Of a stretch of 54,145 nt of DNA, positions 1-54,145 are shown in pieces. Under the pieces are notes generated by a model. The model saw only the letters and a list, made by a program, of their open reading frames with translations, ran no database searches and was not told the DNA's origin. The translations under genes and the position numbers were made by a program. How positions within the stretch are numbered: position 1 is the first letter of the stretch; the number at the start of each line of letters is the position of its first letter. Source of the stretch: an uncultured Prevotellaceae bacterium (GTDB lineage Bacteria > Bacteroidota > Bacteroidia > Bacteroidales > Muribaculaceae); NCBI GenBank assembly GCA_900317835.1, contig ONIL01000016.1:1-54145 (forward strand), in the 5' to 3' direction.

Positions 1-565
1 TCGGCGGGTGCTTCAGCGGCAGGTGCCTCCTCAGCGGGAGCCTCGGCAGCAGCGGCCTCCTGAGCAGCCTTGGCAGCCTCAGCCTCGGCAGCGGCCTTAG
101 CGGCAGCGATCTCGGCTTTCTTCTTGGCTACGGCCTCGGCCTTGGCCTCGTTCTTCTTGGTCTCCTCGGCGATGGTCTTCTTGTAATCGGCCTTCTTGTC
201 GTCGCGCTCCTTGTTGCGGATAGCGTCGAGCTTAGCCTGCTTCTCGGCCTTCCAAGCCTCGAAACGCTTCTGAGCCTCTTCCTGGGTGAAAGCGCCTTTC
301 TTGACGCCGCCCTGGAGGTGCTTCATCAGCATGACACCCTCGCGAGAGAGAATGTTACGTACAGTGTCGGTGGGAATTGCACCTACGTTAATCCAATAGA
401 GTGCACGCTCGAAATTCAAACTGATGGTAGCAGGATTAGTGTTGGGGTTATAAGAACCAATCCTCTCAATAAATCTACCATCTCGTGGTTGCTATCGGCA
501 ATAACAATGGGATAGAACGCATAGTCCTTGTGACCGTGGCGCTGCAATCTGATCTTTGTTGCCAT
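1..565 (-). CDS. rpsP: 30S ribosomal protein S16, frameshifted as written, 3' end beyond window
   Basis: Small-subunit ribosomal protein S16. Reading from the ATG at 565, the frame gives [11 protein letters not shown]..., [10 protein letters not shown], the S16 N-terminus, but after the AGC codon at 491-493 it runs into nonsense and stops about 48 residues in. The other frame, picked up at 486-488 (CCA), gives [19 protein letters not shown], then [28 protein letters not shown] and GAFTQEEA, which is textbook S16. Only two bases (489-490) lie where the family normally has about two codons (Arg-Ala), so 4 bases (or 1) appear to be missing. Downstream the protein continues into a Lys/Ala/Glu-rich tail ([20 protein letters not shown]...) that runs off the window; such tails are usual in Bacteroidota S16. 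S16 is essential, so a sequencing or assembly indel is more likely than a true null allele. Identification is secure; the state of the reading frame is not. Confidence 0.93.
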
Positions 566-610
566 AATTCTAACAGTTTAAATTTTTAAATCATTTAGTT
601 TTTACTCATA

Positions 611-641
611 AAGAAAGTGACCTTGTTGAGGGGTCACTTTT
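611..641 (-). terminator. Intrinsic terminator after tRNA-Gln
   Basis: Perfect 9-bp stem: AAAGTGACC at 614-622 pairs with GGTCACTTT at 632-640, with a 9-base loop. Read on the minus strand it follows the tRNA by a few bases and ends in a T-rich run (TTTCTTT). It separates the tRNA transcript from rpsP. Confidence 0.7.
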
Positions 642-646
642 CTTTG

Positions 647-717
647 TTGTCCTGGAAGGATTCGAACCCTCGCAAGCGGAACCAGAATCCGATGTGCTAC
701 CATTACACCACAGGACA
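647..717 (-). tRNA. tRNA-Gln (anticodon CTG)
   Basis: On the minus strand the acceptor arms TGTCCTG (711-717) and CAGGACA (648-654) pair perfectly. The D arm holds GGTGTAATGGTAGCAC, the anticodon loop is TTCTGGT giving CTG at positions 34-36, and the T loop is GGTTCGAATCC. The discriminator would be A at 647. No CCA is encoded. The anticodon and the CGGA/TCCG anticodon stem match glutamine tRNAs. Confidence 0.93.
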
Positions 718-734
718 ATTCCTAATTGCGACTG

Positions 735-764
735 CAAAGGTACTGCTTTTTTTCTTACCACCAA
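735..764 (-). promoter_or_regulatory. Bacteroidota housekeeping promoter for tRNA-Gln
   Basis: On the minus strand TTG (762-764) is followed after exactly 19 bases by TACCTTTG (735-742), which fits the Bacteroidota -33 TTTG / -7 TAnnTTTG consensus. It lies 17 bases upstream of the tRNA 5' end. Confidence 0.75.
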
Positions 765-828
765 GAAAAATCTTCACTTTTTTTCAAAAATATTTTCTCC
801 TTCCTCAAAAAATAATTTAAAACCGTCC

Positions 829-2286
829 TTATTTTGCTTTGCGCTTGGGGACACGCTTGGAGACGCCGATGGCACCGGTGGGGCAAACGAGGCGGCACAA
901 GTGGCAGCCGACGCACTTGCTGCCCACGAGGTGCGGCTTGCGTTCGTCACCGAAGGAGATGGCTTGGTGTCCGCCGTCCATGCAGGAAACATAGCACCTG
1001 CCGCAGCCGATGCACTTCTCGCTGTCGAAGATGGGGAAGACTACGGTGTCGCGGTCCAGGTCGTTGGGCGTACTGGAAAGCCGCTCACCCACCAGGGTAG
1101 AGAGTTTGGTGATGCCTCGGCTCGCCATGTAGTGCTGCAGACCCAACTTGAGGTCATCGATGATGCGATAGCCGTATTGCATCACGGCGGTGCATATCTG
1201 CAGGTTGCTGCAGCCCAGCTGGATGAACTCAAGCGCGTCTCGCCAGGTCTCGATGCCGCCGATACCGCTCAATTTTAGGTTGTTCATCACGGGGTTCTTG
1301 GCCATCTCGAGGATGAAGCGCAGGGCGATGGGTTTGACAGCACGTCCCGAGAGTCCCGACACGGTCCACATCCCCGACACCCCGGCGCGTTCATCCATGG
1401 TCACGCTCTTGATGGTGTTGATGGCGCTGATGGCATCGGCGCCGGCGAAGTAGGCGCCCATGGCGGGATTACTCATTAAAGTGATATTGGGTGTCATCTT
1501 GGGAATCACGGGTATCGAAACGGCATGCTTCACATAGGCTGTGTAGAAGGTTACCAGCTCGGGGTCCTGGCCTACGTCGCTGCCCATACCGGTTAGTCGC
1601 ATCTGTGGACATGAGAAATTCAGTTCAACAGCGTCCACTCCGGCTGCTTCTGCCATTTTGGCCAATTCAATCCATTGCTCCTCGGTCGAGCCCATGATAG
1701 AGGCAACGACAATCTTGTTGGGGTAGTTCTTCTTGAGACGGCTCAAGATATCAAAGTCCACTTCGGCGGGATTCTCGCTCAACTGCTCCATGTTGCGCAA
1801 GGCGGTGAAATCTCCTTTGTCGCCCTCGCGGTGCAACACGTCAAACCTTGGTGACACCTCGTTGATGTCATCCAGGCAGATGGTCTTGTAGAACACGCCA
1901 GCCCAGCCGGCATCAAAGGCGCGGGCCACCATCTCGTAGTTTGTGCATATTGATGACGATGCCAGGAAGAACGGGTTCTCGCAGGGCATGCCACAGAAGT
2001 CGATGGCCAGGCTCGGCAGCTCGGCTTGGGCCGCCTCGGGCAACTGGCTCACGATTTCCCTGATGCGGATGGGGCGGTCATAGTGGATGCAAGCCTGCTC
2101 GGCTTTTTCCAGGTCGTTCTCATCGCAGCCGTCAAGCCACTTGCGGGCAATGGCTTCGTTGCCGAAGCGCACGGCACGTAAGGCTCTGGCGACATCTCCC
2201 TTGCCGCAAGCGTGACTACAGGGGGCATTTTCACACAGCAGGCAACGGGCCACTTCTTCTTGAATGTTCATTATACACTTTTTCAT
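829..2286 (-). CDS. preA: PreA-like dihydropyrimidine dehydrogenase subunit with N-terminal Cys extension
   Basis: Predicted FMN/iron-sulfur enzyme that reduces uracil or thymine to the dihydro form (or the reverse). Residues from about 90 match E. coli PreA closely: NPFFLASSS, EVSPRFD, ASIMGSTEEQW, NFSCPQM, MGSDVGQDPELV, KMTPNI, SGIGGIETW and IMQYGYRI. The C-terminus has two 4Fe-4S motifs, CIGCGRCYVSC and CVGCHLCRLVCP. At 485 residues it is about 75-90 longer than E. coli PreA (about 410). The extra N-terminus contains C15-x2-C18-x4-C23-x3-C27, resembling the cysteine-rich N-terminus of PreT/GltD-type proteins. No preT is in the window, so the electron donor is unknown. The start at 2286 could instead be the internal Met at residue 6. 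Upstream is a short AT-rich repeat stretch; downstream is tRNA-Gln in the same orientation. Confidence 0.88.
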   Translation of the reverse strand: MKKCIMNIQEEVARCLLCENAPCSHACGKGDVARALRAVRFGNEAIARKWLDGCDENDLEKAEQACIHYDRPIRIREIVSQLPEAAQAELPSLAIDFCGMPCENPFFLASSSICTNYEMVARAFDAGWAGVFYKTICLDDINEVSPRFDVLHREGDKGDFTALRNMEQLSENPAEVDFDILSRLKKNYPNKIVVASIMGSTEEQWIELAKMAEAAGVDAVELNFSCPQMRLTGMGSDVGQDPELVTFYTAYVKHAVSIPVIPKMTPNITLMSNPAMGAYFAGADAISAINTIKSVTMDERAGVSGMWTVSGLSGRAVKPIALRFILEMAKNPVMNNLKLSGIGGIETWRDALEFIQLGCSNLQICTAVMQYGYRIIDDLKLGLQHYMASRGITKLSTLVGERLSSTPNDLDRDTVVFPIFDSEKCIGCGRCYVSCMDGGHQAISFGDERKPHLVGSKCVGCHLCRLVCPTGAIGVSKRVPKRKAK

Positions 2287-2287
2287 A

Positions 2288-2323
2288 TTTTTTAGTTTTT
2301 AGTCCTTAGTTTTTAGTCCTTAG
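2288..2323. repeat. Short tandem repeat, 14-base unit
   Basis: TTTTTAGTCCTTAG occurs twice back to back (2296-2309 and 2310-2323), preceded by a partial unit. It lies in the 71-base gap between the permease stop and the preA start. It may be part of the preA leader; no function is evident. Confidence 0.7.
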
Positions 2324-2357
2324 TTGATTTACACTATTGATTGTTAGTGGTTTGAGC

Positions 2358-3611
2358 TCACTCAAAGCGCATGGTTGCCGTCGGCTTGATGGTCGAGATG
2401 ATGTGGCTTGCGCCCAGCAGGGTCAGGTAGGACACCGCGATGATGCCCAGGTTGAGTGCCAGTAAAGCTGGAATACTGAGTGAGATGGGCACATAGGGCA
2501 TGTAATAGGCAGTGGGGTCGAGCCGCACGATGTGTCCGTACTTTTGCAACAGGCACAGGCCGATTCCGATGATGTTGCCGATGATGAGCGCCTTGAGGAT
2601 GAGTTTGCCCGTCAGGTAGATGAAGATGCGGCGGATGGAGCCGTTGGTGGCGCCCATCGCCTTGAAGTTGCCAATAACACGGATGCGTTCCAGCACAATC
2701 ATCAGCATGGCCGAGATGAGCGTGAACGCGGCAACGATCATCATCAGCGTGAGAATGATGACGACATTCATGTCAAGCATCTGCAGCCAGGCAAAAAACG
2801 GCAGGTTGTTCTGTTGTGTCGTGGTGACGAAGAACAGGTTCTTGCTCTCTTGCTGCACGGTGTTGCCAGCCAGCAAGGTGTAGAGCTGGTAAGCATCATT
2901 GTCCAGGTCACGGGTGCTGCGCATGTTTACGGCAACACTTGTGCCCGTGTCGCCATTCCAGCCGTTGACGCCCTGCACGATACCGATGCCGCCCACAATA
3001 TAGGCGTTGTCAAATGCCTCAAGGTCGGTCTCAAACACGCCGCTGATGGTCAGGTTCCTCACCTTGATGCTATTGTCGATGAAGTAGGTGAGCAACTTGT
3101 CTCCGGCATGGAGCTTGAGGCGGTCGGCGACAGTTTTGGAGATGATGACCTGGTTGCTGGAAGCGGTGTCGCTCACGACGGGAATACTGCCGTCAACCAT
3201 CTTGCTTTGAAGGTATCGGAAGTCGTAACCCTCATCCACACCACGCATGATGATGCCCATGAAGTCCTCGTCGGTCTTGAGGATGGCACTCTTATCGGCG
3301 ACAAGGCTGATGCTCTCGACCAAAGGGGCAAACTCGTTGTCGCTCGCTATTGCCTCACGAACCTCGCGTCCGTTAACCTTGGCGTAGTTGTCGTCTATCC
3401 CAAGTGCGGCGTTAGTGACCCTCAGGTGGGCGTCCAGGTGCATGATCTTGCCTGAAATCTCACCCTTAAAGCCCATGACAATGGCGATGGAAAGAATCAT
3501 CACGACAATGGCTAGCACAATGCCGACAAGGGCGACGGTCAGGCTGGGAGAGCCTTTCTGCCGCTCGTTGTCAAGTTTCATGCGCCGAGCTATATAGACT
3601 TCATGATTCAT
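2358..3611 (-). CDS. LolC/LolE-type ABC transporter permease (FtsX family)
   Basis: Integral inner-membrane permease of about 417 residues, likely part of a lipoprotein-releasing (LolCDE-like) or MacB-like exporter. One membrane helix lies at about residues 24-48, then a periplasmic MacB_PCD-type domain (about 50-280), then three C-terminal helices near 288-312, 335-360 and 383-405. The FtsX signature follows the second helix: RVIGNFKAMGATNGSIRRIF. The start at 3611 (MNHEVYIARR) is chosen because it matches the family N-terminus and sits just inside a TACCTTTG promoter; the open frame runs further upstream to 3941, but that part is antisense to the next gene. No LolD-type ATPase is adjacent, so its partner is elsewhere. 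Substrate is an inference from family. Confidence 0.85.
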   Translation of the reverse strand: MNHEVYIARRMKLDNERQKGSPSLTVALVGIVLAIVVMILSIAIVMGFKGEISGKIMHLDAHLRVTNAALGIDDNYAKVNGREVREAIASDNEFAPLVESISLVADKSAILKTDEDFMGIIMRGVDEGYDFRYLQSKMVDGSIPVVSDTASSNQVIISKTVADRLKLHAGDKLLTYFIDNSIKVRNLTISGVFETDLEAFDNAYIVGGIGIVQGVNGWNGDTGTSVAVNMRSTRDLDNDAYQLYTLLAGNTVQQESKNLFFVTTTQQNNLPFFAWLQMLDMNVVIILTLMMIVAAFTLISAMLMIVLERIRVIGNFKAMGATNGSIRRIFIYLTGKLILKALIIGNIIGIGLCLLQKYGHIVRLDPTAYYMPYVPISLSIPALLALNLGIIAVSYLTLLGASHIISTIKPTATMRFE

Positions 3612-3619
3612 TTCAGGCA

Positions 3620-3627
3620 CAAAGGTA
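3620..3627 (-). promoter_or_regulatory. -7 element for the permease gene
   Basis: TACCTTTG on the minus strand, ending 9 bases before the start codon at 3611. No convincing -33 TTTG is seen at 19-20 bp. If used, the mRNA leader is very short. Confidence 0.5.
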
Positions 3628-3650
3628 GTGTATTTTTCAATTATTTCTGC

Positions 3651-3658
3651 TAATTTTG
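3651..3658 (+). promoter_or_regulatory. -7 element for the metallophosphoesterase gene
   Basis: TAATTTTG, 33 bases before the start at 3691, in the 79-base divergent gap shared with the permease promoter. The -33 box is weak. Confidence 0.45.
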
Positions 3659-3690
3659 TTGTCACAAACGATAAAATCCTAGTATAGAAA

Positions 3691-5523
3691 ATGAAACGAG
3701 TATTTACCATTTTGTTTGCATTGCTGGCAATGACGGTTGCCATGCAGGGTGGGGTAGTCAAGCTGGCCATCTTGAGTGATGTGCATGTCTCTCCCGGTAA
3801 TGCCAACGAGGGCAAACTGCGTGAAGCCGTGGCCGAGATTAACGCTACCGACGTTGATGCGGTCATGCTGACTGGCGATCTCACCAACGAGGGCAGCGAT
3901 GAGCAGTTGCGCAACATCAAGGATATCCTCGACGGCATCACCCATCCGTTTTATATTATCCCGGGCAACCACGAGAACAACTGGAGCCAAAGTGCATGCA
4001 AGACGTTCAACGACCTGTGGGGCAGTGACCGCTTTGTGTTCACGGTCGATAACCTGGTGGTCATCGGGATGAATTGCGGCCCGTTCATGAAGATGGGTGA
4101 CGGTCACATCAAGCAGGAGGACCTGCTGTGGCTCGATAGCACGCTTACTGTGATGGTTAAGCCCGGCATGCAGGTGCTGAGTGTCAACCATTATCCCATA
4201 CTCGACGATTTGGATAATTACCGCGCCTATGTTGACATCCTCAAGAAATACCCGGTCATCACTCACCAATGCGGTCATTATCACCGCTGGCGCTTGTATG
4301 AGACCGACGGCATTAACGGCTTGATGGTGCGCGCCCTTGACATGGGCGGCGGCAATTATGGCTACACGTTGATGAACATCGACCTTGACCGCCAATGGAT
4401 ATATGTATATAATAAGGTGATAGGCCGTGAGTCCGAGGTGATGTTCTCTTACCGCATCAATACCGATTATTATACGCCTCAATTCACCGAGGAGCATTAT
4501 ACGGTGCCCAATGGTATCGTCATCGAGCGCGTGGTGGCCGACAATGCTTCCATTTTCACACGGGTGGGCGTTGACGAGAAAAACCTGTACTTCGGCAACT
4601 CGCTGGGCTATTGCAAGGCGGTGGACAAGAAATCGGGCGAATTGCGCTGGCAGTACAAGACTGACGCGATGCTCTTTTCCCGTCCTGCCGTGGGTGATAA
4701 GTACATTGTTCTGCCCACAAGCGACAAGCGGCTGGTATGGATTGACAAGAAATCAGGTAAGTCCAAATGGCAATATGATGCCGATGGACCCTATGTTGCT
4801 GATGGCATAGTCAAGGATGGTATCCTTTATCAAGGCGGATTCAAGACCTTCCAGGCATGGGACGTGAAGCGGCACCGTCTGTTGTGGCACTATGACAGTA
4901 TCAACAATTATTGTCAGGCCGCTCCCGTTGTGGATGGCAATGATGTCGTCTTTGGTGCTTGGGACACCAACCTGCGATGCCTCAATCGTTGCACTGGTGT
5001 GCTCAAGTGGCAGTGGAATAATGGCAAGAATGTGAACCTCTATAGCCCTGGCAACGTGGTGCCAGTCGTTACTCCTGATCGAGTCGTTATCGTTGCTCCT
5101 GACCGCGTGACAACTGCCATTGATCGCAAAAATGGAGCGGAACTTTGGCGCGAGAAAAATGACAACAAAGTTCGCGAGAGCCTAGGCCATAGTGCTGATG
5201 GCGAGGTGGCTTACGCCAAGACGATGGATGGCGAACTGGTCGCCATGAGCACTGGCGAACAATATCAGTTCTTGTGGAAAGTGGATTTGGGCTTCGGTTA
5301 CGAGCATGCCCCCTGCATCGTCCTCGAACATAACGGGTACATCTACTGCGGTTCTCGCCGTGGCATGCTGGCTGTGGTCAATGCCGGCACACACATGTTG
5401 GAGTTCACCTATCGCTTGGGCACCAGCGAAGTCAATGGCTTCGAGCTAGATCCCGCAACAGGCGACATCTATTGTTCTCTCATTGAGGGCACCATTTGGC
5501 GCATCTCCAACCCCAGAGAATGA
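3691..5523 (+). CDS. Secreted calcineurin-like metallophosphoesterase with PQQ-type beta-propeller
   Basis: 610 residues. A signal peptide (MKRVFTILFALLAMTVAMQG) sends it to the periplasm or outside. The N-terminal half carries the metallophosphoesterase metal motifs in order: DVH in LSDVHVSP, GD in LTGDLTNEG, GNHEN, then VNHYP and GHYH. The C-terminal half (from about residue 280) shows repeated PQQ_2-like blades such as LYFGNSLGYCKAVDKKSGEL, WIDKKSGKSKW and AIDRKNGAELW. The propeller probably binds a partner or substrate rather than PQQ, since nothing suggests a dehydrogenase. A phosphatase or phosphodiesterase activity on an external phosphoester is likely; the substrate cannot be read. 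It is a single-gene unit closed by a terminator. Confidence 0.85.
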   Translation: MKRVFTILFALLAMTVAMQGGVVKLAILSDVHVSPGNANEGKLREAVAEINATDVDAVMLTGDLTNEGSDEQLRNIKDILDGITHPFYIIPGNHENNWSQSACKTFNDLWGSDRFVFTVDNLVVIGMNCGPFMKMGDGHIKQEDLLWLDSTLTVMVKPGMQVLSVNHYPILDDLDNYRAYVDILKKYPVITHQCGHYHRWRLYETDGINGLMVRALDMGGGNYGYTLMNIDLDRQWIYVYNKVIGRESEVMFSYRINTDYYTPQFTEEHYTVPNGIVIERVVADNASIFTRVGVDEKNLYFGNSLGYCKAVDKKSGELRWQYKTDAMLFSRPAVGDKYIVLPTSDKRLVWIDKKSGKSKWQYDADGPYVADGIVKDGILYQGGFKTFQAWDVKRHRLLWHYDSINNYCQAAPVVDGNDVVFGAWDTNLRCLNRCTGVLKWQWNNGKNVNLYSPGNVVPVVTPDRVVIVAPDRVTTAIDRKNGAELWREKNDNKVRESLGHSADGEVAYAKTMDGELVAMSTGEQYQFLWKVDLGFGYEHAPCIVLEHNGYIYCGSRRGMLAVVNAGTHMLEFTYRLGTSEVNGFELDPATGDIYCSLIEGTIWRISNPRE

Positions 5524-5558
5524 TCTGATGCTGCTAATGACATAATCATGTATATATC

Positions 5559-5587
5559 AACCGGGACAAATCGCCGTTGTCTCGGTT
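5559..5587 (+). terminator. Intrinsic terminator after metallophosphoesterase gene
   Basis: Eleven-base arms at 5559-5569 and 5577-5587 (AACCGGGACAA / TTGTCTCGGTT, with one G-T pair), a 7-base loop, followed by a T-rich stretch. Confidence 0.75.
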
Positions 5588-6050
5588 GTTTGTATTCTAT
5601 TTTGTCATTCTTGAATCAATGGAGTTGATAATAGGCTCAAAGACACATGATTCCGGTTTATGTTGTTTTTTGTCAATTATTCGGGAAGATAAAAACACTA
5701 GTTTCGATAAAACTCACCGTGCCTTGTGGAAAATCTGGAAAAAGTTTGTGTGTTATTTGATTTATGGATAATTTTGCGGTGTTTCTATACTGAATACCAC
5801 AATTGGTGGGATTGAAGTAATGGAAACATACATTTAGTATGATACGGCGTTTACTTGACACTTTGTGTTTTGTTGTGTGAGCGTTTTGGTGTTCTCTTGG
5901 ATTGTTGAGGAGTCGTTACTGGCTGGCAATTCTGGAATGCTTGAGTGTTTGCGCAAAAGGACGGGTGATAAGAGAACTTCCCACGACGTTTATTTGATTA
6001 ATTGCCTGAAATTCGGGATGTTATAAGGCTTGGAAAATTGTTGTTGATCA
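5588..6050. other. AT-rich intergenic stretch with no convincing gene
   Basis: About 460 bases between the terminator and the DUF4886 gene. Short open frames occur on both strands but show no family resemblance, codon pattern or ribosome site. A good promoter-like sequence lies at 5745-5776, leaving about 275 bases of leader before the next start codon. I see no repeat or tRNA here. Confidence 0.6.
5745..5776 (+). promoter_or_regulatory. Bacteroidota housekeeping promoter, distant from next gene
   Basis: TTTG (5745-5748), 20 bases, TAATTTTG (5769-5776): a good match to the -33/-7 consensus. The next gene starts 275 bases downstream, so this implies a long leader or a small unrecognised transcript. 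Confidence 0.5.
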
Positions 6051-7334
6051 ATGAAGAAGTATTATCTTCAGTATCTGCTTCCTATTTTGGTGTTTTTCTT
6101 CGTTCCCTTTAAGATGACTGCCGATGAAAGCTACATACGAGGAGATTCAAATGGTGATGGAGTAGTGAATATCAAAGATGTGACGTGTTTGATTGATTAT
6201 GTAATGAGCGGCTCATGGCCCGATGAAGGGACTGTTGATAATAAAAAAATAAAGGTTCTTTTCTTCGGGAACTCATACACCGCCAACAGTGTGTTCTACT
6301 TGCCGTTCATCCTGGGCAACAACGGGGTAGATTTCAAGGTATCTTTTTTCTTCGCAGCTGGCGAGGGTGTTGATTATTTTTATAATTCGTGGGACTCGGT
6401 AGCTCCCACCCTTTACACCTTTGATTCCGAAACCGACTCTGTGTGGCATAGTGAACATATTAAGCCAAAAGTGGCTGTTGAAAGTGATGATTGGGATCTG
6501 CTCGTGCTACAGCAATTTTCTCAGGTCAGTTTTGTGCAGGACAGCTATTCAAATGTGGGAAACCTTGTTAACCTGATTAAGGCATCAACCGAAGGGAAGG
6601 ATAGCAAAATCGGGTGGAACATCACGCACCCTAACGGACAGATAGCCTATAATTACCCGTTACAGTCGTTTGCTTGCATGGAATCTGCCTGTCAACAAAA
6701 CGGGATAGATGTCCTGTTGCCCTACGGAACAGCAATATGCAATGCGCTGACGAAGTATGTGTGCCGTGCTTACGCCAACCCATCAATCAACGCAAACAGG
6801 AACTTCAAACTAAGCGACAACACGCATCTTTCCCCTGGACTGCCGATGTATATCGCATCTTTGGCCATTGCACAGGCTTTGTCAGATGAGTTCTCGCTTG
6901 GTTTTTCCGTGCAAGATGACACAACAACGCCGACGGTTGCCTGGAGCACCCAAGGCAGTGTGAATTATAAAGGCATCTCACCGGTCTATACCAATATCAA
7001 TTTCCTGGCGGTGACCGATGAGTTTCGGGATATTGCCAAAAGAGCAGTTGCTGCAGCTATGGAAAATAAGTTTACCGTGACGCAGCTCGACGGGGAAACC
7101 ATGAAGGTTACTTATAACCTCACAGGATGCCACATCGAGGGCTCAGCGCCGACGACAGGCATCAACTTTGGTGAAACCTTATCCTTCAGGATTGTGGCAG
7201 ATGAGGGAAAAACGATGAGCTCTGTTACGTCGAGGAAAATTTGGGGAAGCGATATTCCTTATGAACTGGGCGAGAATGGCGAGTTTGAAAAAGTAGTAAC
7301 TGAAGATTTGGTGATAACGGCAACAGCCTTATAA
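6051..7334 (+). CDS. Secreted DUF4886 (SGNH-like) protein with one dockerin-like repeat
   Basis: 427 residues. Signal peptide to about residue 25, then a single calcium-binding dockerin-type F-hand, GDSNGDGVVNIKDVTCLIDY (about residues 32-51). The main domain begins at about residue 66 with VLFFGNSYTANS, the Ser motif of DUF4886/SGNH hydrolases. It continues with DWDLLVLQQFSQVSF and a late DNTHLSPGL block that supplies the Asp/His-like residues expected of SGNH folds. The last 80 residues form a small beta-rich domain. An esterase or deacetylase acting on glycans is plausible, but the substrate is unknown. The gene is more A+T-rich than its neighbours. Only one dockerin repeat is present, where dockerins normally have two. 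Confidence 0.8.
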   Translation: MKKYYLQYLLPILVFFFVPFKMTADESYIRGDSNGDGVVNIKDVTCLIDYVMSGSWPDEGTVDNKKIKVLFFGNSYTANSVFYLPFILGNNGVDFKVSFFFAAGEGVDYFYNSWDSVAPTLYTFDSETDSVWHSEHIKPKVAVESDDWDLLVLQQFSQVSFVQDSYSNVGNLVNLIKASTEGKDSKIGWNITHPNGQIAYNYPLQSFACMESACQQNGIDVLLPYGTAICNALTKYVCRAYANPSINANRNFKLSDNTHLSPGLPMYIASLAIAQALSDEFSLGFSVQDDTTTPTVAWSTQGSVNYKGISPVYTNINFLAVTDEFRDIAKRAVAAAMENKFTVTQLDGETMKVTYNLTGCHIEGSAPTTGINFGETLSFRIVADEGKTMSSVTSRKIWGSDIPYELGENGEFEKVVTEDLVITATAL

Positions 7335-7361
7335 TAATGACCAATGGACTTCATAAAATTC

Positions 7362-7385
7362 AAATGCATCCACACGGATGCATTT
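7362..7385. terminator. Bidirectional terminator between converging genes
   Basis: Perfect 10-bp stem AAATGCATCC (7362-7371) / GGATGCATTT (7376-7385) with a 4-base loop, T-rich on both exits. It lies between the ends of the DUF4886 gene and lptB. Confidence 0.8.
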
Positions 7386-7413
7386 GTTATAAGTAATTAA
7401 GCAGGAAGTATAA

Positions 7414-8286
7414 TCAGTCGAAGTGCTTGCGGCGGAAGACGAAATTGTGCCCCAGGTATTTGTCGCGCACCGTCGGATTCTCGGCAAGTTCTTCACTGGT
7501 GCCCTGGAACAGGATTTTTCCTTCGAACAGCAGATAGGCCCTGTCGGTGATGCTCAGCGTTTCAGGAGCGTTATGGTCGGTGATGAGGATGCCGATGTTC
7601 TTGCTCTTGAGGCTATAGACAATGCTCTGGATGTCCTCTACGGCAATGGGGTCAACACCGGCAAACGGCTCGTCAAGCATGATAAAGTGCGGGTTGATGG
7701 CCAGTCCGCGGGCAATCTCGGTACGGCGGCGCTCACCACCTGACAGCCGGTTTCCCAGGTTCTTTCGCACCTTTTGCAGGTGGAACTCGCTGATGAGTTG
7801 CTCCAGACGGTCTTTTTGCTCGGCAGGAGTGAGGTCGGTCATCTCGAGCACAGTGCGGATGTTGTCCTCAACGCTCAATGTGCGGAATACCGATGCTTCC
7901 TGCGGAAGGTAGCCGATACCCAGTTGGGCACGACGGTAAACGGGCAGGGTGGTGATGTCCACGTCATTGAGGAACACGCGACCCTCGTTGGGCGAGACAA
8001 GACCTGTAGTCATGTAGAAGGTTGTGGTCTTTCCAGCACCATTAGGCCCCAATAGACCGACAATTTCACCTTGATGCACATTGATTGACACATGGTTCAC
8101 AACCGTGCGCTGGCGGTATTTCTTCACCAGATTGTCGGTGCTGAGCACAAGAGTGCCAGCATCGCCCGACGCTTTGAGCTTTGCCACTGTCTCCTTGTCG
8201 GTCCGCCTTGATGTTTTGCGCACCGGTGTCTTGTCCGCACTGCTGCTTTCGTCAGCCTTGCCGTTGTGTTGCCAGGGCAGCTTCAT
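7414..8286 (-). CDS. lptB: LPS export ABC transporter ATP-binding protein
   Basis: Cytoplasmic ATPase that powers LptFG to extract lipopolysaccharide from the inner membrane. Motifs: Walker [11 protein letters not shown]-loop in YLPQEASVF, signature LSGGERRR, Walker [14 protein letters not shown] and H-loop ITDHN. The LptB-specific core ([15 protein letters not shown], then [13 protein letters not shown]) begins near residue 48. At 290 residues it exceeds the usual 240; the extra 45 N-terminal residues are charged and rich in Lys/Ser/Thr (for example [18 protein letters not shown]), of unknown role. The start overlaps the udk stop by four bases (ATGA), so the two are co-transcribed from the udk promoter. 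An LptF/G permease gene is at 30739-32691, not in this operon. Confidence 0.93.
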
Positions 8287-8906
8287 TTCTTCTTGGCCGT
8301 GGTCAAGCGACCCTTGATGTAGTCGGTGATGAGGTTAATGGCCACCTCATTGTTGCCGCCTTCGGGGATGATAATGTTGGCAAATTTCTTGGTTGGCTCG
8401 ATGTGTAACTGGTGCATGGGCTTCAACACACGCTGGTAACGCTCGATGACAGCCTCGGCGGTGCGTCCGCGCTCGATGCAGTCACGCGAGATGACGCGAA
8501 TCAGTCGGTCGTCGCCGTCAGCATCAACAAACACCTTAATGTCCATCATCTTCCTCAGGCGGGCATCCACCAGTGCCATGATGCCCTCAATGAGCACTAC
8601 GTCGTGCGGGCCCATGGGGACGGTCTCCTTCTGGCGGGAGCAGGTGAGGTAGCTATAGGTGGGCATCTCGATGGACTCGCCACGCTTGAGCATCTTGACA
8701 TGTTCCAGCAGCAGGTTCCAGTCAAATGCCGCTGGCTCATCAAAGTTGATGTTCTGACGCTCTTCGGGTGGGACATGGCTCGAGTCCTTGTAATAGGAAT
8801 CCTGCGAGATCACGCCGACCTCGCCCTCGGGAAGACGTTCCATGATTTTGCGTACTACAGTAGTTTTACCAGAGCCGGTGCCGCCGGCAATACCGATGAT
8901 AATCAT
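8283..8906 (-). CDS. udk: Uridine kinase
   Basis: Phosphorylates uridine and cytidine to UMP and CMP (pyrimidine salvage), cytoplasmic. The 207-residue length is typical. Walker [10 protein letters not shown] near the N-terminus, then [21 protein letters not shown] and IEGIMAL are standard uridine kinase motifs, and [17 protein letters not shown] is the lid region. It is first in the udk-lptB pair, with a four-base overlap. Upstream is a clear TACCTTTG promoter. Confidence 0.95.
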
Positions 8907-8973
8907 AACATTAACTTGTTTTTAGAGTCATTGAAAAAGATGGATCGTGACCGCTTGTCACAATTCAAACATA

Positions 8974-9003
8974 CAAAGGTAAGAAAAATGAGTTAAACCC
9001 AAA
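8974..9003 (-). promoter_or_regulatory. Bacteroidota housekeeping promoter for udk-lptB
   Basis: Minus-strand TTTG (9000-9003), 18 bases, TACCTTTG (8974-8981), with a 67-base leader to the udk start at 8906. Confidence 0.7.
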
Positions 9004-9147
9004 CCGATTTTGCGAGAAAACTTTAAAAAAAATAATACATGGATTCATGCACCCGTTTTGAAGTGAAATGCCATGAGAATATAAGCATGTGAGTCTTAAC
9101 AATAAGGCCAACATTTTTTCGTTATCTAATTATATAATATTTTATTA

Positions 9148-10443
9148 ATGAAATATCTGAAATCGTTTCTTTTAATGCTTACCATCATTGCTGTCCTGCC
9201 ATTGGTGGGGTGCAGCAGTGATGAACCCGAGGTCCAAAGTCTGGAGGCTGATGATAATAATGAAGGCCGGTATACTGATGGCACATTGTTCTACAGCCTG
9301 ACCGCCGACGGACAATCGGCACAAGTGGTGAGATATGGCAATGTGTCGCCAGACAGCACAGTCATCATTCCATCCAAGGTCAGAATCAAGGGCAAGACCT
9401 ATGAAGTGACAAGAATTTACAATGCTGCATTTTACGATTGTTTTTCTTTGACGGCGATTGAAATTCCTGGCAGCGTGAAGGAAATCTACGGGGGCGCGTT
9501 CAATAAATGTGCCCGGCTCAAATCCATTACCTTACCTGCTGCAATCACCCGAATAGCCGAAAACGTATTTCAAGATTGCTCTCAACTTGAAGAAGTCCAT
9601 ATCTTAGGACCGATTGATACCATTGCCCATAAGGCCTTTTATAACTGTAAAAGTCTCAAGTCATTCACCGTCCCGTCTTCAAGTCCTTCTATCTCGATAC
9701 AGGGTGCGGCATTCTACTATTGTAGTAGCTTGAGCGCATTTCATGTGACCAGCCCCATCAAAGAAATAGGTGGATATGCGTTCAAGGGCTGTGCCAGCCT
9801 TGAGTCATTCACTTTTCCCGAGGGTAGTGACCTGAGTGTTTTGGGCGAGGGCTGCTTCTGGTCATGCAGCAGTTTAATTTCCATCAATATTCCTGCATCG
9901 GTCAAAACGATTGAGGACGATGCTTTTTTTAATTGCCCAAGCATTAAAACTGTCGAAATTCCTGACGACAGCAAACTTGAAGCCGTGGGAGGTTATGCCT
10001 TCGATGGATGCGCAAGTTTAACGTCCATCACGTTCACTCATCCATTAACCAGCCTTGGCATCAACGTCTTTGCTAATTGCAAAAACATCGAATCCGTTGT
10101 GATTCCCGCTTCAAGCACAATCGAGTATATACCCATGGGAACATTCTATTTCTGTTTTGCTTTAAAAGCGTTTGAAATACCTGATGCAGTCAAGGGCATT
10201 GATGAAAAAGCATTCCAGAGTTGTTCCATTGAGAGCCTTACCCTCCCCGAAAACCTCGAATACATCGGTATGTATAATGACTGCAACTCGCTCAAAACCA
10301 TTCACAGCAAGGCAACGACACCACCGACTATCGACTTTAACAGTTTTAAGAATCTGAAAGCAATATATGTTCCCGCCAGTAGCCTTGACGTCTACAAATC
10401 GAAATGGTGGATCTGGGCTGACATTATCTATCCCGAAGAATGA
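9148..10443 (+). CDS. BspA-type leucine-rich repeat lipoprotein
   Basis: 431 residues. The N-terminus is a lipoprotein signal (LTIIAVLPLVGCSSDEP, Cys near residue 22), so the mature protein is membrane-anchored, probably at the cell surface. The rest is a run of about 12 LRR_5 repeats of the BspA class: AFYDCFSLTAIEIPGSVKEI, AFNKCARLKSITLP, AFKGCASLESFTFPEGS, CFWSCSSLISINIP and so on. This family is common in host-associated Bacteroidales and is linked to adhesion or coaggregation in Tannerella BspA; the ligand here is unknown. It is transcribed alone from an AT-rich upstream region and ends at a strong terminator. Confidence 0.88.
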   Translation: MKYLKSFLLMLTIIAVLPLVGCSSDEPEVQSLEADDNNEGRYTDGTLFYSLTADGQSAQVVRYGNVSPDSTVIIPSKVRIKGKTYEVTRIYNAAFYDCFSLTAIEIPGSVKEIYGGAFNKCARLKSITLPAAITRIAENVFQDCSQLEEVHILGPIDTIAHKAFYNCKSLKSFTVPSSSPSISIQGAAFYYCSSLSAFHVTSPIKEIGGYAFKGCASLESFTFPEGSDLSVLGEGCFWSCSSLISINIPASVKTIEDDAFFNCPSIKTVEIPDDSKLEAVGGYAFDGCASLTSITFTHPLTSLGINVFANCKNIESVVIPASSTIEYIPMGTFYFCFALKAFEIPDAVKGIDEKAFQSCSIESLTLPENLEYIGMYNDCNSLKTIHSKATTPPTIDFNSFKNLKAIYVPASSLDVYKSKWWIWADIIYPEE

Positions 10444-10496
10444 GGCAACGATGATATCACCCGATGACTATGCATTGAACTAGTCAAGCGGATGAA

Positions 10497-10527
10497 ATGC
10501 CCCAGTGTGAGTTAAGCACTGGGGCAT
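10497..10527 (+). terminator. Strong intrinsic terminator after LRR gene
   Basis: Perfect 11-bp stem ATGCCCCAGTG (10497-10507) / CACTGGGGCAT (10517-10527), followed by seven T. Confidence 0.9.
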
Positions 10528-10569
10528 TTTTTTGCGTGGACGTGAGGTGCTCCCCAGAAAGGTTGGCGC

Positions 10570-10596
10570 CTGTCAGTTTTGCTGACAATGTGTCAG
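10570..10596 (+). promoter_or_regulatory. TGTCA/TGACA repeat cluster upstream of dnaK promoter
   Basis: CTGTCAG (10570-10576), CTGACA (10582-10587) and TGTCAG (10591-10596) give one inverted and one direct repeat of the same core within 27 bases, starting 12 bases upstream of the -24 element. It looks like a protein-binding site. An enhancer-binding protein or repressor is an inference; no matching site is evident upstream of the clp gene. Confidence 0.55.
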
Positions 10597-10607
10597 CCTG
10601 CCACTTT

Positions 10608-10623
10608 TGGCACGCGGTTTGCA
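10608..10623 (+). promoter_or_regulatory. Sigma-54 (-24/-12) promoter for dnaK
   Basis: TGGCACG-CGGT-TTGCA matches the sigma-54 consensus TGGCACG-N4-TTGCW at every specified base, with the required 10 bp between GG (10609-10610) and GC (10621-10622). The start of transcription would be near 10634, giving a leader of about 83 bases. No CIRCE element and no TAnnTTTG box was found here. Confidence 0.75.
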
Positions 10624-10634
10624 TGAATGACGGC

Positions 10635-10658
10635 GGTGACCTGTGTTAAATGGTCACC
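10635..10658 (+). other. Hairpin at the start of the dnaK leader
   Basis: GGTGACC (10635-10641) and GGTCACC (10652-10658) form a perfect 7-bp stem with a 10-base loop, starting at the predicted sigma-54 transcript start. It could stabilise the mRNA 5' end or be an operator. It is not followed by a T run, so it is not a terminator. Confidence 0.5.
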
Positions 10659-10716
10659 AATCAACATTGCAATTAATAACATTAAAAAACATATAAAAGA
10701 AAGAGAGACATTTATT

Positions 10717-12642
10717 ATGGGAAAGATTATTGGTATCGATTTAGGAACGACTAACTCGTGTGTTTCGGTTCTGGAAGGTTCAAAGCCTGTTGTGATTCCC
10801 AACAGCGAGGGCCGCAATACGACCCCCTCGGTAGTCGCCTTCAAGGATGGCGGTGAGCGCATCGTGGGCGATCCTGCCAAGCGCCAGGCTATCATGAACC
10901 CCACGGGTACCGTATTTTCTATCAAACGTTTCATGGGCGAGACATTCGACCATGTGTTGAAGGATGTGAACCGCATGCCTTATAAGGTCGTGGACAACGG
11001 CAGCAACCAGCCTCGTGTTGAAATTGCCGGCCGCCAGTACACGCCGCAGGAGATTTCAGCAATGATTCTCCAGAAGATGAAGAAAACGGCCGAGGATTAC
11101 CTCGGAACCACCGTTGATGAGGCTGTCATTACCGTGCCCGCTTACTTCAACGATGCTCAGCGCAAGGCCACCAAGGAGGCCGGCGAAGTGGCAGGCTTGA
11201 AGGTTCAGCGCATCGTGAACGAGCCCACCGCAGCCGCTCTGGCTTACGGCCTGGACAAGGACAACAGCGACAAGCGCATTGCCGTGTTCGACCTGGGTGG
11301 TGGTACTTTTGATATCTCAATCCTGGAATTGGGTGACGGCGTGTTTGAGGTGAAGGCCACCAATGGTGACACCCACCTGGGCGGCGACGACTTTGACCAG
11401 CGCATCATCACCTGGCTGGCCGAAGAGTTCCAGCAGGAGAACAATATGGACCTGCGCAAAGATCCCATGGCTCTGCAGCGCCTGAAAGAGGCTGCCGAGA
11501 AAGCTAAGATTGAACTCTCGAGCTCGACGAGCACCGAGATCAACCTGCCCTATATCACCCAGTTGGATGGTATGCCCAAGCACCTGGTAAAGACCTTGAC
11601 CCGTGCCAAATTTGAGCAATTGTGCGACGACCTTATCCAGAGCACCATCGAGCCGTGCCGCAAGGCTCTTGCCGACGCCGGCTTGAGCACCAGCGACATC
11701 AACGAGGTCATCCTCGTGGGCGGTTCGACCCGTATCCCCGCAGTTCAGCAGGTAGTGGAGAAGTTCTTCGGCAAGGCTCCGTCTAAGGGTGTTAACCCCG
11801 ACGAGGTAGTAGCTGTCGGCGCTGCCATTCAGGGCGGTGTACTTACTGGCGACGTTAAGGACGTGCTGCTGCTTGATGTGGTGCCCCTGAGTGTGGGTAT
11901 TGAGACGCTGGGTGGCGTGATGACCAAGCTCATCGAGGCCAACACCACCATCCCCGCCCGTCGCAGCCAGGTGTTCTCGACTGCTGCCGACAATCAGCCT
12001 GAGGTAGAGATTCACGTCCTGCAGGGCGAGCGTCCCATGGCAAAGGACTGCAAGACCCTGGGCCGCTTCCACCTCGATGGCATCGCTCCCGCTCCCCGTG
12101 GCATTCCTCAGATTGAGGTGACCTTTGAGGTCGATGCCAATGGTATCATGAACGTCAGCGCTAAGGACAAGGCTACCGGCAAGGAGCAGAGCATCCGCAT
12201 CGAGGCTTCGAGCGGACTGAGCGACGCCGAAATCCAGCGCATGAAGGACGAGGCTACCGCCAACGCTGCCGCCGATGCCGCCGAGAAGGAGCGCATCGAC
12301 AAGATCAACGGCGCCGATGCCCTCATCTTCCAGACCGAGAAGGTGCTCAAGGACAGTGGTGACAAACTGCCAGCCGACATCAAGGGACAGATTGAAGGTG
12401 CCCTGGGCAAACTCAAGGACGCCCACAAGAACCAAGACCTCGCTGCCATCGACACAGCAACCGCCGAGTTGAACTCGCTGTTCGAGAAGATGTATCAGCA
12501 GGCCGGTGGAGCACAAGGCCAGCCCGGTGCAGGCTTTGATCCCAATAACATGGGCGGCTTCCAGGGCGGTCCCCAGCAGGGCGGCACTCCCAATCAGGGT
12601 GGCGACAATGTTGAAGACACAACCTACGAGGAAGTGAAATAA
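10717..12642 (+). CDS. dnaK: Chaperone DnaK (Hsp70)
   Basis: ATP-dependent cytosolic chaperone that refolds proteins with DnaJ and GrpE. 641 residues, the normal length. N-terminal ATPase motifs: [58 protein letters not shown] and [11 protein letters not shown]. The linker [11 protein letters not shown] and the peptide-binding domain follow, ending in a Gly/Gln-rich tail and [12 protein letters not shown], the typical EEVK-like end. The start is placed at 10717 (MGKIIGID), not at the upstream in-frame ATG at 10627, which lies before or at the predicted transcript start. dnaJ and grpE are not adjacent. A sigma-54-type promoter with upstream repeats precedes it, and a terminator follows. Confidence 0.97.
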
Positions 12643-12667
12643 TAAAATTAAGGGTTAATAATAGTGT

Positions 12668-12700
12668 CAAGGCGCAAAGCAGTGAATGCTCCGCGCCTTG
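12668..12700 (+). terminator. Intrinsic terminator after dnaK
   Basis: CAAGGCGC (12668-12675) pairs with GCGCCTTG (12693-12700), followed by a run of eight T. Confidence 0.85.
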
Positions 12701-12920
12701 TTTTTTTTGAAAAGGGGTAATGTTGTGCCGTTTCGGTTGACAAATAGGTTGGTAAAACGATTGCACTGTGGTTAATTAACTTATAGTCAGCGATTAGAGC
12801 AAATATTAGTGAATTTGGCTCCTTGTGCTTAATCTGTTGATAATCAGACGTGTACTAATTATTCTCGTTTTTGCTTGTTGATTATCAATGGAAAAGGGTG
12901 GGAAATTGAAGGTTTTTTTG

Positions 12921-12928
12921 TACCTTTG
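12921..12928 (+). promoter_or_regulatory. -7 element for glycogen synthase gene
   Basis: TACCTTTG, a perfect TAnnTTTG, 31 bases before the ATG at 12960. It lies inside the longest open frame, so it argues against the in-frame ATG at 12888 as the start. Confidence 0.65.
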
Positions 12929-12959
12929 TGCCCAAATTTTCAATATTATACTAAAACTA

Positions 12960-14609
12960 ATGTTGGACTTACTGTTTGAAACCAGTTGGGAGGTCTGTAA
13001 CAAGGTGGGTGGCATCTATGCCGTTCTCTCGACCAAGGCCAAAACCCTTCATCAACAATACAAAGATAACCTCATTTTCATCGGCCCCGACCTGTGGACC
13101 GACGAGAACCCGTCACCGACATTTGTCGAGATGCGCACACCGCTTGCCCAGTGGCAACGCCAGGCGCTGCTTCCCGACGGCATGCGGGTGAGGGTCGGGC
13201 GTTGGGACATCCCCGGCAAGCCCATCGCGGTGCTGGTGACCTATGACGCGCTGTATACCTACAAAAATGCCCTCTATTCCGACATGTGGAACCGCTATCG
13301 CGTGGATTCGCTGCATGCCTATGGCGACTATGACGAGTCGTGCATGTTTGCTTATGCTGCCGCCATCGTCATCGAGAGCATTGTCAAGTGGAAAGACAAC
13401 CCCGATTTGAAGATTGTGGCCCATTTTGACGAATGGACAACCGGAATGGGACTGCTGCACATCAAGGCCCACATGCCGCAGGTGGCCACTGTGTTTACCA
13501 CCCATGCCACGAGCATCGGCCGCAGCATCTGTGGCAATGGCAAGCCGCTTTATGACTACATGGAGGGATACGATGGCGACCAGATGGCCGCTGAACTCAA
13601 CATGCAGTCCAAGCATTCCCTTGAAAAAGCTGCCGCCCATGCCGCCGATGCCTTCACGACCGTGAGCGGCGTCACGGCGCGTGAGTGCCGTCAGCTGCTG
13701 GAGCGTTATCCCATGATCACTCCCAACGGCTTTGAGCAGAACTATGTTCCCAAAGGCAGCAAGTTCACCGCTAAGCGGGCTGCAGCCCGTGAGTGCATGC
13801 TGCGAGTGGCAGGCCGACTCACAGGGCAGCATTATGCCGACGATACTCTGATTGTTGCCACTTCGGGCCGCTTGGAAATGCGCAACAAGGGCATTGATGT
13901 CTATCTGGATTCCGTGTCCTCGCTGCGTGATTCGCTACGGTTTGTGTCAAAGGCGCGCAAGGTGGTCGCCCTGGTGCTGGTTCCCGCATGGATGAAGGCG
14001 CCTCGAGCCGATCTGGTTGAGAGTCTTCATGCCTCCAAGCCTCACCGCCTGTTTGACCCCGTGATTACCCATCACCTGCACAATCAGGACAGCGATCCAG
14101 TCTATAACCGCATCAATGTGCTGGGTTTCCACAACGAGCCTCATGACAAGGTAACACTCATCGATGTGCCCTGCTACTTGAACGGGAATGACGGTATCTT
14201 CAACATGTCTTATTATGACCTGTTGGCTGGCCTTGATGCTGCGGTCTTCCCGTCCTATTATGAGCCGTGGGGCTACACCCCGCTCGAGAGTGCGGCATTT
14301 GGAGTTCCGACCATTACGACCGATCTTGCTGGCTTTGGCCAGTGGGTGCTTGACCGCTTTGGTGACGATTCCGACCGTTACGGCGTGAAGGTGCTCCACC
14401 GCACCGACAGCAACTACGACGAGACCGTCAGGGCCATTGCGATGAGCATGATGAACCTGTATGTGATGAGCGATAAGGAAAACCGTGCCATCCGCAATGC
14501 CAACCGAACGACCAGCAAGGCTGCCTCATGGGACAACTTCATCTCATGCTATGACGAGGCCTACAGCCATGCCCTTGACATGGCCGCTCAACGCATGAAA
14601 ACAAAATAA
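12960..14609 (+). CDS. Glycogen synthase, eukaryote-type (GT3)
   Basis: Adds glucose from a nucleotide sugar to the non-reducing end of glycogen, cytoplasmic. About 549 residues. The N-terminus LLFETSWEVCNKVGGIYAVL and the HFDEWTTGMGLL and FTTHATSIGRS blocks match the GT3 (animal/yeast GYS) family rather than bacterial GlgA (GT5). The retaining-GT acceptor motif is FPSYYEPWGYTPLESAAFGV, with the paired Glu residues. The start at 12960 follows the TACCTTTG box; the upstream in-frame ATG at 12888 precedes the promoter. It sits 39 bases upstream of glycogen phosphorylase, so synthesis and breakdown genes appear to form one operon. Whether the donor is UDP- or ADP-glucose cannot be read from sequence. 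Confidence 0.9.
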   Translation: MLDLLFETSWEVCNKVGGIYAVLSTKAKTLHQQYKDNLIFIGPDLWTDENPSPTFVEMRTPLAQWQRQALLPDGMRVRVGRWDIPGKPIAVLVTYDALYTYKNALYSDMWNRYRVDSLHAYGDYDESCMFAYAAAIVIESIVKWKDNPDLKIVAHFDEWTTGMGLLHIKAHMPQVATVFTTHATSIGRSICGNGKPLYDYMEGYDGDQMAAELNMQSKHSLEKAAAHAADAFTTVSGVTARECRQLLERYPMITPNGFEQNYVPKGSKFTAKRAAARECMLRVAGRLTGQHYADDTLIVATSGRLEMRNKGIDVYLDSVSSLRDSLRFVSKARKVVALVLVPAWMKAPRADLVESLHASKPHRLFDPVITHHLHNQDSDPVYNRINVLGFHNEPHDKVTLIDVPCYLNGNDGIFNMSYYDLLAGLDAAVFPSYYEPWGYTPLESAAFGVPTITTDLAGFGQWVLDRFGDDSDRYGVKVLHRTDSNYDETVRAIAMSMMNLYVMSDKENRAIRNANRTTSKAASWDNFISCYDEAYSHALDMAAQRMKTK

Positions 14610-14648
14610 CGAAAAAACAAAACAACATCATAACTACTCAATTCAATT

Positions 14649-17201
14649 ATGAAATTTCAAGCAAGTAACAGCAACGATCCTCAGTGGAGGAACATCACTG
14701 TAAAGTCCCAGTTGCCGGGCAAACTCAACAAACTCAACGAAATGTCCCGCAACCTGTGGTGGGCATGGAATAGCGAGGGCAAAACCCTCTTCCATGACCT
14801 GGACCGTGACACTTGGCGCGCTACCAGCGAGAATCCCGTGAAGCTGCTTCAGCGCCTCGATAACGAGAAAATCGCGGCTATTCAAGGCGACAGCGCCATG
14901 ATGGCCCGCATCGACAGCACCTACGAGGTGTACAAGGAATACATGAAGAAGCCCCTGCGCAATGACTTGCCCTCGGTGGCTTACTTCTGCATGGAATATG
15001 GTCTGTGTAACGCCCTCAAGATCTATTCGGGTGGCCTGGGCATTCTGGCTGGTGACTATGTCAAGGAAGCCAGTGACCGCTGTGTGCAAATGACTGCAGT
15101 GGGTTTCCTTTACCGTTATGGTTATTTTACCCAGACCTTGTCGATGGATGGCCAGCAGATTGCCAACTATGAGGCGCAAAACTTTCACCAGTTGCCCATC
15201 GAGCCCGTTCTTGACGAAAAAGGCCAACAGCTGGTGCATGAGGTTCCTTATCCTGGCCGCGTCATCTATGCCAACGTGTGGAAAGCTAACGTGGGTCGCG
15301 TGACCCTCTATCTGCTGGATACCGACATGGAACGCAATAGCGAGTATGACCGCGAGATTACCCACAAGCTCTATGGTGGCGACTGGGAGAACCGCATCAA
15401 GCAGGAGTACCTGCTGGGTATCGGTGGCGTGTTGCTGCTCAAGCGATTGGGCATCAAGGCTGACATCTATCACTGCAACGAGGGCCATGCCGCATTGCTC
15501 AACCTGCAGCGTCTGGTCGATATGGTTCAAGAAGACGGCCTGAGCTTCAACGAGGCCCTTGAGATCGTGCGTGCCACTTCGCTTTATACCGTTCATACTC
15601 CCGTACCCGCGGGTCATGACTACTTCGAGGAGGAACTCTTCGGCAAGTACATGGGTGAGTATCCCGAGCGCCTGGGCATCACCTGGCAAGAACTCATGGA
15701 CATGGGCCGTGAGAACCCCGGCAGCAACGAGCGCTTCTGCATGAGCACGTTTGCCTTAAACACCACCCAGGAGAGCAACGGCGTCAGCTGGCTCCATGGC
15801 GAGGTGTCTAAACGCATGTTCTCCGGCATCTGGAAGGGCTATGCCCCTGAGGAGTCTCATGTAGGCTACGTCACCAACGGTGTACACATGCCCACCTGGG
15901 CCGCCAGCGAGTGGAAGGTGTTCTACAAGCAGGTCCTCGGCGATGACTTCATGGATAACCAGGAACTTGAATCGACCTGGGCTCCCCTGATGAATGTCCC
16001 TGACGAGAAAATCTGGGAGATGCGCATGATGTTGAAGCAGAAGTTTATCCGCTTTGTCAAGCGTGACTTCCGCGACAACTGGCTCAAGAACCAGGGTGAT
16101 CCCACCCGCATCACCAGCATTGTTGAGAAGATCAATCCCAATGCGCTGTTGATTGGCTTTGCCCGCCGTTTTGCTACCTACAAGCGTGCCCACCTCATTT
16201 TCAATGACCTGGAGCGCCTCAAGAAGATTGTCAACAACGAGCAGTTCCCCGTGCAGTTCATCTTTGCTGGTAAGGCTCATCCCGCCGATGGTGCAGGCCA
16301 GGGCCTGATCAAGCGCATCATCGAGATCAGCAAGATGCCCGAGTTCCTTGGCAAGATCATCTTCCTCGAGAACTACGACATGACGCTCTCCAAGCGCCTC
16401 ATCACGGGTGTTGACGTGTGGTTGAACACACCGACGCGCCCCCTGGAGGCATCGGGTACCTCTGGCGAGAAGGCCGAGATGAACGGTCTGCTTAACTTCT
16501 CGGTACTCGACGGTTGGTGGTATGAGGGTTATCGTGAGGGTGCCGGCTGGGCGTTGACCAGCAAGCGCACCTACACCGAGCAGGCCCAGCAGGACAAACT
16601 CGACTCGGCAACCATCTATGCGATGCTCGAGAACGAGATTATTCCGCTCTACTTTGCCAAGAACAGCAAGGGCTACTCACCCGAGTGGATCCAGTATATC
16701 AAGAACTCAATCTGCCACATTGCTCCCAACTACACGATGTCGCGCATGATGAAGGATTACTTCGTGAAGTTCTATCGTCCGCAGGCCGAGCGTGCAGCTC
16801 GCCTTGTGGCCAAGAATTACAAGCTGGCCAAGGAGATTGTCGCTTGGAAGGAGAAAGTGGCCGCTCGTTGGGACGACGTGCATCTCGTCGGTGAGATTAT
16901 GGGCAACCGTGATGCTATTGCCAATGGTACCGCCGACATTGACGTCACCATGCGTCTCGACACCGCCGGTCTGGGCAAGGATGTGAAACTCGAACTCGTC
17001 GTCAACCGCGATGAGGACGGTCAAGTCAAGTTCTACCGCACTGTTCCCTTTGAGACCGTTGCTGAGGACGGCAATGTCTTCACCTACAACTGCAAGCTTC
17101 CTTTCCACGAGAACGGTACTTTCCGTTATGCTTTCCGTGCATATCCTTGGAATGAGAACCTGCCCCATCGTCAGGACTTCGCTTACCTCAAGTGGTTCTA
17201 A
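14649..17201 (+). CDS. glgP: Alpha-glucan (glycogen) phosphorylase, GT35
   Basis: Releases glucose 1-phosphate from glycogen using phosphate and a pyridoxal-phosphate cofactor. 850 residues. It opens with the DUF3417-type N-terminal region ([20 protein letters not shown]), followed by [22 protein letters not shown] and [12 protein letters not shown]. Later blocks are [26 protein letters not shown] and the PLP-site region [20 protein letters not shown]. This is the short-type alpha-glucan phosphorylase of many Bacteria and Archaea, not the E. coli GlgP/MalP subgroup. The extra C-terminal ~130 residues carry a beta-rich domain. It is co-oriented with the GT3 synthase 39 bases upstream. No branching or debranching enzyme is in the window. 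Confidence 0.94.
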
Positions 17202-17248
17202 GCTAGTCTAGCGATAGTTCCTTAAACAGCTGTCGCAACAACTTATCG

Positions 17249-17289
17249 GCGGCAAGAACAACATGGCTTTACATGCTTGTTCTTGCCGC
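17249..17289 (+). terminator. Intrinsic terminator after glgP
   Basis: Perfect 13-bp stem GCGGCAAGAACAA (17249-17261) / TTGTTCTTGCCGC (17277-17289), followed by TTTTTT. Confidence 0.9.
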
Positions 17290-17329
17290 TTTTTTATGCT
17301 GTTTTGATGACACAAAACAGCATAAAAAA
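17290..17329. repeat. 17-bp perfect inverted repeat
   Basis: The arm 17290-17306 (TTTTTTATGCTGTTTTG) is exactly complementary to 17313-17329, with a 6-base loop. It directly abuts the glgP terminator and shares its T run. It could be a second, fail-safe terminator (no T run of its own downstream) or an anchor for a DNA-binding protein. Confidence 0.8.
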
Positions 17330-17360
17330 CACGAAAAGCCAAAAATCATAGTTTTTTTGC

Positions 17361-17389
17361 TTGCCTTTATCGATTCTTTTGTATATTTG
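17361..17389 (+). promoter_or_regulatory. Housekeeping promoter for tamB-tamL
   Basis: TTG (17361-17363), 18 bases, TATATTTG (17382-17389). The tamB start follows 39 bases later at 17429. Confidence 0.6.
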
Positions 17390-17428
17390 TAGGTTAAAAT
17401 GGACTATTGTGCTTTGATGCGAAAGTAA

Positions 17429-20400
17429 ATGTTTGGCGGAAAAGGAAATATGTTATCCAAGGTCGCCCGCTGGGTGGGCACCGGCATACTGGGAATGGTA
17501 GCGGCACTGCCGTTTGCCGCCTATATTCCATGGGTACAGAACAAGGCCGCCGACATTGCCGCCGATTATGCCAGCAAGAAGACCGGCATGGACATCAGCG
17601 TGGGAGACGTTCGCGTCAAGTTCCCGCTCGACATCTCGGCTACCGACGTGCAGGTGATTGACCAGAACGGCGATACCCTGTTCAAGGCCGATGAAGTCAA
17701 AGCCGACGTCAAGCCCAAACCCCTTATCGACAAGAAGGTAGAGGTAGATAAAGCCTCGCTCAAGGGTGCTAAAAGCCAAATCAAGACCGAGGATGGCTCA
17801 ATGGATCTGGACGTGGATCTGGATGAGGCCAACTTGGACGGGACCAAGGTCGATTTGAATAATAACCAGGTCGATGTGAACAATGCGGCTCTCAGGGGGG
17901 GCAAGGCAAAGATGAGCTACAAGCCTGAGAAAAAGAAACCCAACGACAAGGAGCCCAGCAAACCCTGGAAAGTCAATGCCAACAAGGTCACTGCCGATGA
18001 CGTGGACTTCAAGATGGACATGAAGCCCACTGTCGATAACCTTGATGCAAAAGTTGGCCATGCCGAGGCCAAGAATGTCAAGGTCGATACAGACAAACAG
18101 ACGGTTGATGTGGGTGAGCTGAATGTCGATAAGGCTGACGTGAAGTATGAGCACCCCAGCGAGAAGGATGCCAAGCAGTACAGCAAGGATCATCCGATGC
18201 CCAAAGATGCAGCCAAGGATGACGGAGACGATAAACCCTGGAAAGTCAAGGCCGACAAGGTGCGACTGACCAACAGTAAGGGTAAGTATTCACAAACGGG
18301 CAAGAAGCCCAATAAGCCTGGGACGACCCTTGATCCCGACAACATTGAGGTAAAGGATGTGAATGCCGCCATCGATAACTTTGAGATGGATGGTGATAAC
18401 TTGAAGGTGCCCGTGAAGCACCTGTCGGGAAAGGAACGCAGTGGACTGCAGGTCAAGGATGCCAGCGGCACCGTCACCAAGAACAAGAATGGTCTTGACC
18501 TCGATGATGTGAAACTCAAGACCAAGGGCAGCGACATCAAGCTCGATGCTCATGTAGACCAGGATATGCTTGACGGGAAGCCCAACGGAAAGGCCACCAT
18601 CGATACTGATAGCAAGATCGACCTCAATGAGGTCGAGAAACTCGTACCCGAGGCCCGTAAAGCCCTCAAGGACATCCCTCACAACAAGCCCGTCCGCATC
18701 AAGGCCAAGGCCCGTGGCAACGACAAGCGCCTCGACGTGCACTCGCTTGATGCCGATGTGCCTGGAGTGGGTCGCATCAAGGGTAAAGGCACCATCTATA
18801 ATCCTACCGACATGGATCGCATGAAGGCCGACCTCGACACCGAGGTGGACCTGCGGGACCCCAGTGTGCTCAATAAGATGCTGGGCCTTGACGGCGTGAA
18901 ACTGCCGCCGATGAAGCTCAGCGGCAAGATTAATAAGGAGGGCTGCCGATATGTCGCCCGCAACCTGCGTGTCAGCACCGGTGGCGGCACCATGCGTGGC
19001 GACGGTTACTATGACGTGTGCAACGAGAACTACGACGTGGATGCCAGCTTCAATAACTTCCCTGTCAAGTCGTTCCTGCCTGACTATGATGTCAAGAACT
19101 TGACAGCTAGCGTGAAAGCCCGTGGTCACGGCTTTGATTTCACCGATTGCGGCTCTACTTGGACCGATGCCACCGTTAACCTGGCCAGTGTGCGCTACAA
19201 CGGCTCGCACTACGGCAATATCAAGGCCAGCGGCAAACTGCGCGGTGGCTATGCCGATGTGTATGCTTCGAGTGCCAATGCCGGCTGTGACTTTGATGCC
19301 AATGCCCACGGTACCATCTGCAACGACCACTACGTCTTCACGGCCGACGGTAACGTTCGCGATTTGGACCTCAACCGCCTGGGCATCTATGACGGCCAGT
19401 GCAACGGAACCACCAAATTGCACGCCGAGGGTGACATCAACCTGCGCACCCAAGAGTGGGATGCCGACCTCACCCTTCGCGACATCGATTGGCAACTCGA
19501 CAGCAGCCTGCTTGTTGCCGACGAGGCCAATGCCACGCTCCACAGCACCCCGTGGGTGACCTGCATCACGGTCGAGAACGAGGATAACTACGCCCACCTT
19601 AATGCCCCGAGCGGAATGATGCCCTTGATTGAGGACTTCCAGAATACTGCCGCCGAGGTGCAGCGTCAGGTCAAAGAGCGTTGGCTTGACATCGAGAAAA
19701 TCAAGGAGCCCATGCCGCGCTTCGACTTCGATATGCACATGGGCGCCGATGGATTGGTGCAGCGCTATTTGCAGCAATATGAGTTCGACTTCCGCAACAT
19801 CAGTTGCGAGATGAGCCGTGACACCAGCATCTATATCGATGGTCGCGCCCACGGCATCAGCTACGGCGAGACCAATATTGACACAATCTCAATTCACGCC
19901 AATGAGCTCAATAACAAGTACCTGGCCTTTAATGCCCACATGGGTAACCGTCCAGGCACATGGGACGAATTTGCTCAGGTTGACATCAATGGCGGCATCA
20001 AGGGGCCTGCCATCGACTTCATGTTGCACCAGCAGAATATCAAGCACGAGACAGGATACCGGCTGGGTGTGAATGCTCGATTGGCCGACGATGAGGTGCG
20101 TATGCGCCTGTTTGGCAAGGATCCTGTTATCGGCTACCGTCATTGGAAGTTCAACGAGGACAACTATGTGAATGTGGATTACCGCACACGCATGATTGAC
20201 GCCAACTTGATGCTCAAGAGCGACAGCAGCAGTGTCTCCTTATTGACCACGCGACTGCCCGGAGAGAATACCGAGAACGTGAAACTGGGTATTGAGAACC
20301 TGCGTCTGCAGGAATGGACTCAGATTGTGCCGGCCTTGAGCAATACCAGTGGCACGCTCAATGCCGACGTGGACATCAACTGGGACGGCGCCAATGCCGA

Positions 20401-22327
20401 CGGTGAAGGTGTCATCGACATCAAGGACTTCGTTTATAACGGCAAGCCCGAGGGCGATGTCAAGCTCAATGCCGACTTTGACTTTGATCCCGCAACCGCA
20501 GCCACCCGCTTGACAGCTAACCTCTTGCTCGATGGCAAGGAGGCTATCACCGTCCAGGGCTCACTCAACGATGCCACAGCAGCCACACCGCTCAACATGG
20601 AGGCTCGCTTCAACCGCTTCCCGCTCACGCGTGCCAATGCGTTTATCCCAGGCAACTACATCTGGCTTGATGGTTATGCCGTGGGCAATATGGCCATCAG
20701 CGGAACGGCCGACAATCCGCACATCCACGGCTATCTGACAGCCGACTCGGCTACCGTCAACCTGCCCCGTTACGGCAGCTCCCTGTGGCTTTCCAGCGAC
20801 CGCATTCCCATCAATGACAATGTCATCACGTTCAATAATTATAAGCTCGTCGGTGCCAACCGCAGCCCAGTTACCCTTAACGGTCATGTTGACCTGCGTG
20901 ACCTTAATAACATGGCTATCGACCTCAAGGCTACCGGCCGTGAGGTGCAGTTTATGAACAGCAAGCAGGACGATGTGACGCAGATATTCGGCAAGGGACT
21001 GGCCGACATCAATGCCACGGTCAAGAGCAATGGCGACATGATGACGGTGAGGGCTGATGCCACGCTGCTCAGCGGGTCCAACATCACCTATGTGATGAAA
21101 AATGACATCACACAGCTCTCGACCGCTGTTGATGAGAACATGGTGACCTTCACCGACTTTAACAACACCAGTGAAGGCCAGACCATCCTCGTCACGGGAC
21201 GCGGCAGCAGCGCCAATAGCATCATTGTCAACCTCAATGTCGAGCAGGGTGCCAAGATCAATGCCTTCCTGTCGGAGGACGGCCAGAACCGCGCCACAAT
21301 TGACGGAAGTGGACGCCTCAAGTACTCGCTTGACTTTGCTGGACGTGACAACCTGACGGGCTCTTATACGATTTCCAGTGGTAACCTGCGTTACACACCA
21401 CCGTTGATTTCTCAAAAGAACTTTAACATCAATAGTGGCAGCACGATATCATGGACTGGCGAAATGCTCAATCCCCAACTTAACCTCAAGGGAACAGAGC
21501 GTATCAAGACCGGCGTGATTGGCGAGAAAGATCCGGTGGATTTCCTGATTGACGCCCATGTGGGAGGCACCCTGAGTAACATCGACTTGAAGTTTGACTT
21601 GAGCTGCGAGAATAGCCCCACGGTGAAGAATGAATTGCAGTCGATGAGCGACAGCCAGCGTTCACAGGCTGCCATCAACCTGTTGCTCTACAACACTTAT
21701 TCTGGAACTAATAGTGCAGGCAATATCAATAACATGACCGCTTCGTCGGCCTTGTTCTCATTCCTGCAATCCAAACTTAATGCTTGGGCCGCTCAGACCT
21801 TGCCGGGTATCGACCTCTCATTTGGCATCAACCAGTATGAGGGTGGCAACAGTGGCGGAACCGAAACTAGCTACAGCTACCGTTTGGCCAAATCACTGTT
21901 CAACGACCGCTTCAAGATTGTGGTGGGTGGTGAATACAGCACCGATGCGGTTGAGGCTGAGCACATTGCCAGCAACCTCTTCAACGACGTGTCGCTGGAG
22001 TACTACCTCAACGATAACGCTACCCGTTACTTGAAACTCTTCCGCCATGCGAGCTATGAGAACGTGCTGGAGGGACCGGTGACCGAGACGGGTGTGGCCT
22101 ATGTGCTCAAGCGCAAACTCACCGACCTGAGAAACCTGTTCACCTTCAAGCACTCGCGTGAATATCTCCTGCGTGATTCGCTGGAGAAAGCCCGCAAGGC
22201 GGCCTTGAAACTGCAGGAAGATGCTATTGATGCCATCACCAGCGATGACGATACTTACGTTGTTCCCCTCGATGATGGCCAGGCTATTGACAAACCTACC
22301 GTAAACCGCAAGGAAGATGAAGATTAG
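17429..22327 (+). CDS. tamB: TamB-like translocation and assembly module protein
   Basis: 1632-residue AsmA/TamB-superfamily protein, anchored in the inner membrane by one N-terminal helix (about residues 15-35) and spanning the periplasm as a long beta groove, probably for lipid or outer-membrane protein delivery. The middle is a series of AsmA-like beta repeats. The C-terminal DUF490 region (SDSQRSQAAINLLLYNTYSG, AAQTLPGIDLSFGINQYEGG, then SYRLAKSLFNDRFKIVVGGE) is diagnostic. Residues about 80-290 are unusually rich in Asp, Lys and Asn, and the phrase PWKVNANKV / PWKVKADKV recurs. Start 17429 follows a TATATTTG promoter; the Met at residue 8 is an alternative. tamL follows with an 11-base overlap, so both are one transcript. 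Confidence 0.88.
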   Translation: MFGGKGNMLSKVARWVGTGILGMVAALPFAAYIPWVQNKAADIAADYASKKTGMDISVGDVRVKFPLDISATDVQVIDQNGDTLFKADEVKADVKPKPLIDKKVEVDKASLKGAKSQIKTEDGSMDLDVDLDEANLDGTKVDLNNNQVDVNNAALRGGKAKMSYKPEKKKPNDKEPSKPWKVNANKVTADDVDFKMDMKPTVDNLDAKVGHAEAKNVKVDTDKQTVDVGELNVDKADVKYEHPSEKDAKQYSKDHPMPKDAAKDDGDDKPWKVKADKVRLTNSKGKYSQTGKKPNKPGTTLDPDNIEVKDVNAAIDNFEMDGDNLKVPVKHLSGKERSGLQVKDASGTVTKNKNGLDLDDVKLKTKGSDIKLDAHVDQDMLDGKPNGKATIDTDSKIDLNEVEKLVPEARKALKDIPHNKPVRIKAKARGNDKRLDVHSLDADVPGVGRIKGKGTIYNPTDMDRMKADLDTEVDLRDPSVLNKMLGLDGVKLPPMKLSGKINKEGCRYVARNLRVSTGGGTMRGDGYYDVCNENYDVDASFNNFPVKSFLPDYDVKNLTASVKARGHGFDFTDCGSTWTDATVNLASVRYNGSHYGNIKASGKLRGGYADVYASSANAGCDFDANAHGTICNDHYVFTADGNVRDLDLNRLGIYDGQCNGTTKLHAEGDINLRTQEWDADLTLRDIDWQLDSSLLVADEANATLHSTPWVTCITVENEDNYAHLNAPSGMMPLIEDFQNTAAEVQRQVKERWLDIEKIKEPMPRFDFDMHMGADGLVQRYLQQYEFDFRNISCEMSRDTSIYIDGRAHGISYGETNIDTISIHANELNNKYLAFNAHMGNRPGTWDEFAQVDINGGIKGPAIDFMLHQQNIKHETGYRLGVNARLADDEVRMRLFGKDPVIGYRHWKFNEDNYVNVDYRTRMIDANLMLKSDSSSVSLLTTRLPGENTENVKLGIENLRLQEWTQIVPALSNTSGTLNADVDINWDGANADGEGVIDIKDFVYNGKPEGDVKLNADFDFDPATAATRLTANLLLDGKEAITVQGSLNDATAATPLNMEARFNRFPLTRANAFIPGNYIWLDGYAVGNMAISGTADNPHIHGYLTADSATVNLPRYGSSLWLSSDRIPINDNVITFNNYKLVGANRSPVTLNGHVDLRDLNNMAIDLKATGREVQFMNSKQDDVTQIFGKGLADINATVKSNGDMMTVRADATLLSGSNITYVMKNDITQLSTAVDENMVTFTDFNNTSEGQTILVTGRGSSANSIIVNLNVEQGAKINAFLSEDGQNRATIDGSGRLKYSLDFAGRDNLTGSYTISSGNLRYTPPLISQKNFNINSGSTISWTGEMLNPQLNLKGTERIKTGVIGEKDPVDFLIDAHVGGTLSNIDLKFDLSCENSPTVKNELQSMSDSQRSQAAINLLLYNTYSGTNSAGNINNMTASSALFSFLQSKLNAWAAQTLPGIDLSFGINQYEGGNSGGTETSYSYRLAKSLFNDRFKIVVGGEYSTDAVEAEHIASNLFNDVSLEYYLNDNATRYLKLFRHASYENVLEGPVTETGVAYVLKRKLTDLRNLFTFKHSREYLLRDSLEKARKAALKLQEDAIDAITSDDDTYVVPLDDGQAIDKPTVNRKEDED

Positions 22328-24617
22328 GCATATCCAAATATTGCTTGCTGCAGCACTCGCCCTGATGGCAGCGTCTTGCTCGACGACCAAGAAGTTGGGC
22401 GAGAATGATGTGCTCTATACCGGAGTGAAACACCTCAAGTATCACGAGGAAGGCACCAAGCTTGACGCAGGCGTGAAGGACGATATTTTCACCGCTATCA
22501 ACGTTCGACCCAATAACCCCCTGTACTCTCCTTATTATCGCACGCCGTTCCCTATTGGCCTGATGATATACAATAACATTGATGAGGATGCCAAGGGTTT
22601 CAAGGGCTGGCTCTACAAGCATTTTGCCGCCAAACCCGTCCTCATCAAGCGTGTGAATCCCCAGACTCGTGTGGACATGATCAACACGATCCTCCGCAAC
22701 AACGGCTATTTCACATCCTCGGCCGATTACGCTATTATTCCTAAGAGTAATCCCAAGAAAGCCAAGATTTCTTATGATGTCTATGTCAATCCGCCTTACA
22801 CCATTGGTAATGTTCAATACACGGGTGGTAAGGATCCCCTCATGATGATGGTGGACTCGCTGGCCCGTGAGAACCGTTACCTAAAGACGGGCAGCCGTTA
22901 TTGTCTGGACTCGTTGAGCGCCGTGAGAATTGACATCACTAATTACGTTCGCAATCACGGTTACTACTTTTTCAGGCCCGAGTACATACAGTATCTTGCC
23001 GATAGCGTTCAAGACAAGGGTATCATCCACATGCGACTTGTTGAATCGGGTGATATACCCAACAATGCCCGTATGCGCTACGTCACCAACGACATTGTGG
23101 CCACCGTGGTCAATGATGATGGAGTAGGGGAGCCTGACACAATCGAGACTGACCGATGCACCCTCATCAAGTATGAGCCAGTCCATATCAAGGACCATGT
23201 GATTCCTAACAGCATACGTGCCCGCAAGGGTCGTCAGTTCCGAGTCAACAGCATCGACCGCACCCAGGCTGCGTTATCGCGCCTAGGCATTTTCAGCATG
23301 GTTGATATTCAGGTGAATGCCTTGGACAGTGTGACTCCTGATGGTGAGGGTTTACTCGACTTGGCCATTAACTGCCAGCTGGATAAGCCATGGGAGGTGA
23401 CATTTGAGATGCATGGCACGTCCAAGAGTAACAGTTATATCGGCCCTGGTGTGGAAATCGGTGCCAGTCACAAGAACGCCTTTGGTGCTGGTGAGAAGTT
23501 CTCGGTGGATATCTATGGCGATTATGAGTGGCAGACGGGTGGCTCAGGCAATTACAAGGGTGCCGACTTCAATTCCTACGAGTTCGGTATCGAATCCAAA
23601 TTGGAATTTCCGCGATTGTTAGCCCCCAAGTTCCTGTATCCCTCGCGCCGTTACACTAACTGGACCCGTTTCTCACTTAGTGCCGACCTGATGAACCGTC
23701 CGGGTTTCTTCAAGATGTCCCAGCTGTCGTTTGCGGCCACATGGGAATGGCATGCCGACCGCTATTCAAGCCATGTGTTGACACCCTTTAAACTCACCTA
23801 TAACCGTCTGCTGAGCAAAACCGATAAGTTTGAGGAGTTGATGCGGAATAACGAGGCATTGGAGCAGAGTTTCAGTAGTACCTTCATCCCCAAGATTGAA
23901 TATACCTATACCTTTGACCGCGATATCACTTATCGTGACCATATTACCTTTGTCGGTAGCGTTTCCGAGGCGGGAAATATTGCCTCAGGACTATGGTCGC
24001 TGTTTGGCGCTAAGGGCACCAAGCAACTGCTGGGTACACCGTTCTCGCAGTTCGTCAAGGGTCAGGGGCAAGTGGTGTGGACGCGACAATTGGTGGGCAG
24101 TTCAGCATTGGCAACCCGTCTGTTCCTGGGTATCGGCCATGCTTATGGCAACAGCAGCGAGATGCCTTACAGGGAACAGTTCTATGTAGGTGGATCCAAC
24201 TCGGTAAGAGCTTTTGCGGTTCGCACATTGGGTCCTGGTAGTTACTTTCCCGATTCCACTTACAGCTATTCCTACTATGACCAGACGGGTACGTTCAAGT
24301 TCGAAGCCAACGCCGAGTATCGTTTCCCCATTTTGGGCTATTTCAAGGGCGCCGTCTTCCTGGATGCCGGCAATATATGGCTATTGGAAAATGACGAGAA
24401 TCGTCCCGGTGGCCAGTTGAAGATGAAAAATTTCTTTAAGGAGTTGGCTGTAGGTACAGGTGTGGGATTGCGTTTTGACATGCAGATGCTCGTTGTGCGT
24501 GCCGACTTGGGTATTGGCATCCATGCCCCCTATGACACGGGCAAGAGCGGCTATTTCAATCTTCCCAGCTTTAAGAAAGCCCTGGCTTTCCACCTTGCCA
24601 TCGGGTATCCCTTCTGA
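22317..24617 (+). CDS. tamL: TamL, BamA-family outer membrane lipoprotein
   Basis: 766-residue outer-membrane barrel of the Omp85 superfamily. The N-terminus is a lipoprotein signal (AAALALMAASCSTTKKLGEN), which marks the Bacteroidota TamL branch. POTRA-like domains occupy about residues 30-330 (PYTIGNVQYTGG, RKGRQFRVNSIDRTQAALSR). The C-terminal barrel has the typical EMPYREQFYVGGSNSVRAF block (Omp85 VRGF-like lid motif, here VRAF) and ends in HLAIGYPF, a C-terminal aromatic as needed for barrel insertion. It begins inside the last codons of tamB, so the pair is translationally coupled; TamB/TamL cooperation is expected from the family. Confidence 0.9.
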   Translation: MKIRHIQILLAAALALMAASCSTTKKLGENDVLYTGVKHLKYHEEGTKLDAGVKDDIFTAINVRPNNPLYSPYYRTPFPIGLMIYNNIDEDAKGFKGWLYKHFAAKPVLIKRVNPQTRVDMINTILRNNGYFTSSADYAIIPKSNPKKAKISYDVYVNPPYTIGNVQYTGGKDPLMMMVDSLARENRYLKTGSRYCLDSLSAVRIDITNYVRNHGYYFFRPEYIQYLADSVQDKGIIHMRLVESGDIPNNARMRYVTNDIVATVVNDDGVGEPDTIETDRCTLIKYEPVHIKDHVIPNSIRARKGRQFRVNSIDRTQAALSRLGIFSMVDIQVNALDSVTPDGEGLLDLAINCQLDKPWEVTFEMHGTSKSNSYIGPGVEIGASHKNAFGAGEKFSVDIYGDYEWQTGGSGNYKGADFNSYEFGIESKLEFPRLLAPKFLYPSRRYTNWTRFSLSADLMNRPGFFKMSQLSFAATWEWHADRYSSHVLTPFKLTYNRLLSKTDKFEELMRNNEALEQSFSSTFIPKIEYTYTFDRDITYRDHITFVGSVSEAGNIASGLWSLFGAKGTKQLLGTPFSQFVKGQGQVVWTRQLVGSSALATRLFLGIGHAYGNSSEMPYREQFYVGGSNSVRAFAVRTLGPGSYFPDSTYSYSYYDQTGTFKFEANAEYRFPILGYFKGAVFLDAGNIWLLENDENRPGGQLKMKNFFKELAVGTGVGLRFDMQMLVVRADLGIGIHAPYDTGKSGYFNLPSFKKALAFHLAIGYPF

Positions 24618-24661
24618 TTTGCAAACTTGAGACATTCATGGGATGTCTAACAAAATAATAA

Positions 24662-24690
24662 CCCGGAGATTCCTTGATAGAATCCCCGGG
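24662..24690. terminator. Terminator between converging tamL and clp genes
   Basis: CCCGG-A-GATTC (24662-24672) pairs with GAATC-C-CCGGG (24680-24690) with one mismatch, followed by ATGTTTTTG. A smaller hairpin AGACAT/ATGTCT lies at 24630-24648. Confidence 0.7.
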
Positions 24691-24710
24691 ATGTTTTTGA
24701 ATTGACTGCG

Positions 24711-26891
24711 TCATTCAGCCTCTTTCTTTCTAACCCTGGCTTTTTTGATGCTGGTGACAATTTTGCCGTTTTCAGCATCTATGACAATGGTGTCGCCTTG
24801 TTTGGCCTCCTCGCGCAGGAGCATCTCGCTAAGGGGATCCTCGATTTCACTTTGGATAGCGCGCTTCAACGGACGGGCACCGTACTGGATGTCAAAACCA
24901 TGGTCGGCGACCAGATTCTTGGCAGCATCGGTGATTTCCAACTTGAGACCGTTCTCCTCGACGCGCTTGTAGAACGAGGCTAGCTCGATGTCCACTATCT
25001 TGAGGATGCACTCGTGGTTCAAGGTTCCAAAGGTCACGATGTCATCGACGCGGTTCAGGAACTCGGGTGAGAACTGGCGGTTCAGTGCTTTGCGGATTAC
25101 CGCATCACTGCGCTCTTTGGTCAACTCGGTGGTGTTGAAACCCACACCGGCTCCGAAGTCTTTCAGTTCCCTGGTGCCGATGTTGCTCGTCATGATGATG
25201 ATGGTGTTCTTGAAATCCACTTTACGGCCAAGACCGTCGGTCAGATTGCCTTCATCAAGCACCTGCAGAAGCATGTTGAAAACGTCAGGGTGAGCCTTCT
25301 CGATTTCGTCGAGCAGAACGACACTGTAGGGGTGACGGCGCACCTTCTCGGTCAATTGTCCACCTTCCTCATAACCCACATAGCCCGGAGGCGCACCCAC
25401 AAGCCTGGAAACATTGAATTTTTCCATGTATTCACTCATGTCCACGCGAATAAGGGCATCATCGCTGTTGAACAGGAACTGGGCGAGTTTCTTGGCAAGC
25501 AAGGTCTTGCCGACGCCCGTCGGTCCCAGGAACATGAACGAGCCGATGGGGCGCTTGGGGTCACGCAGGCCAGCGCGGTTGCGGCGGATGCTGCGCGCAA
25601 TCTTGTCGATGGCCTCATCCTGCCCGATGACCTGTTTCTTGAGTTCGTCGGTCATACCCAGCAGGCGGATTCCCTCGCTCTGGGCAATGCGTTGGGCGGG
25701 AACGCCGGTCATCATGGCGACAACCTCGGCGATATGGCCCTCATTGACTGTCACACGACGGCTGTCGAGTTCTGCTTCCCAACGTTCCTTGGCTGTCAGG
25801 AGCTCCTCCTTGAGTTTCTCCTGCTGGTCGCGGTAGTTGGCAGCGCTCTCGAAGTTCTGTTCCTGCACAGCCTTGAACTTGTTCTCCTGAGCCTCGGCGA
25901 TGCGACGTTCCAGGTCCTCAATCTCCTTGGGCGTATCCACTTTTGTGATGTGTACACGTGAGCCGGCCTCATCCATCGCGTCGATGGCCTTGTCGGGGAA
26001 GAAACGGTCACTGATGTAGCGGTCGGTCAATGTAACACACGCCTTAAGGGCTTCATCGGTGTAGTTCACGCCATGGTGCTTCTCGTACATCTCCTTGATG
26101 TTGTGCAGGATCTCCAGTGTCTGTTCGGGCGTGGTGGGCTCGACAAGGACTTTCTGGAAACGGCGCTCGAGGGCTCCGTCTTTCTCGATGCTCTTGCGGT
26201 ACTCGTCGAGCGTGGTGGCACCGATGCACTGGAACTCGCCGCGGGCAAGTGCTGGCTTGAGCAGATTGGCGGCATCCATCGACCCGCTGGCATTGCCGGC
26301 ACCCACGATGTTGTGGATCTCATCAATGAACATGATGACGTTCTTGTTGGCGCTCACCTCGTCGATAACGGCCTTGAGGCGCTCCTCAAACTGGCCGCGG
26401 TACTTCGTACCCGCTACAATGGCGGCCATGTCGAGCGAAACAATGCGCTTGTCGAGTAGGGTGCGAGCCACCTTGCGCTCGACGATGCGCTTGGCCAATC
26501 CCTCGATAATGGCGCTCTTGCCCACACCGGGCTCGCCAATCATCACAGGGTTATTCTTCTTGCGGCGGCTAAGGATTTGTGCCAACCGCTCAATTTCAGC
26601 CTCACGGCCCACGACGGGGTCAAGACGCCCCTCGGCAGCCTCGCGGGTGATATCCTTACCATATTTGTCGATGACTGGAGTGGCCGAATTGTCACCTCGA
26701 CTGACATTTCGTCGCTGTCGGGTTTCGCGGTAGGCCGGGTTTTCGCTTTCGCCCTCACCTGAGTAACCACCGCCACCGGGCAGGTCGTCTTCTTCCTCGT
26801 CCTCTTCATCGGGGAAGTCGGCACCTGCAGTGGGCAAGGCGAAGCCCTGCCTCCAGTACTGTTGTTGAATGTCGTGCTGGTTGTTGATCAT
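24711..26891 (-). CDS. clpC: ClpC-family AAA+ ATPase lacking the N-terminal Clp_N domain
   Basis: Hexameric unfoldase of the Hsp100 family. Both ATPase modules are complete: first Walker [10 protein letters not shown], Walker B FIDEIHN; second Walker [10 protein letters not shown], Walker [13 protein letters not shown], and pore loops KYRGQFEER and [13 protein letters not shown] short UVR-like middle coiled coil ([20 protein letters not shown]) places it in ClpC, not ClpB, and GAGVGF may be the ClpP-docking loop. It has 726 residues; ClpC is usually about 830-850. The missing part is the entire N-terminal Clp repeat domain: the protein starts with about 20 residues, then an acidic/Gly linker ([13 protein letters not shown]) directly before the first ATPase. 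No upstream frame restores it. A sigma-54-type promoter lies 53 bases upstream of the start. Confidence 0.9.
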
Positions 26892-26943
26892 TATCTTGTA
26901 ATATCTCTTGCTTTTAACACTTATTATCTAACATGGTATATAT

Positions 26944-26959
26944 TGCAAACACCATGCCA
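26944..26959 (-). promoter_or_regulatory. Sigma-54 (-24/-12) promoter for the ClpC-like gene
   Basis: On the minus strand TGGCATG-GTGT-TTGCA, a match to TGGCACG-N4-TTGCW at all but one base, with exactly 10 bp between GG and GC. The transcript would begin near 26933, a leader of about 42 bases. It sits between the terminator of the upstream endonuclease gene and the clp start. Confidence 0.7.
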
Positions 26960-26986
26960 GCCTCCTGCCAATCCATCTAGAAGTGG

Positions 26987-27027
26987 AAAAAACCAGGCAC
27001 ACCAACCATTGATGATGGCATGCCTGG
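26987..27027 (-). terminator. Intrinsic terminator after endonuclease gene
   Basis: On the minus strand CCAGGCA (27021-27027) pairs with TGCCTGG (26993-26999), followed by TTTTTT (26987-26992). It insulates the clp promoter from upstream transcription. Confidence 0.75.
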
Positions 27028-27048
27028 ATGTGGGTGAGAGAAGCGGCT

Positions 27049-28863
27049 TTAATTACCGAGGATGATATCGATGAGTTCAGTGACATCAGTGATGGTCACC
27101 TCGCCATCGTGATTGATGTCTGATATCTCGTCATAGGCTGTAGCGCCCTTCAACACAACATCGATGATGGCTGTGATGTCCATGATGTTGACCTCGCCAT
27201 CGTGATTAACGTCGCCGATGAGCGGCTCGTCACCGTTACCAACGATGGTCACGTGCTGGATATTGGACCACACGCTGGCATCACCGTCGGTGTAGATGGC
27301 CTTGACCATGTATTCATACACGCCTCCGGCCAGTCCTTGCACGGTATATTGATTGTCGGTGATACCGCTCACTGTGCGCCAGGTGGAGTCACCCTCCTCG
27401 ATGATGACGCGTCGGGGTCCATTGGTCTTGGCAGTCAGGTCGCCGTTGTAGATGCTCACATTAAATACATAAAAGCGTTTCTTGGGAGCAGTCATAGCCA
27501 GCTTGACATTCTTGCTGGAGCAGCCCCTCAGCACAACGGTGTAATCGGTGGGCGTGTCGGTCAGCGGGATGGTCTGGCTCACATCGCCACAAGAAACGAT
27601 GACCGAACTGCCGTCGCTACCTGCACTGCCGATCCAGTTCTTGGCGTTGAAAACGACCGTTATGGTGGGGCCTAACTCGAGTTCCGGCGAGGTGATATAA
27701 CCACTCTCGTTAGATGTTCCGATTTTTACACTCTGGCCAGCAGCGGTGTATACTTTGTATCCCGTCCAGCCAGGATTGTCAGTGTAGTTGTCGAGCATCT
27801 CACCGATGTCACGGTTGCCGTCGACTGTGGTATTGATTTTTGAGAAATTCTCGGTCATCAACAGTGTGGTAGTCTCATCGCCAGGCACGGCAATGCGATT
27901 GACCTGCAGCGTGTAGCTCGACACGTTCTCGACAGCGGTCCAGTCAGCACGGAATGAACTGCCGGTCACTGCCGTCGTATCGACTGCCAGCATGACGGGG
28001 ACTTCTTTAACTATTGGATCAGGAGTATCCTCGCCCGTCCAGTTGGCATTCTGCTTGATGCCCCAGATGTATTCGGCCAGCTCGGGGTGATCTATAAAGG
28101 GGTTGCGGTTACCCTGCTCACTGTAGACAGCCTCGTTGCGCTTGATTTCCTTTTGGCTCACTGGGTCGGCGCGGTGCCACTCCATGAGCAGCTGCATCGA
28201 CCAATTTGAGAAAGCCTTGTAATTGTTGTTCGTGTAGTCCAACTGATCGCAGCCGGGCCAGTTCGAGATATCGCTCTTGTAGCAGGTGACCATGTAGAAA
28301 TAGATGCGTGCGAAGTCACCCTTATACTCGTCATCGGGCTCAAACACGGTGGCAGTGTAGCCATTGTAGGTGCTGGTTCCCAACTTGCCTTTCATGGTCA
28401 CACCCATTTGCTCGTTGGTGTAGGTGATGCCACCGGCACACACGCCATAGGGGTGGTTGTTGCGGCGCTGATTCACATAGGCATCGGTCGGGATGAGCAT
28501 GGTCAGGTCAGTAAACATGGGAAAGACCTCCCCACCAAACCAACTTTTGGGGAACGAATGCTCGCGGTTGATGCCCTCACCCACGTAGGAAGCCCCTCCC
28601 ACATGGTCTGACTGGTTGTTGTACTTGCATGTGGAGTACATGTCGATGTAGTAGCCGTCACTGCCCAGGTCGGTGGTATCAAAGGCTGTCCACATGTAGT
28701 TGTAAGACAACTGGGTGTGGGTATAGATGATGCCCTCGAGGGCGGTCATCAGCGCTTCGTCATGCTTGCCGATGGCGTTGCTGTAGTACCCGACGGGGAT
28801 GTCGGCCCAAGCTGTAATACCAATGGTCAACACGGTCAGGAAAGAGGTAATTACTTTTTTCAT
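27049..28863 (-). CDS. Secreted endonuclease I family nuclease with C-terminal dockerin-like module
   Basis: 604 residues. Signal peptide MKKVITSFLTVLTIGITAWA, then an endonuclease I (EndA/NucM-type) domain containing GINREHSFPKSWFGG and a second block DLTMLIPTDAYVNQRRNNH (catalytic His and metal ligands expected there). It continues through about residue 280. Fibronectin-III-like beta segments follow. The last 55 residues are a two-repeat dockerin-like module: GDVNHDGEVNIMDITAIIDV and DINHDGEVTITDVTELIDII, ending in LGN. The start is put at 28863 because it begins a proper signal peptide; the open frame continues upstream but overlaps the HD gene. Likely a surface or secreted DNase/RNase for nucleic acid scavenging. 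It is the last gene of the lptF-ribBA-HD run, 10 bases after the HD stop. Confidence 0.85.
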   Translation of the reverse strand: MKKVITSFLTVLTIGITAWADIPVGYYSNAIGKHDEALMTALEGIIYTHTQLSYNYMWTAFDTTDLGSDGYYIDMYSTCKYNNQSDHVGGASYVGEGINREHSFPKSWFGGEVFPMFTDLTMLIPTDAYVNQRRNNHPYGVCAGGITYTNEQMGVTMKGKLGTSTYNGYTATVFEPDDEYKGDFARIYFYMVTCYKSDISNWPGCDQLDYTNNNYKAFSNWSMQLLMEWHRADPVSQKEIKRNEAVYSEQGNRNPFIDHPELAEYIWGIKQNANWTGEDTPDPIVKEVPVMLAVDTTAVTGSSFRADWTAVENVSSYTLQVNRIAVPGDETTTLLMTENFSKINTTVDGNRDIGEMLDNYTDNPGWTGYKVYTAAGQSVKIGTSNESGYITSPELELGPTITVVFNAKNWIGSAGSDGSSVIVSCGDVSQTIPLTDTPTDYTVVLRGCSSKNVKLAMTAPKKRFYVFNVSIYNGDLTAKTNGPRRVIIEEGDSTWRTVSGITDNQYTVQGLAGGVYEYMVKAIYTDGDASVWSNIQHVTIVGNGDEPLIGDVNHDGEVNIMDITAIIDVVLKGATAYDEISDINHDGEVTITDVTELIDIILGN

Positions 28864-28873
28864 TGTGCAATTA

Positions 28874-29503
28874 TTATTGGTTGATAGTATTATAGGTTTT
28901 TTCAAACAGTTGGCGGAAGGCTGCTTCATCGGCCAGAATGGAGCGGAACTCGGCCAAGCGGCGGGCGTTGTCGCCGTGCGGAATCCACAGGCGAAGGTAG
29001 CCGCCCTCGGCATACTTCTCCTGCATGTGCTCCTTCAATCGCAGGTATTGCTCTTCGCGATCGAGGCCGGGGTAGTGTGACATGCCGTACTGGAGGGCAC
29101 GCCGCACGATGGTATTGCTGTCGATGATGCGGTCGGCCTCGGCGACAATGCGGCCATAGATGGTGCGCGGTTCATGGTCACTCGATGCGCGGTGATCCTC
29201 GGCGGCATCGGCGATGGTGTTGATTTCCTCATCGCTGAACCATTGGCACAGTCGCTTGTCGGCGTGCACAATAGCCGCGCTGTCGATGTGGTGCCGTTCT
29301 CTGCCGTTAATCAGCCCAAGGTCATGATAGGCGGCGGCAGTGAGCAGGATGCACAGGTCCACCTCGGGATAAAACTGTGCCAGATTCATTGCCTGTGCCA
29401 TGACGTGCTCAGCATGGTCCCTGCCATGCCCAGCGTCAAAGTTGTCGTAGCGTGGAACGATTTCCTGTTCCAGGAAAGTTTTTATTTCATCAAGATTCCT
29501 CAT
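28874..29503 (-). CDS. HD-domain metal-dependent phosphohydrolase
   Basis: 209 residues. HD motif pieces HGRDHAEHV (about residues 26-34) and AAAYHDLGL (about 57-65), a later DHRASSD and the closing AEADRIIDS supply the metal-binding His/Asp set of the HD superfamily. The substrate is unknown; relatives hydrolyse nucleotides or second messengers. The start is taken as the ATG at 29503, overlapping the last base of the ribBA stop (TGATG), so it is translationally coupled to ribBA; a TTG one codon earlier is also open. A link to riboflavin or nucleotide metabolism is inference from position only. Confidence 0.8.
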   Translation of the reverse strand: MRNLDEIKTFLEQEIVPRYDNFDAGHGRDHAEHVMAQAMNLAQFYPEVDLCILLTAAAYHDLGLINGRERHHIDSAAIVHADKRLCQWFSDEEINTIADAAEDHRASSDHEPRTIYGRIVAEADRIIDSNTIVRRALQYGMSHYPGLDREEQYLRLKEHMQEKYAEGGYLRLWIPHGDNARRLAEFRSILADEAAFRQLFEKTYNTINQ

Positions 29504-30717
29504 CAATCCACCTTGTGCAAGTCGTGTCCCATGCGGGTCTTCTTGGTGTGCATGTAGAACTCGTTGTACTGGTTAGGCTTGACCTCGAGCGGAACATTCT
29601 CAACGACCTCGAGCCCGTAACTCTCCAGACCGACTCGCTTGACGGGGTTGTTGGTCATCAAGCGCATTTTAGTCACGCCCAGGATGCGCAGGATATTGGC
29701 TCCCACGCCGTAATCACGCTCATCGGGCTTGAAACCCAGGTGTACGTTGGCATCAACCGTGTCATAGCCATGCTCTTGCAGCTTGTAAGCCTTGATTTTG
29801 TTCATCAGGCCAATCCCGCGGCCTTCCTGGTTCATATAAACAATGAGTCCTTTGCCTTCTTGCTCAATGCGTTGCATCGCCATGTGCAACTGCTCGCCAC
29901 ACTCGCAACGCAACGACCCGAAAATGTCGCCCGTTGCACACGATGAGTGGACGCGCACCAGGATGGGCTCATCGGGACGCCATTCACCCTTGATCAGGGC
30001 AATGTGTTCCAGTCCGTTATTGATCTGCCTGAATGGAATCAACTTGAAATGTCCGTATTGTGTGGGCAAATCCACCTCATCACCCACTTCGACTACCTTC
30101 TCGGTGCGCAAGCGGTAGGCAATGAGATCCTTGATCGTGATGATGGGCATGTTATACTTCTCGGCCACTTTCATCAGTTGGGGGAGGCGGGCCATTGTGC
30201 CGTCAGGATTGATGATCTCGATGAGGGCGGCGGCAGGGTAGAGACCGGCGATGCGCATCAGGTCGATTGATGCCTCGGTGTGTCCGGCACGCTTGAGTAC
30301 GCCCTTGTCGACGGCGCGCAGCGGGTTGATGTGGCCAGGTCGGCCAAAGTCCTGCGGCTTGCTGTGGGGATTGGCCAGGGCACGGATGGTCATGGCGCGG
30401 TCGTGCATCGACACGCCCGTGGTACATCCGTCAAGCAGATCGACCGTTACCGTGAATGGAGTCCCCAGCATCGAGGTGTTGTCATCGACCTGCATGTTCA
30501 GTTCCAGCTCGTGGCAACGCTCGGTGGTGACAGGGGCGCATAGCACTCCGCGACCCTCTCGCAGCATGAAGTTGACTTTCTCTTCAGTAATCTTTTCGGC
30601 AGCGATGATGAAGTCGCCCTCGTTCTCGCGGTCCTCATCATCCACCACGATGACAAATTCGCCGCGCTTGAGCTGCTCGACGGCCTCGTCGATGGTATTC
30701 AGTTTAATGTCTTCCAT
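29503..30717 (-). CDS. ribBA: Bifunctional DHBP synthase / GTP cyclohydrolase II (riboflavin)
   Basis: 404-residue fusion supplying both precursors of riboflavin. N-terminal RibB makes 3,4-dihydroxy-2-butanone 4-phosphate from ribulose 5-phosphate: [16 protein letters not shown] and RPGHINPL are its signatures. C-terminal RibA opens GTP to the pyrimidine precursor; the zinc site is [20 protein letters not shown] (three Cys) and the catalytic region is [11 protein letters not shown]. Length and order are normal. It lies 21 bases downstream of the LptF/G gene and overlaps the HD gene by one base, so the riboflavin step is read from a mixed operon. No FMN riboswitch fits in the 21-base gap. Confidence 0.96.
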
Positions 30718-30738
30718 TCCTATGTTTGAGTTTGATTA

Positions 30739-32691
30739 TTATTCTTTGTTCTCGATGTACTCCATCTCACGGTCATATTCATCGTTGAGTATGGCCACCA
30801 ATTGGTCACATGTCTTGACGGTTTGGTTCACGTCACGCTTGAGGTTCTTCTGGTGGCGCAATCCTACCAGCCACAATGGCAGGCCGATGGGGAAAAGGGC
30901 AGCAAGCGCCGTCCCGATGTTCCTGTTGCCAGCGGCGGGTGCATAGGTGAGCAACTGCCGGATGATAGGGAAGTCCATGGCCTTGTTGAGCACCATCTGG
31001 TCACGTGAGTTGGACAAGTAGTCCACAACATCGTCCACTTGTTTGGCCAGGGCCTTGATGGCGGTTTTGTCATAGCCTTGACGACAATAGTCAAGGTAAC
31101 TTTGCCGTCCAGGATACTTGTCGAGGAATTGCTGACAGGCATCCTTCAGGCCTTCAATAAGGTTGATGGCCGTGGTGTTGTCCACCTCGTTGATAATGAC
31201 TTCCTTGATTTCGAGTTTGCGGGTTTGGTGCAAGCCCGTAAAGCGACGCAGGATGTTGAGCCATGCATCGGGGTTGAACACTGCCGAGTCGTTGACGGCT
31301 TTGTGAGTGAGGAAAATGCCTAACGGAAGCAGTACCGCCGAACTCAACCAGATGCCTTGCCACACCTCCCAGCGGCCGTCACGAGCCAGTTTGTATCCTG
31401 AATTATCGATAATATAATAGACAATGAACAGGAATACCGAGACAACAATCGGGGTACCTAAGCCACCCTTGCGGATGATGGCTCCCAGCGGCGCACCGAT
31501 GAAGAAGAAGATGAGGCACGCCAGTGACAGGGTGAACTTTTTAATCAGCTCGATCTGGTGACGGCGTATGATGTAGTTGTCGTCGTTGATGGCATAACCC
31601 TGGAACTGCGCGTCCTGCATGACCGATGTGGTGCGCATCAGTGCCTGATTGACAAGTTGTTGTTGATCACTCACTGACAGTTGCTTGATGAGCTCATCGA
31701 GGTTGACGGGCTTGTCGAGTTGGACGCCCTTGACGGGCTCGACGGAGGACTTGCCGTCATGCACCACTGTCCGGTAAGAAGGCACTCCACAAACAGGCTG
31801 TGTGCGCATTCTGGTAATGAGGACATTAGCTGCCGAATCCACCCTGAGCCTAACCGAGTCGATGGTTTGCTGCAGTTCGGCCATGTCTTTTCCCACATAC
31901 TGCGATTTCATGGTCTCATCATCCATGCGCGTGAAGTTAGCGTCGTATGGAATGAGGATTTCCTTATCGTGGAATGTCTCGCGACGGTACAGGTCGTTAC
32001 TCATACCGTTTATACCACCGCTACTCTTCATCTCTTCATACCATGATCCCTTGTACAGCGTCAAGACAAGGTGCTGCTTATCCTCGGTCATGCTCAGCCG
32101 GCCCGAGTCGGCGGCGACGATGCGGGGATACATGGAGCCTTGAGAGACATCATAGATGAGCAGGTTGTACAACATGTCACGCTCCTTGTCCTTGCGCTTA
32201 ACATAAATGTTGTAGCCTGGAATCTGGCTATATACGGTACCCTCAGGGATATCCAGGGTGGGCGATGTCTGCCTCATCGAGAACAGCAGGGTCCACATCT
32301 TGACCTGGGATTTGGGCAATGCGTTGTTCATGAAGAAGAAAGCTCCGATGGCGACAAAAACCATCAAGATAACCAATGGCTTCATTATCGTGGTCAAGGA
32401 GATGCCCGACGACTTGAGGGCCGTCAACTCGACGTGTTCGCCCAGATCGCCAAATGTCATTAACGCTGCCAGCAGGATGCTCAACGGCAGTGCCATCGGT
32501 AACAGCGACAAAGCGGCATGGAAGAACAACTCGCCAATGAGACCGATGCTAAGGCCTTTACCCACCAGCTCGTCGATATAGCGCCAAAGGAATTGCATGA
32601 TAACGATAAACAAGCAGATGCAGAAGGTCATCAAGAACCTGGGCAGGAATCTTGATAACATGAACAGGTATAGCTTCTTTATCTTAAACAT
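30739..32691 (-). CDS. LptF/LptG-family permease
   Basis: Inner-membrane permease of the YjgP/YjgQ family, extracting lipopolysaccharide with LptB. 650 residues, longer than the ~360 of E. coli LptF. Membrane helices cluster at the N-terminus (about residues 15-35, 55-80, 100-120) and around 380-470, with a periplasmic jellyroll-like domain between (YSQIPGYNIYVKRKDKERD, SGRLSMTEDKQHLVLTLYKG). The last ~190 residues are a charged, helical extension with one more hydrophobic stretch (ALAALFPIGLPLWLVGL); Bacteroidota members often have such tails. It begins the run lptF-ribBA-HD-endonuclease. Whether it is F or G, or acts alone, cannot be told. Confidence 0.87.
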   Translation of the reverse strand: MFKIKKLYLFMLSRFLPRFLMTFCICLFIVIMQFLWRYIDELVGKGLSIGLIGELFFHAALSLLPMALPLSILLAALMTFGDLGEHVELTALKSSGISLTTIMKPLVILMVFVAIGAFFFMNNALPKSQVKMWTLLFSMRQTSPTLDIPEGTVYSQIPGYNIYVKRKDKERDMLYNLLIYDVSQGSMYPRIVAADSGRLSMTEDKQHLVLTLYKGSWYEEMKSSGGINGMSNDLYRRETFHDKEILIPYDANFTRMDDETMKSQYVGKDMAELQQTIDSVRLRVDSAANVLITRMRTQPVCGVPSYRTVVHDGKSSVEPVKGVQLDKPVNLDELIKQLSVSDQQQLVNQALMRTTSVMQDAQFQGYAINDDNYIIRRHQIELIKKFTLSLACLIFFFIGAPLGAIIRKGGLGTPIVVSVFLFIVYYIIDNSGYKLARDGRWEVWQGIWLSSAVLLPLGIFLTHKAVNDSAVFNPDAWLNILRRFTGLHQTRKLEIKEVIINEVDNTTAINLIEGLKDACQQFLDKYPGRQSYLDYCRQGYDKTAIKALAKQVDDVVDYLSNSRDQMVLNKAMDFPIIRQLLTYAPAAGNRNIGTALAALFPIGLPLWLVGLRHQKNLKRDVNQTVKTCDQLVAILNDEYDREMEYIENKE

Positions 32692-32718
32692 GCTAGCGAT
32701 ATTGCTTTAAAACGCCTG

Positions 32719-32726
32719 CAAAAGTA
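32719..32726 (-). promoter_or_regulatory. -7 element for the LptF/G-ribBA operon
   Basis: TACTTTTG on the minus strand, a TAnnTTTG match, directly after the CYTH terminator and 27 bases before the LptF/G start. The -33 box is unclear. Confidence 0.5.
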
Positions 32727-32736
32727 CAAAAAATAA

Positions 32737-32756
32737 CGGCGCTAACTGGTGCGCCG
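32737..32756 (-). terminator. Intrinsic terminator after the CYTH gene
   Basis: CGGCGC (32737-32742) / GCGCCG (32751-32756), 8-base loop, followed on the minus strand by TTATTTTTTG. Confidence 0.75.
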
Positions 32757-32780
32757 TGTGGTTTTTTTATATAAACAATA

Positions 32781-33236
32781 TTATAAGGTGTTAAAGCCTA
32801 GTTGAGAATTGTAAAAACGGCGGTCACCCGTGACCTCGTCGCCGATGAATGCCGGCAGGTTGAAGCGGTAATCCTCATCGGGCACTTCTAGTTCGGCGAT
32901 GACGAGTCCCTGGAGGGTGCCGTGAAACTCGTCCACTTCCCATCGGTTGCCCTCGTGAATCACGATATAGCGAGTCTTCTCGATGATGGGAGGCTCACAC
33001 AAGTGCATCATTTGCAAGGCTTCATCCACAGGGATTTCATACTCAAACTCGGGATGTGCCGTTCCCGAGCCTTTCCCCTTGACTGTGAGAAAGGCTTTGT
33101 CGTCTCTGGTTCTCACGCGCACGGTCCTCTCAGGGTCCCTTGACAAAAAGCCCTGCCTGATTTCACTCTTGCTGCTGGCGACGAGCTTGTAAGAGTCGTC
33201 TTTTACCAGGTATTTGTGTTCAATTTCTATGCCCAT
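32781..33236 (-). CDS. CYTH-domain triphosphate tunnel protein
   Basis: 151 residues, a single CYTH/TTM domain. It opens with the metal-binding EIEHK (ExExK) motif at residues 3-7, then KSEIRQGFLS, TVRVRTRDDKAFLTVKG and RYIVIHEGNRWEVDEFHG, with alternating charged residues lining the tunnel. Short bacterial members hydrolyse inorganic triphosphate or similar; adenylate cyclase activity is known only for a few. It is a single-gene unit, divergent from the DUF5686 gene, and closed by a terminator. Confidence 0.9.
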   Translation of the reverse strand: MGIEIEHKYLVKDDSYKLVASSKSEIRQGFLSRDPERTVRVRTRDDKAFLTVKGKGSGTAHPEFEYEIPVDEALQMMHLCEPPIIEKTRYIVIHEGNRWEVDEFHGTLQGLVIAELEVPDEDYRFNLPAFIGDEVTGDRRFYNSQLGFNTL

Positions 33237-33333
33237 ATATGAAGTAAACGATTGATTACATTCTTTTATTATAAGGGCTGGAGTCAGGGAACAAATTATT
33301 TGGTGACATGTGTGCTAATCGCTGAAAAATGCC

Positions 33334-33341
33334 TAATTTTG
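33334..33341 (+). promoter_or_regulatory. -7 element for the DUF5686 gene
   Basis: TAATTTTG, ending only 10 bases before the ATG at 33352. Either the transcript is nearly leaderless or translation begins at the next ATG (33370). Confidence 0.5.
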
Positions 33342-33351
33342 CGCCTTTGTG

Positions 33352-35892
33352 ATGAACCTCTTGAGACATATGATGTGGGTGCTGGTTATGGCTGCCGTGG
33401 CATTGACGGCTGCTGGCCAACAAGCAGCAATGACCCAAATCACAGGCCTCGTGCGTGATTCGGTCACCCACGAGGGCATTGCACTGGCATCCATCTCGCT
33501 TGTAGGCACCAGTGAGGGTACTCTTGCCACCGAAAAAGGCGGCTTCACCATCAATACACGAGCCAAATTCTCCAAATTGCGCATCAGCGCAATGGGGTAT
33601 AAAACCAAGGAAGTGGACGTGAAAACGGGGCAGGGGAGCGTCGTTCTCATCGATCTGGTGGCAACGGGTGTCGAGCTGGATGAGGTTGTCGTTCGAAAGG
33701 GTAAAGAGAAATACAGCAAGAAGAACAATCCCGCAGTGGAAATGATCAAGAAACTGCGGGCACGTCGCGATGATAATGACCCGCGGCAATACCCTCATTA
33801 TGGCTACTCACAGTATGAGCGCATGATGTTGGGCTTTGGCAACCTGGATAATCTGGTCAAGGATGCACAAGAAAACAAGGCGTGGATAGAGCAGTATGCC
33901 GACACCTCGATGCTCACAGGAAAACGCATACTGCCCATCTCCATCAAGGAGACGGTCGCGCGCGACTACTACAGCCGTAACCCTGAGATCCACAAGCACT
34001 TGATCCTGGGATCCAAAAGTGCCGGTATTGATGAGCGTATCGACCAAGAGAATATCAAGAAGGTGCTGGATGATTTCATGGGCGAGGTCGATATTTTCCA
34101 GAATGATGTGACCTTGCTGACCAACCGTTTTGTGAGTCCATTGTCGCGCATAGCGGTTGACTTTTACAAGTTCTATCTCAATGACACGGTTATGGTGGAT
34201 GGCGAATGGTGCGCTGTGTTGAGTTTTGTACCGTTCACGCCACAGACGTTCGGATTCCTGGGGCGTTTGTTCGTTTCACTCGAGGATACGACGATGTTTA
34301 TCAAGCGGGTGTCGATGGGCGTGCCCTACGACATCAATCTCAACTATGTGGAACGCATGAGCATTGAGCAGGACTTTGACCGCGCGCCCAATGGTGCACG
34401 CCTCAAGATGAGGGATAATGTGGAGGTGAGTTTCAAACTCATGCCCGGAGTCCCCGAGGTGTTTGCCCGTCGTGAAACCAACTATCGCGACCACAACTTC
34501 GAGCGACCTGAGGGTGGGGTATTCAATTTCAAGGGAGATCATGCCGTGGAGAGTAGTGCGGCCTATATGCCCGATGAATTTTGGCAGGAATACCGTCCCG
34601 CTGATGTCCGTACAACCACCGCCACCATCAGCGGTTTGATGCAACGGCTGCGTAGCTCAAAACTGTTCTATTGGGCTGAGCAGGTCGTGGTGGTTATGGT
34701 GAATGGTTATCTCCCAACGGGCAAGGTGAGCAAGTTTGATATTGGCCCGTTGAATACCATTATCAGCGGTAATTCGCTTGAGGGTGTGCGTTTGCGCTTT
34801 GGCGGAATGACCAATGTGAACCTGAGCCGTCACTGGTTTGCCCGGGGCTATGTGGCCTATGGCACGCGTGACGAGAAATTCAAGTACATGGGTTCATTGG
34901 AGTATTCTTTCATTCCCAAGAAGTCTCTTGACCAGGAATTCCCCATCCACAGCTTGCGCTTGACCCACAAGTATGATGTGGATAAACTGGCACAACATTA
35001 TCTCTACACCAATCAGGACAATGTGTTCCTCACGTTGCGCCGGCACAAGGATGTGAGGATGCAGTACTTGCGTACTACACGTCTCGAATATCGTCACGAG
35101 TGGTATAACCATTTCTCAATTGCATTGGGTATTGAACATAACGTCCATGAAGCGACACGGTATGTGCCGTTCATTTATAATGACGGTTCATCACGCCAGC
35201 GATACACCCAAGCCGGATTTACGGCACAGCTGCGTTTTGCTCCGGGTGAGACCTTCTATCAAGCTCGTTCCTACCGTATCCCCATCAACATGGACGCGCC
35301 TATCATGACCTTGACCCAGACTTATATGCCCAAGGGGTTTATGGGCAGTCTGCATGAATTCAACAAGACAGAACTGGGCCTGCAGAAGCGTTTCTGGTTC
35401 TCGGCTTTCGGCTATGCTGATGTCATTGTGAGGGGCGAGAAGGTGTGGAGCAAGGTGGCCTATCCTGACCTGTTGATGCCTAATGTCAACCTGAGTTACA
35501 CTATCCAGCCTGAAAGTTACACATTGATGAAACCCATGGAATTCATCAATGACCAGGCATTGTCGTGGGACCTGACCTGTTGGGGCAACGGCATCCTGAT
35601 GAACCGTCTGCCGCTCATCAAGCGGTTGCGGTTGCGCGAGGTTATTACATTGCGCGGCATCTGGGGCCGCCTCAGCGACAAGAATAATCCAGCAAAATGT
35701 GATGATGTCTTCCTGTTCCCGGCCGATGCCCTGTGCCGCTCCATGGGCAACCAACCCTATATGGAAGCCGGCGTCGGCATCGACAACATCCTCACTATCC
35801 TGCGTGTGGACTACGTCTGGCGTCTCACCTACCGCGAGAACGCTGGTACCGACCGTCGCGGCATCCGCGTCCAGCTCCATTTCAACTTTTAG
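33352..35892 (+). CDS. DUF5686 outer-membrane protein with CarboxypepD_reg-like domain
   Basis: About 846 residues. Signal peptide (MNLLRHMMWVLVMAAVALTA), then a carboxypeptidase-regulatory-like beta sandwich (about 30-110: ITGLVRDSVTHEGIALASIS, FTINTRAKFSKLRISAMGYK), then a long DUF5686 region rich in beta strands ending in RGIRVQLHFNF, which has the C-terminal aromatic of outer-membrane barrels. The family is specific to Bacteroidota; function is unknown, with possible roles in surface transport or adhesion. An in-frame GTG one codon upstream (33349) and an ATG at 33370 are alternative starts. Confidence 0.82.
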   Translation: MNLLRHMMWVLVMAAVALTAAGQQAAMTQITGLVRDSVTHEGIALASISLVGTSEGTLATEKGGFTINTRAKFSKLRISAMGYKTKEVDVKTGQGSVVLIDLVATGVELDEVVVRKGKEKYSKKNNPAVEMIKKLRARRDDNDPRQYPHYGYSQYERMMLGFGNLDNLVKDAQENKAWIEQYADTSMLTGKRILPISIKETVARDYYSRNPEIHKHLILGSKSAGIDERIDQENIKKVLDDFMGEVDIFQNDVTLLTNRFVSPLSRIAVDFYKFYLNDTVMVDGEWCAVLSFVPFTPQTFGFLGRLFVSLEDTTMFIKRVSMGVPYDINLNYVERMSIEQDFDRAPNGARLKMRDNVEVSFKLMPGVPEVFARRETNYRDHNFERPEGGVFNFKGDHAVESSAAYMPDEFWQEYRPADVRTTTATISGLMQRLRSSKLFYWAEQVVVVMVNGYLPTGKVSKFDIGPLNTIISGNSLEGVRLRFGGMTNVNLSRHWFARGYVAYGTRDEKFKYMGSLEYSFIPKKSLDQEFPIHSLRLTHKYDVDKLAQHYLYTNQDNVFLTLRRHKDVRMQYLRTTRLEYRHEWYNHFSIALGIEHNVHEATRYVPFIYNDGSSRQRYTQAGFTAQLRFAPGETFYQARSYRIPINMDAPIMTLTQTYMPKGFMGSLHEFNKTELGLQKRFWFSAFGYADVIVRGEKVWSKVAYPDLLMPNVNLSYTIQPESYTLMKPMEFINDQALSWDLTCWGNGILMNRLPLIKRLRLREVITLRGIWGRLSDKNNPAKCDDVFLFPADALCRSMGNQPYMEAGVGIDNILTILRVDYVWRLTYRENAGTDRRGIRVQLHFNF

Positions 35893-35914
35893 CAGTGATG
35901 TGTTAATAACTTTT

Positions 35915-35946
35915 TTTGTGTGCTTGGGAAAATAGCAGTAATTTTA
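35915..35946 (+). promoter_or_regulatory. Promoter for dnaE
   Basis: TTTG (35915-35918), 20 bases, TAATTTTA (35939-35946), a 7-of-8 match to the TAnnTTTG set. The start codon at 35984 is preceded by GAAGGAGTGACTT, an unusually clear Shine-Dalgarno for this group. Confidence 0.55.
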
Positions 35947-35983
35947 CACTCCATATCTGTAGTAAAAATAGAAGGAGTGACTT

Positions 35984-38900
35984 ATGATACCATTTGTACA
36001 TCTTCACGTACATTCACAATACTCGATTCTTGACGGCATGTCGCCAGTCAAGACGCTGGTTGATAAGGCAATAGCCGACGGCATGAGAGGCATGGCCATT
36101 ACCGACCATGGCAACATGTATGGCATCAAGGAATTTCACGATTATGTCAACAAACTCAATAAAAAGCGAGGTAATGACGAGAAATTCAAGCCGATTTTTG
36201 GTTGTGAGGTCTATGTTGCCAATGAATCACGTCACGACCGCCATGACAAACGCGATAACGGTAACCACTTGATCCTGCTGGCCAAGAACCTGACGGGCTA
36301 CAAGAACCTCATCAAGATTGTGTCCCACGCTTGGACCGAGGGCATGTATTACCATCCCCGAACAGACCATAGCGAACTGGAAAAGTACCATGAGGGCATC
36401 ATTTGCTGCTCGGCTTGCTTGGGCGGAGAGGTGCCCCAACTCATCATGGGCGGGCAAATCAACAAGGCCCGCGAGACGGTTGAGTGGTTCAAGAGCGTCT
36501 TTGGCGACGACTACTATCTGGAGTTGCAGCGCCACAAGGCTACCGTCGCCAGGGCCAATCACGAGACCTATGAGCGGCAGGTTGAGGTGAACAAGGTGCT
36601 GATGCAGTTTGCCAGTGAGTTGGGTATCAAGCTCATTTGTACCAATGATTCCCACTTTGTCAATGAGGATGATGCCGACGCCCATGAGCGTCTTATCTGC
36701 CTCTCAACAGGCAAGAAATTGACTGACGAGAACGTGATGCTCTACAGCAAGCAGGAATGGTTTAAAACAACCCAGGAGATGAACGAAGTGTTTGCCGATG
36801 TCCCCGAAGCCCTGAAGAACACCAACGAGATTCTGGACAAGGTGGAGATTTACAGTATCGACCATGCACCCATCTTGCCCGATTTCCCCTTGCCTGATGG
36901 CTTTGACAACGAGGATGACTACCTGCGTTATCTCGTGTATGAAGGTGCCAGGGAACGCTGGCCAAACCTTACTGAAGAGCAACGCGAACGCCTTGATTTT
37001 GAGCTGGAAACGATTAAGAACATGGGCTTTCCTGGTTACTTCCTGATCGTTCAGGATTATATCAGGATGGCTCCCAAACTGGGTTGTTCAGTAGGTCCTG
37101 GTCGTGGATCTGCTGCAGGTTCAGCTGTGGCTTATTGTCTGGGAATCACCAAGATAGATCCGTTGAAGTATGACCTGCTATTTGAGCGTTTCCTCAATCC
37201 CGACCGCATATCGCTGCCCGATATCGACACCGACTTTGACGATGATGGCCGAGCAGCCGTGCTCAATTATGTGACACAGAAGTATGGGGCCGAGAAAGTG
37301 GCTCATATCGTGACATACGGCACAATGGCAGCCAAAAGTGCCATTAAGGATGTGGCGCGTGTCGAAGACCTGTCGGTGGCCGAGAGCAACCGTCTGGCTA
37401 AATACATCCCGACCTCACCCAACGAGATGCCTGAAGATAAATCAGGCAAGAAATACAAGATCACGATACAGAACTGTCTGGACTGCTTCACCGACTTCCG
37501 CCACGAACTCGAGAACGAGGATCCCCGAGTAGCTGAAACCATCCGCTTTGCGTTGAAACTCGAGGGAAGTATCCGCAGTACTGGTGTTCACGCCTGTGGT
37601 GTCATCATCGGCCGCGATGATATCACCGATTGGGTGCCTGTGAGCACTGCCAACGACAGTGATGGCGAGCGCATTATAGTAACACAGTATGAGGGTGGTG
37701 TCATCGAGACCACAGGCCTCATCAAGATGGACTTCCTGGGTTTGAAGAACCTCTCCATCATCAAGGAGGCGCTGGCCAACATCAAGCTCAATCACGGCGT
37801 TGACATCGACATTGAGAATATTCCCATTGATGACCCCAAGACCTATGAACTCTATTGCAAGGGAATGACCTCGGGCACGTTCCAGTTCGAGTCGGCAGGT
37901 ATGCAAAAGTACCTCATCGAGTTGCATCCCACCTGCTTTGAGGACCTGATTGCCATGAACGCCCTGTATCGTCCCGGCCCCATGGACTATATCCCGCAGT
38001 TCATCAACCGCAAGCAGGGTAGGGAACCCATTGAATATGACATCCCTTGCATGGAGAAGTACCTCAAGGAGACCTACGGAATCACCGTGTATCAGGAGCA
38101 GGTCATGCTGCTGTCAAGGCAGTTGGCAGGCTTCACCCGCGGCCAGAGCGACACCCTGCGCAAGGCGATGGGCAAGAAGCAAATCGACAAGATGAATGAG
38201 CTGGAAGCCTTGTTCTATGAGGGAGGAGAGAAAAATGGCTACGACAAGAAGGTGCTTAACAAGATTTGGGAAGATTGGAAGAAATTCGCGTCCTACGCCT
38301 TTAACAAGTCGCATGCTACCTGTTACAGTTGGGTCGCTTATCAGACCGCTTACCTCAAGGCCAATTATCCCAGCGAGTATATGGCCGCCGTCTTGAGCAG
38401 TAACCTCAATGACGTGGATAAGCTGTCCAAGTATATGGACGAGTGCCGCTCGATGGGCATCGAGGTGCTGGGGCCAAACATTAATGAGAGTTACAAGAGC
38501 TTCAGTGCAACCAAGGACGGTCGCATTCGTTTCGGCTTGGCGGGCATTAAGGGCGTTGGCGTGGGTTGCGTTGAGTCGATCGTTGAGGAACGTGACAAGA
38601 ACGGACCCTATAAGGATATCTTTGACTTTGTGCAGCGCATCAACCAGGGTGCCTGCAACCGCAAGGCGCTGGAATCCATGGCCTTGGCTGGCACATTCGA
38701 TGACTTCAAGGAAATCAAGCGCGAGGACTTTTTTGAGGTTAATCCACGTGGAGAGTTATTCAGTGAGACACTGATGCGCTTCGGCCAGCGCTACCAGACC
38801 AGCCAGCAGGAGATGCAGAACTCACTGTTCGGCGCCCTTGGCGGATTAGAGGTGGCGACACCCACAATCCCTAAAGCCGAACCGTGGTCTCAGCTTGAGA

Positions 38901-39526
38901 GGCTTAACCGCGAGCGTGACCTGGTGGGTATGTATTTGTCAGCCCATCCTCTTGACCCCTATTACATAGAGGTGAATTATGGCTGTGACACACCGTTGGC
39001 CGAGGTGAAGAACCGTGATGACCAGATTGACAAGGAATTGACAATGGGCGGACTGGTCGTTGATTTCCAGACACGAATGGGCAAAAAGGGACAATTCGGC
39101 ATCCTCAAGATTGAGGACTATTCCGGATCGTTTGAGTTTATGCTTTTCGGTAATAAATTCGTTGATTATCAAAAGTATGGAGTTCCGGGATATGCTATTG
39201 TGGTGCGAGGCGCCTACGAGAGGGGCTATAATGATAATGTCAGGTTCAATGTCCGTTCAATAGACCTGCTCGAGAACATGAAGGGTAAAATGCTCAAAAA
39301 TCTGGTCATCTCGTTGAAGGATGATGACTTGGGACATGTGGATTTCCTGAAACCGTATCTGGGCGCCAAAGGTGACAATCGTTGTGACCTGTATTTCCGC
39401 ATGAAGGATCATCAAAGCGGTAATTATGTCATGTTGCGCTCAAAACGGCCTATTGCTGTGAACAAGCGGTTGATGGAGGCCATGCAAGAAGCGGGTATCA
39501 GATATAAAGTCAATGCCCGCGTGTGA
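35984..39526 (+). CDS. dnaE: DNA polymerase III alpha subunit
   Basis: Replicative polymerase, 1180 residues. The N-terminal PHP domain keeps its metal ligands (HLHVHSQYS, TDHGNMYG, FGCEVYVA, CTNDSHFV), so it may retain a proofreading nuclease. The catalytic palm has SVGPGRGSAAGS and the acidic triad motif PDIDTDFDDDGR. Later blocks are FLGLKNL, YRPGPMDYIPQF, YGITVYQEQVM and a helix-hairpin-helix near FGLAGIKGVG. A C-terminal OB-fold (GGLVVDFQTRMGKKGQFGIL) follows. This is DnaE of the DnaE1 type; length is slightly short but all domains are present. Downstream, trxA has its own promoter. Confidence 0.97.
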   Translation: MIPFVHLHVHSQYSILDGMSPVKTLVDKAIADGMRGMAITDHGNMYGIKEFHDYVNKLNKKRGNDEKFKPIFGCEVYVANESRHDRHDKRDNGNHLILLAKNLTGYKNLIKIVSHAWTEGMYYHPRTDHSELEKYHEGIICCSACLGGEVPQLIMGGQINKARETVEWFKSVFGDDYYLELQRHKATVARANHETYERQVEVNKVLMQFASELGIKLICTNDSHFVNEDDADAHERLICLSTGKKLTDENVMLYSKQEWFKTTQEMNEVFADVPEALKNTNEILDKVEIYSIDHAPILPDFPLPDGFDNEDDYLRYLVYEGARERWPNLTEEQRERLDFELETIKNMGFPGYFLIVQDYIRMAPKLGCSVGPGRGSAAGSAVAYCLGITKIDPLKYDLLFERFLNPDRISLPDIDTDFDDDGRAAVLNYVTQKYGAEKVAHIVTYGTMAAKSAIKDVARVEDLSVAESNRLAKYIPTSPNEMPEDKSGKKYKITIQNCLDCFTDFRHELENEDPRVAETIRFALKLEGSIRSTGVHACGVIIGRDDITDWVPVSTANDSDGERIIVTQYEGGVIETTGLIKMDFLGLKNLSIIKEALANIKLNHGVDIDIENIPIDDPKTYELYCKGMTSGTFQFESAGMQKYLIELHPTCFEDLIAMNALYRPGPMDYIPQFINRKQGREPIEYDIPCMEKYLKETYGITVYQEQVMLLSRQLAGFTRGQSDTLRKAMGKKQIDKMNELEALFYEGGEKNGYDKKVLNKIWEDWKKFASYAFNKSHATCYSWVAYQTAYLKANYPSEYMAAVLSSNLNDVDKLSKYMDECRSMGIEVLGPNINESYKSFSATKDGRIRFGLAGIKGVGVGCVESIVEERDKNGPYKDIFDFVQRINQGACNRKALESMALAGTFDDFKEIKREDFFEVNPRGELFSETLMRFGQRYQTSQQEMQNSLFGALGGLEVATPTIPKAEPWSQLERLNRERDLVGMYLSAHPLDPYYIEVNYGCDTPLAEVKNRDDQIDKELTMGGLVVDFQTRMGKKGQFGILKIEDYSGSFEFMLFGNKFVDYQKYGVPGYAIVVRGAYERGYNDNVRFNVRSIDLLENMKGKMLKNLVISLKDDDLGHVDFLKPYLGAKGDNRCDLYFRMKDHQSGNYVMLRSKRPIAVNKRLMEAMQEAGIRYKVNARV

Positions 39527-39538
39527 CATAATGCCTGT

Positions 39539-39554
39539 TGGCACCGAATTTGCT
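39539..39554 (+). promoter_or_regulatory. Sigma-54 (-24/-12) promoter for trxA
   Basis: TGGCACC-GAAT-TTGCT matches TGGCACG-N4-TTGCW except at one base, with the GG (39540-39541) to GC (39552-39553) spacing of 10 bp. The transcript would start near 39565, a 45-base leader to the trxA ATG. No TAnnTTTG box is evident in the 83-base gap after dnaE. Confidence 0.65.
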
Positions 39555-39609
39555 ATCAATTAAATTCAGAATAATATATCAACTTATTTAAACAAGAATT
39601 CGCAGAAAA

Positions 39610-39924
39610 ATGGCTACTGTAATTAACGACGCTAACTACAAGGAATTATTGGAATCGGGGAAACCCGTTGTGATTGACTTTTGGGCTCCATGGTGCGGTC
39701 CCTGCCGCAGCGTTTCCCCTATTGTTGAGGAACTGGCTGCTGCCTATGAGGGCAAGGTCATCATCGGCAAGTATAACGTTGACGATGACACCGACCTGGG
39801 TGTGGAGTATGGCATCCGCAACATTCCCACGCTGCTGTTCTTCAAGGATGGCCAGATGGTTGAGAAGCACGTGGGTACCATTACCCGTGACGCCCTCGCC
39901 GCCAAAATTGACGCCCTGCTCTAA
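39610..39924 (+). CDS. trxA: Thioredoxin
   Basis: 104-residue cytosolic thiol-disulfide reductase with the intact active site WAPWCGPCR (Cys about residues 32 and 35), the cis-Pro loop NIPTLLFF and the usual length. It keeps cytosolic protein thiols reduced with NADPH-thioredoxin reductase, which is not in the window. It is a single-gene unit between a sigma-54-type promoter and a strong terminator. Confidence 0.96.
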   Translation: MATVINDANYKELLESGKPVVIDFWAPWCGPCRSVSPIVEELAAAYEGKVIIGKYNVDDDTDLGVEYGIRNIPTLLFFKDGQMVEKHVGTITRDALAAKIDALL

Positions 39925-39951
39925 TCCATTCTAGTGCAGAATCCAAGCTAA

Positions 39952-39985
39952 GAGGCTGGCCGCGTGAGAAATCGCGGCCAGCCTC
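39952..39985. terminator. Strong terminator between trxA and the converging transglutaminase gene
   Basis: Perfect 13-bp stem GAGGCTGGCCGCG (39952-39964) / CGCGGCCAGCCTC (39973-39985) with an 8-base loop. Either strand could use it; T runs are modest. Confidence 0.8.
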
Positions 39986-40004
39986 AATACTTATTTCTGG
40001 TTTT

Positions 40005-42578
40005 CTATTTATCAAGGTTGTTGATGACCTTGATGAGTTGCTCTCCGAGGCCAATGGTGTAGCCCTGTGAACTGAACATGACTCGGTTGAATGTGTCAGC
40101 AAGGATGAAAATGGGCAATTGAGAGTCACTCTGTAATTTCATTTCTTGGACTATCTGGTGACGGATGCTGCCGTTCCTGTCGATGCCGTAGATGATGTTG
40201 CGCGGCAAGGTGCCGTAATTCTCATGACTGTACTTCAGCGATTCGGCCTCATTTTCAAACAATAGCAACATCGGGCGTCTCCACTTGTTGAGGGCGTCTC
40301 TCATCTTGGAAATGTCGCGCATGGCGTGGTTAGTAGGCTCTTGTCCCACACCCAACAGACCCACGATGAAATAGCCGCGTCCGGTTTGGGAAAGGATGCT
40401 CACATCGTCGATGCTGAGTGGTTTCATGTTGCCGTCAAGCAGTTGGAACTTTGATTCGGAGTTGAAGTTTCCGATAACGGTGACAATATCATTGTTCTGA
40501 CGCATGGTCAGGTTAATGGTTGTGGTCTCGCCAGGCTTTACCGTGAAGATTCGGTTGGCAACCAGCACTTTACCACTGGCTGCGCGTGTACCGCTTGTGA
40601 GCATATAGGTACCGGCATCAAGTGGAGTGCCGTTCTGGAATGTATTGCTCCACGATGAACCCTCTTCCAAGCCTGAATCACCCTCGTCATAGTTCAGCAG
40701 TTGCGTTGAACCGTCATCCAAGATGCGTGAGATGGAGAAATGGTGGTAGTACTTCGGGTCATCAAGAGCTGGGGTGGGCGTGTATCGCAGTTTGAGTGTT
40801 CCCGTCATGGCATTGGTCTGTTCAACGGTCTCAAAATTAACGTCTTGCCACTGCCCGCCTGATTGGTACTGGACTTTGCCTGTAATGGGGTCTATCCGGG
40901 ATTCAATGTCAAGTGAACGGGCTAAATCGACGAAGAAAATGTCACGGCCACGCTCATCGGTAACGCGTGAGCGCCACACGCCCATTGGCGTCTGGGCGAT
41001 GTGCAGGGCGTTCTCTTCGGGACGGATGGAAAGGTTGTCGCGCACCCATGCTACAAGTTTCGCGGGATCGGCTCGGAATTGTGTTGCGGCAGCAGCGTCA
41101 AATGCATCCTGCAACTCCACCTTGAACGGTGAGGTAATCATCTCATATTCCACGCGTTGAGACAGTTGATTGCTGCAGGCGTTAAACGCATCCTCTAGAA
41201 TCGCCATCGTCACATCACGCATATCCTTGTTATTTAGACCCTTGAGTACACCGATGGCGCGCTCTTTATTGTCGCTGTGCTGGTTGACAAATTCCAAAAT
41301 CGTGCGCCAGTTACCTCGTGACTTGACCAGATAGTCAGCAGCCTCGGGACAGAGATTTTGAGCGTCTTCTGGTCGAATGAAAGTGGCCTCATAGGCCTTG
41401 CGGATGGAATCTTCGCGGGCGAAGCGCTCCTTGTTGGCTGCAGCCATCTCAGGACTGACTTTGGGCATGATAGCCTTCTCGACAGGAGGCACGATATCAA
41501 ATGTTTCGTAGGTTGGCCCTCCCTTAAGTGAATTGCTGTGAGTGAGCTTGATATCCACCTTGCTGTCCTTAACGAACGACACCTTGCTGTAGCCGTACCA
41601 ACCATCCTTACTTGCCCACACAAGCATGTCGCCCTTGCCGGCAGTGAGGCTGGTTTTACCATTGTTGTCAGTGTATTTGGTGGCTGCAGGATAGAACTCG
41701 CCGTAGTTGTAGATACGGAATTCCACTTTTGCTCCCTTGACCGGATTACCGCCCTTATCAAGTACCTGAATCTGGGATGAAGCTGTGGCAGCATAGTTGC
41801 CAATGAGGTTGATCTCGGTGAAATTGCGGGTGCGCAGCAATACCTCTTCGGGGCCTTTGTAGTCGCCGAAGGCCCGCGTGTGCATCAGTAAAGCCCGTGA
41901 TGCGGGAGCATTGAACCAGCCCAAATCAAGGACTGCCTCAGGTTCACAGGCTCCCATGAAATGCCATTTGCCATCAGCCCACGCCTCAACCCAGGCATGG
42001 TTATCGTCGGTGTGTGCCCAGCGTGGAGTGTACACTTGGCGGGCGGGGATGCCGATAGAACGCAGCGCAGCGACAGTGAAGGTTGATTCCTCGCCGCAAC
42101 GTCCAATAGCAGTGTTCATGCAAGCCAGTGGTGACAGTGTGCGGGCATCACTTGGCTGATAGGTCACGTGTTCATGACACCAGTGGTTGACTTCAAGAAT
42201 CGCCTCCTCCATGCTCATTCCCTTTACCCGCTCACGCAATTCCTTGAAAAACAGGGGACGGGACATGTCTAGGGCTTCATTGTTTACACGCAACGGCAAC
42301 ACGAAGTGGTTGAACAACAGGTCGGGCACTTTCTTGCCCCAAGGCATCTGTTCGCGCGCCTCAAACGTGGCACGGACGTTGTCGAGATGGAATTGCACGG
42401 GATAATCGGTCACATCGGCCAATGGCATGTAGGCATACAGGAATTCCAGTGCCTCTTTTTCCTGTTGGGTCACGTTCAAGCCATTCAAGTCAGGTGTCCT
42501 TAATTCCTCGATAGCGGCTCCATGGCTGTTGGCCATCGCTAATACAGCGCAAAACACGGTCAAAAATATCTTCCTCAT
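40005..42578 (-). CDS. Secreted transglutaminase-like protein with C-terminal thioredoxin-like region
   Basis: 857 residues. Signal peptide (FLTVFCAVLAMANSHGA). A transglutaminase-core domain (about 125-235) has the catalytic Cys in GRCGEESTFTVAALR and the His in DDNHAWVEAW; an acidic residue follows in GACEPEAVLDLGWFNAPASR. A carboxypeptidase-regulatory-like beta sandwich follows (GGNPVKGAKVEFRIYNYGEF). The last ~180 residues (RGYFIVGLLGVGQEPTNHAM, LPIFILADTFNRVMFSSQGY) look like a thioredoxin/peroxiredoxin fold without a CxxC pair, an inference from pattern. Such enzymes in Bacteroidales may cut or crosslink peptides outside the cell. Promoter at 42657-42688; the gene converges on trxA. Confidence 0.85.
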   Translation of the reverse strand: MRKIFLTVFCAVLAMANSHGAAIEELRTPDLNGLNVTQQEKEALEFLYAYMPLADVTDYPVQFHLDNVRATFEAREQMPWGKKVPDLLFNHFVLPLRVNNEALDMSRPLFFKELRERVKGMSMEEAILEVNHWCHEHVTYQPSDARTLSPLACMNTAIGRCGEESTFTVAALRSIGIPARQVYTPRWAHTDDNHAWVEAWADGKWHFMGACEPEAVLDLGWFNAPASRALLMHTRAFGDYKGPEEVLLRTRNFTEINLIGNYAATASSQIQVLDKGGNPVKGAKVEFRIYNYGEFYPAATKYTDNNGKTSLTAGKGDMLVWASKDGWYGYSKVSFVKDSKVDIKLTHSNSLKGGPTYETFDIVPPVEKAIMPKVSPEMAAANKERFAREDSIRKAYEATFIRPEDAQNLCPEAADYLVKSRGNWRTILEFVNQHSDNKERAIGVLKGLNNKDMRDVTMAILEDAFNACSNQLSQRVEYEMITSPFKVELQDAFDAAAATQFRADPAKLVAWVRDNLSIRPEENALHIAQTPMGVWRSRVTDERGRDIFFVDLARSLDIESRIDPITGKVQYQSGGQWQDVNFETVEQTNAMTGTLKLRYTPTPALDDPKYYHHFSISRILDDGSTQLLNYDEGDSGLEEGSSWSNTFQNGTPLDAGTYMLTSGTRAASGKVLVANRIFTVKPGETTTINLTMRQNNDIVTVIGNFNSESKFQLLDGNMKPLSIDDVSILSQTGRGYFIVGLLGVGQEPTNHAMRDISKMRDALNKWRRPMLLLFENEAESLKYSHENYGTLPRNIIYGIDRNGSIRHQIVQEMKLQSDSQLPIFILADTFNRVMFSSQGYTIGLGEQLIKVINNLDK

Positions 42579-42834
42579 GATTGATTGAATTTTTCAAATT
42601 GCCAATTCCCTATTTGACATTCAGGCCATTAAGGGTTCCAAAAGATGATTCTTTCACAAAATTAGACAAAATCGACTGTTCAGCAAAACATTCCAGAAAA
42701 AAACTTGATAAGATTACCCCGTTATTGATGGTGATTTACCTTGATGACGGAGGCTTGTACCTGTGGCCTGACCTATTTATCAATGGCGGGCCTAAATTTG
42801 CCCTCAAATACTTGCGTACCTCAAAGAAATAACG
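42579..42834. other. Divergent intergenic region
   Basis: The gap between the transglutaminase start and the polysaccharide cluster is about 450 bases. This half holds the transglutaminase promoter (minus) and one or two plus-strand promoter-like boxes (TAAATTTG at 42793-42800 and the one at 42835). An 83-codon open frame here has no recognisable features. Confidence 0.55.
42657..42688 (-). promoter_or_regulatory. Promoter for the transglutaminase gene
   Basis: Minus-strand TTTTG (42684-42688), exactly 19 bases, TAATTTTG (42657-42664). Leader of about 75 bases. Confidence 0.75.
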
Positions 42835-42842
42835 TAATTTTG
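42812..42842 (+). promoter_or_regulatory. Promoter for the polysaccharide cluster
   Basis: TTG (42812-42814), 20 bases, TAATTTTG (42835-42842). About 180 bases upstream of the first glycosyltransferase. Confidence 0.6.
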
Positions 42843-43029
42843 CAATTTAAATGTGGGCGTCATTTGCACTGTTGTGAGGTATCTCGCCTGCATGACATAA
42901 GTAAGGTAAGCTGCTGATAATGACTACTGAGAGAGTGTCCCGGCATTACCCGCTCTCCACAGGTTCGCTAACCCCACAAGGGTCGGTGACCCTACTTATT
43001 ATCCTGTCAGTAAATTGATTGAGTGACCA
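42843..43029 (+). other. Leader of the polysaccharide cluster with small hairpins
   Basis: A 187-base, GC-richer segment with no open frame. AGGGTC (42979-42984) / GACCCT (42988-42993) is a perfect 6-bp hairpin; a weaker GAGAG/CTCTC pairing spans 42931-42957. No typical T run follows. It could be an attenuator or antitermination leader as used by Bacteroides capsule operons, but no UpxY-type gene is present to support this. Confidence 0.4.
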
Positions 43030-44058
43030 ATGGTTTCGGTTATCGTAACAGTTTATAACTTAGAGAAATGTCTCGAGTCATGTATTGACAGTATCCTGGC
43101 TTCGACCTATAAAGACCTGGAGATTCTCTTGGTTGATGATGGCTCGAAAGATCAATCAGGTGCTATCTGTGACAAATATGCTGAATCGGATAACCGTTTC
43201 AAGGTCATCCACAAGGAGAATGGAGGCTTGTCAGATGCAAGAAACACAGGCATGTCACACGCCACTGGCGAATACATCATGTTTGTGGACGGTGATGACT
43301 TGATTCATCCTAACATGATACAGGTGCTGGTGGATGCTATGCAATCAGGTGACTATGACGTGTCAATGGTGCAAGGCATTCAATTGTTTGAGGCAGATTG
43401 TGAGAAATATATGTCCGATAAGGAATTGGGACTTGCCTCAAATCATAAAATCCTGACTCAAAGAGATTACATGCGAGGACTATTAGGGACGAGTAATTCT
43501 GAGTTCCAATATATCGTTGTATGGAATAAGCTGTATAAGAGCGACTTGGCCCGGAGTGTTCAATTCAGAAAGACAAAAAGTGTTAGTGAAGATCTGGAAT
43601 GGTCGCTGCAGATAGGTTTGAAAATTAACAAGATTCATTGGGTTGAAGCCTGGATGTACTTCTGGATCCAGCATCCATCATCAATAACACATCAAGGAAT
43701 GAGTCTTGGACAGGTCGAAAGAATTAATTCCTATCTTTTCTCTTTGAACAATATTCCTCAAGAGGAGCATACTTATCGTTCGTGGTGTTTGGAGAAACTG
43801 TACAAAGTGATGCTTCACACTCGATACAATGCCAAGGGAACACAGTATGAGGATCTGGTGAGAAGCCTTGTTTCTTCAGCCTATAAGACAACAGTTAAGG
43901 AATACCTGAAAAGTGAAATAAGCTTTCCCAAGAAATCGGGTCTTATGATTTTCTATCATTTGCCGATGACCTATAAGTTGTTCATGAAATTGAAAGCTCG
44001 AAAGGTGAAAAGGATCGTTCGTTCCAGATCAGGAATGTTATATGTCCAGGAGGATTAA
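43030..44058 (+). CDS. Glycosyltransferase family 2
   Basis: 342 residues. GT-A fold: MVSVIVTVYNLEKCLESCID at the N-terminus, EILLVDDGSKDQSG for nucleotide binding, ENGGLSDARNTGM, and the DXD-like FVDGDDL. A C-terminal region of about 130 residues has basic helical segments that may contact the membrane (KLKARKVKRIVRS). It adds a sugar to the growing lipid-linked repeat unit; donor and acceptor unknown. First gene of the cluster. Base composition is more A+T-rich than the left part of the window. Confidence 0.88.
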   Translation: MVSVIVTVYNLEKCLESCIDSILASTYKDLEILLVDDGSKDQSGAICDKYAESDNRFKVIHKENGGLSDARNTGMSHATGEYIMFVDGDDLIHPNMIQVLVDAMQSGDYDVSMVQGIQLFEADCEKYMSDKELGLASNHKILTQRDYMRGLLGTSNSEFQYIVVWNKLYKSDLARSVQFRKTKSVSEDLEWSLQIGLKINKIHWVEAWMYFWIQHPSSITHQGMSLGQVERINSYLFSLNNIPQEEHTYRSWCLEKLYKVMLHTRYNAKGTQYEDLVRSLVSSAYKTTVKEYLKSEISFPKKSGLMIFYHLPMTYKLFMKLKARKVKRIVRSRSGMLYVQED

Positions 44059-44093
44059 AAGACGATACTGTCAACAATCGGCGATACACTGAT

Positions 44094-45212
44094 ATGGCGA
44101 AAAAGAAGATTCTCATATTGCATTATAATTTACAGGCTGGCGGTGCTGAGCGCGTGCTTGTGAACCTGCTCAAATATCTGAGCAGGGATAAATATGATGT
44201 GACCTTAAAGACGATCTTCGGTGCAGGCCCATATGTAAAGTCGGTGCCTAAAGATATCAGATTCAGTTACGTTTTTAAGAACGAGTTTAAGGGTTTCAAC
44301 ACATTGATGAAGCTCTTTTCAGGGAAGCTGTTGCACCGATTGTTCATCCACGACCGATATGATATTGAAATCGCTTATTTGGAGAATTCCCCCACACGCA
44401 TTGTTTCATCTTGCCCACACAAGGAGACCAAGAAGGTGGGCTGGGTCCATACTGAGGTCCACGAACCGGGGAACCTGCAAGCTGGTTTCAGGAATAAGGA
44501 AGAGATGATTCAAGCCTACAATAGACTTGATTATTTGGTATTTGTCGCAAGACGCGCTATGGAGTGTTTCCAGGAAAAATTACCTGCGATAAATGTTCCA
44601 TCCCATGTCTTGCACAACGTCAATGATATTGAACTGATAAAGAAACTGTCCAAAGAACCAGTATCGACTGAGCTTGGTGCTGATGTTTTGAACATTTGTT
44701 TTGTTGGACGTTTGGTGTACGCTAAGGGTGTTCCTCGTTTAGTGAAGGCCTTCTCTCGTTTGAAGAAAGATGATTTGCTGAATAAAGTCCGTCTTTATGT
44801 AATTGGACGAGGAGAAGATGAAGAAATGATCAGGCAGTCAATCATTGATGAAAATCTCACTAATGAGATTATAATGCTTGGGTTTGATAAAAACCCTTAT
44901 AGGTATATTTCCAAGATGGATTTGTTTGCATGCTCTTCATACCGTGAGGGTTATAGCACCGCTACGACCGAAGCGATCGCCCTGGGTGTTCCAGTGTTCA
45001 CAACCGACTGTTCAGGTATGGACGAAATACTTGACAACGGCAGATTTGGTATGATCGTTCCCAATGATGATGAGTCCATCTATCAAGGTTTGAAAGACCT
45101 CTTGACCCATCGGGAAAAGATAAACCTATATGCCGAGGCTATCAGGTCTGGAGCAAACTTCACTACCCAGGCACTGGTCGATGAATATGAGAAGTTTTTT
45201 GATTCACTTTGA
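44094..45212 (+). CDS. Glycosyltransferase family 4
   Basis: 372 residues, GT-B fold. N-terminal LQAGGAERVLVNLLKYL, then a C-terminal Rossmann domain with ICFVGRLVYAKGVPRLVKAF, VRLYVIGRGEDEEMI and the E-x7-E motif in SYREGYSTATTEAIALG. It is a retaining transferase for the surface polysaccharide repeat; the sugar is unknown. It follows the GT2 gene by 35 bases. Confidence 0.9.
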   Translation: MAKKKILILHYNLQAGGAERVLVNLLKYLSRDKYDVTLKTIFGAGPYVKSVPKDIRFSYVFKNEFKGFNTLMKLFSGKLLHRLFIHDRYDIEIAYLENSPTRIVSSCPHKETKKVGWVHTEVHEPGNLQAGFRNKEEMIQAYNRLDYLVFVARRAMECFQEKLPAINVPSHVLHNVNDIELIKKLSKEPVSTELGADVLNICFVGRLVYAKGVPRLVKAFSRLKKDDLLNKVRLYVIGRGEDEEMIRQSIIDENLTNEIIMLGFDKNPYRYISKMDLFACSSYREGYSTATTEAIALGVPVFTTDCSGMDEILDNGRFGMIVPNDDESIYQGLKDLLTHREKINLYAEAIRSGANFTTQALVDEYEKFFDSL

Positions 45213-45227
45213 TTTCATAAGTATAAC

Positions 45228-46004
45228 ATGAAAGTCGTAATTCTGGCGGGAGGTTTTGGTACCCGCATTTCCGAGGAATCACAATTCCGTCCCAAGCCGA
45301 TGGTTGAGATAGGTGGGATGCCCATCCTGTGGCACATCATGAAGGTGTATTCTCACTATGGTTTTAATGACTTTATCATCTGCGCGGGATACCGTCAACA
45401 TGTGATCAAAGAATGGTTTGCCGACTATTTCCTTCACACGTCGGATGTTACCTTTGACTTCACCAATGGCAACGAGATGATAGTCCATCGCAAGCATGTT
45501 GAGCCATGGCGCGTGACAATCATTGACACAGGACTGAATACGCAGACTGGCGGCCGTGTGAAGCGCATTAAAGATTACATCGGCAACGAGACATTCATGC
45601 TCACCTATGGAGACGCTGTGGGTGATATCAATGTGAAAGAACTGTTGGAATACCACAAGTCCCATCATAGAATTGGTACTGTCTCGGTCTATAACTTCAG
45701 CCAGAACAAGGGTGTGCTTGAACTCGCTGGCGATGGTAAAGTTGAGGCTTTCCGTGAGAAGAGTGATCAAGATGACGACATGATCAACATTGGGTTCATG
45801 GTATTTGAACCGGCATTATTTGATTACATCTCGGGAGACAGCATTATCTTTGAGAAAGAGCCCATGAACGGTTTGGTGCGTGATAACCAACTGATGGGGT
45901 ATGTACACAAGGGCTTCTGGCAGTGCATGGATACCCTGCGAGAGAAAGAAAAACTTGAGCAGCTTTGGGATTCGGGAAATGCGCCGTGGAAGTTGTGGGA
46001 TTGA
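45228..46004 (+). CDS. rfbF: Glucose-1-phosphate cytidylyltransferase
   Basis: 258 residues. Makes CDP-glucose from CTP and glucose 1-phosphate, the entry step to CDP-linked deoxysugars. Nucleotidyltransferase signature ILAGGFGTRISEESQFRPKP, followed by GGMPILWHIMKVYSHYG and FMLTYGDAVGDIN; length matches RfbF. It is directly followed by the CDP-glucose dehydratase, so the pair functions together. Confidence 0.94.
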   Translation: MKVVILAGGFGTRISEESQFRPKPMVEIGGMPILWHIMKVYSHYGFNDFIICAGYRQHVIKEWFADYFLHTSDVTFDFTNGNEMIVHRKHVEPWRVTIIDTGLNTQTGGRVKRIKDYIGNETFMLTYGDAVGDINVKELLEYHKSHHRIGTVSVYNFSQNKGVLELAGDGKVEAFREKSDQDDDMINIGFMVFEPALFDYISGDSIIFEKEPMNGLVRDNQLMGYVHKGFWQCMDTLREKEKLEQLWDSGNAPWKLWD

Positions 46005-46041
46005 TCATCAAGGGATAACCGATTCTGTCGTGTTTAACAGT

Positions 46042-47100
46042 ATGGAATTCAATCTTGATTTTTATCGAGGCAAGAAGGTGTTGGTAACTGGCCACACTGG
46101 TTTCAAGGGCTCATGGATATGTAAATTGCTTGCATATCTTGGTGCTGATGTGACAGGATACGCTCTTGCTCCCACTACGAAACCGTCACTATATGAAATT
46201 GCCGGAGTGGACAAGATGTGCCATTCCATTATAGGAGATATTCGTGATTTTGACCATCTGAAACAGACATTTGAAGAAATAAATCCTGAAATCGTTATCC
46301 ATCTTGCGGCCCAACCGATAGTCCGTGACAGTTACAAGCAACCACGTTACACCTATGAAGTGAACGTAATGGGCACTGTGAATGTGATGGAATGCCTTCG
46401 CCAGTGCCCGTCAGTCCGTTCTTTTTTGAATGTGACAACCGACAAGGTGTACCTCAATCGTGAATGGCCTTGGGGCTATCGCGAAGATGAAATGCTTGAT
46501 GGCTTTGATCCGTATTCTAATTCTAAATCATGTTCAGAATTGGTTACACACAGCTACAGGAACAGTTTCTTTGAGGATGGAAAGCTGGCCGTTTCGACCG
46601 CTAGGGCTGGAAATGTGATTGGAGGAGGTGACTTCGCAAATGACCGCATCATCCCTGACTGTGTGCGCGCTGCAATGAGTCAAAAGGAGATAGTCGTACG
46701 TAATCCTTATTCAACCAGACCTTATCAGCATGTTCTTGAACCGTTGTTTGCTTATCTGATGATTTGCGCTAAGCAATATGAAGACATTCAATGTGCTGAT
46801 TGGTATAACGTTGGCCCGGATGATATGGATTGTTACAGGACCGGTGCTTTGGTTGACTTATTTGTAAAGCACTGGGGCGAAGGATTATCTTGGTCAACAC
46901 CAGCAACATCCGATGGCCCTCATGAAGCCAACTTCTTGAAACTTGATTGTTCCAAGATCAAGTCAGTATTTGGATGGCATCCCCATTGGAATCTGGATAC
47001 AGCCATTGCCAAGGTCGTAGAGTGGAGCAAATGCTGGCTTGAAGGTGGCGATGTTGACGCGTGCATGGAAGGTCAGATACAAGAATATATTAATGCTTGA
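46042..47100 (+). CDS. rfbG: CDP-glucose 4,6-dehydratase
   Basis: 352 residues, short-chain dehydrogenase family. Converts CDP-glucose to CDP-4-keto-6-deoxyglucose. Rossmann motif VTGHTGFKGSW, VIHLAAQPIVRDSY and the catalytic DPYSNSKSCSE (Tyr-x3-Lys). The start at 46042 (MEFNLDFYRGKKVLVTGHTG) fits the family; the longer open frame from 45901 overlaps rfbF and is not used. It follows rfbF by 37 bases. Confidence 0.93.
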   Translation: MEFNLDFYRGKKVLVTGHTGFKGSWICKLLAYLGADVTGYALAPTTKPSLYEIAGVDKMCHSIIGDIRDFDHLKQTFEEINPEIVIHLAAQPIVRDSYKQPRYTYEVNVMGTVNVMECLRQCPSVRSFLNVTTDKVYLNREWPWGYREDEMLDGFDPYSNSKSCSELVTHSYRNSFFEDGKLAVSTARAGNVIGGGDFANDRIIPDCVRAAMSQKEIVVRNPYSTRPYQHVLEPLFAYLMICAKQYEDIQCADWYNVGPDDMDCYRTGALVDLFVKHWGEGLSWSTPATSDGPHEANFLKLDCSKIKSVFGWHPHWNLDTAIAKVVEWSKCWLEGGDVDACMEGQIQEYINA

Positions 47101-47105
47101 CGTAT

Positions 47106-48023
47106 ATGCAGAAGGCTATAATAACAGGAGCCGACGGATTTGTAGGAAGCAACACCGTTCAGTGCTTCCTTGATAATGGCATTGAAGTGTTGGCGCTAGA
47201 TATCCTTAGCACCCCCCGCCGCTTGAAAGCACAGGCAGGATTCCAGTATAAATGTGTGGATATCAGTGATGTCCAACAGTTAAATGAAGTAGTTCCCTTC
47301 GGTGATTACGACACATTTGTCCATTTCGCTTGGGTTGGCTCTGCTGGCCCTCAAAGGACAGATTATAATCTGCAGATGCAGAATGCCCTCAATACAGTTG
47401 AATGTATGAAGGCCGCTAAACTGCTTGGCTGTCAACGTTTCGTGTGTGCAGGCAGCATCATGGAACGCGAGGTTGAAGCCGCAGTGCATACTCAAGGCAG
47501 CCGCCCAGGCATGGGGTATATCTACGGCATGGGAAAGCATATTGCCCATTGCTTATGTAAGTCGGTGGCAGCCGAAATTGGTATAGACCTGTTATGGCCA
47601 ATGATCACCAATGCGTATGGGGTAGGGGAATTGTCACCTAGGTTCGTCAACACAACATTACGTAAGATCATAAATAACGAACCATTGCAGTTCACTGCCG
47701 GAACGCAGAATTATGATTTTGTGTATGTGACCGATGTAGCAAGAGCTTTCTATGCTGTTGCTAAAGATGGTGTTCCATTTAAAGAATATCTCATTGGCAG
47801 TGGCAATGCACGTCCGCTCAAAGAATTCATTCTTGAGATGCAACAGGCATTGGCGCCTAATAACAAACCCTTGTTTGGCGATGTCCCATTCACCGGAACC
47901 AATATGCCTTTGTCCGCTTTTGATACTACAGATATCGAACAGGATTGTGCATTCAAGCCAGAGGTGAGTTTTGCCGATGGAACACGAATGACCATGGAAT
48001 GGCTTAAGGCCCTTAATGACTGA
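47106..48023 (+). CDS. NAD-dependent epimerase/dehydratase (CDP-4-keto sugar reductase or epimerase)
   Basis: 305 residues. Rossmann motif ITGADGFVGSN, and a YIYGMGKH block giving Tyr-x3-Lys. It resembles sugar nucleotide reductases/epimerases of the RfbJ/RfbS kind. Five bases after rfbG; a TTG at 47097 inside the rfbG stop region is also open, but ATG 47106 is preferred. In this context it probably reduces or epimerises the 4-keto CDP-sugar. The exact product cannot be read. Confidence 0.82.
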   Translation: MQKAIITGADGFVGSNTVQCFLDNGIEVLALDILSTPRRLKAQAGFQYKCVDISDVQQLNEVVPFGDYDTFVHFAWVGSAGPQRTDYNLQMQNALNTVECMKAAKLLGCQRFVCAGSIMEREVEAAVHTQGSRPGMGYIYGMGKHIAHCLCKSVAAEIGIDLLWPMITNAYGVGELSPRFVNTTLRKIINNEPLQFTAGTQNYDFVYVTDVARAFYAVAKDGVPFKEYLIGSGNARPLKEFILEMQQALAPNNKPLFGDVPFTGTNMPLSAFDTTDIEQDCAFKPEVSFADGTRMTMEWLKALND

Positions 48024-48032
48024 TTTTGAGGT

Positions 48033-48596
48033 ATGGTTCAAAAATTTGAGTTCCAGGAATTGGAGTTGAAAGGTGCTTATCTGATTAAACCTTTTCATGC
48101 AACCGATTTGCGTGGTGGGTTTATCAAAGATTACAACATAGATACTTTCTCGGCGAATGGTATTGACCATGAGTTGAAGGAAGTATTCTATACAGTGTCC
48201 AAGCGCGGAGTAATAAGAGCCATGCATTTCCAATTGGTGAAGCAACAGGCCAAGTTGGTGCGCTGTGTGAGTGGCCATGTTTATGATGTCATAGCTGATT
48301 TGAGACAAGAGTCACCGACGTTTGGCAAGTGGCAAGGTTTACATTTGACAGGAGAAAACACGCTGTCATTGTTTGTGCCACAGTATTTTGCCCATGGTTA
48401 TCTGGTGCTTGAGGATTCTGTTGTAAGTTACAAGTGCGGTGAGGTTTTTTATGCCGAAGGCGACTCAGGCATTATGTATAATGACCCAGACTTGAATATA
48501 ACTTGGCCATTTGAAGAGATCGGTGGCGAACAAAACCTCATTATCAGCGATAAGGATCTCAACCTGATGTCTTTCAAAGACTACAAAGCCTTGTGA
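48033..48596 (+). CDS. RmlC-like sugar 3,5-epimerase (cupin)
   Basis: 187 residues, close to RmlC (dTDP-4-dehydrorhamnose 3,5-epimerase) in length and motifs: FHATDLRGGFIKDYN, RGVIRAMHFQ (catalytic His), VYDVIADLRQESPTFGKW and the active-site YFAHGYLVL. Because it follows rfbFG, its substrate is probably CDP-4-keto-6-deoxyglucose rather than the dTDP form; this is an inference from position. It is 9 bases after the previous gene. Confidence 0.86.
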   Translation: MVQKFEFQELELKGAYLIKPFHATDLRGGFIKDYNIDTFSANGIDHELKEVFYTVSKRGVIRAMHFQLVKQQAKLVRCVSGHVYDVIADLRQESPTFGKWQGLHLTGENTLSLFVPQYFAHGYLVLEDSVVSYKCGEVFYAEGDSGIMYNDPDLNITWPFEEIGGEQNLIISDKDLNLMSFKDYKAL

Positions 48597-48643
48597 GTTA
48601 ATCTAGTACATGGATCATTGAAAAACAGTATAATCGTAAATCT

Positions 48644-49672
48644 GTGAAAATCAGTATTATAACAACAATATATAAGGCTGAAAAGGACTTGCCTCGCCTG
48701 CTTGACTCTATGATGGCGTTGCAAAGCCAAGATTTGGAATTCTTCCTTATTGATAATGGCTCTCCTGATCGTTGTGGTGAGATTTGTACAGAGTATGCGG
48801 CACGAGATAAGCGTTTTTATGTGCGCAGTCTTAAGGATAATATAGGCTATATCAAAGCCCGAATGTTGGGAATTCAAGAGTGCCATGGCGATTATGTCGG
48901 TTTTTGTGATTCGGATGATTATCTTGAGCCTCATGGATACGATCACGTAGTCGAACAAATCGCCGAGAAGAAATGCGATCTGTATATTGGTGCACATAAT
49001 TTCCACTTTGGCGAAGATGTATATCTAATACCCCCTCCGTTTCAGCAAGGAGAATATGCTGATGAATTAATCCATGAGATTATTTTGCCTCAGGCCTTTG
49101 GCTACTTGAAAGGCAGGGAGAGGCTTCATGGCTTCATGTGGAAACATGTCTACAAGAGGAAGATCATTCAGGATTTTGGTATAAATCTTATTGAAGATTT
49201 GAAGCCCTGGGAAGACCAGATTTTTAATATAGATGTGTTGCAACATTGCCAAAAAGTAGTTGTTGATCATCAGGTTATATACAACTATTTTGCAAATTCG
49301 GGTTCAGTGACATCAAGCATGATTAAGAATTTTGATGCTGAAGATTTCTGGCATAAAACCCGATTGCTGTATGTGAATAAACGAGAAAGGACGACCACTG
49401 ACTTAGAACGCCTTGCCTGCGCCAATGCGACAATGGTGAATTTGGATTTAATGGTTGTTTGTCTGTGTAAGAAAACAACCTTACCCTCTTCATCTGTGTC
49501 GAAAACGATACGCTCACTGTTGAATAAAGATAATGTCGCAGATCAGATACTTACAGGAGCTTCAAGAGAAGACTTGAGCGACCGTCTTCGATTTGTGAAC
49601 TATTGCTTGCGCTTTCGGTTGTATCGTTTTCTCGTTTGGGTCGTTAGGTATAAATTAAGAAAAGGCAAATGA
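48644..49672 (+). CDS. Glycosyltransferase family 2
   Basis: 342 residues with a GTG start at 48644. GT-A motifs MKISIITTIYKAEKDLPRLL, FFLIDNGSPDRCGE and the DXD-like VGFCDSDDYLEP. The acceptor-side domain includes GFMWKHVYKRKII, often seen in LPS/capsule GT2 proteins. The next gene overlaps by four bases (ATGA). Sugar unknown. Confidence 0.87.
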   Translation: MKISIITTIYKAEKDLPRLLDSMMALQSQDLEFFLIDNGSPDRCGEICTEYAARDKRFYVRSLKDNIGYIKARMLGIQECHGDYVGFCDSDDYLEPHGYDHVVEQIAEKKCDLYIGAHNFHFGEDVYLIPPPFQQGEYADELIHEIILPQAFGYLKGRERLHGFMWKHVYKRKIIQDFGINLIEDLKPWEDQIFNIDVLQHCQKVVVDHQVIYNYFANSGSVTSSMIKNFDAEDFWHKTRLLYVNKRERTTTDLERLACANATMVNLDLMVVCLCKKTTLPSSSVSKTIRSLLNKDNVADQILTGASREDLSDRLRFVNYCLRFRLYRFLVWVVRYKLRKGK

Positions 49673-50685
49673 GCACAGATAATCGTATTTCATGGATTGA
49701 CACGGCTAGAGGTATTGGACTCTTGTCGGTGTTTATTGCACACTTGAGTGTTCCGTTTGCTTCTGCATGGATGCACACGTTTGCCATGCCGCTTTTCTTC
49801 TTCCTCAGCGGATTGTTATATCCAGGACATGAGAAGCAGTCATTCCCAGAATTCGCATGGAGACGTTTCAAGAGACTGGTAATACCTTATTTCACATTAG
49901 GTGCAGTAATCTTTCTTTTCTTTTGTTTTGTGTTCGCATTGCAAAATGAGCCAAGATCAAGCTATGTGGAGATGTTACGGTCTTTTCTCATTCAAGAACA
50001 TTATTGGACAATCTGGTTCTTGGCCGCATTATTCCTGACCCAATTGATATATTATGGAATAGATTTTTGTTTCAGCCGTTGGAAATACGCTGTGACGATA
50101 GCATCTGTGGCGTTATGTGTATTTGGATTGATGAGGTACAGGATGGGTTGGGGATCTTTGCCCTGGAATCTTGATGTGGCTTTCGAGGCTCAATTCTTCT
50201 TTCACTTGGGTTATCGTTTTATGCATGCTTCTAGAATAAAAGAATTCTTTGTGGGAGAATCGTCAATTTACAGATTGATATCTATTGTTCTCATCTGTCT
50301 TGTGGTTAATGTTGTGGCTGCCAAGGCTTGTATTGTGTTGTCAGGACATTCCTTAGATATGTCAATGGGCTTGTATGGAAACGAGATAATGACATTTATC
50401 GCTGCAATTGCCGGCATTTTGCTCATTGTTACTCTTTCGTCAGTGATTCGCTCTGATTTTATTTCTTACGTGGGAAAGAACACAATGATCTTGTTCTCGT
50501 GGCACTCACGCATAGTGATTGTTGCTTGCGGCATGATTTATGCACATTTTGGATTGTTCCAGGCTCCTGGAATTGGAACATCGTTGCTACGGGCGTCTGT
50601 TTCGTTTGTAGCAATTTTCGTCATACTTGTGCCCATTAACGAGTTGATAAAGCGACTGCCGTGTCACAAGCTTTTCGGCGTTTGA
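49669..50685 (+). CDS. Acyltransferase family 3 membrane protein
   Basis: 338 residues with about 9-10 hydrophobic segments. The N-terminus ISWIDTARGIGLLSVFIAHL matches the acyltransferase-3 (OafA/NodX-like) family, with the conserved His in FIAHLSVPF. It probably O-acetylates or otherwise acylates the polysaccharide. It is translationally coupled to the preceding GT2 by a four-base overlap. Confidence 0.87.
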   Translation: MSTDNRISWIDTARGIGLLSVFIAHLSVPFASAWMHTFAMPLFFFLSGLLYPGHEKQSFPEFAWRRFKRLVIPYFTLGAVIFLFFCFVFALQNEPRSSYVEMLRSFLIQEHYWTIWFLAALFLTQLIYYGIDFCFSRWKYAVTIASVALCVFGLMRYRMGWGSLPWNLDVAFEAQFFFHLGYRFMHASRIKEFFVGESSIYRLISIVLICLVVNVVAAKACIVLSGHSLDMSMGLYGNEIMTFIAAIAGILLIVTLSSVIRSDFISYVGKNTMILFSWHSRIVIVACGMIYAHFGLFQAPGIGTSLLRASVSFVAIFVILVPINELIKRLPCHKLFGV

Positions 50686-50762
50686 TAGAGACGCAATGCT
50701 GATAGTATTTATAATAACACCATTTATTGCAGATAGTAATCTGAGTTAGATAGAATTACAAT

Positions 50763-51941
50763 ATGGGACCTATTACATTTATCGAGCCCTACTACTATAA
50801 TACCGTGTGGTATTCCGTATTGTTGATTATCACATGGATGACCATAATCTATTACGTTGGTTCTGGTGACCAGAAGATGTTGCTCTCTGAGGGTGATGCT
50901 TCTCAGGGATTTGCTGTGGTTTTAGCGTTCATCGTTATATTCTTTATTGGCTTGCGACCTATCTATCAAGACTTTGTCGATATGAAGAATTATGCAACTA
51001 TGTTTGAGAATGCTGAACATATATATATATTCCCAAATTACGAAGATGAGTGGTTATGGACAGATGTAATGATTTTTTTAAAGTATAATGGTTTCACGGT
51101 TTATGAGTTCTTTTTGTTTGTTGAGTTTGTTTATGTAATTGGGTTCTTGGCAAGTGCCATATTGGTTACTCGTAATCACCTCTGGATGGTTATGCTCTTT
51201 GTGTACACAGCCTTTAGTTTCCTTTCTTTCGGTGAAAACGGGATTCGCAACGGCATGTCTTGTAGTGTGATGTTGGTGGCAATTTGTTTATTGACTGATG
51301 AAAGAACAACAAGAAAAGTGTTAGCATACCTTCTAATGATTCTCGCGTTTGGTATTCATCGCAGTACGATGTTGCCAATAGTTGCTGCTATTGTGTCACG
51401 TTATGCGATGAAAGATACCAAGATGGCGTTAAGGTTCTGGCTTATTTCTATTGGTATTTCTTTGGTTGCGGGATCTGTTATGGAGCAATTCTTCGCTTCC
51501 CTAGGTTTTGACGACCGTATGTCTGGATATGTAAATATTGATGAGGACTTCAAGGAGTATGCTTTTTCTAAAACAGGTTTCAGATGGGATTTCTTCCTCT
51601 ATAGTGCTTTCCCTGTAGTAATGATTTGGTATGTGACCATGTATCGAAAGTTCAAAGACAAGACCTATAATGTGATTGCAATTACTTATTTATTGTGTAA
51701 TGCATTCTGGCTGATGGTAATTCGAGCTGCTTACTCTAATCGTTTTGCATATCTTTCATGGTTTATGTATCCGCTTGTGGTGGCATACCCTCTATTTCGT
51801 ATGAATATCTGGAAAGACCAAGATAGACGAAGCGCTTTGATTCTCTTTGCATACTCAGGTTTCGATTTCTTCATGTTCTTCATTTATTACTTTGGAACTA
51901 CTGGATTTAAAGGCTTTGACCAATACTGGTGGAGAAAATAA
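50763..51941 (+). CDS. EpsG/Wzy-type polysaccharide polymerase
   Basis: 392 residues, about 10-12 hydrophobic helices and a periplasmic loop. IIYYVGSGDQ, GLRPIYQDFVDMKNY, SFGENGIRNGMSCS and AFGIHRSTMLPIVAA are EpsG-family hallmarks (the IRNG and HxS blocks). Such proteins polymerise repeat units outside the inner membrane. A 77-base gap without a terminator separates it from the acyltransferase. Confidence 0.85.
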   Translation: MGPITFIEPYYYNTVWYSVLLIITWMTIIYYVGSGDQKMLLSEGDASQGFAVVLAFIVIFFIGLRPIYQDFVDMKNYATMFENAEHIYIFPNYEDEWLWTDVMIFLKYNGFTVYEFFLFVEFVYVIGFLASAILVTRNHLWMVMLFVYTAFSFLSFGENGIRNGMSCSVMLVAICLLTDERTTRKVLAYLLMILAFGIHRSTMLPIVAAIVSRYAMKDTKMALRFWLISIGISLVAGSVMEQFFASLGFDDRMSGYVNIDEDFKEYAFSKTGFRWDFFLYSAFPVVMIWYVTMYRKFKDKTYNVIAITYLLCNAFWLMVIRAAYSNRFAYLSWFMYPLVVAYPLFRMNIWKDQDRRSALILFAYSGFDFFMFFIYYFGTTGFKGFDQYWWRK

Positions 51942-51993
51942 TGAATCGGTTTTTCATGGTTTTCAAGAGAGAACAGTTTTAGGAGATAGATCA

Positions 51994-53040
51994 ATGATCA
52001 GCAATCCATTAGTATCAATAGTTATCCCGGTTTACAATGTCGAGAATTACCTGCGGCAGTGCATGGATTGTGTCGTTAATCAGACTTATGAGAATCTAGA
52101 GATAGTCTGTGTGAACGATGGCTCTCCAGATAGGTCCATAGACATCCTTCGAGAATATGAGCTGCAAGACAAGCGTGTTAAAGTTATTGAGATTGAGAAT
52201 CAGGGGCTTTCTGGTGCACGAAATGTAGGTACGTCACATAGTACTGGCGAGTATCTCATTTATTTGGATAGTGACGATTGGATGGATGTCGAAGCTGTGG
52301 AAACAGCTTTAAGGGCCGCCGTTGATCAGGATGCGGATATCGTCCTATGGAATTATGACAAAGAGTATGTGAATTCATCACAGCATGTGACGGTTTTCAG
52401 TGAGTTGTCTTTGTTCCGAGGAGAGGATTTTAATTGGCTTCATCAGCGCTTGGTCGGTTTAACCGGTCCACAACTCTCACATCCTGAGCAATGTGATTCT
52501 ATTTCTACTGCATGGGGCAAACTTTATAGAATGTCCATCATTAAGCAACATGATATCAAGTTTGTTGATACAAAGATTATAGGCACCGAAGATTTGCTGT
52601 TTAATGCTGAAGTGTTTAATCATTGTAAAATAGCAGTGGCTCTGCCTAATCACTTCAATCATTACAGAAAATCTAATGTTTCATCGTTGACCAAAAACTT
52701 TAAGCCTGAGTTCTTTGATCAATCTCTTGAGCTCCAACGTCGTTTGAGAATTGTAGGCGCCGAAAAGGATTATTTGTCCCAATCGTTATCTAATAGGACA
52801 GCACTCAGTTTGATAGGTTTAGGCTTGAGGGTTGTTTCTTCAAAAGGGTCATTTGTGGAGAAATGTGGTAGAATAAGGAAAATCATATCAACATCTTCAT
52901 ATGTTTCTGCTTTTAAAAAGCTAGACACAAAGTATATGCCAATGCATTGGAGAGTGTTCTTCTTCTGTGCCAAGCACAAATTATCATTAAGTTTATCTTG
53001 TCTGCTTATAGTGATGAGAAAGATCGTGACACGGCATTGA
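51994..53040 (+). CDS. Glycosyltransferase family 2
   Basis: 348 residues. GT-A motifs LVSIVIPVYNVENYLRQCMD, EIVCVNDGSPDRS, ENQGLSGARNVGTSH and YLDSDDWMDVEAV. The start at 51994 has an AGGAGA ribosome site 12-15 bases upstream and the standard GT2 N-terminus; the open frame continues upstream into the EpsG gene but that part is not used. Sugar unknown. Confidence 0.87.
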   Translation: MISNPLVSIVIPVYNVENYLRQCMDCVVNQTYENLEIVCVNDGSPDRSIDILREYELQDKRVKVIEIENQGLSGARNVGTSHSTGEYLIYLDSDDWMDVEAVETALRAAVDQDADIVLWNYDKEYVNSSQHVTVFSELSLFRGEDFNWLHQRLVGLTGPQLSHPEQCDSISTAWGKLYRMSIIKQHDIKFVDTKIIGTEDLLFNAEVFNHCKIAVALPNHFNHYRKSNVSSLTKNFKPEFFDQSLELQRRLRIVGAEKDYLSQSLSNRTALSLIGLGLRVVSSKGSFVEKCGRIRKIISTSSYVSAFKKLDTKYMPMHWRVFFFCAKHKLSLSLSCLLIVMRKIVTRH

Positions 53041-53097
53041 TAACTAGTACCATTTTGGATTTAAGGATTGGGTCGTTTGATTGACGAAAAGAATCAG

Positions 53098-54145
53098 ATG
53101 AAGATTGTCTATTGTGTAAATAGCATCCGATTTACTGGAGGAATTCAGAGGGTTACTGTTGTTAAAGCCAATGCTTTAGCCGAAGTTGCTGGAAATGAGG
53201 TGTATATAGTCGTTACAGACAATAAAGCAGGATCTCTTGTTCATGAGGTGTCACCAAAGGTGCATGTGATAGACCTCGATATAAATTATCATGAAGGAGA
53301 TCGTGATCGCTCTTTCATTGCTAATAATTTCGTTCATCACTCTAAACGACTGGCTCATCGCAAGGTGCTCAAGCGGTTTCTTGTCGAATTGAGACCAGAT
53401 GTAGTTATTTCAGTTGGTACAGCTGAAAAATTTATGCTGGCCTCAATGAAGAAGAGATCATGGAAGATCATCCGTGAATTTCATTGCGAGAGGTATTATC
53501 GTGTGAAATATGCTCAATCACGGATTAATAAAATTCTTGGTGCCATCTCAAACTTTTATGAGTTTAACTTTGTTGACAAGAAATATGATAGGATTGTTGT
53601 TCTGACTCAAGAGGACCAAGAAACTAACTGGAAAGGGTGGAAAAATATTGCTGTGATCCCCAATCCAGTTTCATTCAAGTGTTCTGAGCCATCCACACTT
53701 AATGAAAAGACGGTATCTTCAATAGGACGCCTTCATCATGTGAAGAATTTTTCAGCATTGATAAGGATATTCGGTCAAGTGGTAAAAAAACACCCCGATT
53801 GGGATTTGAAGATATATGGTAATGGAGAAGAGGAAGGAATTTACCAATAACATCCCTCAGGTTCTGAGCCGATCATCAGTATTTGCTTTTACATCATTGG
53901 TAGAGGGTTTTGCGCTGGTACTTGTTGAGGCTATGGAATGCGGACTGCCTGTGGTGTCATATCAGTGCCCTTGTGGCCCCAAAGATATTATTACTGAAGG
54001 CAAGAACGGATTTCTGGTTCCAGTAAATGATGTGCAGTTGATGGTCGACCGAATCAATCAATTGATTGAAGACAAGGAAATGAGAACCAAAATGAGTGAG
54101 GCCGCTAAATTGAGGGCACAATGTTTTCAGGTTGAAGCTATCGTC
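53098..54145 (+). pseudogene. Glycosyltransferase family 4, broken by an internal deletion with frameshift, 3' end beyond window
   Basis: From ATG 53098 the frame reads MKIVYCVNSIRFTGGIQRVT, then IPNPVSFKCSE, VSSIGRLHHVKNFSALIRIF and DLKIYGNGEE, typical GT4. It stops at TAA 53848-53850. The +1 frame continues the same protein at once: EFTNNIPQVLSRSSVFAFTS, LVEGFALVLVEAMECGLPVV, PCGPKDIITEGKNGFLVPV. In intact relatives about 20-30 residues separate these blocks, so roughly 60-90 bases that are not a multiple of three are missing around 53826-53845. The E-x7-E motif survives only in the second frame. Either a real pseudogene or an assembly error. The TTG at 53068 extends the frame but the ATG is preferred. 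Confidence 0.82.

Follow-up and report, generated by a model that had tools for sequence, protein, structure and literature searches.

Candidate sigma-54 promoters and the genes downstream

The question raised by this locus is whether three −24/−12 elements, preceding dnaK, a ClpC-like ATPase gene (clpC) and trxA, are sigma-54 promoters which unite these genes in one stress regulon. To our knowledge, little has been worked out about the control of the heat-shock response in the Bacteroidota. The window, meaning the whole stretch of 54,145 nucleotides that was analysed (contig ONIL01000016.1), comes from the Muribaculaceae-like genome assembly of a gut-type bacterium, which is 96.4% complete. 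Its relevant features are:

10608–10623, plus strand: predicted sigma-54 promoter of dnaK, TGGCACGCGGTTTGCA (TGGCACG-N4-TTGCA)
10717–12642, plus strand: dnaK (HSP70; PF00012, E 1.4e-260)
24711–26891, minus strand: ClpC-like AAA+ ATPase of 726 aa (Pfam)
26944–26959, minus strand: predicted sigma-54 promoter of the ClpC-like gene, TGGCATGGTGTTTGCA (TGGCATG-N4-TTGCA); the palindrome described below was not found nearby
39539–39554, plus strand: candidate, lineage-specific sigma-54 promoter of trxA, TGGCACCGAATTTGCT (TGGCACC-N4-TTGCT)
39610–39924, plus strand: trxA (thioredoxin; PF00085, E 9.6e-30)

All three sites were found at the positions given in the original prediction with the GG-N10-GC spacing claimed for them, and the genes downstream do encode an HSP70, a Clp AAA+ ATPase and a thioredoxin. 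The end of the site is separated from the start codon by 93 (dnaK), 52 (clpC) and 55 (trxA) bases, with ATG 10717 of dnaK being preferable to the in-frame ATG 10627 on comparison of orthologues. Pfam did not report a Clp N-terminal domain in the 726-aa protein. It should also be noted that the trxA site begins 13 bp past the stop codon of dnaE.

The dnaK and clpC elements are probably real sigma-54 promoters belonging to a broad proteostasis and envelope-stress regulon, of which trxA would be a recent addition in this lineage and whose promoters would be opened by a sole enhancer-binding protein (bEBP).

Motif frequency and conservation

Within the window, the strict pattern TGGCA-N6-TTGCW has three matches against 0.58 expected, and at least three were obtained in 3 of 100 shuffles, a count which is by itself suggestive and only marginal support for sigma-54 sites. 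The statement that the window holds no fourth site is correct for this strict pattern. Across the genome, 79 matches were detected compared to 19 for a reversed control, so that about a quarter (19/79) could be due to chance. With a simple gene caller, 32 of these were intragenic and 47 intergenic, and 36 of the 47 had a start on the same strand within 250 bp. When the letters outside the fixed pattern were compared between these 36 sites and the 32 intragenic ones, a T preceded TTGC in 21/36 vs 2/32 and preceded TGGCA in 24/36 vs 6/32.

As the original prediction implied for dnaK and clpC, the element is conserved upstream of their orthologues, occurring at 30/30 and 29/30 family loci respectively (reversed control in the same stretches, 2/30 and 0/30), with the thirtieth clpC locus being cut by a contig end. 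The element was also found upstream of groES at 29/30 family loci (reversed control 1/30) and of clpB at 24/37 loci (reversed control 0/37). In this genome, the strict motif additionally precedes groES, hsp20, lon, clpS, a gene for a degP-like protease and a gene for a primary-type sigma factor with regions 1.2–4, while clpB has a weaker −12 form (TTGA). The clpC promoter was also considered as a phylum-wide feature, and this was rejected: it was detected at 19/80 named loci (reversed control 0/80), mostly the closest ones, in a search of the 370 bp surrounding the first in-frame stop, by which sites could be missed.

Taken as a prediction from sequence, a sigma-54 proteostasis regulon in this genome is well supported. 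The proposed stress regulon thus stands with regard to rpoN and a bEBP (see below), the conservation at dnaK and clpC and the further proteostasis sites, and falls with regard to trxA.

The remark that such a regulon is not a standard description is outdated, as it is not new in kind and has been described for the Bacteroidota (PMC9723704; PMC12316311). In the transcription-start map of Flavobacterium psychrophilum, the sigma-54 motif is designated SM4, and promoters of this type, with −24/−12 elements like those described here but at mapped 5′ ends, are given for groES-groEL, lon, dnaK, grpE-dnaJ, htpG, clpB and a thioredoxin-family gene (PMC9723704). Of these, dnaK, groES and lon have the strict motif in the present genome and clpB has TTGA at −12; the ClpC-like gene is included here, unlike in the SM4 regulon as presented in that paper (PMC9723704). 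A 2025 in silico survey predicted that heat-shock genes, namely DnaK, DnaJ, GrpE, GroES, GroEL, IbpA, HSP90, COG0542 and COG0466, are enriched in the sigma-54 regulons of Bacteroidota, and states sigma-54 dependence for GrpE and GroES of Bacteroides thetaiotaomicron (PMC12316311). Its statistics are at class level, and its main text contains neither "thioredoxin" nor "Clp" (PMC12316311). What is added here is a single candidate bEBP and a spaced palindrome which that protein may bind.

The trxA site

At trxA the element is present at just 2/30 family loci, compared to 1/30 for the reversed control, which does not agree with trxA being a conserved member. The "oxidative" arm of the proposed response comes down to this single lineage-specific site. 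An alternative to be taken seriously, though less likely than not, is that the site arose by chance, that only dnaK and clpC belong to the regulon and that trxA transcripts come from read-through of dnaE or from a promoter of its own which was not recognised. The near absence from the family and the closeness of the site to the dnaE stop agree with this, as does a copy of trxA from the same genus, which carries a housekeeping box, TATCTTTG, in place of the sigma-54 element. Against it, the site matches the consensus well, no TAnnTTTG housekeeping box was found within 160 bp before the trxA start in this genome, and in the second genome with a trxA site (L095) the element is similarly placed (−62 vs −72). 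At best, trxA may be regarded as a lineage-specific addition to the regulon.

Sigma-54 factor and its candidate activator

An rpoN gene is present in the genome, as the original prediction required, and encodes the core-binding and DNA-binding domains. The protein contains RRTVAKYR, which we take to be the RpoN box. Pfam did not report the Sigma54_AID domain (region I), even at E<=10, and the N-terminus is rich in Q and L. No −24/−12 element lies just upstream of rpoN.

The enhancer-binding protein that such promoters call for was likewise found. A search with PF00158 gave four matches in the genome, only one of which is a true bEBP (E 4.6e-66), with the remaining three (<=39 bits) being Clp-type ATPases by Pfam. 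At 96.4% completeness, the assembly could lack a second bEBP. The bEBP consists of 421 aa with a Fis-type HTH and an AAA+ domain in which the GAFTGA-type loop reads GSFTGA; an N-terminal sensor domain was not found in it. Its gene lies just upstream of lptE and secG. An orthologue is present in 39/39 family genomes sampled and is the only match at E<=1e-15 in 22/39. Of 30 copies read, 29 start too near the AAA+ domain to accommodate a sensor, with the other being longer and of uncertain start, and the Fis-type HTH is conserved. Autoregulation was not indicated, with no −24/−12 element upstream of the gene in 30 loci, three of which have little DNA before it. In F. psychrophilum, three PF00158 proteins are reported and the activator is left open, compared to the one true bEBP here; a probable sigma-54-dependent regulator is listed there together with LptE, but under motif SM5 (PMC9723704).

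A bEBP without a sensor is represented by PspF of Escherichia coli, which is controlled by PspA. The present protein resembles PspF in having AAA+ and HTH domains and no N-terminal sensor, and its AAA+ domain matches PspF chains at E about 1e-55. It differs in matching NtrC-family proteins and NifA best, in its linkage to lptE/secG and in its regulon.

A palindrome upstream of the promoters

Upstream of the dnaK promoter, the following features, not assigned to a strand, were detected:

10583–10595: 13-bp palindrome TGACA-ATG-TGTCA, a candidate activator site which starts 25 bp upstream of the dnaK TGGCA and has 0 mismatches to the consensus TGACA-N3-TGTCA
10581–10597: perfect 17-bp palindrome around this core, GCTGACAATGTGTCAGC
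10571–10587: overlapping inverted repeat TGTCAG-N5-CTGACA, read from the sequence, which adds another such half-site; half-sites are enriched upstream of dnaK

In this genome, groES and clpB have copies with one mismatch at the same −25 position and hsp20 has a more distant copy. Allowing <=1 mismatch, the palindrome was found in 13/30 dnaK upstreams (shuffles 0.1), 18/29 of groES (shuffles 0.0) and 4/24 of clpB (shuffles 0.1), compared to 0/29 for clpC and, as controls, 1/30 for trxA, 0/30 for the bEBP gene and 0/32 for intragenic sites. Among the intergenic sites of this genome it was found at 3 of 33 tested, plus clpB. A role as universal sigma-54 enhancer was rejected on the counts for clpC, these intergenic sites and clpB. 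The groES palindrome lies mostly 12–24 bp from TGGCA at preferred positions spaced by 10 bp, and that of dnaK at 12 to 82 bp. In 39 genomes, the palindrome followed by TTGGCA was matched 37 times, compared to 2 for the reversed control; of the 37, the groES and dnaK sites already counted make up 14 and one tandem repeat another 4, leaving 19. Half-sites alone were also in excess before trxA genes (25 vs 12.6 in shuffles), nearly all of which lack a sigma-54 site, and slightly so at intragenic sites of this genome (26 vs 18.2). TGTCA is not mentioned in the main text of the F. psychrophilum study (PMC9723704).

From these features we infer a mechanism in which sigma-54 holoenzyme would sit waiting on the −24/−12 element until the promoter is opened by the only true bEBP of the genome, with heat or misfolded protein as the signal. 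Since the bEBP has no sensor domain, its activity would most likely be set by a partner protein or by the amount of bEBP present. It would most likely dock at TGACA-N3-TGTCA upstream of the −24 element at dnaK and groES and, in this genome, also at clpB and the more distant hsp20 copy. At clpC the bEBP may act through sigma-54 with no recognisable site. One activator for every sigma-54 promoter in the genome would make the heat-shock question a testable one.

As the conserved sigma-54 site of clpC lacks the palindrome, the latter must be either dispensable for the bEBP or bound by some other protein. Sigma-54 could accordingly drive the genes while dnaK and groES are subject to a separate repressor or co-regulator with the palindrome as its operator, the sensorless bEBP acting on sigma-54 promoters from solution. 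Besides clpC, this possibility, which is considered rather unlikely, is favoured by the 30/33 intergenic sites of this genome without a copy at <=1 mismatch and by the groES palindrome lying very near the −24 element at preferred positions; classical enhancers lie farther from the promoter, and such closeness would also suit a repressor. Against it, the palindrome precedes TTGGCA far more often than in the reversed control, even if the 37 matches include overlapping counts, few of the control genes have it upstream, and the Fis-type HTH conserved in the bEBP needs some target.

A palindrome near the chaperonin promoter is also a feature of HrcA/CIRCE control of groES, CIRCE being TTAGCACTC-N9-GAGTGCTAA. 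Unlike in that system, CIRCE (<=3 mismatches) was absent upstream of groES in the family (0/30) and in the sampled members of the class outside the family (0/24), compared to 47/65 sampled outside the class. In class members outside the family, several groES upstreams have seeming palindromes which look like upstream terminators (TGCCAGC...GCTGGCA) and were not counted. Returning to the bEBP as the protein which binds the palindrome, it is tentatively proposed, at somewhat short of an even chance, that in the Bacteroidia the sensorless, lptE/secG-linked bEBP replaced HrcA/CIRCE as the master heat-shock switch, that it activates chaperone sigma-54 promoters from a proximal, helically phased TGACA-N3-TGTCA and that it is restrained by a partner, perhaps a chaperone or envelope protein. 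If so, a whole stress regulon would have moved from repressor (CIRCE) to sigma-54 control.

Other promoter motifs

The TAnnTTTG box had been set against the sigma-54 sites as the mark of housekeeping genes. It has 37 matches in the window vs 25.2 expected, with at least 37 in 2 of 100 shuffles, and is a weak contrast. No excess was found upstream of dnaK (2/30 loci vs 3.2 in shuffles); it occurs upstream of clpC at 14/29 loci vs 4.6 in shuffles and of trxA at 14/30. These clpC and trxA boxes, together with the marginal window count, are what would be expected if the −24/−12 sites were chance matches or minor promoters of genes read by the housekeeping sigma factor, an explanation which is highly improbable given the conservation at dnaK and clpC relative to the reversed control, the genome-wide excess of the motif, the extended letters at intergenic sites and the lack of excess boxes at dnaK.

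At dnaK, TTTGT is present in 24/30 family loci, which suggested that the −12 element had changed from TTTGC to TTTGT throughout the genome. This idea was dropped, as TGGCA-N5-TTTGTW has four matches in this genome vs two reversed, only one of the four having a frame downstream and none appearing by eye to be a promoter. Among the matches listed for the relatives, both C and T were found at that −12 position.

Candidate sigma-54 promoters in the window and their conservation

Three −24/−12 sites of the sigma-54 type had been proposed in the window, and both their positions and their spacing were found to be correct, with the downstream genes encoding an HSP70, a Clp AAA+ ATPase and a thioredoxin:

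10608–10623, plus strand, −24/−12 candidate upstream of dnaK
26944–26959, minus strand, −24/−12 candidate upstream of the ClpC-like gene
39539–39554, plus strand, −24/−12 candidate upstream of trxA

The strict pattern TGGCA-N6-TTGCW matches the window three times against 0.58 expected, with three or more matches in 3 of 100 shuffles. Taken alone, the window gives marginal evidence, and the case for the sites rests on the whole genome and its relatives.

Upstream regions were compared at 30 family loci per gene (37 for clpB); as control, the reversed pattern was counted in those stretches or in equal ones. A −24/−12 element precedes dnaK at 30/30 loci (control 2), with TTTGT instead of TTTGC at −12 in 24 of them, and clpC at 29/30 (control 0), a contig end lying near the thirtieth; among 80 named Bacteroidota clpC loci, 19 carry the site, mostly close relatives. 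Of two further stress genes named in the original prediction, groES had the element at 29/30 loci (control 1), frequently with TATGC at −12, and clpB at 24/37 with a permissive −12 (control 0). Upstream of trxA it was found at 2/30 loci (control 1). In a same-genus genome TATCTTTG replaces the trxA site, and the housekeeping box TAnnTTTG occurs upstream of trxA at 14/30 loci against 1.5 in shuffles, being absent from both loci with a sigma-54 site. The trxA promoter was possibly switched in this lineage, yet 2/30 is no better than the control. The proposed regulon is well supported for dnaK and clpC, whose sites are real and conserved, while trxA is at best a lineage-specific member.

This regulon is of an already known kind. 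The original prediction regarded such a response as lacking a standard description, but chaperone genes under sigma-54 control have already been described for Bacteroidota in two publications (PMC9723704, PMC12316311). Among titles and abstract openings in the freely accessible literature, none was found on the identity of the activator or on CIRCE replacement in Bacteroidota. The new leads are a single sensorless activator, its candidate palindrome and the CIRCE contrast.

The ClpC-like protein (24711–26891) has 726 aa and no Clp N-terminal domain in Pfam. Its family orthologues have open frames of mostly ~840–930 aa, with short ones also at loci L063, L064, L066 and L090 (same genus) and in genome G001. 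Immediately upstream (27049–29013) lies a gene for endonuclease I that also encodes a dockerin type I domain.

Genome-wide occurrence of the motif

The assembly comprises 3.07 Mb in 65 contigs (96.4% complete). The genome is Muribaculaceae-like: among named records, the Clp protein is matched best (93–94%) in assemblies that carry the labels Prevotellaceae (RUG362) and Muribaculaceae (water buffalo reticulum). The strict pattern has 79 matches and its reverse 19. According to a simple codon-based gene caller, 32 are intragenic and 47 intergenic, 36 of the latter having a same-strand start within 250 bp. A T precedes TTGC in 21/36 intergenic against 2/32 intragenic sites (Fisher p 6e-6), and TGGCA in 24/36 against 6/32 (p 9e-5). 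Because these unfixed letters differ, a fuller TTGGCAY-N4-TTTGCW can be recognized in the intergenic set that is absent from the intragenic one. The extended motif TTGGCAY-N4-TTTGNW occurs 18 and 21 times in the genomes of the window's own genus (G000 and G017; reversed, 2 and 0), against 2 to 12 times in 37 other family genomes (reversed, 0 to 4), which suggests that the regulon may be enlarged in this genus.

Part of the 36 sites will be chance matches, given the reversed count. A Pfam scan of 33 of the 36 downstream proteins identified DnaK, the ClpC-like ATPase, GroES (Cpn10), Hsp20, Lon and ClpS, together with TrxA, a trypsin-like/PDZ (DegP-like) protease and a zinc metallopeptidase. Ribosome recycling factor, Bax1-I, NfeD, a Band 7/flotillin protein, LemA, YbjQ, YtxH and LolA were also present. 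PdxA, aspartate-semialdehyde dehydrogenase, an M20 peptidase, a glycosyltransferase and several proteins without a family have no evident stress link.

Strict sites also precede a sigma factor with regions 1.2–4 (primary-type) and an ECF-like sigma factor (loci L011 and L004), hinting at a possible sigma cascade. At clpS (loci L007 and L125, contig C12), which has a −24/−12 site upstream, a ClpA-like ATPase frame begins just downstream on the same strand, and therefore one site probably serves both.

RpoN and a single candidate activator

Both rpoN and an enhancer-binding protein, which the original prediction presupposed, are present. RpoN (locus L207, 2985–4451) has the core-binding and DNA-binding domains. 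Its RpoN box is intact; region I is very divergent, Pfam Sigma54_AID not being reported even at E 10. A PF00158 search gave four hits, one strong (E 4.6e-66), the three weak ones being Clp-type ATPases according to Pfam.

The strong hit, the candidate activator, has 421 aa. Its AAA+ domain begins at residue 19, and it also has a lid domain and an HTH of the Fis type; no N-terminal sensor domain was found in it. Its gene is followed directly by LptE, then a 255-aa protein and SecG. Orthologues occur in 39/39 family genomes, as the sole hit at E ≤ 1e-15 in 22. The start lies close to the AAA+ domain in 29 of 30 copies, this one included (the other has a longer, uncertain start), and a regular expression found GAFTGA or GSFTGA in 29/30. 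In F. psychrophilum, where PMC9723704 reports three PF00158 proteins and left the activator open, a probable sigma-54-dependent regulator is likewise listed together with LptE.

CIRCE and sigma-54 sites upstream of groES

CIRCE (≤3 mismatches) was sought in 89 groES upstream sequences from 88 other genomes of the phylum, 9 further listed genomes being left out. None of the 24 sequences from the class contained it, nor did any of 30 from the window's own family. A permissive −24/−12 was found in 22/24 class sequences (reversed control 0/24), a few at unlikely positions and often with TGA or TGT rather than TGC at −12. Outside the class, CIRCE occurs in 47/65 and the permissive −24/−12 in 10/65 (control 4). 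One outside family has −24/−12 and no CIRCE in 4/4, and two others (14 sequences) lack CIRCE with two permissive hits. This distribution suggests, without proof, that sigma-54 control may have replaced CIRCE in the class.

A candidate palindrome upstream of the −24 element

Upstream of −24, the 30 dnaK sequences contain 82 half-sites TGTCA/TGACA, where shuffles give 14.7. The genome's own intergenic sites have 43 against 17.6, its intragenic sites 26 against 18.2, and clpC 18 against 11.2. Control counts were 8 against 10.1 upstream of the activator gene and 11 against 11.4 in dnaK coding sequence. Half-sites alone are not specific, since their number is also elevated upstream of trxA genes (25 against 12.6), very few of which have a sigma-54 site.

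Specificity comes with the full palindrome TGACA-N3-TGTCA. With no more than 1 mismatch allowed (means of 0 to 0.6 in shuffles), it was found at dnaK in 13/30, groES in 18/29, clpB in 4/24, trxA in 1/30 and the genome's own intergenic sites in 3/33 (dnaK, groES, hsp20), and in 0/29 clpC, 0/32 own intragenic sites and 0/30 activator upstreams. In this genome it starts exactly 25 bp before TGGCA at dnaK, groES and clpB, and at −87 at hsp20; across groES loci, starts group at −25 to −27 and again at −35 to −37. When 35 dnaK and groES hits were put to a circular test, R reached 0.67 at 10 bp, the mean for jittered positions being 0.22 (best of three periods). A 10-bp helical phasing is suggestive and not proved, because these loci are not independent of one another by descent and the signal drops for dnaK on its own (R 0.48).

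The combined palindrome pattern matches 37 times in 39 genomes against 2 reversed; by coordinates, 14 are groES/dnaK sites already counted and 4 belong to one tandem repeat. The latter consists of TGACATTT-like units just upstream of TTGGCA (locus L323; genome G006, contig C79, 62245–62297).
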